43,908 nt of DNA from Candidatus Beckwithbacteria bacterium (GTDB taxonomy: Bacteria; Patescibacteriota; Microgenomatia; UBA1400; CG1-02-47-37), in NCBI GenBank assembly GCA_026397255.1, contig JAPLVF010000001.1, positions 1 through 43,908 on the forward strand. The letters run 5' to 3'. Under the pieces are notes generated by a model, which was not told where the DNA came from, searched no databases, and was given only the letters and a program-made list of their open reading frames with translations. Made by a program: the position numbers and the translations under genes. This document shows, piece by piece, positions 1 to 43,908 of the stretch. Positions within the stretch are counted from its first letter, which is position 1, and the number at the start of each line of letters is the position of its first letter.

Positions 1-1518
1 AGTAGTAATGGTGTTACCGGTAGAGATGGTACCAAAACCGGCAGCAATGGAGCCGGAGCCTAAGACCCCGACCGTGGTTAAAGACGAGGTGACCACATTA
101 GTCCCTAAAGTAGTGGCATTTAAGACAGAAGCACCATTAATACCGTAGGAGGAGCCAGCAACCAAGTCCAGTTTCTGGAGGGGGTCGGTGGTGCCTATCC
201 CCACATTGCTACTGCTTTCGTAGATAGAGGAGTTGCCCAAAGCAGTGGAGCTACTCCAGATAGGTAGATAGTATTGAGTTCCGGAGCCGGAAATGCCGCC
301 CGGAGCTGCCTGCCAGGTACCAACGCCGTTGGTATCGGAAGTTAAGATAAAGTTGGCGGTCGGTGAGGTGGTCAGCTTAAAGCCAGTCATAACAGCAGTG
401 CCGTTAACGGTCAAAGTGTTATTAGTTAAACCTAAAAGATCAGTGTCAGTGGAGAGGCCAATATTGCCGCCATTAACCTCTAAGTTCCCGGCCATCATGG
501 TGTTGCCGCTGGTGTCGACCGTGAATTTTTCCACGGCCGTGGAGCCGGCGGACAGATTTAACAGATCACCGGTGGCGGTGTTATTGCCCAGGTAACCGGA
601 GATTAAGTGGCCGGAAGTTTGGCCGGCATTGGTAATATCCAAAGCGTTTTGGATTGTGGAGGAGAGATTAATGTCCAGGTTGCCGGTGCCGTCGGGAGCG
701 ATTTGGATATCGCCGCCGGTGCCGGTGGCGGTGTTAAGGGTTAAAATTTGGCCTTTGATGGAAAAAGTGCCGGAACTGGAGTAGACCATGGGGTTGGCTT
801 GGGCTAAAACCAGGTCACCTTCCTGGGTTAAAACCGGAATTTGGTCAGCCGAAGCCGAGGCGGATGGCGGAAAACCCTGCAAGGTTTCGGCGTTTAAGGC
901 GTAAGCGACGGTAGCGATTCTCTGCCTGGGGGTGGCTTCCGGGTCGCGCTGGACAGTGACACCTAGCCATAAATTAGGGTTTTCGGTAAATAAAGAAGAA
1001 GGAATGGCGGTTTCTGTGCCTAAGGTAACGGAGAAAATGCCGTCCTGGTCAGGGTCAACATAACGCTGTTCTTCCCATAATTTAGCCGAGCCGGAGGCAG
1101 GTGCATCGGCGTTGTAAATAATGAAGCGCATGTCGGTCGGGACACCAATGGGGTTATCGGAGGAATCGGTTAATCTGGCCTGAAAAGACAGATAGCGGTT
1201 CGGGGTGGTGGGCGAGGGCGCCTGGGGATAGGCTTGGCCGACACCGGCTTCTTTAAAAATTTGGCGGTAACCAAAAATACCTAAAGCAGTAGAGAATAAA
1301 ATTAAAACTGCCAACAATAGATATTTTGTAAAATTGCCTGCGGGAATTCTGACTGCCTCTGACCTATTTGTATATACTAATTTAGTTTCTTTCTTGAGGG
1401 GAGACTGGTTGAGAAAATTGGCAAATTTTCGTAAAGAAGACAGCTTACGTTTAATCGTTGCTGCCGGTAATTTTTGGCCTTTTAGGTAATTTTCGTAGGC
1501 TTGATAGTTAATATTCAT
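1..1518 (-). CDS. Membrane-anchored surface protein, N-terminal part (runs off window)
   Basis: An open frame of 506 codons continues past the left edge, so the C-terminus is missing. Residues 4-37 (NYQAYENYLKG, then TIKRKLSSLRKFANFL) look like the second half of a tyrosine-recombinase core-binding (SAM-like) domain. A single membrane helix follows at about 66-84 (YLLLAVLILFSTALGIFGY). The remainder is a large, Ser/Thr/Gly/Asn-rich region with motifs such as SSNVGIGTTDPLQKLDL, which is typical of phage-tail-fibre-like and endosialidase-chaperone-type surface proteins. I infer a type II anchored adhesin or stalk protein with a cytoplasmic N-terminus. ATG at 1518 is the first start in this frame, but in-frame codons upstream (LNPVKII before the ATG) still resemble the recombinase fold, so the present start may be secondary, after decay of a longer N-terminus. 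Confidence 0.75.
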   Translation of the reverse strand, partial: MNINYQAYENYLKGQKLPAATIKRKLSSLRKFANFLNQSPLKKETKLVYTNRSEAVRIPAGNFTKYLLLAVLILFSTALGIFGYRQIFKEAGVGQAYPQAPSPTTPNRYLSFQARLTDSSDNPIGVPTDMRFIIYNADAPASGSAKLWEEQRYVDPDQDGIFSVTLGTETAIPSSLFTENPNLWLGVTVQRDPEATPRQRIATVAYALNAETLQGFPPSASASADQIPVLTQEGDLVLAQANPMVYSSSGTFSIKGQILTLNTATGTGGDIQIAPDGTGNLDINLSSTIQNALDITNAGQTSGHLISGYLGNNTATGDLLNLSAGSTAVEKFTVDTSGNTMMAGNLEVNGGNIGLSTDTDLLGLTNNTLTVNGTAVMTGFKLTTSPTANFILTSDTNGVGTWQAAPGGISGSGTQYYLPIWSSSTALGNSSIYESSSNVGIGTTDPLQKLDLVAGSSYGINGASVLNATTLGTNVVTSSLTTVGVLGSGSIAAGFGTISTGNTITT

Positions 1519-1526
1519 GATAATTT

Positions 1527-1814
1527 TTACTGGGTTAAGCTAGCAATTTGGTTGTATGACTGCCAAGATAAAGAAATAGAGGGTTTGGGTTGATTTGACA
1601 ACACGAGAGTTTGGTTTGCGGGTACGAAAATAGGGGAAAATGGGGCAAAATTGGGCAGAATTACGTTAAGGTCGGACCTTTTGCCTGTCGATTTCATTCC
1701 CGGAGTGTGAACTTCTTTCACTCCGGGAATGTTTTGCGGGTTTCCTGTTAGGGAGCGACCCTTTTTTACGTAATTTATTCGGGTAAAGAATTTAAGATTT
1801 TTTATTGTTTTCAT
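1527..1814 (-). CDS. Doubtful 95-aa ORF carrying a composite palindrome
   Basis: This open frame lies 8 nt upstream of the surface-protein start. About a third of it is encoded by palindromic repeats (peptides GRSL, NIPGVKEVHTPGM, KRSDLN). Its last residues (SYNQIASLTQ) resemble the linker between the two halves of a recombinase core-binding domain (compare ENIQAEHLTP in the gene at 2344). I think it is more likely the remnant of the middle of a longer ancestral gene than an independent protein. No Shine-Dalgarno sequence is visible. Confidence 0.25.
   Translation of the reverse strand: MKTIKNLKFFTRINYVKKGRSLTGNPQNIPGVKEVHTPGMKSTGKRSDLNVILPNFAPFSPIFVPANQTLVLSNQPKPSISLSWQSYNQIASLTQ
1668..1762. 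repeat. Composite repeat: family B palindromes flanking a family A hairpin
   Basis: AAGGTCGGACCTT (1668-1680) and the related AGGGAGCGACCCT (1750-1762) flank the family A hairpin at 1695-1731, with gaps of 14 and 18 nt. The nested symmetry suggests that one element inserted into a pair of the other, as in composite REP (BIME) structures. Confidence 0.7.
1695..1731 (-). repeat. Family A 37-nt hairpin, copy 1
   Basis: A 13-nt arm CATTCCCGGAGTG pairs perfectly with CACTCCGGGAATG around an 11-nt loop, which reads AAAGAAGTTCA on the minus strand. It is read in the surrounding ORF as IPGVKEVHTPGM. Three further copies lie at 2680, 13973 and 14123. Confidence 0.85.
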
Positions 1815-1837
1815 GCGTGTAAAGTTTATGATATTTT

Positions 1838-2344
1838 TTAATTTGACGGTCGTTTATTTTGATTGTTATCTGTTAATTGATGATTTTTCTCTGCCCAGGA
1901 TAGGTATTGATTGAGGTCAGAGAGGTAGTTTTTGATGGTGGAGTTTGATAAATTTTCGTGTTTTAAAAAATCAGCATAATGATGAACAATTTGTTCTAAG
2001 GTGATGGTGGTTGGCAGGCCTGCCTACGCAGGCAGGGGGGTGAGTGATTTAGTCGGGTCGGCGGTGAGGCGGTTGGTGTTCACTAAAAATTCGCCAAAGC
2101 GGCGCAGGGAAGAAAGGTGACGCTGGGCAGTGGTGGGGTGAACATTCTGCGTTAAATGTTTTTGGTAGGTTTTAACTATGGTCGGGGTAAGGTGTTCGGC
2201 CTGGATGTTTTCTTCCTGGAGGGTGCGGGAAACCCAGTTTAAAAACAAGTTAATGTCGGAAACGTAATTTTTGGTGGAAGCGCTGCCAATTTTTTTGTCA
2301 GCGGTTAAGTATTTTTTGAAATAATTGAGCAGGGCTTGGGACAT
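1838..2344 (-). pseudogene. Tandem tyrosine-recombinase core-binding domains, split by an in-frame stop in a palindrome
   Basis: The first 106 codons (2344 to 2024) encode a complete SAM-like core-binding domain of the XerC/XerD type: ALLNYFKKYLTADKKIGSAS, then TKNYVSDINLFLNWV, then TTAQRHLSSLRRFGEFLVN. There is no catalytic R/H/R/Y domain. A TAG at 2026-2024 lies inside a family D palindrome. The same frame then continues without shift as ITLEQIVHHYADFLKHENLS and STIKNYLSDLNQYLSWAEKN, the first half of a second such domain, to TAA at 1838. In the intact palindrome of the PaaX gene the corresponding codon is CAG (peptide LPAQAG), so the stop is one C-to-T change. Function unknown; presumably DNA- or protein-binding rather than recombination. 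It may be expressed as a 106-aa protein. Confidence 0.6.
2019..2036. repeat. Family D palindrome with nonsense change
   Basis: CCTGCCTACGCAGGCAGG is an imperfect palindrome of the family best seen at 3397-3416. Read on the minus strand it contains the TAG that interrupts the core-binding-domain gene. Confidence 0.8.
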
Positions 2345-2420
2345 GGTTAATTTATTGGCGTATTGGTAATTTGTCTGTTTGTATAGTTCTGCTTTGCCGG
2401 CCCGCCTAGATCTGCCTTGC

Positions 2421-2441
2421 CCTGCCTCGCCGGCAGGCAGG
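2421..2441. repeat. Family D palindrome, intergenic copy
   Basis: CCTGCCT and AGGCAGG arms surround CGCCGGC. It lies in the 217-nt gap between two minus-strand genes; no convincing gene occupies that gap (an 80-aa frame there is made of repeat sequence). Confidence 0.7.
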
Positions 2442-2511
2442 CGGCAGGCAGGCGTGAGACTGGTCCCTCTAGACGCGAGGCTGGGAAGTAAGTTGACGGT
2501 TGGTTATGGTG

Positions 2512-2555
2512 GTTGGGCATGGTTGTGGTTATAGTTGTTGGGTATGGTTGTGGTT
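2512..2555. repeat. 25-bp-period direct repeat, TGG-rich
   Basis: GTTGGGCATGGTTGTGGTT at 2512-2530 recurs with one mismatch at 2537-2555. The surrounding 2490-2560 is low-complexity TGG-rich sequence. Confidence 0.6.
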
Positions 2556-2561
2556 GGCTGG

Positions 2562-2750
2562 TTAGAGGGTAGGAATAACAAACATCCAAACCGCAATCGC
2601 CGCAAATAAACTTAAGACCGTGGCGACTTCGGCAATGGATTTAAAAATAGGCTTGCGGAAAATTTTTGACAAAGAAATCCACCCCGGGGTGAAAGAAGTC
2701 ACCACCCCGGGGTGACATTCTGGGTAAGCGAGAGAGAGGCTAGCAGGCAT
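2562..2750 (-). CDS. 62-aa single-pass membrane protein with hairpin-encoded segment
   Basis: This small protein starts with a good Shine-Dalgarno (AGGAG, 6 to 7 nt before the ATG at 2750). The C-terminal half (SIAEVATVLSLFAAIAVWMF) is a predicted membrane helix ending the protein at VIPTL. Residues about 13-25 (CHPGVVTSFTPGW) are encoded by a family A hairpin read in the opposite orientation to the other copies. The ribosome-binding site and the clean helix make it a likely real gene despite its size. I do not recognise a family. Confidence 0.55.
   Translation of the reverse strand: MPASLSLAYPECHPGVVTSFTPGWISLSKIFRKPIFKSIAEVATVLSLFAAIAVWMFVIPTL
2680..2714 (+). repeat. Family A hairpin, copy 2
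   Basis: CACCCCGGGGTG at 2680-2691 and again at 2703-2714 are separated by AAAGAAGTCAC. The loop keeps the family sequence while the stem has changed to CCCCGGGG. It lies in the 62-aa membrane-protein gene, antisense to the gene. Confidence 0.85.
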
Positions 2751-2892
2751 AGATTTCTCCTTTTTTGTTTCTTGAGTGATTAGACTTAATTACACAAGAT
2801 TATATTTATTAAACATATCTATAATAATAAGAAAAAGCTGAGAGTGGCAAGTACTAAAAAAATTACTAATTTAACAGAGAAAAATGAGGAAA

Positions 2893-2913
2893 GATTAACG
2901 ATTAACGATTAAC
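2893..2913. repeat. Tandem heptamer GATTAAC x3
   Basis: Three perfect copies of GATTAAC lie in the AT-rich intergenic stretch 2751-3134. Together with the 14-bp repeats at 3001 and the promoter at 3042, this is all I can see in that 380-nt gap. Confidence 0.7.
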
Positions 2914-3000
2914 GATGATTTCACACGGTTTTCATAGTAGTTTTTTATCTATATCATAATATTGCTTTGATATCTATTGACTATCATTTATTCTATTTAT

Positions 3001-3031
3001 CAGAAATCGGAAATCAGAAATCGGAAATCAG
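3001..3031. repeat. Tandem 14-mer x2.2
   Basis: CAGAAATCGGAAAT is repeated twice, followed by CAG, just upstream of the PaaX-like gene's promoter. Confidence 0.75.
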
Positions 3032-3041
3032 CAGAATGTCA

Positions 3042-3096
3042 TTGACAAACTAACTACTGTAGTGTTACTCTATGATTAATTAACAATTAACACTAC
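3042..3096 (+). promoter_or_regulatory. Promoter and candidate operator of the PaaX-like gene
   Basis: A consensus -35 TTGACA (3042-3047) is followed at 17-18 bp by TTACTC/TACTCT (3065-3071). The spacer holds the perfect dyad ACTACTGTAGT (3053-3063). GTAGTGTTA (3059-3067) is repeated inverted as TAACACTAC (3088-3096). Three half-sites of the type CACTAC/GTAGTG around the -10 region suggest autoregulation by the downstream PaaX-family protein (inference). Confidence 0.5.
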
Positions 3097-3134
3097 ATTC
3101 TCAACTGCATCAAAATAGATTAAGTGTGGATAAG

Positions 3135-3869
3135 ATGAAATTACTTAAGAGAAAACTGTTGTTTTGTTTGAAATTTGAGAAAGATTCGGAGTATAAGCCG
3201 TACAATTTTTTTTATTACCGTTTATCCGAGTATGCTCAGGGTTCGGTCAGGGATGCGGCGGTACGCCTGGAGAAAGCCGGTTTTTTAGACAAAATAATCA
3301 GGAATAACCAATCATTTTTTAGGTTAACCTCAATGGGAAGAGAGCGATTTAAGAGAGAAGGCGGGTCTTGGGATAAGATTTGGAGAGTGGTGGTTTGCCT
3401 GCCTGCGCAGGCAGGCGACCACAATCGCTTAGGCGGGCAGTTAACGGCTTTAGGCTATAAGAGATTATCCCGGGGAGTGTTTATCAGCCCTTTTGGGGTG
3501 ACTGAAGCGACAAAACAACTGTTTTTGCAGCAAAATTGGCAGAATTCAGGCCTGGTTATGGAAACAAAACGGTTGGTTGTGGGTGATAACCGGCAGTTGG
3601 TTAGGCGGTTATGGAACCTAGATGAGTTAGGCCAGAAATACAGTGATTTTGTCAATTTTGCTTCCCGACTGCTAAAATTAGGGCGTCAAAATTTTGCTTT
3701 GTTGCGACAAGCCAAAGGTGGCTTCAAAACTTGCCTCGATAGTTATTTTAGCCTGTTTTTGGCTGATCCGGGACTGCCAAAGGCCTTATGGCTTGATGAT
3801 TGGCAGCAGGAAGAAGCCAAAGGATTGTTTGGGCGCTTATCGGTTTTGGCAAAAACCGCAGGGATTTAG
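3135..3869 (+). CDS. PaaX-family transcriptional regulator with palindrome insertion
   Basis: This 244-aa protein matches the PaaX layout: an N-terminal winged-helix region (residues 1-75, with RDAAVRLEKAGFLDKI and FFRLTSMGRERF), a Cas2-like ferredoxin-fold domain (WDKIWRVVV, then GYKRLSRGVFISP, about 79-120) and the C-terminal segment containing LADPGLPKALWLDDWQ. Residues 88-95 (CLPAQAGD) are encoded by the perfect 20-nt palindrome at 3397 and lie in the Cas2-like domain, after the first strand, where relatives have a FDIPEDKR-type loop. The second copy in this window (16959) keeps that normal loop. ATG at 3135 is preferred over GTG at 3126 because GGA lies 6 nt before it. The family represses transcription in known members; the target here is unknown, but its own promoter has a candidate operator. 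Confidence 0.75.
   Translation: MKLLKRKLLFCLKFEKDSEYKPYNFFYYRLSEYAQGSVRDAAVRLEKAGFLDKIIRNNQSFFRLTSMGRERFKREGGSWDKIWRVVVCLPAQAGDHNRLGGQLTALGYKRLSRGVFISPFGVTEATKQLFLQQNWQNSGLVMETKRLVVGDNRQLVRRLWNLDELGQKYSDFVNFASRLLKLGRQNFALLRQAKGGFKTCLDSYFSLFLADPGLPKALWLDDWQQEEAKGLFGRLSVLAKTAGI
3397..3416. repeat. Family D palindrome, perfect 20-mer
   Basis: GCCTGCCTGCGCAGGCAGGC is fully self-complementary. It is translated in the PaaX-like gene as part of CLPAQAGD. Confidence 0.9.
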
Positions 3870-3873
3870 GGAA

Positions 3874-4863
3874 TTAAGATTGATTTTGTTTGATATTGTT
3901 AGATTGAGTCTTTAAACGGCGTTTTAAGACAATGATTCTCAAGTGAAGAGCAAGAATGTACATAATTAATAAAACTATAATTATCCATATCAAGGGAGAA
4001 CAAGCGAGCAAAATGGGAAAAGCGGTTAAGGCTTGGGGAAATTGGAGGATTGGCTGAGGGAGGCCCGGGAGGGTGATAGTTGGTAGGGGGGAAGGTAAAG
4101 CAATAATGATTCTGGCCGGGGCAGTGATTTTAAGAGTAAATGAAGGGAGGGTAGTGGTGTTGCCGGCAACATCAGTGGCGTTGGCAAAAACAGTGTAGCT
4201 TCCCGGGGCCAAAGGTGTTTTTGGCTGGACAGAGAAAGTTTTATCAGTGCCAACAGAGGCAGCGAGAGGAATGGAGTTGGTCGGGGTGATCAAGTTAAGG
4301 CTGATTTGAGCGCCGGACTCAGATTGGCCGGAAATGATTGGTTGGGATTGGGTAGTGGTAAAGGTTAAACCAGGAGGAATGGTGGTCAGATCATAAGAGG
4401 ATAAGCTGGTTGTCTGGCCGGCGATCCGGTCAATCAGGATTAAAGGCGCTGTGGTATCAATGGTAAAGCTCCAAGTGGCAGAGTTGCGGTTAACACCATT
4501 ATTGCCAATGGCAGTAATAGTCCAGGTGTGTTGGCCTTCGCTAAGAGCCTGGAGAGCATTTACCATAATGGTGTTGGTGGATTGGGGAATATTGTTGGTG
4601 TTAATGCCTCCGTCAATTAAAAGCTGATAATGGTCAACATAAACTTGTCCCCAGGAAGGATTAAAGATAAAAGTCGGGGCGGTGGTGCTGATAGTAGAGT
4701 TATTGGTCGGAGAAATTAAGACAGGCGTGTCCGGTTCGGGGTGGGTGAATTCCGGCACCGTGGCGGTGACGGTGGCATTGTTATCGAAAGATATTACTGG
4801 TGTAGAGTTGAATATAACTGTTATAAAAATTATAACCGCTATAATGAGAAGTTTTTTGGGCAT
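3874..4863 (-). CDS. Secreted Ig-like-domain protein with C-terminal membrane anchor
   Basis: This 329-aa protein starts with an N-terminal signal sequence (KKLLIIAVIIFITVIF). Two beta-sandwich-like regions follow: about 45-135 with TPVLISPTNNSTISTTAPTF and GQHTWTITAIGNNG, and about 140-248 with SGQSESGAQISLNL and PGSYTVFANATDVAGN, both typical of bacterial Ig-like/FN3 extracellular modules. A Pro-rich stretch leads to a membrane helix (WIIIVLLIMYILAL, about 290-305) and a basic tail, so most of the protein is outside the cell. It is convergent with the PaaX-like gene (4-nt gap) and divergent from the toxin-antitoxin pair. Its start lies 7 nt after a TATACT box (4876-4871), suggesting a leaderless message. 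Precise role unknown. Confidence 0.75.
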   Translation of the reverse strand: MPKKLLIIAVIIFITVIFNSTPVISFDNNATVTATVPEFTHPEPDTPVLISPTNNSTISTTAPTFIFNPSWGQVYVDHYQLLIDGGINTNNIPQSTNTIMVNALQALSEGQHTWTITAIGNNGVNRNSATWSFTIDTTAPLILIDRIAGQTTSLSSYDLTTIPPGLTFTTTQSQPIISGQSESGAQISLNLITPTNSIPLAASVGTDKTFSVQPKTPLAPGSYTVFANATDVAGNTTTLPSFTLKITAPARIIIALPSPLPTITLPGLPQPILQFPQALTAFPILLACSPLIWIIIVLLIMYILALHLRIIVLKRRLKTQSNNIKQNQS

Positions 4864-4870
4864 TAAAACT

Positions 4871-4909
4871 AGTATAGCTTATTTGAGCTAAATTTGGTAA
4901 AATACAGAT
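4871..4909. promoter_or_regulatory. Divergent, apparently leaderless promoters
   Basis: On the minus strand TATACT (4876-4871) lies 7 nt before the ATG at 4863. On the plus strand TAAAAT (4898-4903) lies 6 nt before the ATG at 4910. The -35 boxes are weak. Either transcript would start at or next to its start codon. Confidence 0.45.
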
Positions 4910-5206
4910 ATGGTTAATCAGTTGCCGAAGCGGTTGGCCAAGTACTTTTGGGATGTAAATCTAAATCAGTTAAATCCACTTGAGGATGCCGATTTTTTGA
5001 TTAAAAGAATTTTGGAAAGAGGTGAAACTCAGGACATTTTTTGGTTAAAACGACAGTTTGGATTGGAGAAAATTGCAGTGTCGTTGAAAAAATACCGCGA
5101 TTTTTCTCGGAAAACAGGCCTTTTTTGGACATTATTATTAAATTTGAATCAAAGCGAGGTGCCATGTTTGCAAACACCTTATCGCCGGATACGTTACGGG
5201 GTATAA
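4910..5206 (+). CDS. DUF6922-like putative antitoxin
   Basis: This 98-aa protein opens with LPKRLAKYFWDVNLNQLNP, then RILERGETQDIFWLKRQFG, the pattern of the DUF6922 proteins that precede AbiEii-type nucleotidyltransferase toxins. Its end overlaps the next gene by 43 nt in another frame, implying translational coupling. The family match and the pairing are from memory of these families; antitoxin activity is inferred from position. Translation probably starts on a leaderless transcript. Confidence 0.65.
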   Translation: MVNQLPKRLAKYFWDVNLNQLNPLEDADFLIKRILERGETQDIFWLKRQFGLEKIAVSLKKYRDFSRKTGLFWTLLLNLNQSEVPCLQTPYRRIRYGV

Positions 5207-5796
5207 AATTAATTGGCCAGGGAAAATGGCTGGATTTTGCTTATTTGGCCGGTGGCACGGCTTTAGCTTTACGTTTGGGTCATCGCCAGTCGGTTGATCT
5301 GGATTTTTTTACACCCAAGAAATTTGACGAGCAGGTAATTTTGATGCAGTTGAAACAAACCGGTAGGTTTGAATCAAAAACGGTTGCCTGGAGAACGGTG
5401 ATAGGTGATTTTTTTAAGGTTTCTTTCAGTTTGTTTTATTACGAATATTCGGTTTTAGATAAAACCGACGATTTTTTTGGCATAAAAATTGCCAGTTTGA
5501 AAGATATTGCGGCGATGAAAATTCATGCGATTGAAGACAGAGGCTCAAAGCGCGATTTTGTGGATTTATTTTTTCTGACGAAAACTTTTTCTTTAAGAGA
5601 AATGCTGAATTTTTATGGACAAAAATATCATTGTTTAGAGAAACATAAGCTTTTTATTCTTAAAGGCATGAATTATTTCGAAGATGCTGAATCGGAAAAA
5701 ATGCGGCCGATGTTTAAAGAGGTGGATTGGGACAAACTCAAGCAATATTTTCAGAATCAGGTTAAGCAGTTAGCTAAAGAGTGGGGGATTCTTTGA
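5164..5796 (+). CDS. AbiEii/AbiGii-type nucleotidyltransferase toxin
   Basis: This 210-aa protein shows the nucleotidyltransferase signature YLAGGTALALRLGHRQSVDL followed by DFF: GGT at residues 30-32 and the metal-binding DxD at D45 and D47. A later conserved segment, IASLKDIAAMKIHAIEDRGS and KRDFVDLFFL, is typical of the AbiEii/DUF1814 family. Known members act as toxins of type IV-like toxin-antitoxin systems, some by transferring nucleotides onto tRNA 3' ends. Start choice: ATG at 5164 has GAGGT 5 nt upstream; the frame is open further upstream to 5041, but that part overlaps the antitoxin and does not look like the family. The 3' end overlaps the convergent gene by 23 nt. Confidence 0.8.
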   Translation: MFANTLSPDTLRGIKLIGQGKWLDFAYLAGGTALALRLGHRQSVDLDFFTPKKFDEQVILMQLKQTGRFESKTVAWRTVIGDFFKVSFSLFYYEYSVLDKTDDFFGIKIASLKDIAAMKIHAIEDRGSKRDFVDLFFLTKTFSLREMLNFYGQKYHCLEKHKLFILKGMNYFEDAESEKMRPMFKEVDWDKLKQYFQNQVKQLAKEWGIL

Positions 5797-6271
5797 GGAT
5801 TAATTCTAAGATTTGAGGAGGGATTGTTTGTCGATATAATTCAAAACGGTCTTTGGCGTTAATGAGTTTAGCGGTTAGGGCGGCATGATTCATAAACAAC
5901 TGAATCATGGCTGAACCGTATGGGTAGAGGTCATGAGGAGCTTGTTCACTAATAGCGATTAACCAATTATTTTCTTGAGTGATATCTGGTAAGCTGAAAC
6001 CTTTGGTTTCTAGGCTTGCGGATAAGAATTTTAAGCCAACCGCGGCTGGAGTAAGACATTGAGGGGCGCCGTTAGTGATCACTGCGATTTGGGTGTCTCC
6101 AAAGGTAATTTCTTGAGGAGAAATGGTGATGTTTTCCTGTGCGGCAATTTCTGCCCAATTAAGCCTACCGTCAGCAAGCCGTTGATTTCTGGCTTCGGTT
6201 AAAAGCTCAACAAGATCGTAACGGCCGTTAGAATTTCTTAGACTACCAGGAAGATTTTCAATATTAAACAT
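5774..6271 (-). CDS. Hypothetical protein, 165 aa
   Basis: I do not recognise a family. The protein is soluble-looking, with no signal or membrane segment. It begins MFNIENLPGSLRNSNGRYDL and contains the acidic/aromatic stretch QENNWLIAISEQAPHDLYPY and a C-terminal helical part ending ELILKESPTL. It has its own strong promoter inside the 3' end of the upstream DUF916-like gene, so it is likely expressed independently of that operon. Confidence 0.65.
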   Translation of the reverse strand: MFNIENLPGSLRNSNGRYDLVELLTEARNQRLADGRLNWAEIAAQENITISPQEITFGDTQIAVITNGAPQCLTPAAVGLKFLSASLETKGFSLPDITQENNWLIAISEQAPHDLYPYGSAMIQLFMNHAALTAKLINAKDRFELYRQTIPPQILELILKESPTL

Positions 6272-6279
6272 ATTATGGG

Positions 6280-6308
6280 ATAATATCCTTAACTGGCTAT
6301 GATGTCAA
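6280..6308 (-). promoter_or_regulatory. Consensus promoter giving a leaderless transcript
   Basis: On the minus strand TTGACA (6308-6303), a 17-bp spacer and TATTAT (6285-6280) are followed after 8 nt by the ATG at 6271. This is the clearest sigma70-type promoter in the window and puts the expected transcription start at or next to the start codon. Confidence 0.7.
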
Positions 6309-7273
6309 GCCGTGGCGATCGGAGTCGTTTCCGGGGGTTGCTTCTTTCTGGTTTTAAGAACAATCAGGAGAATGATGGCAATCAGGATAACGGCCGCGGC
6401 GGCCAATTCTTTAACCGGCACAATCCAGAAGTAAATCAAACCATTGATGGGAAGTTGGGAGGAGCCGGCAGTGGCGTTCAGGCGGGCGGCATAGCGGCCC
6501 AAGTGCCATTTGCCGGGAAAAGAAAAATTGTACAGGCGGGAGGCAAAAGGAAAGATGTTTTTAGCTTCTAATTCTTCGGAGAAAACAACCTGATTGAGAA
6601 GATTACTAACGGTTAAACGGCCTTTGGGTTGGAGATGGATGTCGCCCAAATTTTCAATTTCTGCCAAAATAGCGGTCGGGCCGTAAGATTTAAAGGTTTT
6701 GTCAACAGTGAAAGTTTTTAGATTAGCGGCTTCAGTGACATCGCCGACAACATTAAGATAGATTAAACTGCCGACTTTTTGGATAATAGTACTGCCGGAA
6801 TTCTGAACACCGATTAAGCCTTCAGTATTGGGACTGTAGGTAATCATGGCATAGTGGCCGCCGGGCAAAGCATTTTTCGGCAGAGAAATTACCAGATCAA
6901 TGGTACTGGTTTGCTGGGGTTGTAAGAGAATTTTTTTCGGTGAGGCGGTAATCCACGAAGCTAAACTCCAACGGTTGGAAACAGTTTCGACGATGGCTAT
7001 GGGTGTGCCTTGGTTGTCATTAACAATAAAATCATTAGCGGAAACATCAAAGGCCATTTCAGTCGTGGATTCGTTGCGGATTTTAATCGTTTCCTGGAGA
7101 GTGGCGCCGGGCAGGGCGGATAGTTCCAGGCGGGGAGGAATAGCGGTAATGGTAATGGCGTTAGGGGCAGGGGTCACGATTGGAGCCGGAGTAGGGGTCG
7201 GGGCGGGAGATTCTTGGCCATAAACCAGAGAAGCAGATAATAAGAGGAAGAAGATGGGCAGGAATTTTTTCAT
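6305..7273 (-). CDS. DUF916-like secreted protein with C-terminal anchor
   Basis: This 322-aa protein has a signal peptide (MKKFLPIFFLLLSASLVYG), a Pro/Thr linker, and a beta-sandwich region with the pattern PPRLELSALPGATLQETIKI, then RNEST, seen in DUF916 (WxL-interacting-protein peptidoglycan-binding domain) and related proteins. A second domain (about 180-275) includes AILAEIENLGDIHLQPKGRL. A membrane helix (AAAAVILIAIILLIVL) and a basic tail close it. It is the last gene of a five-gene minus-strand operon, 3 nt after the preceding stop. I infer an extracellular, membrane-tethered partner of the adjacent secreted surface protein, as in Gram-positive WxL loci. Confidence 0.7.
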   Translation of the reverse strand: MKKFLPIFFLLLSASLVYGQESPAPTPTPAPIVTPAPNAITITAIPPRLELSALPGATLQETIKIRNESTTEMAFDVSANDFIVNDNQGTPIAIVETVSNRWSLASWITASPKKILLQPQQTSTIDLVISLPKNALPGGHYAMITYSPNTEGLIGVQNSGSTIIQKVGSLIYLNVVGDVTEAANLKTFTVDKTFKSYGPTAILAEIENLGDIHLQPKGRLTVSNLLNQVVFSEELEAKNIFPFASRLYNFSFPGKWHLGRYAARLNATAGSSQLPINGLIYFWIVPVKELAAAAVILIAIILLIVLKTRKKQPPETTPIATA

Positions 7274-7276
7274 AGG

Positions 7277-8648
7277 TTAAAAAGTGGCGGTGGCCGTGTA
7301 AGTAATATTGTTTTCATAATCACCGGCGGCTTGAGTGGCGCCGATACTTAAGCGGTAACAAGTGTAAAGATCGCCGGCATCAACTACAGTGGAGCCGGTA
7401 TTAAAGATTTCCGTGGCCGCGCCGGAGTGGGCCAGATTGGCAAAGTCCCGGGCGCAGTAAGTGCCGACACTGCAGTTGCCACTGATAACGTTATAGGCAA
7501 AAGCTTCGGTGACATTAGCGCCGCCGATCGGTGACAGAGGCGGTCATAGTGAAAGGGGTATCGCCGGTGGCATCAGGAATAAGCGGAGCGGTTGCGCCAT
7601 CTTTACCTAAGTGGTCGTTTTCCGTGGCAGTGACGACGCCGCCGCCGGCGGCATTAGTGGACAGAGTCAGTTTTTGGGCCAGGTTTTTAAAAATATTTAA
7701 AGCCATAGTGCCAAAAGGAACCGTGGTGGCGGTGCTGGCGACATCAGCGGGTAGACCGCAGGCGGTAGTGCCGACGCCGACACTGCTAATAGTAAAGGTG
7801 ATGGTTGGTTCAACGGTGGCGGTGACCCGGACAGATTCAACCACAGCGATTTTAATGTTGGTAGAGTCAACGACTCGAAAGAGATTAGCGGGAGAATCAA
7901 GGTGTTCGACGATAACTGTATAGCCATCAGATAAGCCTTCAGTGGCGTTGGCTTTAGCCGGGTTAATCAGGTCGTTGGCGCCGGCATTACCAATGACAAA
8001 AGTAAAAGTGCCGGAGTTACTATTAACGCCTTTATATTGGGTTTCAAAACAATGATAGCCGGCAGCGCAGCCGGTACCGCCGGAAGCGGTGGCGGTAGCC
8101 GCGGTCCAAGAGTCAACGCCGCCGCCGGTCGGAGCGGTTAGTTGAGCGGCGCCAATTGCGTTAAAATCAAAACCGTCATGGTTGGGGATACCGTCGTTAA
8201 CGCCGTTAGCGCCGGAAGGAATTAAAATCCGAAAGCCGCCGCCGTTAATTTTGGTAGCCGGGGTAAAGGTAACGGTGTGTTTGGCCGAGCGGGTGGCGAT
8301 GACCAAATCATCGGCAGCGGCATCATTAGCTTCCAGGCCGCTGGTAATTGTGAATTCATCAGTGTCAATAATATCGTCAACCGTGTAGGAGGTGGCGCTA
8401 GTGCCGATGCCGATCATGACCGTGTCGCCAGTGAAAAGATTAGCGGTAGACTTGGAAGGCATGCCGGAAGTGGCCACTTGAATTGAAGTAACGCCGGTAG
8501 CGTGGAGGACTGCCAGTTTATTGTAATAAGACAGGCGGGAAGTGGTGAGGGTGTCGGCGACAGAGGTAAGGTTAGCTGATTTTAATTGTTGGGGAAAGGT
8601 AAATGCTAAAATTCCGGCAATGGTTAAGCCGGCTAAAATCTTTTTCAT
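7277..8648 (-). CDS. Secreted surface protein, frameshifted near its C-terminus
   Basis: A signal peptide (MKKILAGLTIAGILAFTFP) leads a Thr/Ala/Gly-rich, Lys-poor beta-rich extracellular protein. The frame from 8648 hits TAA at 7515 after TASVTDRRR. One frame over, from about 7525, the sequence continues as GGANVTEAFAYNVISGNC through SIGATQAAGDYENNITYTA to TAA at 7277. That ending is clearly homologous to the end of the neighbouring gene at 9596 (SIGASQAAGDYTNSIIFTA), so the true gene is the whole interval with a one-base gain or two-base loss around 7523-7529. It could be a sequencing error, a real mutation or phase variation. It overlaps the upstream gene by 4 nt. Confidence 0.7.
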
Positions 8649-9592
8649 TTAGATTCATTATGATGTTTTAATTTATTCTTTGTCAATAGTAAGATTGCGC
8701 TGAGAATAAACACAGCCAGTAAAATTTTATAAGGGAGAACATAAAAGGTTAATGTTTGGGAAATAGTGTTAGTGGTGTCTTTGGGGGTGATTGAGGCCTT
8801 AGCAGTAAAACGGCCGAAAATTAAAGAAGGGACGTTAGTTTCCGGTTGCAGTTGGCGGCTGGAATTGGCTAAAACATTGTCTTCGCGCAAAGGAATGGTG
8901 GCCGAGACGCCGCCGAAAATGTTTTTAATCTCGATTTGGCCGACGGCTTTTAAGCGGGTGGAGGAAGTATTTTGTAAAAGCAGTTGGAAGCTGATCGGTT
9001 CAAAGGAATCATAGATTAGTTTGGCGGAAAACTGGGCAATTTTAGCCAGCGGGCTTAATTGGCCGGTCCGGCTGACGGTTAAAAGAATGTTGGAACCGAT
9101 CGAGGCGAGAGTGGTAGTGCCAGAGCCGGAAATCAGACCCTGGGCGGTGGATTCAAATAAAAAGGCGACGGGGTAATCGGCTTCAATGGCGCTGGCAGGG
9201 AGAGAGATTTTTAAAACCAGCTCCTGAGTTTGGCCGGACTTAAGCGGGAAAGTAGCCGGCAGTTCAGGTAAGTTGGCGTTTTGGAGACTGAAAAAATCAG
9301 GAATAGGATCTGATTTTTTTAAGGTAATGCGGCCGAGTTCGTCGGCCGGTTCGAAGGGGACAATCGAAGCTTTAATAATGACATCGTCACCGAGGTTTTG
9401 CAGTTTATAAACTTGGGTGATGGCTTTGCCCGGTTGGATAACCGCTTCCAAAATCGGCGGCCAAATAGAAAGGGAAAGTGTTTGGGCGGTCGCCGTTTTC
9501 GGCCGAATTATAACGTTTATAAAAATTATAAATATTATAAAAGTTATAGATGTTATTTTATTAATACGGCCGTTGATTTTATTTATTGCCAT
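8645..9592 (-). CDS. DUF916-like membrane-anchored extracellular protein
   Basis: This 315-aa protein has a hydrophobic signal sequence (ITFIIFIIFINVII). A first beta domain starts SIWPPILEAVIQPGKAITQV and has the LQNLGDDVIIKA motif; a second includes QLLLQNTSSTRLKAVGQIEI. A C-terminal membrane helix (YKILLAVFILSAILLL) ends it. The architecture equals that of the gene at 6305, its likely paralogue. It sits between two secreted proteins that share a C-terminal motif, so the operon holds two partner pairs in alternating order. Role as an anchoring partner is inferred. Confidence 0.7.
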   Translation of the reverse strand: MAINKINGRINKITSITFIIFIIFINVIIRPKTATAQTLSLSIWPPILEAVIQPGKAITQVYKLQNLGDDVIIKASIVPFEPADELGRITLKKSDPIPDFFSLQNANLPELPATFPLKSGQTQELVLKISLPASAIEADYPVAFLFESTAQGLISGSGTTTLASIGSNILLTVSRTGQLSPLAKIAQFSAKLIYDSFEPISFQLLLQNTSSTRLKAVGQIEIKNIFGGVSATIPLREDNVLANSSRQLQPETNVPSLIFGRFTAKASITPKDTTNTISQTLTFYVLPYKILLAVFILSAILLLTKNKLKHHNESK

Positions 9593-9595
9593 ATT

Positions 9596-10342
9596 TTAGT
9601 AAGTGGGAATAGCGGTAAAAATAATGGAATTGGTATAGTCGCCGGCGGCTTGGCTGGCGCCGATACTGGCTTGGTAAGTGACGGTGGCGACCCGGCTTTT
9701 ACCAACATTGGGGGAGGACATGACGATTTCGGGAATTTCTCCGCTTGAGGCATCGCTAAATTGTTTGAAAAACTGTTTGAAAAGCGGCGCCGGCCCGGTA
9801 AATTCAGCCGGCACGTCATTGCCGGACATATGATAGCCAAAACCGTATTTGGTGGGATCATCCCAATCATCGGCGGTAGTTTCACTGCAACTACTATTGC
9901 AGAGAGTGTCGGGAATATTGGTCGGAGTGCTTTTTAGCTGGAGCGGGTGATTTTCGTAAGCATTAACACAATAGCCACCGGCGCCGCCGAAAGAAACAGT
10001 TAAAGTATTGGTTGGCGGAGGACTGGGAAAAACATTGGGGATAAGTGTTCCGAAATTTATTGACAACTTAGAAATAGTGAAGTTGAAAGGAATAATGGTT
10101 TTAATATAAGGAAAGCCAGCCTTAACGTAAAAGCCGGTGGAAGCATATTCGCCCGGGGCGTTTTGGCCGACCGTGTCCAAGATATTATAGTTGGTGGAGG
10201 ATTTTGAGCCGGAGGTCATGTTTAAATTGGGAAACTTAAGTTTGTAAGAAGAAGATTCCATGCGGTCAACCGCCCCCGCTTTCGCCGGGGCTATAAAAAT
10301 TATAAAAATTATAAAAATTATAACCCTTAGAGTTTTATTCAT
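9596..10342 (-). CDS. Secreted surface protein with QAAGDY-type C-terminal domain
   Basis: The 248-aa protein has a signal sequence (VIIFIIFIIFIAPAKAGA) whose end is encoded by a palindrome (family E). The segment YKLKFPNLNMTSGSKSSTNY and GQNAPGEYASTGFYVKAGFP is a pattern I associate with secreted proteins of these bacteria. Four cysteines (YCVNAYE, then TLCNSSCSE) could form disulfides. The C-terminus TYQASIGASQAAGDYTNSII matches the end of the protein encoded at 7277-8648. Exported surface component; binding target unknown. Confidence 0.65.
   Translation of the reverse strand: MNKTLRVIIFIIFIIFIAPAKAGAVDRMESSSYKLKFPNLNMTSGSKSSTNYNILDTVGQNAPGEYASTGFYVKAGFPYIKTIIPFNFTISKLSINFGTLIPNVFPSPPPTNTLTVSFGGAGGYCVNAYENHPLQLKSTPTNIPDTLCNSSCSETTADDWDDPTKYGFGYHMSGNDVPAEFTGPAPLFKQFFKQFSDASSGEIPEIVMSSPNVGKSRVATVTYQASIGASQAAGDYTNSIIFTAIPTY
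10273..10290. repeat. Family E palindrome in a signal peptide
   Basis: CCCCCGC and GCCGGGG arms flank TTTC. On the coding strand it encodes APAKAGA, the residues around the expected signal peptidase site of the protein starting at 10342. Confidence 0.75.
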
Positions 10343-11036
10343 TGAGTTTTTCCACTATTTCTTTCAGTTCTTGGCCGGATTTAAACAATTCTTTCAGATC
10401 CTGATAGAGGGTGTTAAGTTTTTCCTTCTGATGATAGGGGAGGCGGGAAAGGTTGCTGTTGATTTGGGAAAGCAGGTCGATAGTTTGATGCATTTTGTTA
10501 TGGAAGTTTAAAGAAAGCCAGAGTAAGGTGGCTTCTTCCTGGGCAGAGACATTCTTTTTTAGGTGTTCGGATTGATTTGACAAGACGTTAATCTGTTTCT
10601 GGGCGGTTAGCAGTTTTAAGTATTGATTGCCAATAAAGCGGGCAACCGGGGCCATTAATAAGAGGGAAATAAGATTGGCTAGCTGGGTAGTGTCTAAAAC
10701 TGTGGAATTTAGCAGAAATAATAGTGTGAGTGCTAAAGATAAGATAAAACCGAGACTGGGGAAGATTAATAGGCTTAGAGTAAAAAGGAGGAAGTCGAGC
10801 AGGAAGAATAAAGGGGAAACCAGGCTGCCGGTCTCCAAAATGAGCAAAAGGACGATTAAAGTGATGATGATCGAGTTTATTATATTTTGATACTTTATGA
10901 CTAACTTGTTGAGGACAACAAAGAGGAGAAATAAGCCGGCGATTAATTGCAGAGATAGAGGAGAAAGGGAAGGATTATTGTGCCAAAAAAAACTTAAGAC
11001 AGCGCTAGCGGTTAACAAGACTGTAGGCAGGAACAT
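10335..11036 (-). CDS. Polytopic membrane protein with C-terminal coiled coil
   Basis: This 233-aa protein has about six hydrophobic segments in its first 150 residues (for example LIAGLFLLFVVLNKLVI, IIITLIVLLLILETG, FILSLALTLLFLL). A cytoplasmic helical tail follows (KQINVLSNQSEHLKKNVSAQ, then LNFHNKMHQTIDLLSQINSN). The arrangement resembles a 6-7TM sensor with a histidine-kinase-like dimerisation helix but no ATPase domain, so I do not call it a kinase. It is the first gene of the minus-strand surface-protein operon and overlaps the next gene by 8 nt, suggesting a linked role in sensing or assembly (inference). Confidence 0.6.
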   Translation of the reverse strand: MFLPTVLLTASAVLSFFWHNNPSLSPLSLQLIAGLFLLFVVLNKLVIKYQNIINSIIITLIVLLLILETGSLVSPLFFLLDFLLFTLSLLIFPSLGFILSLALTLLFLLNSTVLDTTQLANLISLLLMAPVARFIGNQYLKLLTAQKQINVLSNQSEHLKKNVSAQEEATLLWLSLNFHNKMHQTIDLLSQINSNLSRLPYHQKEKLNTLYQDLKELFKSGQELKEIVEKLNE

Positions 11037-11064
11037 ATTATTAATATTAATTTACAGGTTTTCA

Positions 11065-11095
11065 TTGACAAAAGCAAGGTGATTTATGTTAAACT
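11065..11095 (+). promoter_or_regulatory. Promoter, probably leaderless
   Basis: TTGACA (11065-11070) is followed by TAAACT (11090-11095) at 19 bp, or TTAAAC at 18 bp. The ATG at 11106 follows 10 nt later with no Shine-Dalgarno sequence. The divergent gene at 11036 has an A/T-rich TAATAT 7 nt before its ATG. Confidence 0.5.
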
Positions 11096-11105
11096 GAATT
11101 TATCT

Positions 11106-11528
11106 ATGAAAGCAGATAAAACATGGTGGGGATTAGCTTTGGTAGGTATTTTAGTGGCCGGTTACGTGGTGACCGATACCTTGACTTTTGCTTTTAAAAC
11201 ATTGACTAGACCGGCTGCGCCGATAGCCGAAGTGGTGGAAAAATCGGAGCCGGCGGCAGTTTTAGGGGAAGAAACAGTGAATTTGTCCAGCTATCAGGCG
11301 GTGCATTTAACCAATGGCCAGATTTATTTTGGCCAGTTGTCGGACGAAGGTAACCAGTTTGCTAACCTAAAAAAGGTTTATTATTACCAGAAATCGGGGG
11401 AAGAGTGGCAGTTGACGGCCTTAAGCGACGAGTTGAAGATTAACCGGGACCACATCTTATATTTTGAGCCGTTAAAAGCGGATTCGGACACAGTCAAGGC
11501 GATTGAGAGCTACGAACAAGGGCAGTAA
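11106..11528 (+). CDS. Conserved-looking membrane-anchored hypothetical protein
   Basis: This 140-aa protein has an N-terminal membrane anchor (WWGLALVGILVAGYVV), a Pro/Ala/Glu linker, and an extracellular domain (about 65-135) with AVHLTNGQIYFGQLSDEGNQ, then NLKKVYYYQK and LKINRDHILYFEPLKADS. I associate this YFGxL...VYYxQ...HILYFExL pattern with a widespread uncharacterised family in Patescibacteria; function unknown. I chose ATG 11106 over the upstream frame at 11079 because the promoter's -10 box lies within that extension. Confidence 0.65.
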   Translation: MKADKTWWGLALVGILVAGYVVTDTLTFAFKTLTRPAAPIAEVVEKSEPAAVLGEETVNLSSYQAVHLTNGQIYFGQLSDEGNQFANLKKVYYYQKSGEEWQLTALSDELKINRDHILYFEPLKADSDTVKAIESYEQGQ

Positions 11529-11584
11529 AAAGCCTGGCAAAAAGAAGAAATTTTTGTTAAACTTCCAGCAGGGAGCATTTTTTT

Positions 11585-12028
11585 ATGAAAGCGAATATTA
11601 TTTTTTGCGAACAACAAAGAGGCATTGGCGGAGAAAAAATGGGTCAAGGAGGAAGTGAAACAGAAAAAATCGTTTATAATAAAACCTGGGATTTACCCTA
11701 TAATTCAGCAATAGAGATTCCGGAATTAGCTGTTTGGGGAATTCGGGCTTTACTTTTACGGCCCCGTTCTCAGGCGATTGGTTTAATTGTTGCTAAGCCG
11801 GGGATATTTTCTGAATTAATGCAAGGATATAAATTATTGTCTCAAGGTATTGCTAAGCCCGGGGTAAAGGCTAGAAATCAGTTGATTCCGATAAAAGAGC
11901 CTAAGAAAAACTGGAAATTAACAAAGGGAAATGAGATGCCCCACGTTTTTTTTGATGGAAATAGGTCTCAGGGGGTGATAATTACCGGCCCGAATCATAA
12001 ATTAACAATTACTTTTGACGAAAACTGA
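11585..12028 (+). CDS. Hypothetical protein, 147 aa
   Basis: No recognised family and no membrane segment. ATG 11585 has GGGAG about 9 nt upstream. An internal ATG at 11639 has GGAG at 5-6 nt and would give 129 aa (MGQGGSETEKIVYNK), perhaps the true start. The coding sequence contains a direct repeat, TTGCTAAGCCGGGG at 11790 and a near copy at 11850, read as VAKPGI and IAKPGV. It ends 4 nt before the leuS start, so it is probably co-transcribed with it. Confidence 0.55.
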   Translation: MKANIIFCEQQRGIGGEKMGQGGSETEKIVYNKTWDLPYNSAIEIPELAVWGIRALLLRPRSQAIGLIVAKPGIFSELMQGYKLLSQGIAKPGVKARNQLIPIKEPKKNWKLTKGNEMPHVFFDGNRSQGVIITGPNHKLTITFDEN

Positions 12029-12032
12029 AGAT

Positions 12033-14495
12033 ATGAATTTTGATCATCAGAAAATCGAGGAAAAGTGGCGGAAAAAGTGGCGGGAGACAGGGATTTATAG
12101 GACTAATTTATCCATTCGACAAGCTCAGGACAAAAAAAAGTGGTACAACCTAATGATGTTTCCGTACCCGTCGGCCGAAGGCTTGCATGTCGGTAACATG
12201 TATGCGTTTACCGGGGCGGATTGTTACGGCCGGTTTAAGGCGATGCAGGGATACGAGGTATTTGAGCCGATTGGGTTGGACGGGTTCGGAATCCACTCGG
12301 AAAATTACGCGATTAAAATCGGCAAACACCCAGCCGATCAGGCCAAAATCAGTGAAAAACATTTTTATGAGCAGTTAAGCCGGATTGGCAACCGTTTTAA
12401 CTGGGATAACCGTTTGGAAACTTACGATCCGGAATATTACCGCTGGACTCAGTGGCTGTTTGTACAAATGTTCAAGCACGGCTTGGCATACCGGAAAAAA
12501 GCTCAGGTTAACTGGTGTCCGTCCTGTAAAACCGTCTTAGCCGATGAGCAGGTGATTGATGGTAAGTGTGAAAGGTGCAGTACGGCAGTCGGGAAGCGGG
12601 AGAACGAACAGTGGTTTTTTAAGATTACAGAGTACGCGCAGAGATTATTGGATAATATTGAAAAAATTGATTGGCCGGAAAAGATTAAAATCAGCCAGAG
12701 AAATTGGATTGGTCGTAGCGAGGGCGTAGAGATTATTTGGAAAATGACAAGGTTCGACCTTGTCATCAGCACTTTTACTACCAGGCCGGACACGATTTAC
12801 GGGGCAACATTTTTAGTTTTAGCGCCGGAGCTGGCGTTGGTGAATAAATTGAAATTAAATAAAGCAGCAAAGGAGTATGTGGCGAAAGCGTTATTAAAAA
12901 CCGAACAGCAACGGAAGTTGGAAGAAAAGAAAAAAACCGGTGTCGATACTGGTTATCAAGTGGTCCATCCTTTGACGGGAAAGCCGATTCCTGTCTGGAT
13001 TGCCGATTTTGTGCTGAAAGACTACGGTACGGGTGCGGTAATGGGGGTGCCGGCGCATGATGAAAGAGACAACGATTTTGCTAAAGAACATCAATTACCG
13101 GTGATAGATATTTTGAAAGATAAAGAGGAGATAATTAGGAAATTAGAGAAAAAAGGTTTGGTAAAAAGAACGGTAAATTTTCATTTAAGGGATTGGTGTA
13201 TTTCCAGGCAAAGATATTGGGGGCCGCCGATTCCGATGATTTATTGTGAAGAGTGTGCTAAAAGAAACACTCCGGAGAGTAAAAATATTCCACTCCGGAG
13301 TGGAATGGCTGGCTGGTATCCGGAAAAAGAGGAGAATTTGCCGGTTAAACTGCCGTATGTCCAAGATTTTAAGCCGACCGGAGACGGGAGAGCGCCTTTG
13401 GCTAAGGCCCCACGGGGGTGGTTAGAAACAGTTTGTCCTGGTTGCGGAGGGAAAGCAAAGAGAGAAATAGATGTGTCTGATACGTTTTTAGATAGTGCCT
13501 GGTATTTTTTGAGGTATCCTTCGGTTTCCAATAAGGAGACTCCTCGTAGGAAGCCTACGAGGAGTCTCCTTGCAGGTACTGACGAGCTTCGTTTGCCTTT
13601 TGATCCGGAAATTACGAAAAACTGGTTGCCGGTAGATGCGTATATTGGTGGAGCCGAGCATGCGGTCCTACATTTGCTTTATTCGAGATTTGTCTGGATG
13701 GCGCTCTCGGATTGGGGCTATATCCCTAAAGCCCTAGGCCCTGAGCCCTTCCCATTCCTGTACGGCCACGGTTTGATTATCAGAAACGGCGCCAAGATGA
13801 GCAAAAGCCGGGGCAATATTGTCAACCCGGACGAATATATTGATAAGTTCGGGGCGGATGCTTTAAGAATGTATTTGATGTTTATCGGGCCGTATGATCA
13901 GGGCGGGGATTTTAAAGATACGGGGATAGTGGGGATGAAGCGGTTTTTGAATCGGGTGTGGAATCTGTGTTCCACTCCCGGTGTGAAAGATGTCCACACA
14001 CCGGGAGTGTTATTGCTGCGACACAAAACCGTTAAAAAACTGACCGAGGCAATGGAGAATTTTCGGTTTAATGTGGGAATTGCCAATATTATGGAGTATG
14101 TTAATGGGCTGGAGAAATATTTCACTCCCGGAGTGAAAGAAGTCTCCACTCCGGGAGTGGATTCGATTAAAACTTTAATTTTGTTGCTGGCGCCGTTCGC
14201 GCCGTATATTAGTGAAGAACTATGGGGGAAAATCGGCGGAAAATTCAGCGTCCATCAGCAACTTTATCCTAAATACGAGGAAAAATTGACGAAAAATGAG
14301 ACAGTTACGGTGGTGGTGCAGGTAAATGGCAAGTTGCGGGGAAGACTAGAATTGGGAGCAGAAGAGGGGAAAAATAAAGAAAAAGTATTAACTTTAGCCA
14401 AAGCCGATGAGCATATAAAACAGTATCTTAAAGATAAAAAAATTGTTAAAGAAATTTTTGTTCCCGGGAAACTGGTGAATTTGGTGGTAAAATAA
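12033..14495 (+). CDS. leuS: Leucyl-tRNA synthetase with six palindrome-encoded insertions
   Basis: This 820-aa class I synthetase charges tRNA-Leu. The HIGH motif is HVGN at residues 52-55 (YPSAEGLHVGNM), KMSKS is at 588-592, and the editing domain has TTRPDTIYGATF and DYGTGAVMGVPAHDERD. Two Cys pairs (CPSCK, CERC) lie in the first zinc-like module and CPGCGG in a later one. Six stretches are encoded by hairpin repeats and look inserted relative to usual sequences: SIRQAQDK, MTRFDLVIS, NTPESKNIPLRSG, KETPRRKPTRSLL, STPGVKDVHTPGV and FTPGVKEVSTPGV. All keep the reading frame, and the signature motifs remain intact, so the enzyme is expected to be active. ATG 12033 fits the usual N-terminus (FDHQKIEEKWRKKW) better than the upstream start at 12015. 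Confidence 0.95.
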   Translation: MNFDHQKIEEKWRKKWRETGIYRTNLSIRQAQDKKKWYNLMMFPYPSAEGLHVGNMYAFTGADCYGRFKAMQGYEVFEPIGLDGFGIHSENYAIKIGKHPADQAKISEKHFYEQLSRIGNRFNWDNRLETYDPEYYRWTQWLFVQMFKHGLAYRKKAQVNWCPSCKTVLADEQVIDGKCERCSTAVGKRENEQWFFKITEYAQRLLDNIEKIDWPEKIKISQRNWIGRSEGVEIIWKMTRFDLVISTFTTRPDTIYGATFLVLAPELALVNKLKLNKAAKEYVAKALLKTEQQRKLEEKKKTGVDTGYQVVHPLTGKPIPVWIADFVLKDYGTGAVMGVPAHDERDNDFAKEHQLPVIDILKDKEEIIRKLEKKGLVKRTVNFHLRDWCISRQRYWGPPIPMIYCEECAKRNTPESKNIPLRSGMAGWYPEKEENLPVKLPYVQDFKPTGDGRAPLAKAPRGWLETVCPGCGGKAKREIDVSDTFLDSAWYFLRYPSVSNKETPRRKPTRSLLAGTDELRLPFDPEITKNWLPVDAYIGGAEHAVLHLLYSRFVWMALSDWGYIPKALGPEPFPFLYGHGLIIRNGAKMSKSRGNIVNPDEYIDKFGADALRMYLMFIGPYDQGGDFKDTGIVGMKRFLNRVWNLCSTPGVKDVHTPGVLLLRHKTVKKLTEAMENFRFNVGIANIMEYVNGLEKYFTPGVKEVSTPGVDSIKTLILLLAPFAPYISEELWGKIGGKFSVHQQLYPKYEEKLTKNETVTVVVQVNGKLRGRLELGAEEGKNKEKVLTLAKADEHIKQYLKDKKIVKEIFVPGKLVNLVVK
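12115..12131. repeat. Family C repeat in leuS
   Basis: TTCGACAAGCTCAGGAC encodes part of SIRQAQDK near the synthetase N-terminus. A related sequence (TTCGACTCCGCTCAGGAC) lies in comEA at 14661. Confidence 0.65.
12744..12766. repeat. Family B-like palindrome in leuS editing domain
   Basis: Ten-base arms ATGACAAGGT and ACCTTGTCAT pair perfectly around TCG. It encodes MTRFDLVI just before the STFTTRPDT motif of the editing domain. Confidence 0.85.
13268..13306. repeat. Palindrome pair in leuS (A-like)
   Basis: CACTCCGGAG occurs at 13268 and 13291. The second copy is part of the perfect 20-mer ATTCCACTCCGGAGTGGAAT (13287-13306). It encodes NTPESKNIPLRSG between two conserved parts of the synthetase. 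Confidence 0.8.
13533..13571. repeat. Family H hairpin in leuS
   Basis: An 18-bp perfect stem (AAGGAGACTCCTCGTAGG and its complement) closes on the 3-nt loop AAG. The 39 nt add 13 codons between the RYPSVSN and LPFDPEI segments of the synthetase. A 36-nt relative lies in argS. Confidence 0.9.
13973..14009 (+). repeat. Family A hairpin, copy 3 (leuS)
   Basis: Arms CACTCCCGGTGTG and CACACCGGGAGTG (13 bp, perfect) flank loop AAAGATGTCCA. It encodes STPGVKDVHTPGV. Confidence 0.9.
14123..14159 (+). repeat. Family A hairpin, copy 4 (leuS)
   Basis: Arms CACTCCCGGAGTG and CACTCCGGGAGTG (13 bp, perfect) flank loop AAAGAAGTCTC. It encodes FTPGVKEVSTPGV, 38 codons after copy 3. Confidence 0.9.
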
Positions 14496-14501
14496 TTTTT
14501 A

Positions 14502-21604: not shown

Positions 21605-22618
21605 ATGAAGTCTGTCAGTGTGGTGATGCCGGCTTTTAACAGCATCAGAACGATTGAGGTGTGTTTAAAAAGCATTCGGGAGCAGGATTATGGCGGTAAA
21701 GTGGAGATTGTGGTGGCGGACGGCGGGTCGACTGACGGGACTTTGGCAGTGTTAAAGAAGTATGGCTGCAAGGTGGTGGCAGAGAGGACTGGTAATCCGG
21801 AAAAAGCTAAGGCGATTGGATTGAAAGAGGCAAAAGAGGAGTTCGTGTTGTTGATGGCTTCAGATAATGTGCTGCCGGATAAATTATGGCTAAAAATAAT
21901 GGTTGTTAGTTTGTTAAAAGAGCCGGAAGCAGTGGCCGCTTATCCGTGGCACTATGCTTATCGAAAAACCGACACCAGCTTAAATCGCTATTTTGCTTTG
22001 ATGGGGGTGAATGATCCGGTAGCGAAGTTTATGGGTAAAGCCGACCGGCAGGGTTGGGGTGGAAATGGGTGGCGGTTAAGCGGTGCAGCTGAAGATAAAG
22101 GCGGTTATTGGTTGGTGCGGTTTACCGCCAAAGATATGCCGACGCTGGGGGACAACGGGATTTTGGTGTGGAAAGATAAGTTGGTGAAAGCAAAAGTTGA
22201 CGAAAAATATTTTTCCCACATTGATGTGTTTTATGATCTTGTAAGTTTAGGAATGAACCAGTTTGTAGTAGTTAAAAATGAGATTGTTCATGATACTGGG
22301 GAAAAGTGCTTTAAGTTTTTAAGCAAGCGGTTTCGGTATATGAAAGAGTTATATTTGAGTCAACGAAACATGAGAAGATTTAAATGGGTAAGAAGTTGGC
22401 GGGATAAAGCAAGGTTGGGTTTGTCTGTCGTCTATAGCTTGACTTTGGTTGGTCCGACACTGGAAGCAGCTTGGGGGTTTATGGTTAAGCCGGATTTAGC
22501 CTGGTTTTGGCATCCGGTTATGAGTGTTGCGATGGTTTTTGTCTACGGAAAGCCAGTTCTTATAAGGCTTATATTTCAATTTTTTCGTGTTGGCGATCAG
22601 AGTAAGGTCCTTGCTTAA
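21605..22618 (+). CDS. GT2 family glycosyltransferase
   Basis: This 337-aa enzyme shows VSVVMPAFNSIRTIEVCLKS, IVVADGGSTDGTLAVLKKYG and LLMASDNVLPDKLWL, the GT-A nucleotide-binding and metal-site order. A C-terminal hydrophobic region includes PVMSVAMVFVYGKPVLIRLI. The DxD position reads ASDN, so the metal site is slightly atypical. Its 3' end overlaps the convergent cupin gene by 50 nt. Sugar and acceptor unknown. Confidence 0.82.
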   Translation: MKSVSVVMPAFNSIRTIEVCLKSIREQDYGGKVEIVVADGGSTDGTLAVLKKYGCKVVAERTGNPEKAKAIGLKEAKEEFVLLMASDNVLPDKLWLKIMVVSLLKEPEAVAAYPWHYAYRKTDTSLNRYFALMGVNDPVAKFMGKADRQGWGGNGWRLSGAAEDKGGYWLVRFTAKDMPTLGDNGILVWKDKLVKAKVDEKYFSHIDVFYDLVSLGMNQFVVVKNEIVHDTGEKCFKFLSKRFRYMKELYLSQRNMRRFKWVRSWRDKARLGLSVVYSLTLVGPTLEAAWGFMVKPDLAWFWHPVMSVAMVFVYGKPVLIRLIFQFFRVGDQSKVLA

Positions 22619-22976
22619 TCGTAATGAGTTTAGTCGGCTTTAAGAATTTAAAACCATGGCCGCCACAGAACTGCAACAAACAGTCGCCGGGGTTAAGAAT
22701 GTGTTTTACAAAGGTCCGTCCTTTGTAAAAGAAAGTGGCCTCAATTTGGCCGGAAACCAGATAAATAAACTCCTGATTTTTATGAGTGGTTTTGGCCAGG
22801 CGTCGGTGTTGGTGGGGTTTAACTTGGCGGCCTTTAGGGTAGAAGTTAACTCCCAGCTGTAAAGGGTTATCTGGTTTGGTTAAGAACTGGTGGGGTTTGG
22901 CTTTAAAGTTAGCTTTAATGATAAGAGCTAGGGTGGTTTTTCCGAACTTGATGTTAATTAAATTGTTAGGCATCAT
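22569..22976 (-). CDS. Small cupin-domain protein
   Basis: This 135-aa single-cupin protein has the metal-site-like PHQHRRLAKTTHKNQEFIYL, followed by VSGQIEATFF and NPGDCLLQFCGGHGFKFL. Relatives in glycan clusters are sugar-nucleotide or polysaccharide-modifying cupins, but the substrate cannot be told. The segment YKGRTFVKH between two strands is encoded by a family B palindrome (compare YKGPSFVN in ComEA). It overlaps the upstream gene by 11 nt. Confidence 0.65.
   Translation of the reverse strand: MMPNNLINIKFGKTTLALIIKANFKAKPHQFLTKPDNPLQLGVNFYPKGRQVKPHQHRRLAKTTHKNQEFIYLVSGQIEATFFYKGRTFVKHILNPGDCLLQFCGGHGFKFLKPTKLITIKQGPYSDRQHEKIEI
22704..22730. repeat. Family B palindrome in cupin gene
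   Basis: The core ACAAAGGTCCGTCCTTTGT (22708-22726) is identical to the copy next to the transposase. It is extended by TTTT and AAAA to a 27-nt near-perfect inverted repeat. Confidence 0.9.
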
Positions 22977-25050
22977 GAATAGTATATATTAGAGAGAAAA
23001 GATAGCTAGCTAGACTGACAAAAAGGAGTGATTGTAAACCAAAACGGTAGGATAAAAAGGAAAGCAGGCCGCCGATGGCTGAGCCGATTAGATTGCTAGC
23101 TAAGAAAGCGGTTTCGTCATGAGCGCGGGAAAAAAGATTGATAAAAATCAGGCCGGAAAAGTAAAGCGGCAGGTTAAGCAGGAAAGGTAAAACTAAGTAT
23201 TTAACCAGTTGGGGTAGTTGATTGAGCCAGTTTAGGGGGATAATTATGGTGAAGATAAAGCTGATGATTAAAAACAGATAAGCCAGTTTCAGAGGGATTT
23301 TTAGTTTAGAAAAACTTAAGTTAGCCAACAGAATCAGAATTAAGATAGCGGAGATGGTAAAGACGTTAGTCTGCCAGGTATTACCGTAAAGCAAGGCGGT
23401 TTTGCTGATGTTTTGAAACTCAAATAAGAGGAAACCGGCGCCCAAGAAAAAGGCGAGCGGGTTAAAGCGTTGGGTTAAGTTAAGTTTTCGGGAAAAGAGG
23501 AAAAATAAGCAGACGATAAGGCCGGAGATGACCAGGTGAAGTTTGGGCAGACGGGGTTGGTCAAGGTAAAGATAGGGCCAGTCATCGGTCAGGTTTTTGA
23601 GGGGCTGAGGATAGTTTTCCAGCCGTTTTTGAATAAATTGGTTTAGATTTGGTTGGCGATTAAGCAGGTTTGAGAGGGTGTCGGGATTAAGGCTTTGAAC
23701 AAAGATGACCCCGCCCCAGCCAAAAATCGGCGGATCATTTTGGAGGCTGAAAACTAAAGGTTGGTGATGGAAAACATCAGCCAGGTTGTTTTGGATTTGC
23801 GCTCCGATCCAGGGCCGGCGGACATCAAAAGCAATAAAGACCAAGCCGTCGGGCTGGAGCAGGTTTTTGATAGCTTGAAAACTTTCTTGGGTATATAAAT
23901 AGTTGTCCAGCTGAAGGTTGTTTAAGGAGCCGGATAAGGTATGGGAATCGGCTAAACCCATAATTACCAAATCATATTTATTCTGGGTTTGCTGGAAAAA
24001 TGAACGGCCGTCGTTATTAACCAGGTTAACGGTGGGTTTAGAATAGGGTTGTTCCGGATGATATTTTTGCCCCAGTTTGATGATTTGCGGATCAATTTCG
24101 ATAGCATCAATTCTGCTGGCGGAGTTTCTAACCGCCGCCGCCGCGTCATTACCGCCGCCGGCGCCAACAATTAAAACTGAGCTGGGTTGAGGCTTAAAAA
24201 CAAAGGGAAGTTGGTATTGGTTGTTAAATTGAGTGGAAAAGTCAGGAGGTAATTGATTAGGGCCAACTTGGTTAATCAGCGCTTGCCGGCGATTATCCGA
24301 GAGATCAAGCAGTCCCATGTAACCGACATTATTGACTTGAAGGAAGTAATCGGCGGAATTAGGAATAGGTTGAAGGTCAAGTTTTTGATAGGGCGACCAA
24401 GTCGTATTAGTCGAGTTAACCAAATTAAAACTGATAACAATAATAGACAAGATAGTTAAAAACATGGAAAGATTTTGGTGATTTTTGGCAGTTAAACTGA
24501 AGATGATAAATTGAGCCAGGAGTAACCCAAGATAGGGAGAGAGGTTGAGAAAAGAGGCTAGATTAAAACTTAAAATGCCGATTAAAGAAAAGAAAACGTT
24601 TAAGGAGTAGAACCAGATTCGCTGTTTTGGCTGATGGAAAAAGAGGCTAAGATGCTGGCCTAAAGGAATAAAGATAGCCAGAGTGAGAGCAAAAAGGAAG
24701 AGGGTAAGGATTAGACCCCAAATAATAGTTAACCAGGAGGTCCAGGGGGTTTGAAACCAGATAAAGCTGTCGCTTAAGGGGGAAAGAAAGTTGGTGATGG
24801 GAGTGAAGAGTTTAAAGGTTAAGATAACAGTTAAAATCAGCAGCAGGATAGCAGAGAGTGTCAGGGGCAGTCTTTTTTTGATCAGCATGCCTAAGCCGGA
24901 GCCGATAAAAATGGCTAAGAGAATCAGATTAGACAGATAAGCAAAAAGACGGATTTCGGCGCTGATTAAGCGGATTAGCAAGAGCTCTAAAAATAGGATC
25001 AGAAAACTGATGAGGCAGAGATGAAAAAGTTTTCGTTTATTAAAGTTCAT
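22966..25050 (-). CDS. Spermidine-synthase-like membrane protein
   Basis: This 694-aa protein has an N-terminal block of about six membrane helices, then a Rossmann methyltransferase/aminopropyltransferase-type domain (about 290-480) with SVLIVGAGGGNDAAAAVRNS, DAIEIDPQIIKLG, VNNDGRSFF and YDLVIMGLADSH, then about six further helices. This fusion is known among uncharacterised bacterial 'spermidine synthase-like' membrane proteins. True polyamine synthesis is uncertain because the substrate is normally soluble; a role in modifying envelope components is an alternative. ATG 25050 is preferred to the TTG at 25071 because a TAAAAT box lies just upstream of 25050. Confidence 0.7.
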   Translation of the reverse strand: MNFNKRKLFHLCLISFLILFLELLLIRLISAEIRLFAYLSNLILLAIFIGSGLGMLIKKRLPLTLSAILLLILTVILTFKLFTPITNFLSPLSDSFIWFQTPWTSWLTIIWGLILTLFLFALTLAIFIPLGQHLSLFFHQPKQRIWFYSLNVFFSLIGILSFNLASFLNLSPYLGLLLAQFIIFSLTAKNHQNLSMFLTILSIIVISFNLVNSTNTTWSPYQKLDLQPIPNSADYFLQVNNVGYMGLLDLSDNRRQALINQVGPNQLPPDFSTQFNNQYQLPFVFKPQPSSVLIVGAGGGNDAAAAVRNSASRIDAIEIDPQIIKLGQKYHPEQPYSKPTVNLVNNDGRSFFQQTQNKYDLVIMGLADSHTLSGSLNNLQLDNYLYTQESFQAIKNLLQPDGLVFIAFDVRRPWIGAQIQNNLADVFHHQPLVFSLQNDPPIFGWGGVIFVQSLNPDTLSNLLNRQPNLNQFIQKRLENYPQPLKNLTDDWPYLYLDQPRLPKLHLVISGLIVCLFFLFSRKLNLTQRFNPLAFFLGAGFLLFEFQNISKTALLYGNTWQTNVFTISAILILILLANLSFSKLKIPLKLAYLFLIISFIFTIIIPLNWLNQLPQLVKYLVLPFLLNLPLYFSGLIFINLFSRAHDETAFLASNLIGSAIGGLLSFLSYRFGLQSLLFVSLASYLFSLIYTIHDA

Positions 25051-25057
25051 GAAATTT

Positions 25058-25072
25058 ATTTTAGTATACAAT
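25058..25072. promoter_or_regulatory. Overlapping divergent -10 boxes
   Basis: Minus TAAAAT (25063-25058) lies 7 nt before the ATG at 25050; plus TACAAT (25067-25072) lies 9 nt before the ATG at 25082. The whole gap is 31 nt, so both messages would be leaderless or nearly so, and their polymerases would compete. Confidence 0.45.
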
Positions 25073-25081
25073 AGTCATCAG

Positions 25082-25813
25082 ATGAAATTGTCAGTAATTA
25101 TTTGCACCAGTGGCCGGCCGAAAGATTTGGAAGGGTGTTTAACCAGTTTAAAGCAGCAAAGTTTTAAGGATTTAGAAACAGTGATTGTGAGAGATTCGCC
25201 GTTGGTGAAAGCCAGAGACTTGGGTTGGCGGAAAGCTAAGGGTGAAGTGGTGGCTTGGATTGATGATGATGTAATTTTGGCTAAAGATTGGGCCAGAAAT
25301 TTAGTTAAAATTTTTGATAACAATAAGGAAGTGGGTGGTGTCAGCGGTCCGACAATAGTTCCGGAAGATTTATTAAAAAACCGGTTGGTATTTTGGTGGT
25401 ATGGTAAAAAAAATTGGCTGGTGAAGTTATGGGTGAAACTGGTTTTAGATAATCAACCGTTGGCAGTGGGTAAAATCACTAAAATTGGCTGGTGGTCGCC
25501 GGGATCAAATTTTAAGAGTTGTTTAAGACTAAAAGGTTTACAAGAAGTTGATTATTTAGAAGCTTGCAATATGAGTTTAAGGCGAGAGTTGGTGAAGGAG
25601 GCGGACGGATTTGATTTAGATTATCAGGGTACGAGCGAGTGGTGTGAAGTGGATTTGGCGATGAAGATAAAAAAATTGGGCTACCGATTAGTGTGGAGCA
25701 GGCAGGTGAGGTTAGAGCATCAGGTATCCAGAAGCGGAGCGTTTATTAAGCGGAAAAATTGGGGAGAGAGAATCAGAAATTACTTAAGATTCAGGCAAAA
25801 ATGGTTACACTAA
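25082..25813 (+). CDS. GT2 family glycosyltransferase
   Basis: This 243-aa enzyme starts KLSVIICTSGRPKDLEGCLT, with VVAWIDDDVILAKDWARN (DDD metal site) and EACNMSLRRELVKEADGFDL, then GTSEWCEVDLAMKIKKLGYR. ATG 25082 is the start that gives the canonical N-terminal strand. First of a seven-gene plus-strand run of glycan genes with gaps of 1-3 nt or short overlaps. Confidence 0.82.
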   Translation: MKLSVIICTSGRPKDLEGCLTSLKQQSFKDLETVIVRDSPLVKARDLGWRKAKGEVVAWIDDDVILAKDWARNLVKIFDNNKEVGGVSGPTIVPEDLLKNRLVFWWYGKKNWLVKLWVKLVLDNQPLAVGKITKIGWWSPGSNFKSCLRLKGLQEVDYLEACNMSLRRELVKEADGFDLDYQGTSEWCEVDLAMKIKKLGYRLVWSRQVRLEHQVSRSGAFIKRKNWGERIRNYLRFRQKWLH

Positions 25814-25814
25814 T

Positions 25815-26723
25815 ATGATTAAAGTTTCGATTATTATTGCTAACAACTTGGCTAATTGGTCGTTTCCAAAGCAGGGGCTTGGACCGGGATTGGAATTAAT
25901 CGTGGTGAATAACGGGATTATTGGGCCGGGTAATCCCTCTAAGGCACGCAATGATGGCGCCAGCCAAGCTAAAGGGAAGTATTTGGTTTTTTTGGATAAT
26001 GATACCCAGGTAAAAAAAGGCTGGTTGGATCAAGTCGTTAAGTTTATGGATAAACAACCGAAAGTCGGCGCCGGACAACTGAAATTATTAAGAATGGGAA
26101 GCAATAAATTTGACAGCGCCGGCGATTTATTAACCAATAACGGCTTTTTGGTAGAGCGGGCCAGGGAGGCAGAGGATCGGGGACAATTTGACAAAGCTGA
26201 TAAGATTTTTTCCGGCAAAGGAGCGGCAATGATTGTCAGAAAAAATGTTTTTGCCAAAATCGGTGGCTTTGACGAGACTTATGTTTATTACTGGGAAGAA
26301 CCGGATTTGTGCTGGCGGATATGGCAATCCGGGTACGAGGTGCGGTTTTTGTGGATGGGTCAGGTTTATCATAGCTACGGCACCAAAGCCAAGCCGATTC
26401 CCAAGGTTCCGGCAGCCGGACAGGTTTACTTGGCCTGCCGGAATCAGCTAATGACGATTATAAAAAATGCTTTTGGCTGGCGGCGCTGGCGGATGTTGTT
26501 TTGGGTTAGTTTAAGTTGGCTGGGCCTGGAAATAATGTTTGTAATTAAGGGTAAATGGCGGCAGGCTTGGGCGATTGAGCGAGCGTGGTTTTGGTTACTG
26601 TGGCATTGGCCAAAGCAGCAACTAAAAGGTAATGATCAATGGCTGGAGCAGGTGACGATTAAACGAGATTGGGAATGGTATATTGGCAAAGGCTTAGCTT
26701 TTATTTCCGGGAGGGGATTTTAA
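25815..26723 (+). CDS. GT2 family glycosyltransferase (rhamnosyltransferase-like)
   Basis: This 302-aa enzyme has KARNDGASQAKGKYLVFLDN, then DTQVKKGWLDQVV (DND-type metal site), FSGKGAAMIVRKNVFAKIGG and FDETYVYYWEEPDLCWRIWQ, the order typical of GT2 rhamnosyl- and related transferases with an ED/EP acceptor motif. The first strand (VSIIIANNLANWSF) is shortened, with the VVNNG segment close behind. It starts 1 nt after the previous stop, and its own stop overlaps the next ATG (TAATG). Confidence 0.8.
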   Translation: MIKVSIIIANNLANWSFPKQGLGPGLELIVVNNGIIGPGNPSKARNDGASQAKGKYLVFLDNDTQVKKGWLDQVVKFMDKQPKVGAGQLKLLRMGSNKFDSAGDLLTNNGFLVERAREAEDRGQFDKADKIFSGKGAAMIVRKNVFAKIGGFDETYVYYWEEPDLCWRIWQSGYEVRFLWMGQVYHSYGTKAKPIPKVPAAGQVYLACRNQLMTIIKNAFGWRRWRMLFWVSLSWLGLEIMFVIKGKWRQAWAIERAWFWLLWHWPKQQLKGNDQWLEQVTIKRDWEWYIGKGLAFISGRGF

Positions 26724-27382
26724 TGAACTTTGATCAGGCGACTAATTTATGGCGGGGGGTAGAAGTGGCGTTGTTAAAGCAAAATTGGGGAAAATATTTT
26801 AAAGGTAAGATTTTGGATTTAGGCTGCGGTGAGGGGGAGATTGCCAGGCAAGTATTTGGTAGAAAAATTGAGTGGGGGTTGGACAATGATTTAGTGATGG
26901 TGAGAAAAGCGAAACAATCAGGAATGTATAACCAAGTATTGTTGGGGGATGCGAGGAAAATAGCCTTAGCTAGCGGCAGAGCGGATTTAGTTTTTAGCAA
27001 TAGCGTGATTGAGCATATTCAGAATTTAGACAAAGTTTTACCGGAAATTAACCGGGTTTTAAGACAGGGCGGGCTATTAGTGGCGACGATGCCCAGCGAT
27101 TGTCTGGGAGAATATTTAGGGCGGGGAGAGTGGTATGCTCGCTGGTTTAACCGAAAATATCAGCACTATAATTTATTGAGTAAAGAAAAATGGATAGAAA
27201 TGTTAAAAATAATAAGATTTAAGTTAATCGACGGCTATTATTATTTAGATAAACAGACAATTCACCAATGGCATAAGTTATTATGGGGGAATAAATTAGG
27301 GATAAAATTAAAAGTCAAACCAGTCAAACCAGAAAGGTTAAAAATTGGGGCTGGGATAGCGATTTTAGCGCAAAAGATATGA
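26723..27382 (+). CDS. SAM-dependent methyltransferase (class I)
   Basis: This 219-aa protein has motif I ILDLGCGEGEIARQVFG, the acidic loop GLDNDLVMVRKA, motif II-like ADLVFSNSVIEHIQNLDKVL and VLRQGGLLVATMPSD, as in class I methyltransferases of the UbiE/Methyltransf_11 type. It starts at ATG 26723 after GAGGGG; the longer frame upstream lies inside the previous gene. It probably methylates a sugar or lipid of the surface glycan (inference from neighbours). Confidence 0.8.
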   Translation: MNFDQATNLWRGVEVALLKQNWGKYFKGKILDLGCGEGEIARQVFGRKIEWGLDNDLVMVRKAKQSGMYNQVLLGDARKIALASGRADLVFSNSVIEHIQNLDKVLPEINRVLRQGGLLVATMPSDCLGEYLGRGEWYARWFNRKYQHYNLLSKEKWIEMLKIIRFKLIDGYYYLDKQTIHQWHKLLWGNKLGIKLKVKPVKPERLKIGAGIAILAQKI

Positions 27383-28152
27383 AAATATCGGTGATTGTTG
27401 TTAATTTCAACGGTAAAAATTATATTGCCGACTGTCTTGATTCAGTTTTAAAAACGGATTTTAATGATTTCGAAATTGTGGTGGTGGAAAATGGGTCCAA
27501 TGACGGCAGTTGGCAGTTACTTAACAAAAAATATAAAAAAATACGGTTGGTGAAGTTAATAAAATCTTCAGAAAATTTATTTTTTACCGGCGGCGGTAAT
27601 TTAGGGGCAAAAAAAGCTAAGGGTGAATGGCTGGTATTTTTAAATGCTGATACAGTGGCAGATAAAAACTGGTTAAAAGAAATGGTTAAGCTGGTCAAAC
27701 ACAAACGACTCATTCAGCCAAAGATTAAGATTTATCAGACTAATAAGATTGATTGTGTTTGGGGAGATTATCTTTGGCCGGGTTGGGGCAGGGCGCATGG
27801 CCGGGGGGAGACAGATAAAGGACAGTATGAAGTAAATCGCCAAGCAGATTATGCTAATGGTACTTGTTTAATGATAGAGAAAAAGTTTTTCTTGGAGTTA
27901 GGCGGGTTTGATGAGAATTTCAAGTTTTTTTACGAAGATGTGGATTTGAATTTACGGGCCAGAAAACAAGGCGGCCAGGCTTGGTATGGCGCTAAAGCAA
28001 TGATTTGGCACAAAGGCTCCTTGTCATTTAAGCAGAATGTGGCGTCAGAGACGGTGCAATATTATTACCACAGGAACAGAAAGTTAACGGTGATGAAAAA
28101 CTTTAAGGGAATTGACAGGCGGATAAGATTAGCGGTTTTAGGATTAGTATAA
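27379..28152 (+). CDS. GT2 family glycosyltransferase (rhamnosyltransferase-like)
   Basis: This 257-aa enzyme has KISVIVVNFNGKNYIADCLD, FEIVVVENGSNDGSWQLL, WLVFLNADTVADKNWL (NAD metal site), YANGTCLMIEKKFFLELGGF and FKFFYEDVDLNLRARKQGGQ. It overlaps the methyltransferase gene by 4 nt (ATGA). It is shorter than typical rhamnosyltransferases (about 300 aa), but all catalytic motifs are present. Confidence 0.85.
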   Translation: MKISVIVVNFNGKNYIADCLDSVLKTDFNDFEIVVVENGSNDGSWQLLNKKYKKIRLVKLIKSSENLFFTGGGNLGAKKAKGEWLVFLNADTVADKNWLKEMVKLVKHKRLIQPKIKIYQTNKIDCVWGDYLWPGWGRAHGRGETDKGQYEVNRQADYANGTCLMIEKKFFLELGGFDENFKFFYEDVDLNLRARKQGGQAWYGAKAMIWHKGSLSFKQNVASETVQYYYHRNRKLTVMKNFKGIDRRIRLAVLGLV

Positions 28153-28155
28153 GAT

Positions 28156-29334
28156 ATGAAAAAGATAGCTTTTATTACCCCTTTTTATTTACCGGTTAAA
28201 TTGTCTGGTTCGGGAAGATTGGTTCAAGGGATAGCGGAGGGATTAGTGGAAAAAGGGTTTGACTGCAAAGTGATTACGGCTGATGGCTGGACGACGAGAT
28301 CTTGGTATTTGCCTTTTGGACAGCGACTGCAGGAAAAACAGGATGAGTTTAAAGGAGTTAAGGTAGAGCGCTTAAAGTGTGGCTGGTGGCTGTCTTTAGC
28401 GAGCTTGATAACTCAGTTTAAGTTCCAAGCCTGCGGGCCGAATTTATTGGGGTTAGCTGATGTTTTTAAAAAAGAAAAGTTTGATATCGTCTGGGTGGTC
28501 CCTTTTCCGGCTTATTTGAACTGGCTGGTGGTGAAGGCGATTGATCAGCTTAAATTTAAGCCGCGTTTGGTAGTTACTCCCTGTTTTCATGAAGCATTGA
28601 GAGAGTATTATCATCCAGCCTTGAGGCAAGTTTTACAGCGGGCGGATATGGTGCAGGCCTTGACCGGGGCGGAGAAAGAGCTTTTGGTGAAACAGTTTGG
28701 ATTGCCGGAGAGCAAGATAAAAACGGAACCCGGATTTTTAGCGGATATCACAGTCAGGAAAAAGGAGTGGCAACAGTTGGCGGTTGAGTTTAAAGCCAAA
28801 CATGATTTAACGGGGAAAAAAACAGTGCTGTTTATCGGCAGTAAGATTGAGGAGAAAGGATTAGCTGTTTTAGCTCAGGCAGTAGGACAGTTATGGCAGG
28901 AAGATGATAGTTATAGATTGGTGACTGTGGGAAGTAAGACGGCTTTTTGGCAGCGGTATAAGAAAAAACACCAGTGGAAATTTTTGGTAGACTTGGATGA
29001 TGTCAGTGAGCAGGAGAAAGAAGCAATTTTGTCGGCGGCGGATGTTTTTTGTTTGCCGTCACGGGTGGAGTCGTTTGGATTGGTATACTTGGAAGCCTGG
29101 CTTAAGAAAAAGCCAGTAATCGGGGCCGACATTGGCCCGGTCAGGGAGTTGATCAAGGGGGCTAAAGGCGGCAGATTGGTTAAATTCGGAAGAGTGCGTG
29201 AGCTGGCAGCGGAGATTGACCGATTGGTAAAAGATAGAAATTTAGCCGGAAGATTAGGGGAGAATGGTTATAAAGCTTTAAAAATAAGGTATAGTAAAAA
29301 AATAGTTTTATCTCAGCTGGAAAAGATTTTATGA
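28156..29334 (+). CDS. GT4 family glycosyltransferase
   Basis: This 392-aa GT-B enzyme has an N-terminal acceptor domain (PFYLPVKLSGSGRLVQGIAE) and a C-terminal GT4 domain (about 215-390) with KKTVLFIGSKIEEKGLAVLA and ADVFCLPSRVESFGLVYLEA, WLKKKPVIGADIGP, the E-x7-E nucleotide-sugar motif. It ends in a 4-nt overlap with the flippase gene. It is the only clear GT-B enzyme of the cluster. Confidence 0.88.
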   Translation: MKKIAFITPFYLPVKLSGSGRLVQGIAEGLVEKGFDCKVITADGWTTRSWYLPFGQRLQEKQDEFKGVKVERLKCGWWLSLASLITQFKFQACGPNLLGLADVFKKEKFDIVWVVPFPAYLNWLVVKAIDQLKFKPRLVVTPCFHEALREYYHPALRQVLQRADMVQALTGAEKELLVKQFGLPESKIKTEPGFLADITVRKKEWQQLAVEFKAKHDLTGKKTVLFIGSKIEEKGLAVLAQAVGQLWQEDDSYRLVTVGSKTAFWQRYKKKHQWKFLVDLDDVSEQEKEAILSAADVFCLPSRVESFGLVYLEAWLKKKPVIGADIGPVRELIKGAKGGRLVKFGRVRELAAEIDRLVKDRNLAGRLGENGYKALKIRYSKKIVLSQLEKIL

Positions 29335-30605
29335 AGATTAAGCTTTGGTTATTTAATAATCTGACGACGAAGCAGACTGTGGTTAAAAATACGTTTTGGC
29401 TGATGTTAGCCGAAGTTGTTTCTAAAGCTCCAGTATTTTTTTTAAATATTTGGATAATTAGATATTTGGGGGCGGAGGATTATGGAAGACTTAGTTTTGT
29501 TTTTGCTTTTGGTTCTTTATTGGTAATTTTCACTGATTTGGGCTTGTCAACCTTAACGATCAGAGAGGTGGCGAAGAATAAAAGCTTAGCGAGAAAATAT
29601 ATCGATAATTTAATAGTCATTAAGTTAATTTTGAGCTTGGCTGTGTTAGGTTTGGTTTTCTTGTCAGTTAAGTTTTTAGGTAAATTTTCAGAGTTGATAA
29701 CTTTAGTTTTTTGGGTGACGATTTTTGTGACGATTACGTCTTTGACAACCTTTTTTCAAGCAATTTTTCAAGCTTTTGAAAAAATGGAATTTTTGGTTGT
29801 TTCTAAGATTGTTTATTCGCTTAGTCTGGTTTTAATTGTTTTTTACGTAGTTCAGCAGCAGTTGGGGATAGAGGGATTAACTAAAGGTTATGTTGTTGCC
29901 GCAGTTATTGCTCTTTTGGCGACGATGATTTTAACTAAAAAAAAGTTGGTTGAATTTTGGCCGGGGACAGATTTAACTTTTTTTCAAAAAAGTTTAAGGG
30001 AGGCATGGCCGTTTGCTCTTATCATTTTATTGGGTTCGATATATATGCAGATGAATACGATTCAATTAAAACTGCTTGCCGGAGATATTGAAGTTGGTTT
30101 GTATAATATCGCTTTTCAGTTAATTTTTGTGATGACTGTTTTGGGTGGCGTTTTTTTCAGCGCCTTATTTCCATCCTTAGCTAAAGAGTATGGAAAGTCA
30201 AAGATAGGTTTTTATAAATTGATTGATTTTTTTACCAAGTGGGTAATTTCGGGCGTATTAATATTTTGTTTGATCTTGTTTTTGATCAGCGGGAAGCTGT
30301 TTGTTTTATTGTATGGCCCGGATTATGTGAGAAGCATTAGCATGTTTCGTTTGTTATTAATTGCGTTTTTTATTTTATTTATTAACACGACTTATTCAGA
30401 AGCCTTAAAAACCATGAATTTACAGAAAGATTATTTGAAGGCCCTTTTTTGGGGATCTTTGTTAAATTTTTTACTTAATTTTGTTCTGATAGCTTGGTGG
30501 GGAGGAGTAGGGGCTTCATTAACAGCGATTTTATCATCTTCACTAATTACTATTTTGATAATAACGAAGTTTAGAAAGTTAAAACAAAGAGATTTGGCAA
30601 AATGA
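29331..30605 (+). CDS. Wzx-type oligosaccharide flippase
   Basis: This 424-aa protein has 12-13 membrane helices in the MOP/PST exporter pattern: NTFWLMLAEVVSKAPVFFLN, RYLGAEDYGRLSFVFAFGSL, TDLGLSTLTIREVAKNK near the N-terminus and NTIQLKLLAGDIEVGLYNIA in the middle. It would flip undecaprenyl-linked oligosaccharides made by the neighbouring transferases to the outer face. It overlaps the genes on both sides by 4 nt. Confidence 0.88.
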   Translation: MKIKLWLFNNLTTKQTVVKNTFWLMLAEVVSKAPVFFLNIWIIRYLGAEDYGRLSFVFAFGSLLVIFTDLGLSTLTIREVAKNKSLARKYIDNLIVIKLILSLAVLGLVFLSVKFLGKFSELITLVFWVTIFVTITSLTTFFQAIFQAFEKMEFLVVSKIVYSLSLVLIVFYVVQQQLGIEGLTKGYVVAAVIALLATMILTKKKLVEFWPGTDLTFFQKSLREAWPFALIILLGSIYMQMNTIQLKLLAGDIEVGLYNIAFQLIFVMTVLGGVFFSALFPSLAKEYGKSKIGFYKLIDFFTKWVISGVLIFCLILFLISGKLFVLLYGPDYVRSISMFRLLLIAFFILFINTTYSEALKTMNLQKDYLKALFWGSLLNFLLNFVLIAWWGGVGASLTAILSSSLITILIITKFRKLKQRDLAK

Positions 30606-31954
30606 AAATAAAGCTTTTATTCATAAACGCCATTGATACCAGTAGGTCAATCCAAACCTTGCTGCCGCCATTGGGACTGGGCTATCTGGCGAGCTCGTTG
30701 AGAGAGAATTTCCGTGAAGACAAGTGGCAATTTAAGATTATTAATCAGGATATTAGAGAAGAGATAGAAAAATTTAATCCTGATATCGTGGCGATTTCTT
30801 CAGTATCGCAAAATTACCAGAGGGCGGTAGAGTATGCAAAAATTGCTAAAGAATATCACCTGCCGGTTATCATCGGAGGGATCCATATTACAGTGATGCC
30901 TTCAACTTTAACTAAGGAGATGGATGTGGCGGTAATCGGGGAAGGGGAAGAAACGATTGTGGAGCTTTTTAAGCTTTATAAACAAAAAAGGAAATTTATT
31001 AAAAAAGATTTAAAAAAGATTAAAGGGCTTGCTTTTAAAGAAAGGAATCGGTTGGTGCTAACGCCAAGAAGGGAATTAATAGAACCTTTGAATAAGGTCC
31101 CTTTGCCGGCGAGAGATTTGATAACGATTGGTAATCCTACTTATATGTTTACTTCCAGAGGGTGTCCTTACAGGTGTACTTTTTGCGCTTCGTCCCGTTT
31201 TTGGGGCCGGGTGAGATTTTTTTCGGCAGAATATATGGTTAAGGAGATAAAGTATCTAGTTGAAAATTATGGGATAAACCGAATTGATTTTTGGGATGAT
31301 CTATTTATTGCCCACAGGCGAAGATTAAATGATTTACTACTACTGCTTAAAAAAGAGAAGCTGTTGGGTAAAGTGAGTTTTGGCTGTATGGTGAGATCTA
31401 ATTTAGTGGATGAGGGGTTAGCGAAGGTGTTAAAAAAACTGAATTTCACCAGGACATCCATGGGTTTGGAATCAGCTTCTCCCAGGATTCTTGAGTACTT
31501 GAAAGGTGAAACGATTAATGTGAAGAACCATGTTAATGCAATCAGAATTTTAAAAAAGTATGGCATCGAACCAAGCGCCTCTTTTATAATTGGTTCGCCA
31601 ACAGAAACCCGGGCGGATATTTTACAAACATTAAAATTTATCAAGAAAAGTCGATTGCGCGGGTTTGATATTTATGTTTTAGCGCCTTTGCCCGGAACGC
31701 CGGTTTGGGAATACGCGAAGAGCAAAGGTTTGGTGGGCGAAAAAATGGATTGGAGCAGGCTGGATGTGGACTTTTATCAGAATCATGACCGGACCGTAAT
31801 TTTGTCGGAAAAGTTAAGCAGAGATGAGTTATATAAATTGTTTTTGAAGTTTAAGCTGGAGCAAAAAAGACGGTTGGCAATGTATTTTATTAAAAATCCT
31901 TTAAAGATTCCTAAATATTTAATAGGAGTAATGGAAAGATTAATGTCTAATTAA
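30602..31954 (+). CDS. B12-binding-type radical SAM protein
   Basis: This 450-aa protein has an N-terminal cobalamin-binding-like Rossmann domain (about 1-140; LPPLGLGYLASSLREN, DIVAISSVSQNY, VIIGGIHITVMPS, AVIGEGEETIVEL) and a radical SAM barrel with the cluster motif SRGCPYRCTFCASS (CxxxCxxC), SMGLESASPRILEYL and SFIIGSPTET. Relatives perform methylations and other radical chemistry, many on lipids or antibiotics. The cobalamin-contacting DxHxxG motif is not evident, so cofactor use is uncertain. Product likely part of the envelope. Confidence 0.82.
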   Translation: MKIKLLFINAIDTSRSIQTLLPPLGLGYLASSLRENFREDKWQFKIINQDIREEIEKFNPDIVAISSVSQNYQRAVEYAKIAKEYHLPVIIGGIHITVMPSTLTKEMDVAVIGEGEETIVELFKLYKQKRKFIKKDLKKIKGLAFKERNRLVLTPRRELIEPLNKVPLPARDLITIGNPTYMFTSRGCPYRCTFCASSRFWGRVRFFSAEYMVKEIKYLVENYGINRIDFWDDLFIAHRRRLNDLLLLLKKEKLLGKVSFGCMVRSNLVDEGLAKVLKKLNFTRTSMGLESASPRILEYLKGETINVKNHVNAIRILKKYGIEPSASFIIGSPTETRADILQTLKFIKKSRLRGFDIYVLAPLPGTPVWEYAKSKGLVGEKMDWSRLDVDFYQNHDRTVILSEKLSRDELYKLFLKFKLEQKRRLAMYFIKNPLKIPKYLIGVMERLMSN

Positions 31955-33516
31955 TGAAAAAAAGGAATGTAGTATTAATAGCTCTTTATGACCTGAACTC
32001 GTTTCCAGTGTGCACCTTACATGCTTCTCTAAAAGAAGCGGGTTTTAGCGTTAATTCGATTTTCTTTAAACAACTAAATCCAAATAACACGATGGATTCT
32101 CCAACAACTAATGAAGTTAAAGCTCTTATTAAACTAATTAAAGACCTGGAGCCACTTTTTGTAGGCATTAGTGTTCGGTCCACCCTTTTTAAATTGGCTT
32201 CCAAAATAACTGAAGAAATAAAAAAGGAGGTTGATACTTTAGTGATATGGGGTGGAGTTCACCCTATAATTAGACCAATTCAAAGCATACAATTTACAGA
32301 TATTGTTTGTATTGGTGAAGGTGAAAAGGCAGTCGTGGAATTGGCAACAAAATTATCAAGCGGAGAAAAAATAGATAACATCCGAAATTTATGGATTAAA
32401 AAGAATGATAAAATTATTAAAAATGATTTGCGTTCTTTGATTCAAAATCTTGACTTGTTGCCCTTTCCTGACTTTTCAAATAAAAATAAGTTCTTGGTGG
32501 AAAACGGTAATGTACTTAATTTGCCAGACTCAGAGAAAAAAACATCATACTGGCTCATGACGTCAAGGGGTTGTCCATTTAATTGTGCTTACTGCAGTAA
32601 TAACATCTTGAGAATGACATATAAGGGCAAAGGAAAATATGTAAGGCGTAGGAGTGTTGAAGATGTTATTAAGGAGTTAGTTTATGCAAAAAGAAAATAC
32701 AAGAATGTAAGCTACATAGCTTTTGAAGATGATGTATTTACATTTGACATCAATTGGATAAGAAAATTTTGTTGCCAATATAAAAAAACGGTTAACCTAC
32801 CGTTTTTCTGCTATTGCCATCCAAAAATTACCAGTGAAGAAATGATACGACTTTTGAAAGATGCGGGAGCCAAGGATATGACAATGGGAATACAAACAGG
32901 TTCGGAGAAAATCAGACATAAATATTTCAAAAGATACGACACTAATGAAGACATCATAAGGGTGGGACAAATATTGCGAAAATATAAAATCAATTGCGCT
33001 TATGATGTGATAATGGATAATCCTTTGGAAACAAGCAAAGACAAGAGGGAGACATTTAATCTTTTATTGAAATTGCCAAAGCCTTTTGAGTTGCACACAC
33101 ATACGCTGACACATTTTCCAGAGACAGAACTCACAAATCTTCTTTTAGAGAAGAAAATGATTTCAGAAAACGAAGTTGAAGATCAAAAACAAGAATCGTA
33201 TAAGAGATGGACGCCGACTTTAGATTTGAGAAGAGATAATGATGACCTATTTTGGGACAACTTATACTATTTGGCTAAACAGAAATATGTGTCTCGAGAA
33301 TTTGTTATTTGGCTAAGCCATAACAGTTTAATAAAAAAGCATTCTAAACGATTAACTTTGTTGTTAAGATTGATGAGCGCCAATATTTATACTATTAGAC
33401 GCGGTTCAAAAATAGATACGGCAAGATGGTACATCATCTCTAGTTTGCTAAAGATTCCTAAATATTTGTTTCAGCGCTTGCAAGCAAAGATTCCCTCAAG
33501 AACTCCGCGGGTGTAG
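31954..33516 (+). CDS. B12-binding-type radical SAM protein, codon use unlike neighbours
   Basis: This 520-aa protein has a B12-binding-like N-terminal domain (IWGGVHPIIRPIQ, VCIGEGEKAVVELATKL) and the radical SAM motif TSRGCPFNCAYCSNN (CxxxCxxC), then AFEDDVFTFD and MGIQTGSEKIRHKYFKRY. It starts at the last base of the previous stop. Its sequence is more A+T-rich and less biased toward the TTAG/CCGG-rich wording of its neighbours, and it carries none of the palindromes, suggesting more recent acquisition (inference). Its 3' end overlaps the convergent GT2 gene by 46 nt. Confidence 0.82.
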   Translation: MKKRNVVLIALYDLNSFPVCTLHASLKEAGFSVNSIFFKQLNPNNTMDSPTTNEVKALIKLIKDLEPLFVGISVRSTLFKLASKITEEIKKEVDTLVIWGGVHPIIRPIQSIQFTDIVCIGEGEKAVVELATKLSSGEKIDNIRNLWIKKNDKIIKNDLRSLIQNLDLLPFPDFSNKNKFLVENGNVLNLPDSEKKTSYWLMTSRGCPFNCAYCSNNILRMTYKGKGKYVRRRSVEDVIKELVYAKRKYKNVSYIAFEDDVFTFDINWIRKFCCQYKKTVNLPFFCYCHPKITSEEMIRLLKDAGAKDMTMGIQTGSEKIRHKYFKRYDTNEDIIRVGQILRKYKINCAYDVIMDNPLETSKDKRETFNLLLKLPKPFELHTHTLTHFPETELTNLLLEKKMISENEVEDQKQESYKRWTPTLDLRRDNDDLFWDNLYYLAKQKYVSREFVIWLSHNSLIKKHSKRLTLLLRLMSANIYTIRRGSKIDTARWYIISSLLKIPKYLFQRLQAKIPSRTPRV

Positions 33517-34358
33517 CTTTTCCAGAGAGCGTAATTTTTTTTCACTAGCAGATAACCAAAGAAATATACTGGGAAGATAAAGATAAAATAATTAAGCAGG
33601 AAAAATAATAATTGAAAGGAGTTGGCATGTTTGAATTCAAACCAAAAAAGATTTCTGGTGTAGTAATAGACGGGTGATGTTTTTTTGATGGTTTGGCCCA
33701 ATTTGTGGTAAATGACCGACCGAGGGACATAGAGGATAAGAAAGCCGGCTGTTTTTACCCTGAGGCACCAGTCGGCATCCTCGAAGACGCAAAAGAACCT
33801 TTTATCTAAAAGACCGATTTTTTTGACCACTGCTGTTTTGATTAAAAGGCAAGCGCCGGTGACAAAATCAACGGCCTGGGGGCGGTTATTTTTTTGTTTG
33901 ACCAGAGAAATTTTACCTAAGGAAAGATTTATCATTGATCCGATTGATTGGATGACCTTTGTTTTACCCCGGCGGCGGTAATAATAGATTTTGGGGCCCA
34001 GGGCACCGCTGTTTTGGTAATTTTGGGCGGTTTCGACTAAGTGATTGAGGAAGTTTTTGGTCACAACGGTATCGTTGTTTAAAAGCAAAATATAATCGCT
34101 TTGGCCCTGTTTTAAGATTCGTCTGATGGCCACATTATTTCCTTCGGCAAAACCAAGATTGGTTTTATTTTTCAGAATGTATAGCGAGGGGAATTTTTGC
34201 CTGATCTTGAAAATATCTTCAGCCTGGGAACCGTTATCGACCACAACAATTTCATAATTTGGATAGGTAATTTTGGATAATGATGTTAAGCATTCAAGAG
34301 TATCTTTTAAACCGTTCCAATTAAGAATAATAATGGAGATTTTTGGTTGCTGGGTCAT
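33471..34358 (-). CDS. GT2 family glycosyltransferase (rhamnosyltransferase-like)
   Basis: This 295-aa enzyme has ISIIILNWNGLKDTLECLTS, YEIVVVDNGSQAEDIFKI, TNLGFAEGNNVAIRRIL, YILLLNNDTVVTKNFL (NND metal site), FVTGACLLIKTAVVKKIG and FFCVFEDADWCLRVKTAGFL. A C-terminal hydrophobic helix (LLFFLLNYFIFIFPVYFFGY) attaches it to the membrane. Last of a three-gene minus-strand unit linked by two 4-nt overlaps. Confidence 0.85.
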   Translation of the reverse strand: MTQQPKISIIILNWNGLKDTLECLTSLSKITYPNYEIVVVDNGSQAEDIFKIRQKFPSLYILKNKTNLGFAEGNNVAIRRILKQGQSDYILLLNNDTVVTKNFLNHLVETAQNYQNSGALGPKIYYYRRRGKTKVIQSIGSMINLSLGKISLVKQKNNRPQAVDFVTGACLLIKTAVVKKIGLLDKRFFCVFEDADWCLRVKTAGFLILYVPRSVIYHKLGQTIKKTSPVYYYTRNLFWFEFKHANSFQLLFFLLNYFIFIFPVYFFGYLLVKKNYALWKSYTRGVLEGIFACKR

Positions 34359-35032
34359 AGTTGAGCGACGATAATGAATTGGGCGCAGAAAAGCGAAGGC
34401 GATAATTTGGTGAGTTGATAAAGCAATGTTTTTAGTATTTTAATCTTTAGAACCCTGCCTTTTAAAAAGAAGAACTCAAATCCGGGAGAATAATCGAGAG
34501 CAAGGATTTTCAGGCCGGCATCAGCCACCAGTTTTTGGCTGGTTTTACGAGTGAAGAAACGAACATGGGAGTCGTCCATAATGCCGTCTTTTTGATAATA
34601 GAATCTGCCTAAGAGTAAATTCCATCTGATTTTAATATTGGCAATGTTGGGGATTGATAAGATGAAAATTCCGTTATTTTTTAGAAAGGGTTTAAGTTTT
34701 TTTAAGACCGCTAACGGATCGAATAAATGTTCTAAAATATCGGCGCAGATAATAACATCAAATGACTTTTGGGGGAAAGGCAGACGATCAGTTTCAATGT
34801 TTAAAGTAAAAGCTTGATCGAGATTTTTTTGGGCTTGGGTAATGGCTTGACTGGAGATATCAATAGCAAAGACAACGGCCTGTTTATGCTGTTTAAGGTA
34901 TTTTCCCAGGGTGCCTTCACAACAGCCAACATCAAGAATTTTTTTATTAAAATCAACGTATTTAATGATCGATTCGTTTAAACCGTTTTTATAAAGGCGG
35001 GTTTTGTGGTTAAATAATTGGTTTAGTTTCAT
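34355..35032 (-). CDS. SAM-dependent methyltransferase (class I)
   Basis: This 225-aa protein has ILDVGCCEGTLGKYLKQHKQ, VVFAIDISSQAITQAQ, FDVIICADILEHLFDPLAVL and KNNGIFILSIPNIANIKIRW, a typical Methyltransf_11/23 pattern. The GxCxEG variant of motif I (GCCEG) is still compatible with SAM binding. It overlaps both neighbours by 4 nt and probably acts on the same glycan or lipid product as the radical SAM protein upstream. Confidence 0.82.
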   Translation of the reverse strand: MKLNQLFNHKTRLYKNGLNESIIKYVDFNKKILDVGCCEGTLGKYLKQHKQAVVFAIDISSQAITQAQKNLDQAFTLNIETDRLPFPQKSFDVIICADILEHLFDPLAVLKKLKPFLKNNGIFILSIPNIANIKIRWNLLLGRFYYQKDGIMDDSHVRFFTRKTSQKLVADAGLKILALDYSPGFEFFFLKGRVLKIKILKTLLYQLTKLSPSLFCAQFIIVAQL

Positions 35033-36429
35033 GAGAAATCCAGCAGCTGGCCGATGAATTTTTGGGTCGATCTAAATAAGAATTTAAGATCAGATAGGCT
35101 GCGGATAGAAAGGATTTTTCTGAAAATGAATGCCGGAGTCAGGCAATTTAAGTAAATATTCCGGGTGAGGGCCATTAATTTTTTGTCAGGAATCGGCGAT
35201 TTTAAAATCGGTTGGGACATGTCGTATTTATTCCAGTCCAGGGTTTTGAGCCAGTGATTTTTCTTGGCCTGTTTGAACAATTTAGTCCCGGGATAGGGGA
35301 TAATAATTGTTGCCTGAAGAGAGTTAATTAAGCTTTTTTTAAAGAGATTTTTGGTAAAGTTAACGGTTTTTTGCGCGTCAGCCAGAGTTTCCCAGGGATA
35401 ACCGACCATACAGGTGACGTGGGGTTCTAACTGGCCGCCAGCGGCTTTAATAAGTTTTAATTCTGGTTCAACCTGGTTAATTTTAATGCCTTTGTTTAAG
35501 CGGTTGAGGGTAATTTGGTTGGCGGATTCCAAACCAAAAAGCAAGAAACGAAAGTTGGCTTTGGCCATCAGTTGATAGTCTTTAGCGGTTAAAATCCCGA
35601 AGCGCAGATTACAGCCGAAAGCGATTTTTTTATAATAGCCGCGCTTGATCATGCCCTGGCAAAATTGAGTTAGCCAACTGCCAACCATAAAGGTGCCGCT
35701 GTCATCAAAAACTTCTTTAATTCCCAGTTTGATGAGTTGGCCGATTTCGTCTAAAAGATTGTTTGCTGTCCGGACCATAAAGTTAGGGAAGAGGGTGGTC
35801 CAGGAGCAAAAAGTACAGCCGCCATTCCGGCGCCACCAACAGTCACGGCCGGCCATAGTGTAAGTTCCCGGGGTATATTTAAAATTGCCGTTTTTGTAGG
35901 CATATAATTGCCATTTGGTTAATTTCCGGTCAATAAAGGGGAGCGCATTAAGGTCAGACCTTTCTGAAGATTTAACCTTTAAGGTCGGACCTTTTACGAT
36001 AGCCAGTAAAGATAAATCATAGTAACCACCGTGAATCAGGTAATCGACCGGGCAGTTGATTTTGGTTTCATCAGGGAGGGCAGTCACATGGTCGCCGGCA
36101 ATGGCAATCTTCATTTTTGGCAGGGATTTTTTCAACTCCTTAATAATCTGCCAATGTTGTTTGATAACCGGGGTTTTGGTTTCAATAAATAACAGGTCCA
36201 GTTGGCTGCTTTTCAGCTGGTTAAACCAGTGTTCATAGGTCCAGTTTTCAGCAATGCCATCGAGCCAAATCACTTCGTGGCCGTGTTTGTTTAACAGAGT
36301 GGCAGCGGAGGCCGGGATAAGCGGATAGATATAAGTGGGGGATTTAAACCATTGAAACTGGCGGTTTTGGGACAATAAAGGGGTGCCTTTTGGTGATTTT
36401 AAGGGCGGATAACCGATGCAGATTTTCAT
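35029..36429 (-). CDS. B12-binding-type radical SAM protein with atypical cluster spacing
   Basis: This 466-aa protein has a B12-binding-like N-terminal region (PLIPASAATLLNKHGHEVIW, KMKIAIAGDHVTALPDE) and a radical SAM domain whose cysteines read GRDCWWRRNGGCTFCSW, giving C-x7-C-x2-C instead of C-x3-C-x2-C. LLFGLESANQITLNRLNKGI and TCMVGYPWETLADAQKTVNF follow. A repeat pair encodes VKGPTLKVKSSERSDLNA between the two domains. The unusual cysteine spacing suggests a distinct subfamily; I cannot name its reaction. Confidence 0.8.
   Translation of the reverse strand: MKICIGYPPLKSPKGTPLLSQNRQFQWFKSPTYIYPLIPASAATLLNKHGHEVIWLDGIAENWTYEHWFNQLKSSQLDLLFIETKTPVIKQHWQIIKELKKSLPKMKIAIAGDHVTALPDETKINCPVDYLIHGGYYDLSLLAIVKGPTLKVKSSERSDLNALPFIDRKLTKWQLYAYKNGNFKYTPGTYTMAGRDCWWRRNGGCTFCSWTTLFPNFMVRTANNLLDEIGQLIKLGIKEVFDDSGTFMVGSWLTQFCQGMIKRGYYKKIAFGCNLRFGILTAKDYQLMAKANFRFLLFGLESANQITLNRLNKGIKINQVEPELKLIKAAGGQLEPHVTCMVGYPWETLADAQKTVNFTKNLFKKSLINSLQATIIIPYPGTKLFKQAKKNHWLKTLDWNKYDMSQPILKSPIPDKKLMALTRNIYLNCLTPAFIFRKILSIRSLSDLKFLFRSTQKFIGQLLDFS
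35950..35993. repeat. Family B palindrome pair in radical SAM gene
   Basis: AAGGTCAGACCTT (35950-35962) and AAGGTCGGACCTT (35981-35993) are 18 nt apart. They encode the linker between the N-terminal and radical SAM domains, as the comEA pair encodes a linker. Confidence 0.85.
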
Positions 36430-36454
36430 ATAGTTAATTTAACCTAAAATAAGG

Positions 36455-36460
36455 TAAAAT
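36455..36460 (+). promoter_or_regulatory. -10 box of argS, probably leaderless
   Basis: GG precedes TAAAAT, and the ATG of argS follows 9 nt later without a Shine-Dalgarno sequence. The same wording GGTAAAAT precedes the antitoxin gene at 4910. Confidence 0.4.
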
Positions 36461-36469
36461 GGAATAACA

Positions 36470-38134
36470 ATGAGACAAATTATTGAGCAAACGATTAAAA
36501 AAGTTTTAAAAGAATTGGGAGTAAAACCGGTTAAGTTTTCTGTGGAGCACCCGGAAAATATGGCTTGGGGAGATTACACGACTAATGTGGGGATAATTAC
36601 CCATAAAGCCGAGGAAATTGGCGCCAAATTAAAAGCCGAAGAAAGCCTGAATAAAATCGCTTCAAAAATTGAGGTAAAAGGGGCTGGTTTTATTAATATA
36701 TCAATCAAATCAGATGCTCTTGTCAGTCAAGTTAATCAAGTGCTAAAAGGCAATTGGGAAAAACCATTACTGGGAAAGAAAATCAGCGTTGAATATACTG
36801 ACCCGAATCCATTTAAGGAGTTTCACTTGGGCCATTTGTACTCTAATTTAATCGGTGAAGCAATTGCCAAGATTTTTGAAGCTAGCGGGGTGACGGTCTG
36901 GCGGGGGAATTTTTACGGTGATGTGGGAATGCACGTGGCCAAATCCGTCTGGGGAATGCAGCAAAAGCTGACCAAAGAGAAAATTGCGATTAAGGATTTG
37001 GAGAAAAAATCAATCAAAGACAGGCAGAATTTTTTGGGGCAGGGATATGCTTTGGGGGTAAGGGCGTTTGAAGAAGATGAAAAGATAAAAAAAGAAATTA
37101 CCGAGCTGAATAAAAAAATTTATGACAAAGATGAGTCGGTGAAAGAAATTTATGAAGCGGGCTTAAGTTGGTCTTTGGAATATTTTGAAACTTATTACAA
37201 AAGGCTGGGAACCAAATTTGACGGTTATTATCCGGAGTCTAAGGTGGCGGTTTTGGGTAAAAAATTAGTGGAGAAAGGTTTGAAAAAAGGCGTGTTAGAA
37301 AAAAGCGAGGGAGCGGTGGTGTTTAAGGGCGAAAAATATGGCTTACATACCCGGGTATTTTTAAATAAGTTTGGTTTGCCGACCTATGAAGCCAAGGATT
37401 TAGGTTTGGCCCAGGCGAAATACCAGGATTTTAAGTATGACCGGTCGTTAAATGTTTTCGGCAAGGAAATTGACGAGTATTACCGGGTGGTGAAAAAAAC
37501 CTTGGAATTAATCGAACCGGAATTGGGGAAAAAGGCCGAGTGGTTGGCCCACGGCATGGTGAAATTACCAGAGGGGAAAATGTCGTCACGGTCGGGGAAT
37601 GTAATTACCGCCGATTGGCTGTTAAACGAAGCCAAAGGCTTGATCCAGAAAAACTTTAAATGTGATGATGAAGTGGCTGAACAGATCGGCCTGGGAGCGG
37701 TGAAATATGCCTTATTAAAGTCGGGAATTGGCCAGGATGTGATTTTTGACTTTGCCAAGTCAATTAGTTTTGAGGGCAATAGCGGGCCATATTTGCAGTA
37801 TACCTACGCAAGAGCGCGAAGTGTTCTCAAGAAAGCGCACCTGCAAGGAGACTCCTCGCAGGTCTGCGAGGAGTCTCCTTATTGTAATCAAGAAGAAGAG
37901 ATTCTACTGCGGAGCTTGGTGCGGTTTGAGGAAACTATTGTCCAGGCGGCCGAAGAGTTGGCGCCGGACGTGGTGGCGAAATTTTTATATGATCTGGCCC
38001 AAAAATTTAACAGTTTTTACAACAAACACCGGGTGATCGGTAATGATTTTCGGTTGTGGCTGACGAGCGCGACGGGGGAGATTTTAAAGAAAGGATTAGG
38101 ATTATTGGGGATCAGTGCGCCGGAGAAGATGTAG
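36470..38134 (+). CDS. argS: Arginyl-tRNA synthetase with one hairpin-encoded insertion
   Basis: This 554-aa class I synthetase has an N-terminal Add1-like domain (SVEHPENMAWGDYTTNVGII), the HIGH motif as HLGH at residues 119-122 (VEYTDPNPFKEFHLGH), GDVGMHVAK, and the KMSKS-type loop KMSSR at 370-374 (LPEGKMSSRSGNVI), followed by the anticodon-binding DALR domain to the C-terminus. A 36-nt hairpin adds 12 codons (roughly GDSSQVCEESPY) at about residues 460-471, near the start of the DALR domain. The gene for tRNA-Arg(CCT) lies 5.6 kb downstream. Confidence 0.95.
   Translation: MRQIIEQTIKKVLKELGVKPVKFSVEHPENMAWGDYTTNVGIITHKAEEIGAKLKAEESLNKIASKIEVKGAGFINISIKSDALVSQVNQVLKGNWEKPLLGKKISVEYTDPNPFKEFHLGHLYSNLIGEAIAKIFEASGVTVWRGNFYGDVGMHVAKSVWGMQQKLTKEKIAIKDLEKKSIKDRQNFLGQGYALGVRAFEEDEKIKKEITELNKKIYDKDESVKEIYEAGLSWSLEYFETYYKRLGTKFDGYYPESKVAVLGKKLVEKGLKKGVLEKSEGAVVFKGEKYGLHTRVFLNKFGLPTYEAKDLGLAQAKYQDFKYDRSLNVFGKEIDEYYRVVKKTLELIEPELGKKAEWLAHGMVKLPEGKMSSRSGNVITADWLLNEAKGLIQKNFKCDDEVAEQIGLGAVKYALLKSGIGQDVIFDFAKSISFEGNSGPYLQYTYARARSVLKKAHLQGDSSQVCEESPYCNQEEEILLRSLVRFEETIVQAAEELAPDVVAKFLYDLAQKFNSFYNKHRVIGNDFRLWLTSATGEILKKGLGLLGISAPEKM
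37845..37880. repeat. Family H hairpin in argS
   Basis: A 17-bp perfect stem (AAGGAGACTCCTCGCAG and complement) has a 2-nt loop. It is the same element as in leuS (13533-13571) but translated in a different reading frame. Confidence 0.9.
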
Positions 38135-39134
38135 AAAACAGTTTTGTGGTTTTAACTCTTTCTTTTCTTTTTTCGTTTCTTTCTTTTATTGCTTCAATGG
38201 CTTCTCGTATCTGCCAAATCATTTCATCACCCAGTTCCATGAGTCCTCCAATACCCCCACCGATTATATGGCCACTGCCACGCAGGATTGCTTTTGTTGT
38301 AGCTGCAGTAAGATTTCCTCCCATTTGTCCCAATTGTTCCCCCGCCGCCAACAGCTTTTCAACCTCAGTTTTAATCCATAAATTATGAGTATCAATTTGT
38401 AGGCGACTATCCGTATGTTGTTCTATTGCATTAAATAACTGAGTGGTTGCTTTCATGTCTTTTAATGAAAAAGGGCTTATTTTTGCCAGAATGGCTTCTG
38501 TGCTTTGGGGAAGACGAGTTAGTGTCGGAAGAAGATCCTGGCCATTCTGTAGATTTAATAAATCCATTAGGGCCCGGGTCTTTTCGGGGTCTAATAGAAT
38601 ATTTCTTTGAAACTTGCTTAATTGAAAGAGTCTTTTTTCCACTCTCTTTTCGTCTATCAATACACTGGCCACTTTTCCAATATTATCTACTTGATTTCCT
38701 GCCACAATTGCTCCTGTGATAACCTTGAGAGGTTTCCAGGCTTTTTCCGGGAGAATAGTTTTCATTATTGCATCAAGTTTACCAGTTGCTCCAGTCAGTA
38801 ATGCTTCCAATGACGTTCTGCCATTGGCAAAACCAGCGGTGGTGAGGGCAGCCAAAGTTGCGGGCAAGATAAGTTGAAGATCCTGGTCCTCCCATCCTTG
38901 GGTTTGTCCTTTATGATCAATGGCGTGGATTATTGCGATAGTTGAGCAAAAATTAAGCCCTGGTTCTACGGTAGAAGGGATAAATCTTTCAAACTCATAT
39001 GTATCAGAAGCGGTGTCGAGCAATCTAGCGATATCGTTTCTCCCCAAATAACTTTCTCCTGCTTTTCTTCTTGGTTCTAGACTTGTCAGGGGATTATTGT
39101 CGGTTTGTGGTGAAAATTCAGATGGAAGAGTCAT
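38112..39134 (-). CDS. Hypothetical protein, 340 aa
   Basis: I do not recognise a family. The protein is mostly alpha-helical and soluble apart from one Gly-rich hydrophobic stretch near the end (GSGHIIGGGIGGLMELG), followed by a highly charged helix (EAIEAIKERNEKRKERVK) suited to membrane or nucleic acid contact. The N-terminal 25 residues look disordered. Its message probably starts at the ATG (TATAAC box 6 nt upstream). The 3' end overlaps argS by 23 nt in the opposite direction. Confidence 0.6.
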   Translation of the reverse strand: MTLPSEFSPQTDNNPLTSLEPRRKAGESYLGRNDIARLLDTASDTYEFERFIPSTVEPGLNFCSTIAIIHAIDHKGQTQGWEDQDLQLILPATLAALTTAGFANGRTSLEALLTGATGKLDAIMKTILPEKAWKPLKVITGAIVAGNQVDNIGKVASVLIDEKRVEKRLFQLSKFQRNILLDPEKTRALMDLLNLQNGQDLLPTLTRLPQSTEAILAKISPFSLKDMKATTQLFNAIEQHTDSRLQIDTHNLWIKTEVEKLLAAGEQLGQMGGNLTAATTKAILRGSGHIIGGGIGGLMELGDEMIWQIREAIEAIKERNEKRKERVKTTKLFSTSSPAH

Positions 39135-39140
39135 GTTTTT

Positions 39141-39146
39141 GTTATA
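39141..39146 (-). promoter_or_regulatory. -10 box of the 340-aa gene, probably leaderless
   Basis: TATAAC on the minus strand is followed by AAAAAC and then the ATG at 39134, leaving no room for a 5' leader. Confidence 0.4.
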
Positions 39147-39186
39147 TTTTTTAGGCAGTTAATTTTTTAAAATGTGGCTGATAATA

Positions 39187-40362
39187 CTACATTACAGGTT
39201 TGATGTCAATAGATTGGAGGGTTAGAATTAAGAGTAGCAAGCCTTGCTGGAGAGTGAAGGGGTAATGGTCGAAAAGACCAAGAAATAAAATTACTAAGAA
39301 AGAGATCCAATAAGGTCTCTCCTTAAAAGCCTTCAAGGAGAGAACCTGTAGGAGAAAATATAGAAAGCCAAAAACGCCGATAATTCCGGTTTCGGATAAG
39401 ATTAATAAATAAATGTTGTGAACCGGTTGGAGCCAGCGGGTGGTGGCGGGGATCAGGCCGTAATTATCCATGACGACAGTGAAGTTGTTTAAACCAACAC
39501 CGACCAAGGGGTGATTTTTAAACATTTGGATGGCCATAGAGGCCAGTTGGGAGCGGCGGGAAAACGATGATTCAGGGGCGAGAAAAGATAAACGATTAAA
39601 GATCAGAGAGAAGAAAATTAAAACCGAGCCGTAATAAATCAGATATTTTTTAAGATTAAATTTAGCCGCCAGCGGTATTCCGATTAATAAAAGAGCCAGC
39701 CAAGCGGAAAGAGAAAAAGTGAGAAAAAGTGCCAGATTAACGATTAAAGAATACAGAATAAAGATAATTTTGTTTCTTTTAAGCCAGTAGGCGGCAGTAG
39801 CGAGAAAGGCAATTACTAAAAAGCCGGCTAAGACATTAGGGTGGGGAAAAGTGCCCAAGGGTGGGATTTTTAAAGAGCCGTCCAGCCAGATAATTTTATC
39901 GATGCCGGGAGTGGCGGCGGAGTAGGGCTGTTCGCCGAAAAACCAGTAGCCAAAAATAAAGCTTTGTTTGAACCACTGGGTGATGGCTAATAATGATTGG
40001 AATAAAACTGAAAAACTGAGAATTTTAATAACAATTGTTTGGGAAATTAGCTTTTTGTGTTGGTAAATCCAGAGGCCAAATAAAACCAGTTCAATGATTT
40101 TTACATATTTATAAACTGCCGGCCAAAAAGAGTTGGCAAAGATAACGGAAGGCAGGAGGCACAAAAGAAAGACAATGATGGTTTTGGGGATTTTTTTAAT
40201 CGGCTTAAAAATCAGCAATAGGATTATCAGAATGTCGGTCAGGTACAACGCGGGGATAAGGTAATCGACTTTAATGCCGGAAACATATGACGAGGGGAAA
40301 ACAAAATGCTTGGCGAGATTTGAAGGCAGGAGAAAGAGAAGCAGATAAAAAAGATTAACCAT
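39187..40362 (-). CDS. O-antigen ligase/polymerase-like membrane protein
   Basis: This 391-aa protein has about eleven membrane helices and the large extracellular loop of the Wzy_C (WaaL/Wzy) family: GTFPHPNVLAGFLVIAFLAT, MFKNHPLVGVGLNNFTVVMD and LQPVHNIYLLILSETGIIGV, where the H of PVHN and the GxGxxNF motif are typical. It would join or polymerise lipid-linked glycan outside the membrane, completing the pathway of transferases and flippase to its left. Confidence 0.82.
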   Translation of the reverse strand: MVNLFYLLLFLLPSNLAKHFVFPSSYVSGIKVDYLIPALYLTDILIILLLIFKPIKKIPKTIIVFLLCLLPSVIFANSFWPAVYKYVKIIELVLFGLWIYQHKKLISQTIVIKILSFSVLFQSLLAITQWFKQSFIFGYWFFGEQPYSAATPGIDKIIWLDGSLKIPPLGTFPHPNVLAGFLVIAFLATAAYWLKRNKIIFILYSLIVNLALFLTFSLSAWLALLLIGIPLAAKFNLKKYLIYYGSVLIFFSLIFNRLSFLAPESSFSRRSQLASMAIQMFKNHPLVGVGLNNFTVVMDNYGLIPATTRWLQPVHNIYLLILSETGIIGVFGFLYFLLQVLSLKAFKERPYWISFLVILFLGLFDHYPFTLQQGLLLLILTLQSIDIKPVM

Positions 40363-40381
40363 AAATCCGGGCAGCAGAAAT

Positions 40382-40405
40382 ACTATAGCATAAAAAGCGT
40401 ATAAT
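40382..40405. promoter_or_regulatory. Divergent promoter region
   Basis: Plus strand: TATAAT (40400-40405), with the ATG at 40435 preceded by GGGAGA, so this gene has a normal leader with a Shine-Dalgarno. Minus strand: TATAGT (40387-40382), 19 nt before the ligase ATG at 40362. Confidence 0.45.
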
Positions 40406-40434
40406 AGTTTTAAATTACGCCTGCCTGGGAGAAT

Positions 40435-40941
40435 ATGGTTAGGGAAACGTGGCGACAGTACAGTTTGAATGGTCCTGATGTTCCGATAATTCCGCGGCAG
40501 CCAAAGAACCAGCCTAAAGAGAAAAAACCGCCAGACGATAAAGGGGTAGTTTTAAGTTTACTTAAGCGAATTGAAATAGCTTTTGATGCCGGTGAAGAAT
40601 TACCAACAACTCAGGGATTAACTGAGCATCAAATGTTTGTTTACCGTGGTATGATGGCTTCGCGTAGAAAAGAGCAGGAAGAGTATGAACAACAATGGCA
40701 GGCACAAAAGTGGAATCTGACTAGCCAGACATTTTGTTTAGATTTAGAGGAACAACCAAAAAAACATGGTTGTGGCAATTTTTTTGTTAGGGATACAGTT
40801 GTGCAGAGGTCTGGTAGAAGAAGGCGTAAAGGTCAAACACGGCTATTAGTTAATGAGTATTGTCCAAGTTGTGGTTTTGAAGCATCAGGAAAAGAATTCC
40901 AATTCTGGGTGCCGGATAGTCAGGTAGTAAAAAGAGAATAA
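40435..40941 (+). CDS. Hypothetical protein with zinc-ribbon-like cysteines
   Basis: This 168-aa protein has a Pro/Lys-rich disordered N-terminus, a helical middle (GLTEHQMFVYRGMMASRRKE) and a C-terminal part with FCLDLEEQ, KHGCGNFFVRD and EYCPSCGFEASG, where the Cys residues could bind one zinc. A basic run (RSGRRRRKGQTR) between them suggests nucleic acid contact. Good Shine-Dalgarno and tight spacing to the next gene support it as real. No named family recognised. Confidence 0.6.
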   Translation: MVRETWRQYSLNGPDVPIIPRQPKNQPKEKKPPDDKGVVLSLLKRIEIAFDAGEELPTTQGLTEHQMFVYRGMMASRRKEQEEYEQQWQAQKWNLTSQTFCLDLEEQPKKHGCGNFFVRDTVVQRSGRRRRKGQTRLLVNEYCPSCGFEASGKEFQFWVPDSQVVKRE

Positions 40942-40944
40942 TTT

Positions 40945-42081
40945 ATGGGATTAACAGTTGAGATGCAGGGGTACGAATGGGGAAAGAAGTTGTTAGAGGT
41001 CGGGGGTGCGGATTTTAATAAACTGGTGCTGGTGGCAAGAACAGAGGATGCTTTGGTGATGGGACTGCCGCCATTAATGGGCGAGAATACAAATTTGCGT
41101 TTAGACGCGGTGGGAGATATTTATGCTATTAGCTGGCGGGAAAAAAGTCCTAGAGAAATAGAACAAAGAGCAACTGATTTTCAACTGCTGTACCCCCATC
41201 CGAAAAAGCAAACTCCGGAAGAATATTTACAGCATATTCCTCAATTTAGGGAGAAGGCAATGGTTTGGTCGCCGGCCTTATTTACTTCAATTGAGTCAGC
41301 CATAAGAGGACAAAGACACGTGATGAATCGGGTGGTTGGATCCGGGGAAGCTAGCGATCTTTGGCAGGCAGAGAAGGTGATAGAAGCGGTGGATGAGCTG
41401 GCAGAAACGGTTTTAGGCGGCGGGTTAAATCCCAATAATTTATCGCTTCTAAACCAGGGAGTGGAAGAGTTATTGGTTAGGGCAAATTTAACTGATGTTC
41501 AGGCTGGTCGGAAAATTCAGATGATGGAAAAATTGCGGAAGGCGTTTACAAGAGACAGTTTAGGGAGAATTAATCCGTTGGTGACCAGAATCAGGTTAAG
41601 GTCGGCGTTTATTAATGCTGTCAGGCAATTAGTGTTTTCATCCCGGGTGGCCGATAAATACACGGCTAATGCGGTGCAGCTAAATTATGAAAGGGAGATG
41701 ACCCGCTGGGCGTTACGCGAAACTGGCGATTTACTGGAAAGAAAACTGCAGGCGCACGTTGGGTTTAGAAAACAGGGTGAGGAAGATTACCGGCAGAGGC
41801 GACAGCTAGAGACAATTATGGTGGAGGAAATTGCTCACGGTTTGTTGACGATTCCCCGGGTAAAACCATATTTGGCAGCGGCCAGATTGGCGGGAATTTC
41901 TTTAATTGGTTGTAAACCGGCAGCGGTAGAGTTAAACAGAAGAATTATTGGTAATGAGGCGGATTTAAAATGGTTGGGAAAAACTGATTCTGTGGTTCAA
42001 ATGGTAGCCGGTGACCGATTTTCGGAGGCAGAGAAAAGAGTTGAGGAAATAAAAGCCGTGATTGAGAACGTGTTACAATAG
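40945..42081 (+). CDS. Hypothetical protein, 378 aa
   Basis: I do not recognise a family. The protein is soluble and largely helical, rich in Arg and Glu (TRIRLRSAFINAVRQLVFSS, EREMTRWALRETGDLLERKL), with a less helical N-terminal domain (1-75). It starts 3 nt after the zinc-ribbon gene and ends 4 nt before the M16 peptidase, so it belongs to the same operon. No catalytic motif is visible. Confidence 0.6.
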   Translation: MGLTVEMQGYEWGKKLLEVGGADFNKLVLVARTEDALVMGLPPLMGENTNLRLDAVGDIYAISWREKSPREIEQRATDFQLLYPHPKKQTPEEYLQHIPQFREKAMVWSPALFTSIESAIRGQRHVMNRVVGSGEASDLWQAEKVIEAVDELAETVLGGGLNPNNLSLLNQGVEELLVRANLTDVQAGRKIQMMEKLRKAFTRDSLGRINPLVTRIRLRSAFINAVRQLVFSSRVADKYTANAVQLNYEREMTRWALRETGDLLERKLQAHVGFRKQGEEDYRQRRQLETIMVEEIAHGLLTIPRVKPYLAAARLAGISLIGCKPAAVELNRRIIGNEADLKWLGKTDSVVQMVAGDRFSEAEKRVEEIKAVIENVLQ

Positions 42082-42085
42082 CTTC

Positions 42086-43298
42086 ATGGAATTTAAGGTG
42101 AAAAAAGAAGTTTTAAGGAGCGGTTTGACGTTGGTGACAGTGCCGATGAAGACGGAGTCGGTGGGGGCGATTTTACTGGTGCGGGTGGGGAGCCGGGACG
42201 AGACGAAAGAAATTAATGGTTTATCGCATTTTGTGGAACATATGGTGTTTAAGGGGACGGAAAAATGGCCGACAACCCAAGAGGTTAATAAAGTGATTGA
42301 CAGTGTTGGCGGGGTGTTTAATGCTTTTACTTCACAAGAATATACGGGTTTTTGGGTGAAAGTGGCCAAACAACATTTAAATTTAGCCCTGGAATTTTTA
42401 TACCAGATAATTTTTAAGCTGAAGTTGCCGCTGGCGGAATTGGAACGCGAGCGGGGAGTAATTTTGGAAGAAATCAAGATGCGTCACGATGAGCCGATGA
42501 CTTTAGTCGGCGATGAGTTTGTATCACAAGTATATAGTGTGACACAGTTAGGACAGGAGGTAATTGGCCCGGCAGAAAATATTGGGCGGTTGGAACGGGA
42601 AGATTTTTTGAAGCATTTAAATAAGTGGTATCAGCCGGCAAATATGGTCTTAGCTATTGCTGGGCCGGCCTCCGCTAAAGCTACGGCAGCCGAAGTAGAA
42701 AAAATATTTACCGGAAAAGGCGAGGGAATTAGTTTTCGGCAAAGACCAGAAAAGCTGGAATTTAAACAGGATAAACCGCAAATTCAGGCAATCGAGAAAA
42801 AGATTGAACAGGCGCATTTTTGCTTGGGAACAAGAACATTTGAAAGAACCAATATTAACCGTTATGTATTGGCAGTTTTGAATACGATTTTAGGGGGAAA
42901 CACCAGCTCAAGACTGTGGAATGAAATCCGGGAAAAGCGGGGGTTATTTGGTAACGCAGGCCGGGTGTGCGGTGGATAAATTAGAAGAGGCGATTTCCGT
43001 CACTAAAAACGAGTATGAATTAATGACTCAAAAACCGGTGAGCGGAAAAGAATTAAAGCTGGCTCAGGAATATTTAAAAGGCCGGTTGGCTTTAAGTTTG
43101 GAAGACAGCCAGGATGTAGCCGAAACATTCGGTGAAAGCCTGCTTTTGGAAGGTAAACTGAGGACAGTTAAAGAAATGATTGAGGGCGTGGAGAAGGTTA
43201 ATCCGGAAGAAATTCAAAAATTGGCCAGACAGATTTTTAAACCCAGCCAGCTAAATTTAACTATTGTTGGCAAAGTTAAAAAAAAGAGCTATATTTAA
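42086..43298 (+). pseudogene. M16 family zinc peptidase, broken by an internal deletion/frameshift
   Basis: The first frame encodes the M16 N-terminal half: FVEHM inside the inverted zinc motif HxxEH at H48, E51, H52, then GVILEEIKMRHDEP (third ligand region). It runs to NEIREKRGL and stops at 42979. The C-terminal half continues in another frame from about 42940 as GYLVTQAGCAVDKLEEAISV to a stop at 43298. Compared with usual M16 proteins, some 15 residues between REKRGL and the GY(L)VTQAG segment are missing together with the frame change, consistent with a deletion rather than a one-base error. A repeat encodes PASAKATAAE at about 192-201. Loss of function is likely unless the assembly is wrong. 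Confidence 0.75.
42668..42692. repeat. Family F repeat in M16 gene
   Basis: GCCTCCGCTAAAGCTACGG followed by CAGCC is an imperfect inverted repeat (CCGCTA against TACGG). It encodes ASAKATAA at the end of a conserved strand, replacing a short loop. Confidence 0.55.
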
Positions 43299-43303
43299 TT
43301 TAT

Positions 43304-43777
43304 ATGAATTTACAACAATCGGTGGTTTTAGTAAAACCGGACGGATTACAAAGAGGACTTTTGGGTGAGGTGATCCATCGGTTTGAAAGAAAAGGCTTGA
43401 AGTTGGTCGGACTAAAAATGATGCGGTTAACAGACGAAATTCTGGACGAATGGTATGCTCATCATAAGGATAAGAAGTTTTTTAAAGATTTGAAAGAGTT
43501 TATGAAATCTTCGCCGATTATCGACATGCTGTGGCAGGGAATTGATGCGGTCCAAGTGGTGAGAAGACTGGTTGGGGTCACTTTAGGCAGGGAAGCGGAA
43601 ATGGGTAGCATCAGAGGCGATTTTTCCGTCAGCCAGCAATTAAATTTAATTCACGCTTCTGATTCAGTCGAAACAGCGAAAAAAGAAAAACACTTGGTAT
43701 TTAAAGATGAGGAAGAAATCCAGTGGACGGCGATTGGCGAGGAATTGATTTATTCAAAAGAAGAGCGGGAAGAGTAA
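43304..43777 (+). CDS. ndk: Nucleoside diphosphate kinase
   Basis: This 157-aa enzyme transfers the gamma phosphate between nucleoside triphosphates and diphosphates through a phosphohistidine, H117 in NLIHASDS. Other hallmarks are VVLVKPDGLQRGLLGEVIHR and TLGREAEMGSIRGDFS. The C-terminus is about 15 residues longer than in compact bacterial forms (family usual about 140-150). Start ATG 43304, 5 nt after the peptidase stop; last gene of that operon. Confidence 0.95.
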   Translation: MNLQQSVVLVKPDGLQRGLLGEVIHRFERKGLKLVGLKMMRLTDEILDEWYAHHKDKKFFKDLKEFMKSSPIIDMLWQGIDAVQVVRRLVGVTLGREAEMGSIRGDFSVSQQLNLIHASDSVETAKKEKHLVFKDEEEIQWTAIGEELIYSKEEREE

Positions 43778-43788
43778 AATATAAGGAG

Positions 43789-43863
43789 GTCCTCATAGTT
43801 CAACGGATAGAACGAGGGTTTCCTAAACCCTAAATGGAAGTTCAATTCTTCCTGGGGACACCA
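43789..43863 (+). tRNA. tRNA-Arg (anticodon CCT)
   Basis: A complete cloverleaf of 75 nt: acceptor GTCCTCA with TGGGGAC (one G-T pair), D stem GTTC/GAAC, anticodon stem AGGGT/ACCCT with loop TTCCTAA (anticodon CCT at 43822-43824, reading AGG), T stem GGAAG/CTTCC with loop TTCAATT, discriminator A, and encoded CCA at 43861-43863. The variable region is short (AAAT). Confidence 0.93.
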
Positions 43864-43883
43864 CTTCGCCGAAGGCTTCGTGG
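43861..43883. repeat. Palindrome beginning at the tRNA CCA end (family G)
   Basis: CCACTTCG, CCGAAGG and CTTCGTGG form an imperfect inverted repeat that starts with the CCA of the tRNA. In the primary transcript it would fold directly behind or over the mature 3' end. Confidence 0.7.
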
Positions 43884-43902
43884 TGCGGGGCACATAAATT
43901 GA

Positions 43903-43908
43903 TATAAT
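43903..43908 (+). promoter_or_regulatory. Possible -10 box at window edge
   Basis: A perfect TATAAT ends the window; the gene it may serve is not visible, and no clear -35 is seen. Confidence 0.3.

Follow-up and report, generated by a model that had tools for sequence, protein, structure and literature searches.

REPIN-like palindromic elements within the genes of Microgenomates and their probable mobilisation by RAYT transposases

Introduction

The window analysed here, a whole stretch of 43,908 nucleotides from Candidatus Beckwithbacteria bacterium (assembly GCA_026397255.1, contig JAPLVF010000001.1), was described in a first-pass annotation as carrying four copies of a 37-nt hairpin, the loop of which is conserved while the stems differ between copies and yet remain paired. 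This raises the question of whether such copies are kept as a folded RNA, as a peptide or as a DNA structure, and of how they came to lie inside genes. Compensatory changes are known from REPINs, which are doublets of inverted REPs (Bertels and Rainey 2011, PMC3116915), and the cutting and joining of single-stranded REP hairpins by TnpA-REP proteins has been shown in vitro (Corneloup 2021, PMC8266576). REPs and REP dimers can also sit in frame in genes, the hosts of which include repair proteins and tRNA synthetases, with one case of the same site being used in two species (PMC3733652). How in-frame palindromic elements such as the RPEs move has long been unclear. No report of palindromic elements or of RAYTs in Patescibacteria was found in the open-access literature.

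Four hairpins and their relatives

All four hairpins, here called family A, are indeed present, and their general anatomy consists of 13-nt arms and an 11-nt loop. They are arranged in the window as follows:

1695..1731, minus strand: family A copy 1, CATTCCCGGAGTG-AAAGAAGTTCA-CACTCCGGGAATG, identified by model match and fold; overlapping 108-aa ORF without Pfam match
2679..2715, plus strand: family A copy 2, CCACCCCGGGGTG-AAAGAAGTCAC-CACCCCGGGGTGA, identified by model match and fold
12033..14495, plus strand: leuS, leucyl-tRNA synthetase (LeuRS), hosting two certain family A copies and two further in-frame inserts
13267..13303, minus strand: weak family A-like hairpin in leuS (protein RNTPESKNIPLRSG), E 0.2 on its own; an insertion in the protein alignment
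13973..14009, plus strand: family A copy 3, in frame in leuS (STPGVKDVHTPGV); corresponding LeuRS loop filled in genome G002
14123..14159, plus strand: family A copy 4, in frame in leuS (FTPGVKEVSTPGV); corresponding LeuRS loop filled in genome G002

A degenerate pattern with up to three mismatches recovers three of the four copies but does not match any of 100 shuffled windows (0 expected by chance), and the remaining copy at 1695 is recovered by a covariance model. As single-stranded DNA the four hairpins fold with -13.7 to -15.4 kcal/mol (z -4.5 to -7.5 compared to shuffles). The stems had been described as 12-13 bp without mismatch; that of the copy at 2680 has 11 bp. The loop shared by the copies has the consensus AAAGAWGTY plus two variable bases, with AAAGAAGTT in the copy at 1695 and AAAGATGTC in that at 13973. 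Read on the minus strand, copy 2 (2679..2715) lies within a 75-aa ORF (HPGVVTSFTPGW) that has no Pfam match. The weak, family A-like hairpin at 13267..13303 is probably decayed; its protein segment RNTPESKNIPLRSG is missing in most relatives in the protein alignment.

A covariance model built from seven copies of the 895-kb genome to which the window belongs finds nine strong and two weaker family A copies there, and family A matches are present in 12 of 89 genomes (this one and its relatives), most of the copies belonging to the same family and the others to further families of the order. A scan of 84,980 species with an exact pattern, in which the paired variable positions were left free, yielded 54 stretches, of which Microgenomates (Curtiss-, Levy-, Beckwith-, Woese-, Gottesman- and Roizmanbacteria) account for nearly all, the others coming from one Berkelbacteria and three Omnitrophota MAGs. 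Among these species the matches are confined to Patescibacteria, some of the MAGs being titled merely 'bacterium', and Omnitrophota, with zero matches in Rickettsiales. In total, 105 copies (97 of them distinct) were collected from 32 genomes, almost all Microgenomates, at 1-15 copies per genome.

Anatomy and covariation of the arms

The layout of the element is REP, 11 nt and inverted REP, that is, one hairpin formed from two inverted REPs. Taken singly, the arms are mostly palindromic around an odd centre (left CACnYC-C-GRnGTG, right CACnYC-G-GRnGTG), the palindrome subtypes CACTCC, CACACC, CACCTC, CACCCC and AACTCC occurring among them, and the 11-nt length of the loop is found in 71 of the 97 distinct copies. 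Seventeen copies have perfectly matching arms without the single arm being a palindrome (e.g. CACTCCCGGTGTG in leuS), whereas the reverse case of a palindromic arm with an imperfect match between the arms is seen in only three, indicating that the long hairpin is the better conserved unit.

In the seven-copy alignment, 5 of the 13 pairs have changed on both sides and 97.8% of the cells are paired, compared to 86% after shuffling, while Watson-Crick pairing between the arms of the 97 distinct copies amounts to 97.2% of 1261 pairs. Since a covariance model favours paired arms, the pattern hits, for which pairing had not been required, served for an unbiased test. In 40 distinct Patescibacteria sequences the free positions are complementary in 155 of 160 cases, as against 78.7 +- 8.1 (maximum 106) in 5000 shuffles that do not remove the shared ancestry of the copies. 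The covariation that the first-pass annotation had proposed to look for beyond its own four copies is thus found outside this genome as well. It ends at the limits of the 13-bp arms, and pairing directly outside is at the level of the shuffles, so that the element measures 37 nt.

A stable stem with compensatory changes might reflect selection on a folded RNA, such as a terminator, an RNase hairpin or a regulatory hairpin. However, G:T (11) and A:C (9) mismatches between the arms are similarly rare among the 97 distinct copies, wobble pairs not being favoured, which indicates that the constraint acts on the DNA and not on the RNA. The family A hairpin matches no curated RNA family in Rfam, and a role as folded RNA was rejected on these two grounds. 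Most copies moreover lie inside long ORFs, in both orientations, and RNA selection as the cause of the compensatory stems is extremely improbable. Of the suggestion that the folded form is selected or copied as a structure, the copying holds and the arms covary genome-wide and beyond, whereas selection on a folded RNA is not supported. Rather than by slow compensation base by base, the stems differ mainly by palindrome subtype, several of these subtypes matching a palindrome that flanks a RAYT gene.

Residence inside genes

The two copies in leuS are certainly read in frame; the candidate ORFs over the copies at 1695 and 2680 (108 and 75 aa) match no Pfam family. Eight of the 11 copies in this genome lie in ORFs matching Pfam, namely LeuRS (twice), YifB, DprA, TsaD, two GT4 glycosyltransferases and a MerR-type protein, as do 14 of 15 copies in the complete genome G002, in which the remaining copy lies in an unassigned ORF of 426 aa. 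Pfam-confirmed hosts in other genomes include topoisomerase I, ribonucleotide reductase (RNR), RadA, Obg, LepA, AspRS, UvrD, ClpC, RecJ and MgsA. An exception is genome G093, where most copies are outside long ORFs. Among the 72 copies in ORFs of at least 190 aa, gene and copy share their orientation in 54 (p 2.6e-5), a TPGVKxxxTPGV-like peptide is read in 35, and the reading frame that usually meets a TGA is used in three.

This preference for one orientation and frame, together with the filling of identical protein loops across different genera, would also be expected from an RPE-like element shaped mainly by selection on the protein, in which a modular insert (TPGV turn, variable part, TPGV turn) spreads by some route and the repeated peptide gives rise to the hairpin as a side effect. 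A repeated peptide would, however, yield direct repeats with freedom at the codon level rather than arms that are perfectly complementary in inverted orientation. Copies also occur on the opposite strand and in other frames, so that one and the same loop in GT4 or in Obg holds unrelated peptides, some copies appear to be intergenic, and palindromes of the same type flank RAYT genes, all of which makes an origin at the protein level distinctly unlikely. The resemblance to in-frame RPEs seen at the outset is real with respect to frame reading, as is the difference. RPEs are likewise palindromic, in frame in unrelated genes and read as one preferred peptide, but they are about 100-150 bp long, those reviewed in PMC10969869 being about 150 bp and rickettsial, whereas family A measures 37 nt and has no match in Rickettsiales, a comparison made by size, host and pattern search.

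RAYT-like transposases and their palindromes

The genome contains six Y1 (IS200-like) HUH transposase genes of the RAYT type, which have the HuH motif and the conserved tyrosine, and each of them is bordered on both sides by a private short palindrome. The window holds one such gene, which together with its palindromes (family B) is a parallel case beside family A:

19211..19235, no strand: family B palindrome downstream of the RAYT gene
19242..19913, minus strand: RAYT-like HUH (Y1) transposase gene, with family B as flanking palindrome
19924..19948, no strand: family B palindrome upstream of the RAYT gene (TTTACGAAGGACGGACCTTTGTAAA)

Within a genome each RAYT is a different gene with its own palindrome and not a multi-copy IS. 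A RAYT profile matches chains in the PDB, which we take to be ISDra2 TnpA, with an E-value of 0.003; when the RAYT of the window was the sole query, searching the PDB by sequence gave zero matches. We know of no RAYT link described for RPE-1.

Two of the RAYTs of this genome connect directly to family A. L010 is flanked by ATCACACACCCGGTGTGTGAT, with a core (palindrome CACACCCGGTGTG) that recurs exactly as the arm in the copies at C2, C12 and C14, and the palindrome of L011 (CACTCCGGAGTG; CATTCCACTCCGGAGTGGAATG) corresponds to the arm of CACTCC type in the window copies, from which it differs by lacking the centre base. In genome G093 (Patescibacteria OS_PC_MetaG.mb.184), complete hairpins are present on both sides of the RAYT gene L224. 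The association with RAYT genes that the first-pass annotation had suggested examining is also found across genomes, although the tests are inflated by the shared lineage of the genomes. A Y1 transposase is encoded by 12 of 12 element-bearing genomes compared to 31 of 77 others (Fisher p 6e-5), and by 20 of 21 genomes from the pattern scan. In a tree of 110 RAYT rows, all 19 RAYTs with a family A-type palindrome fall into one clade of 52 rows (P 8e-8), and the other half of the tree has zero palindromes of this strict CAC type; with a looser palindrome label, 35 RAYTs are spread over both halves, with 22 changes compared to 30 after shuffling. Six of 28 genomes have an arm identical to a RAYT palindrome of the same genome, where 1.5 would be expected (p 0.0003); among them is G018 with the unusual AACTCC form AACTCCCGGAGTT, which is limited to G018 among the collected elements. 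Allowing one mismatch gives nine genomes where 5.6 are expected (p 0.047), which is a weak test. For the 22 of the 28 genomes in which an exactly matching RAYT palindrome was not found, possible explanations are lost, unassembled or undetected RAYTs, or a wider range of recognition.

Protein loops occupied in more than one genome

Both G000 and G002 have the element at LeuRS sites 1 and 2 and in the YifB linker, where other relatives lack it, and TsaC-TsaE, Obg, RNR, topoisomerase I, TsaD and the GT4 loop are likewise filled at the same place in at least two genomes. The copies have opposite orientations at the Obg site and different frames at the GT4 site. In most of ten comparisons of homologous sites, a copy resembles some other copy of its own genome more closely than its partner at that site, which is suggestive only, as the best of many is compared with one. 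This pattern is best explained by independent arrival in tolerant loops, with replacement in place as a possible alternative.

The shared LeuRS and YifB sites could in principle be old insertions inherited vertically, in which gene conversion or template switching from arm to arm maintains the likeness of the arms and the RAYTs have no role at present. The 17 copies with a perfect match between non-palindromic arms would agree with this, as if one arm had templated the other. Such a scenario is nonetheless rather unlikely given the mostly closer match to copies elsewhere in the same genome, suggestive as it is, and the differing orientation and frame at the Obg and GT4 sites. A clean empty site for the inserted length was not found in the congeners compared (G001 and G003), in which the GT4 loop has diverged and the MerR-type gene of G003 carries an apparent half element. 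In the genome of the window, palindromic inserts other than family A occupy two more loops of LeuRS, at which relatives in turn have inserts differing in sequence.

A proposed model for mobilisation and comparison with known systems

We consider it likely that family A is a REPIN-like, non-autonomous miniature element found mainly in Microgenomates, which is probably mobilised by RAYTs. Each element comprises two copies of a 13-nt palindrome (REP), inverted and 11 nt apart, of the type found beside one RAYT clade. When the DNA becomes single-stranded, for example on what may be the lagging-strand template, the 13-bp hairpin would fold, and a RAYT of the CAC clade could recognise it, cut it and join it elsewhere. 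As the RAYT would move the whole hairpin, both arms would be copied together and carry the source subtype along. As the 12-codon reading TPGVKxxxTPGV is free of stops, landings in frame in tolerant surface loops would persist, with selection keeping copies that leave the protein working and the insert itself being presumably neutral. Against this REPIN-like reading count the lack of the GTAG tag (1 of 97 copies has GTAG/CTAC at the palindrome foot, compared to a chance expectation of 4.5), the genomes without an exact RAYT palindrome, the position of most copies outside long ORFs in G093, the genome with the clearest RAYT link, and, with respect to frame keeping, the length of 37 nt, which is not a multiple of three. 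A conserved tetranucleotide was not found in the flanks of the element either.

REPIN/RAYT systems share with family A the hairpin of an inverted REP doublet, the compensatory changes, and palindromes beside a single-copy HUH transposase gene whose group is tracked by the palindrome type; a RAYT with its cognate palindrome in the same genome is also seen here, as an exact match in only the six genomes mentioned above. In contrast, family A has no GTAG tag, an 11-nt loop instead of the longer REPIN spacers, and 1-15 collected copies per genome instead of hundreds, and it is mostly intragenic and resides in Patescibacteria, whereas REPINs are mainly extragenic. Unlike described REPIN systems, its hosts combine, within a single genome of about 1 Mb, several RAYTs that each have a palindrome of their own. 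The intragenic GTAG and CGTC REPs of Opitutus terrae, Rickettsia conorii and Xanthomonas recB are also REPs or REP dimers in frame in conserved genes, but they form a minority of a mainly intergenic population and have other sequences (PMC3733652). IS200/IS605 elements and their MITEs have in common with this system the Y1 HUH transposase and palindromic ends, but here each RAYT is a distinct gene with its own palindrome and not a multi-copy IS. Family A is therefore filed as a variant of the REPIN/RAYT kind that belongs neither to the described REPINs, lacking their tag, copy number and extragenic habit, nor to the RPEs, lacking their size and host.

With identifiable transposase genes right beside the palindromes, a purified protein and an oligonucleotide would suffice to test the link. 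Patescibacteria genomes that are very small and streamlined carry several parallel REP/RAYT pairs, which are allowed to lengthen essential proteins; this is relevant to annotation, to structural modelling and to how proteins gain insertions. It is conceivable, though doubtful, that these are RAYT-driven elements adapted to life inside proteins, whose stop-free, turn-forming hairpins have repeatedly settled in identical surface loops of essential proteins where genomes are streamlined; each transposase would then have evolved a palindrome of its own, and the landing loops would be shared by several unrelated palindrome families. Within the loop of three family A copies lies a palindrome of the CCTGCCTGCGCAGGCAGG type, which suggests nested insertion of another family.

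Palindromes in the window and around RAYT genes

Beside the 37-nt hairpin of family A, a second palindrome family, family B (TTTACAAAGGTCCGTCCTTTGTAAA), is present in the window, and a third, family C, occurs in frame in two aminoacyl-tRNA synthetase genes:

14917-14941, 19211-19235, 19924-19948 and 22705-22729, family B palindromes
13526-13577, family C palindrome, in frame in leuS (TPRRKPTRSLLAG)
37839-37887, family C palindrome, in frame in argS (LQGDSSQVCEESPYC)

Family B palindromes flank the window's gene for the RAYT-like transposase. The family is also read in frame within two proteins, one ComEA-like with HHH/SLBB (peptide IYKGPSFVN) and the other cupin-like (peptide FYKGRTFVK). Family C is similar to the palindromes of the RAYTs L007 and L008 (ACCTACAGGG...CCTTGTAGGT). 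At the RAYT loci L120, L126, L130 and L231, a GACACCTCGG-like sequence comes after the palindrome upstream of the gene and is found again, inverted, 3' of the RAYT gene; in the latter three loci it reads TTGACACC, and by its sequence resembles a -35 promoter element.

Family A copies and similar hairpins

Three family A copies carry a CCTGCCTGCGCAGGCAGG-type palindrome in the loop:

L051:1064-1120
L064:2420-2476
L065:2464-2520

GC-rich repeats of this type also occur in the window, at 2014-2035 and about 2400-2455. Most copies collected from the complete Beckwithbacteria genome G002 lie within about 110 kb of its 1.05 Mb (G002:C1:137293-248060). Family A-like hairpins are present in Omnitrophota MAGs (L147, L160, L164, L177, L185, L197), in most cases outside long ORFs, and no Y1 transposase match was found in G092, one of these hairpin-bearing genomes.

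Other features

Besides the leucyl-tRNA synthetase gene in the window, the window's own genome has another, which shares 42% identity with it and lacks its inserts. Nine-base periodic repeats in the window encode IIFIIF-like runs close to the N-termini of predicted secreted proteins:

G000:C8:7380-9647, second leucyl-tRNA synthetase gene (L307)
9509-9558 and 10292-10332, periodic TATAAAAAT repeats

Follow-up and report, generated by a model that had tools for sequence, protein, structure and literature searches.

The window, that is, the whole stretch of DNA analysed here, comprises 43,908 nucleotides and constitutes contig C1 of a Candidatus Beckwithbacteria genome (G000; 895,369 bases in 19 contigs). 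It carries leuS, the gene for leucyl-tRNA synthetase (LeuRS), in which short palindromic elements or parts of them occupy six sites (s1 to s6), together with a transposase gene of the RAYT type that is itself flanked by palindromes. The features are as follows, with the strand given where one was assigned.

1695–1731: family A dimer, inside a short ORF on the minus strand (1527–1814)
2680–2714: family A-like dimer, outside called ORFs
12033–14495, plus strand: leuS, leucyl-tRNA synthetase, 820 aa, start ATG at 12033, intact ORF
12112–12134, plus strand: s1, half-element of family C (TTCGACAAGCTCAGGAC), encoding SIRQAQDK, without a strong hairpin
12744–12766: s2, ATGACAAGGTTCGACCTTGTCAT, 10-bp arms
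13268–13306: s3, a degraded half and a perfect core (13287–13306, ATTCCACTCCGGAGTGGAAT)
13533–13571: s4, family H, perfect 18-bp arms, 3-nt loop
13973–14009: s5, family A dimer, perfect 13-bp arms, 11-nt loop, encoding STPGVKDVHTPGV
14123–14159: s6, family A dimer, encoding FTPGVKEVSTPGV
14502–15113, plus strand: comEA-like gene downstream of leuS, with a family B hairpin (14895–14935) and a family C half-element at about 14662
19208–19238: palindrome of the TTTACAAAGGTCCGTCCTTTGTTAA type, adjoining the 3' end of the RAYT gene
19242–19913, minus strand: RAYT-type transposase, over the PF01797 cut-off, with NF047646 as best NCBIfam match (43.5 bits against a cut-off of 80)
19922–19950: palindrome of the same family as 19208–19238, adjoining the 5' end of the RAYT gene
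22705–22729: another copy of the RAYT-flanking palindrome, 25/25 as in the comEA-like gene
37845–37880: family H hairpin within argS (36470–38134, plus strand)

The leuS product scored 829.6 bits with NCBIfam TIGR00396, whose cut-off is 548.4. It retains HVGN and KMSKS as well as two editing motifs, TTRPDT and GTGAVMGVPAHDERD, and the frame is open through every element, in agreement with the initial annotation on both points. Its description of leuS as essential is unproven, given a second LeuRS-like ORF (L071, 7374–9677, contig C8) that is 42% identical and of native-looking composition, with HVGH and KMSK and a degraded editing region. That contig C8 might be a contaminant was unsupported, its GC content and tetranucleotide distance lying inside the range of 20 other pieces. 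An ORF resembling, by eye, an LD-carboxypeptidase adjoins this second ORF. On contig C13, an H-type element (L143, 4089–4124) sits at the beginning of the ORF directly downstream of a LeuRS-similar synthetase ORF. The window LeuRS is also without the segment bearing the NSG..F.GL motif after the editing domain (13089–13181), which most near orthologues have.

A hairpin scan located five strong hairpins in leuS, at 12744–12766, 13287–13306, 13533–13571, 13973–14009 and 14123–14159; the predicted peptide segments from leuS elements include TPGVKEVSTPGV and ETPRRKPTRSLL. Six palindromic insertions had initially been proposed, of which these five stand, whereas s1 is merely a half-element; its motif type (TTCGACAAGCTCAGGAC) occurs five times in 436.6 kb against none in one shuffle, and no RAYT tie was found for its family C. 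Codon-shuffled versions encoding the same protein had a mean of 0.17 hairpins (six shuffles). The per-ORF survey of G000 covered 436,612 bases (the window and 20 further stretches, about half of the genome), with hairpins below 35% GC excluded from the per-gene counts. It returned 52 hairpins over the same threshold and with at least 35% GC, 35 of them within ORFs. Among 415 ORFs, 386 had no hairpin, 26 had one, two had two, and leuS alone had five. For the same-family genome G002 (400,000 bases, 396 ORFs), leuS again ranked at the top with three hairpins, level with a 7.6-kb gene. At the same threshold, 30 of 36 LeuRS genes, some of them partial, were hairpin-free, the remainder being the window gene (5), that of G002 (3), L040 (2) and L021, L024 and L037 (one each). 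L039, L042 and L044 were removed from this comparison, their longest ORF being partial or not LeuRS; they were also left out of the protein alignment, together with L013, L014, L016, L022, L023, L034, L035 and L036. The alignment and the predominance of hairpin-free genes indicate that the segments are not ordinary conserved parts of LeuRS, the outcome that would have overturned the initial proposal.

The elements have a footprint of 68 codons, to which the initial estimate of 60–70 added residues corresponds; the net gain is only 40 residues relative to the median of the 14 nearest LeuRS orthologues outside the family. From s1 to s6, the window gene departs from that median by +4, 0, +18, +13, −2 and +7 residues, and that of G002 by 0, 0, 0, +9, +5 and +12. 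At s2 and s5, the element replaces a loop of about equal length. In an AF2 model of LeuRS built from an eight-sequence alignment and too weak for detailed mapping (mean pLDDT 65, pTM 0.52), s3 and s4 are entirely coil, s5 and s6 lie between helices, and s2 is at a beta-hairpin turn. Coil accounts for 56 of the 68 element residues against 44% of all residues, an excess that lends weak support because low-confidence segments tend toward coil calls. It could be argued that these are ordinary variable LeuRS loops with palindromes arising by chance, given that s2 and s5 add no length and that the loop at s3 is long in unrelated orthologues too. We regard this as scarcely credible: the gene has five hairpins against 0.17 in codon shuffles, and the same sequences recur at other places in the genome and next to RAYT genes. 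Chance is thereby refuted for s2 to s6, and only s1 could be discounted.

Six Y1_Tnp ORFs were found in the 895 kb of G000, all above the PF01797 cut-off and all with at least one nearby palindrome. The NCBIfam model NF047646, 'REP-associated tyrosine transposase', was the best or only match for all four of these six that were scanned, at 35–45.5 bits, below its cut-off of 80. The RAYT genes, one of them inside the window, had been missed by the initial annotation. Compared by sequence, the leuS elements match RAYT-flanking repeats of G000 or its family, exactly at s3, at 20 of 21 bases at s2, through a shared core type at s5 and s6, and by a weaker resemblance at s4. The s3 core is identical (20/20 bases) to the palindrome on either side of the G000 RAYT gene L051. 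The counterpart of s2 lies around and inside a RAYT gene (L178) that comes from G001, a genome of the same family, and not from G000; by eye, a hairpin of this type stands at loop s5 of the G001 leuS. For family A, ATCACACACC-GGTGTGTGAT flanks both the G000 RAYT gene L050 and its 71% identical G002 counterpart, the two being bordered by CACACC-C-GGTGTG; among the seven G000 A dimers, three have the 13-nt core of this flank as their half. Dispersed A dimers in G017 use CACCCC, and a related RAYT there has CACCCC-GGGGTG on both flanks. G034 has five A dimers, yet no RAYT of matching type was found among its RAYT matches. The resemblance of s4 (family H) to CCTAC-type RAYT palindromes was judged by eye only, as was the GTAG tag, which lies inside the stems of H and CCTAC-type palindromes and is absent from A, s2 and s3.

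RAYT genes also contain palindromes of their own. Among 46 RAYT ORFs in the fetched loci, 41 had a flanking hairpin (21 on both sides) and 30 an internal one. Internal and flanking palindromes share a 9-mer in 23 of the 28 RAYTs having both, against 99 of 1202 pairings between different RAYTs, kinship being ignored in this comparison. The internal copies lie mostly near codon 49 or codons 147–160. Loci in which the RAYT's own flanking palindrome was seen in frame inside the gene include L087, L088, L091, L093, L095, L097, L098, L155, L157 and L182, among others, and from gene to gene the internal copies track the flanking sequence.

Conserved protein genes with in-frame elements are leuS, argS, comM, dprA, radA, miaA and tsaD, and the elements measure 20–41 nt. 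Two further observations concern the window at large. Short TATAAAAAT-like repeats with a period of 9 stand near gene ends at 4813–4844, 9509–9558 and 10292–10332. GC skew is positive (0.05–0.38) in every piece, namely window positions 1–40000 and the G002 stretches L119–L138; a one-sided composition similar to this skew is described for Microgenomates Ch65 (PMC7143001).

Family A is the commonest family, and its dimer halves, including those of s5 and s6, follow CANNCC-S-GGNNTG. The strict A pattern occurs seven times in G000, eight times in G002, three times in G017 and five times in G034, and the remaining 49 of 53 genomes lack it; the reversed pattern had no match among the 53. In G000 and G002, every one of the 15 strict A dimers is inside an ORF, and these dimers are read as peptides of the TPGVKxVxTPGV type (10), the HSRSE..HSGS type (3) and the THPVC..HRVW type (2). 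The eight strict dimers of G002 all fall within 172,827–238,391 (66 kb) of its complete genome of 1,049,888 bases (its contig C1), and homologues from this A-rich neighbourhood (leuS, comM and tsaD) bear A elements in G000. A replication origin behind the cluster was considered and set aside, as dnaA lies at 1,010 kb, about 200 kb off, with no obvious link.

The arms of family A are unusually well preserved. Among 23 A elements, the freely varying long-range positions are all paired in 20, and in four elements the long stem is intact although the local half-palindromes are broken. Pairing in the long stem reaches 99.3% across 22 distinct sequences, where 26 cells are double-changed against a shuffle mean of 10.1 and four pairs show double changes; the local pairs are 97.0% paired with 22 double-changed cells. 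The search pattern fixes most positions, so that information comes only from four variable pairs. None of the 15 strict dimers of G000 and G002 has an arm mismatch. A relaxed scan yielded 15 perfect copies, two variants with perfect arms and two copies with a single arm mismatch. Copies with two or three were absent, and those with at least four arm mismatches were about as frequent as in shuffles. Arms at the three sites common to G000 and G002 are identical at 74 of 78 positions, compared with 67% identity for leuS outside the elements and 47% at third codon positions. At s5 and in comM, both arm differences between the two genomes are paired double changes, and each of the two in comM changes an amino acid (T/N and V/L). 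Such perfect complementarity in the commonest family, sometimes maintained by paired changes that alter the protein, is not what neutral ageing predicts.

A mutational process, either template switching or arm-to-arm correction of quasi-palindromes, might keep the arms complementary without selection or recent movement. The mismatch-free strict dimers, the near-absence of partial decay, the paired changes in the long-range stem and the four elements with broken local halves are all consistent with it, and template switching in palindromes is discussed for the coding palindromes of nematomorphs (PMC6649704). Nevertheless, it leaves unexplained the presence of unrelated families at the same loops and the match to RAYT-flanking palindromes, and we consider it rather doubtful as an account of the elements. 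Such arm correction can, however, operate alongside movement by RAYTs.

The A loops offer a further view of descent. Loop likeness averages 7.7 and 7.3 of 11 within the two genomes and is 5, 7 and 8 of 11 at the same site across genomes. Plain vertical descent of A in leuS is not clearly favoured by these values, the loops being no clearly closer at the same site between genomes than between sites within one. Either the A elements at shared sites landed there recently and independently, or they are old copies kept perfect by selection or arm-to-arm copying.

Reuse of sites was examined between G000 and G002, which share 146 reciprocal best pairs, 26 of them with an element; eight pairs with less than 60% coverage were dropped, leaving 138 for the test. 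For five of 21 G000 elements, the nearest G002 element is at most 20 codons away (three in leuS and one each in comM and radA). Uniform placement gave a mean of 0.40 (maximum 4 in 2000), and within-gene placement a mean of 1.34, with the observed value reached in 31 of 5000. Both genomes are filled at s4, s5 and s6 and at an identical position in comM. The G002 hairpin at s4 is a different one with the same left junction as in the window (TCCAATAAGGA), whereas loops s5 and s6 of G002 hold family A, and G001 has another family at s5. By eye, the partner holds a repeat of another family or frame at the second radA site and in miaA, argS, dprA and a glycosyltransferase. The GGATTCCSGRTCARGYCSGGAATGAC repeat, present at 88 places in G036 and 14 in G046, occupies s2 and s3 of the G036 LeuRS (L011) and s2 of the G046 LeuRS (L008). 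Family C stands at s1 of L043, C-like sequences occur at s1 of L021 and s4 of L037, and s3 of L037 holds a hairpin of a different kind. With up to 3 mismatches, the TTCGAATTT repeat that L027 carries at s4 was found at 14 places in G028, two in G011 and none in G022. The L032 repeat at s3 was discounted as weak, with three places only in G006, two of them with 2 mismatches. The initial suggestion that elements insert often and are selected for nothing but frame and loop position is thus well supported by the several families in frame, their placement mainly in coil in the low-confidence model, and the repeats of relatives in the same loops.

Alternatively, the leuS insertions may predate the split between G000 and G002, with the hairpins selected for a role in mRNA or DNA, such as stability, translation pausing, or a nucleoid or replication signal. 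The loops filled in both genomes (s4, s5, s6 and comM), the 74 of 78 identical arm positions against 47% at third codon positions, the paired double changes in s5 and comM, and the long-range pairing of 99.3% with its 26 double-changed cells would all fit an old and selected origin. We nonetheless find it unlikely. The same LeuRS loops are occupied by unrelated families both in G001 and in relatives further away, which means that no one hairpin is required, and 30 of 36 LeuRS genes are hairpin-free at the same threshold. Moreover, the likeness of A loops to other copies within one genome about equals or exceeds their likeness to the corresponding site of the other genome, a pattern suggestive of copying or conversion particular to each lineage. 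An mRNA benefit, though possible, does not follow from the unusually well-kept pairing, since mobility of the elements or copying between arms would account for it too.

In-frame REPs are already known from other bacteria. GTAG/CGTC-tagged REPs occur as units and dimers in frame in ORFs, where a gene can hold as many as two; genes for tRNA synthetases and DNA repair are among those affected, and in recB two Xanthomonas species have distinct REPs at nearly the same position (PMC3733652). The GTAG REPs are linked to RAYTs, and REPs are mostly intergenic and form large families (PMC3733652). In contrast to those REPs, all 15 A dimers here lie in ORFs at low copy number, five to six elements of several families share one gene, and RAYT genes contain their own palindrome in frame. 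The published descriptions of RPE and WPE in Rickettsia and Wolbachia (PMC2229807, PMC4224334) likewise present palindromes that entered conserved protein genes in frame and that the protein tolerates. RPEs measure 105–146 bp and no transposase is named for them in these descriptions, whereas the elements here measure 20–41 nt and match RAYT palindromes; RPE arm identity is reported to fall with time (PMC6649704), whereas A elements keep theirs. As in the Pseudomonas REPIN–RAYT system (PMC3116915), an inverted pair of halves forms one hairpin with compensatory changes, and the RAYT is flanked by the same element. The REPINs described there are numerous, longer than the elements here and extragenic, with 14 of 1,067 16-mers overlapping genes; the A dimers, by contrast, lie in ORFs throughout, with seven and eight copies per genome (G000 and G002). 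Nematomorph mitochondria have perfect, apparently maintained coding inverted repeats, as here, but without dispersed families or a transposase (PMC6649704). An open-access literature search returned nothing on palindromic insertions in CPR/Patescibacteria genes or on REPs inside RAYT genes. New here are the density in one gene, the reuse of loops by different families, the RAYT genes with their own in-frame palindrome, and the short, coding-biased nature of these RAYT-linked elements.

We consider it quite likely that the leuS inserts are several families of REP/REPIN-like palindromes, mostly linked to RAYTs (Y1/HUH), whose landings are frequent and persist only where the frame is kept and the loop tolerates a change of length. 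RAYTs probably move the elements, which they may copy or transfer as single-stranded hairpins. Insertions would land widely over the genome, and purifying selection would clear those that break the frame or a structured part, so that survivors gather in length-tolerant loops, presumably at the protein surface. LeuRS would offer several such loops, filled, emptied and refilled by different families, and a benefit to the enzyme or the mRNA is unnecessary to explain the elements. Against this stand the lack of any transposition event or empty site seen between close strains, the nearest relative being 60% identical in LeuRS, the low copy number (seven strict A dimers in G000), and the near-absence of partly decayed A copies, which is unexpected under neutral ageing. 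Loop tolerance alone also fails to explain why leuS has five hairpins and other genes at most two, or why the A elements of G002 cluster in 66 kb.

More tentatively, and as a possibility we would not favour, a fixed set of coding loops (in leuS, comM, radA, argS and others, two of them in RAYT genes) may be the standing habitat of the RAYT-linked elements, reused by competing families, while the transposase, copying between arms or selection actively preserves the perfect palindromes even at the price of a changed protein. If so, the in-frame copies within a RAYT gene could make that gene or its message a target for binding or cutting by the RAYT, which could in this way limit itself.

The spread of palindromic elements into protein genes has been a puzzle since Rickettsia, and transposase-driven movement of in-gene palindromes had no experimental support according to a review (PMC2229807). 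Since the in-gene elements share a genome with RAYT genes bearing matching palindromes, element–enzyme pairs are directly testable here. Furthermore, through the reuse of loops, these genomes naturally chart where LeuRS and other proteins tolerate insertions.

Follow-up and report, generated by a model that had tools for sequence, protein, structure and literature searches.

REPs are extragenic by name, and Rickettsia palindromic elements (RPEs) are palindromes of ~100 to 150 nt that are inserted in frame, within a reduced genome, into many protein-coding genes and have no known cognate transposase. REPINs and RAYTs are established systems, according to the accessible text of two reports (PMC3116915, PMC2817692). 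The accessible part of the paper by Di Nocera et al. 2013 places most REPs in intergenic DNA and notes intragenic REP units as well, equates some RPEs to CGTC REPs, and describes TIRYTs, a kind of tyrosine transposase whose flanking repeats are untagged, in some cases self-complementary, and also present as dispersed copies (PMC3733652). Syntenic RAYTs of related strains were found to be flanked by different REP classes, as given in the available text of Nunvar et al. 2013, indicating joint turnover of the palindrome and its RAYT (PMC3686654). TnpA-Y1 class 2.6 and class 3 proteins have been described as RAYT-like, with palindromes that are without GT[AG]G; no mention of candidate phyla or of intragenic copies was found in the accessible text of that report (Quentin et al. 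2018, PMC6006769).

We analyzed a window of 43,908 nt, which is contig C1 of a ~0.9-Mb genome of the candidate phyla radiation (Candidatus Beckwithbacteria; 19 contigs, all joined for analysis; here called G000). Its leuS and argS genes contain long hairpins that we read, with a probability of about 0.87, as copies of a short, nonautonomous mobile element that is REPIN-like and mobilized by RAYTs. The elements work like REPINs, yet they are not classical GTAG REPs, as the GTAG tag and the extragenic place are both missing. As in REPINs, an inverted pair of short palindromes makes one long hairpin, singlets occur too, cognate tyrosine transposase genes are flanked by the palindrome, and several families are present per genome. 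However, known REPINs are extragenic, mostly longer, and have longer spacers, whereas the elements here are mostly intragenic, have spacers of 2 to 18 nt, and have their palindrome also within the transposase ORF. They share with RPEs the in-frame position in numerous protein-coding genes and the reduced host genome, but RPEs are longer and have no known transposase, whereas each family here has one in G000 or a relative. The RAYT-like proteins and the palindromes without a GTAG guide liken them, by description only, to classes 2.6 and 3 as presented in the accessible text on those classes (PMC6006769).

The gene for leucyl-tRNA synthetase, leuS (12033 to 14495, plus strand; assigned by homology to solved LeuRS structures), hosts five separate palindromic elements, and the gene for arginyl-tRNA synthetase, argS (36470 to 38134, plus strand; TIGR00456, 350 bits, above cut-off), hosts one. 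An inverted-repeat scan of the window recovered, as its top two inverted repeats, the perfect hairpins that a first-pass annotation had described in these genes: one in leuS (13533 to 13571) with 18-bp arms and a 3-nt loop and one in argS (37845 to 37880) with 17-bp arms and a 2-nt loop, both 100% complementary. The chance expectation for perfect arms of at least 17 bp with a loop of at most 10 nt is ~5e-5 per 44 kb, and inverted repeats with a score of at least 14 numbered 11 in the real genome versus 0 in a dinucleotide-shuffled genome. When folded as single-stranded DNA, the leuS and argS hairpins gave z values of −8.1 and −7.6, respectively, against shuffles. The encoded peptides, KETPRRKPTRSLL in leuS and GDSSQVCEESP in argS, are as annotated and are read in different frames. 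The annotated lengths of 39 and 36 nt are right for the hairpins alone; the full homologous units exceed them, with 49 nt in leuS (13529 to 13577, plus strand) and 46 nt in argS (37839 to 37884, minus strand).

Each long hairpin consists of two copies, in inverted order, of a ~23-nt palindromic unit, CCTGCAAGGAGACTCCTCGCAGG, which defines family H. The leuS doublet reads CAATAAGGAGACTCCTCGTAGG-AAG-CCTACGAGGAGTCTCCTTGCAGGT, and the argS doublet has the opposite orientation and is without the 3-nt spacer. The layout of the unit is CCTGC-A-AGGA-GAC-TCCT-C-GCAGG, and a lone unit folds into a hairpin with one mid-stem mismatch, resembling the mid-stem bulge that the accessible text of an earlier report describes for E. 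coli REPs (PMC8266576). One unit carries a variant left end, CAATAAGG, in both doublets, and a TCCAATAAGG or TCCATTAAGG left edge also precedes doublets of other palindrome families. Doublets of different stem families were seen to have the left edge TCCA(A/T)TAAGG in common, at window position 39306, at C7:13869 and C9:24608, and further at C13:297048, 297584, 305083, and 306277; it is possibly a recognition or boundary tag that replaces GTAG.

A single strict pattern covering both hairpins exactly gave zero matches because the spacers differ. Searching the whole genome for the 17-mer arm, as the first-pass annotation had proposed, yielded four further copies of family H, all singlets (C6:47775, C11:73981, C14:30056, and C19:1346). 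These are found in genes of cobA type and glmU-like type, at the topA end, and just outside a gene. The special link to aminoacyl-tRNA synthetases that had been suggested is not supported, with the other family H copies in unrelated genes and enrichment unsupported over all families: only leuS, argS, and pheT were synthetase genes among ~28 identified host genes (p ~0.1). For family H alone, two of five host genes encode synthetases (p ~0.015), which is too few to weigh; both p values assume that synthetases make up an estimated 4% of the genome.

A census by family cores found ~80 palindromic elements of several families in G000, with 55 of the 80 lying in ORFs, spread over 43 genes, although greedy ORF calling makes this coding share approximate. 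Among the identified hosts are tsaD, miaA, uppS, topA, a guaB-like gene, secA, radA, uvrC, pheT, and gdhA, as well as a thiamine pyrophosphokinase gene and several glycosyltransferase genes. Besides the family H doublet, leuS hosts an AAGG-type palindrome (ACAAGGTTCGACCTTGT, 12749 to 12761), a CACTCC-type palindrome pair (13268 to 13302), and two CACTCC-type inverted doublets (13973 to 14009 and 14123 to 14159), all on the plus strand. Elsewhere in the window, a doublet of the palindrome family of the window's own transposase lies in a comEA-like gene (14895 to 14935, plus strand). Without a given strand are an extra copy of that transposase's palindrome in a 135-aa ORF (22705 to 22729), an AAGG-type doublet in a B12/radical SAM gene (35950 to 35993), an R2-type doublet, TCCAATAAGGTCTCTCC...GGAGAGAACCTGTAGGA, in a 391-aa ORF (39306 to 39353), whose architecture is like that of family H, and, within a short ORF (1668 to 1731), an AAGG-type palindrome beside a CACTCC-type doublet. 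Stop-codon avoidance in the palindromes was weak and is a hint only, with a mean of 5.0 of 6 frames open versus 4.57 in arm shuffles (p = 0.009). Runs of the nonamer TATAANNNT (family D1) were also observed, at window positions 4813, 9509, and 10292. The same assembly contains a second leuS-like gene that is 42% identical (C8:7380-9632), which could be a contaminating contig (assembly contamination, 2.1%) or a true second copy.

G000 encodes six Y1_Tnp genes (PF01797, all above cut-off), for all of which the sole family match was NF047646, the REP-associated tyrosine transposase, at 35 to 56 bits against an equivalog cut-off of 80. Each of these six RAYT-like genes (families R1 to R6) has a palindrome of its own at both flanks. 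The one in the window, a RAYT-like Y1 HUH transposase gene (MPAKN...MPNHFHLL...YIHLN; 19242 to 19913, minus strand), matched PF01797 at 52.8 bits and NF047646 with an E value of 4e-11, under the equivalog cut-off, and its palindromes lie at 19924 to 19948 in the 5′ flank and at 19211 to 19235 in the 3′ flank, both on the minus strand. A sequence search of the PDB with the transposase returned no relative. Across the order, 42 of 88 genomes had a Y1_Tnp match, and 65 RAYT-like genes were examined for flanking palindromes. The PNHxH and Y(I/V)(H/Q)xN motifs were present in all 65, and a 19-nt palindrome was common to both flanks in 51; these include 32 clearly distinct palindromes, and only 1 of the 51 has a GT(A/G)G tetranucleotide beside it. 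H-type palindromes with up to 3 mismatches were found in 13 other genomes of the order, whereas the reversed control pattern was found in none; in G047, such palindromes (2 to 3 mismatches) flank a RAYT and occur twice within the RAYT gene. No RAYT flanked by exactly the family H palindrome was found in the G000 assembly, so we infer the mobilizer of family H from relatives. An H-type palindrome was also seen within argS of G030 (C13:15456, L144), apparently at another site in that gene.

A reading as a mobile element, already favored in the first-pass annotation, is supported by the dispersed copies, their occurrence in both orientations and in different frames, a palindrome class that flanks RAYT genes, and the absence of the palindrome from most homologous argS and leuS loops. 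The family palindromes would serve RAYT-type Y1 HUH transposases as terminal recognition hairpins, with every transposase lineage having its own palindrome, short copies of which would scatter over the genome. The RAYT may bind the hairpin in single-stranded DNA, cut it, and rejoin it. Copies that are out of frame or in the folded cores of essential genes would be purged, leaving in-frame copies in loops, and resident copies may later be replaced once the palindrome of the transposase changes.

Short copies could also arise as MITE-like (PATE-like) derivatives of an ordinary IS200/IS605-type insertion sequence, i.e., as its internally deleted ends, and the palindrome at both ends of each Y1 gene, the several Y1 genes per genome, and two CACACC palindromes of G000 that are separated by 252 nt with no gene between them (C13:121779/122031) would fit this origin. 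We regard it as unlikely, since the REP-associated subfamily is the only one matched by the six genes, and since the copies scattered over the genome are hairpins, either single or paired in inverted order, with no fusions of a left end and a right end. Moreover, an R4-type RAYT gene occupies one conserved chromosomal locus in G000, G001, and G003, as domesticated RAYTs do, which is unusual for mobile insertion sequences; these orthologous RAYTs form one clade (support, 99/97). We give very little credence to a selected functional RNA or DNA structure in synthetase genes, acting, e.g., in translation pausing or in the regulation of aminoacyl-tRNA synthetases. Such a role would agree with both window hosts being synthetase genes and both hairpins being very stable, but family H is also present in the cobA-type gene, the glmU-like gene, and elsewhere, orientation and frame are not constant, most homologues are without the hairpin, and other palindrome families are likewise found in dozens of unrelated genes.

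The gene's own flank palindrome, identical at a minimum of 15 of 19 positions, was contained in frame in 34 of the 51 RAYT genes, whereas palindromes of other RAYTs reached 15 of 19 in 0 of 499 cross-control trials. Counted from the RAYT start, the in-gene palindrome is nearly always located at ~+150 to +185, at ~+443 to +501, or at both, and a protein alignment showed both sites to be variable loops. The internal palindromes are identical or nearly so within one gene and unrelated between genes (L140, L167, L208, L212, L262, and others). An in-frame copy of the own palindrome at one or two fixed internal sites appears to be a new pattern; in the accessible portion of the open-access literature, no report of RAYT ORFs with a palindrome at fixed internal sites was found.

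The hairpin loops of argS and leuS were compared with those of relatives, which belong to the same order but to other genera. The homologous loops are empty in most relatives; a few hold another palindrome or a repeat, and the argS loop of family H has other palindromes in G001, G018, and G028. The claim of the first-pass annotation that the DNA palindrome rather than the peptide is conserved agrees with this distribution, with the two orientations, and with the different frames. None of the homologues compared had the same peptide at the same position, and a conserved synthetase peptide is thereby rejected. The relatives' argS and leuS loops include some with tandem repeats, e.g., CGAAGCACGAAGCACGAA or CTCGAAACTCGAAA, and not palindromes (L071, L083, L085, L114, and L116).

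Gene slots were then compared with G002, into ~62% of which 26 element sites of G000 were mappable, with 623 positions in the same genes serving as controls. A strong inverted repeat was present at the slot in G002 for 8 of the 26 element sites versus 9 of the 623 controls (p = 4e-8; 5e-7 without one paralogue); because proteins of the two genomes are ~60% identical, slot matching is precise to within a few codons rather than to the single base. The eight include argS, which has a tandem-type repeat in G002, not a REP-like palindrome, and two more occupied slots were found by eye in cobA (family H in G000) and at tsaD 842-908. Occupied slots also include those of the two CACTCC-type doublets in leuS. 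The slot palindromes often differ between the two genomes; at the family H slot of leuS, for instance, G002 has a different 16-bp palindrome, AAGGACAGTCTTCC...GGAAAGACTGTCCTT, with near copies elsewhere in G002.

The slots in gdhA (C6:43863) and tsaD (C12:665) were compared with L292, L293, L272, and L273. The gdhA slot holds GTAAGGTACGGTACCTTAC in G000, GGAAGGGTCCGACCCTTCC in G001, and GGAAGGATCGGATCCTTCC in G003, each being the palindrome of a RAYT of that same genome, and the tsaD slot in G000 and G001 likewise holds the palindrome of the own genome's RAYT. The three gdhA palindromes have a common frame and register, TG-N-AAGG...CCTT. The element-bearing gdhA of G000 is no longer than its element-free relatives, so simple insertion does not account for every copy, and replacement is possible. 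Other copies in G001 are without a partner in G000, indicating that gain or loss happens too.

This slot pattern looks like turnover in place, the mechanism of which we infer. We tentatively propose, at somewhat less than even odds, that RAYT-family palindromes of this order are rewritten in place, such that once the recognition palindrome of a transposase drifts, the copies at fixed sites, in its own gene and in unrelated essential genes, become converted to the altered sequence. If this is true, the palindrome and the specificity of the transposase evolve in concert genome-wide, with protein loops being altered as a by-product. Repeated independent insertion into a few tolerant loops, with no replacement in place, has a substantial chance of its own, a little below one-half, of explaining the slot pattern; it opposes only the last step, replacement, and not the mobile-element reading. 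It would suit the coincidence of slots with modeled coils and the acceptance by the same loops of unrelated tandem repeats and even a hydrolase-like domain (L128), but it does not easily explain why the gdhA palindromes of G000, G001, and G003 keep frame and register, why those of G001 and G003 differ at the same two paired stem positions as their RAYT flanks, or why, among orthologues that occupy one locus, the in-RAYT copy changes in the same way and at the same position.

Different palindromes at orthologous slots look to be a new pattern as well, no report of palindrome turnover at orthologous coding sites having been found in the open-access literature, as far as its accessible text goes. 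GTAG/CGTC REPs and TIRYTs are alike in having intragenic units and untagged flanking repeats with dispersed copies, but the accessible part of that work yielded neither fixed internal transposase sites nor turnover at orthologous coding sites (PMC3733652). In comparison with the turnover at syntenic RAYTs presented in the available text of Nunvar et al. 2013, turnover here also occurs at orthologous positions in unrelated protein-coding genes (PMC3686654). Palindromes specific to a RAYT, at fixed sites within its gene and at orthologous sites elsewhere, would offer a direct handle on the joint change in specificity of a domesticated transposase and its scattered targets.

In AlphaFold models, the argS element forms a coil at residues 456 to 473 between two helices, with a pLDDT near 64. 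The leuS model has a pLDDT of <50 at residues 416 to 421, encoded by the CACTCC-type pair at 13268, at residues 502 to 519, which are the family H insert, and at residues 699 to 704, encoded by the doublet at 14123, such that three of its four lowest-confidence stretches are palindrome encoded. Judged from model confidence and secondary structure, the inserts probably lengthen surface-type loops. In this reduced genome, REP-like palindromes rank among the main origins of in-frame loop insertions into essential genes, which would account for odd lineage-specific loops in proteins of the candidate phyla radiation. As a separate observation, leuS of G008 (L128; ORF of 1,092 aa) has an in-frame domain of ~170 to 180 aa at the same slot as the palindrome at window position 13268, and this inserted domain resembles an alpha/beta hydrolase (GHSLGG motif).
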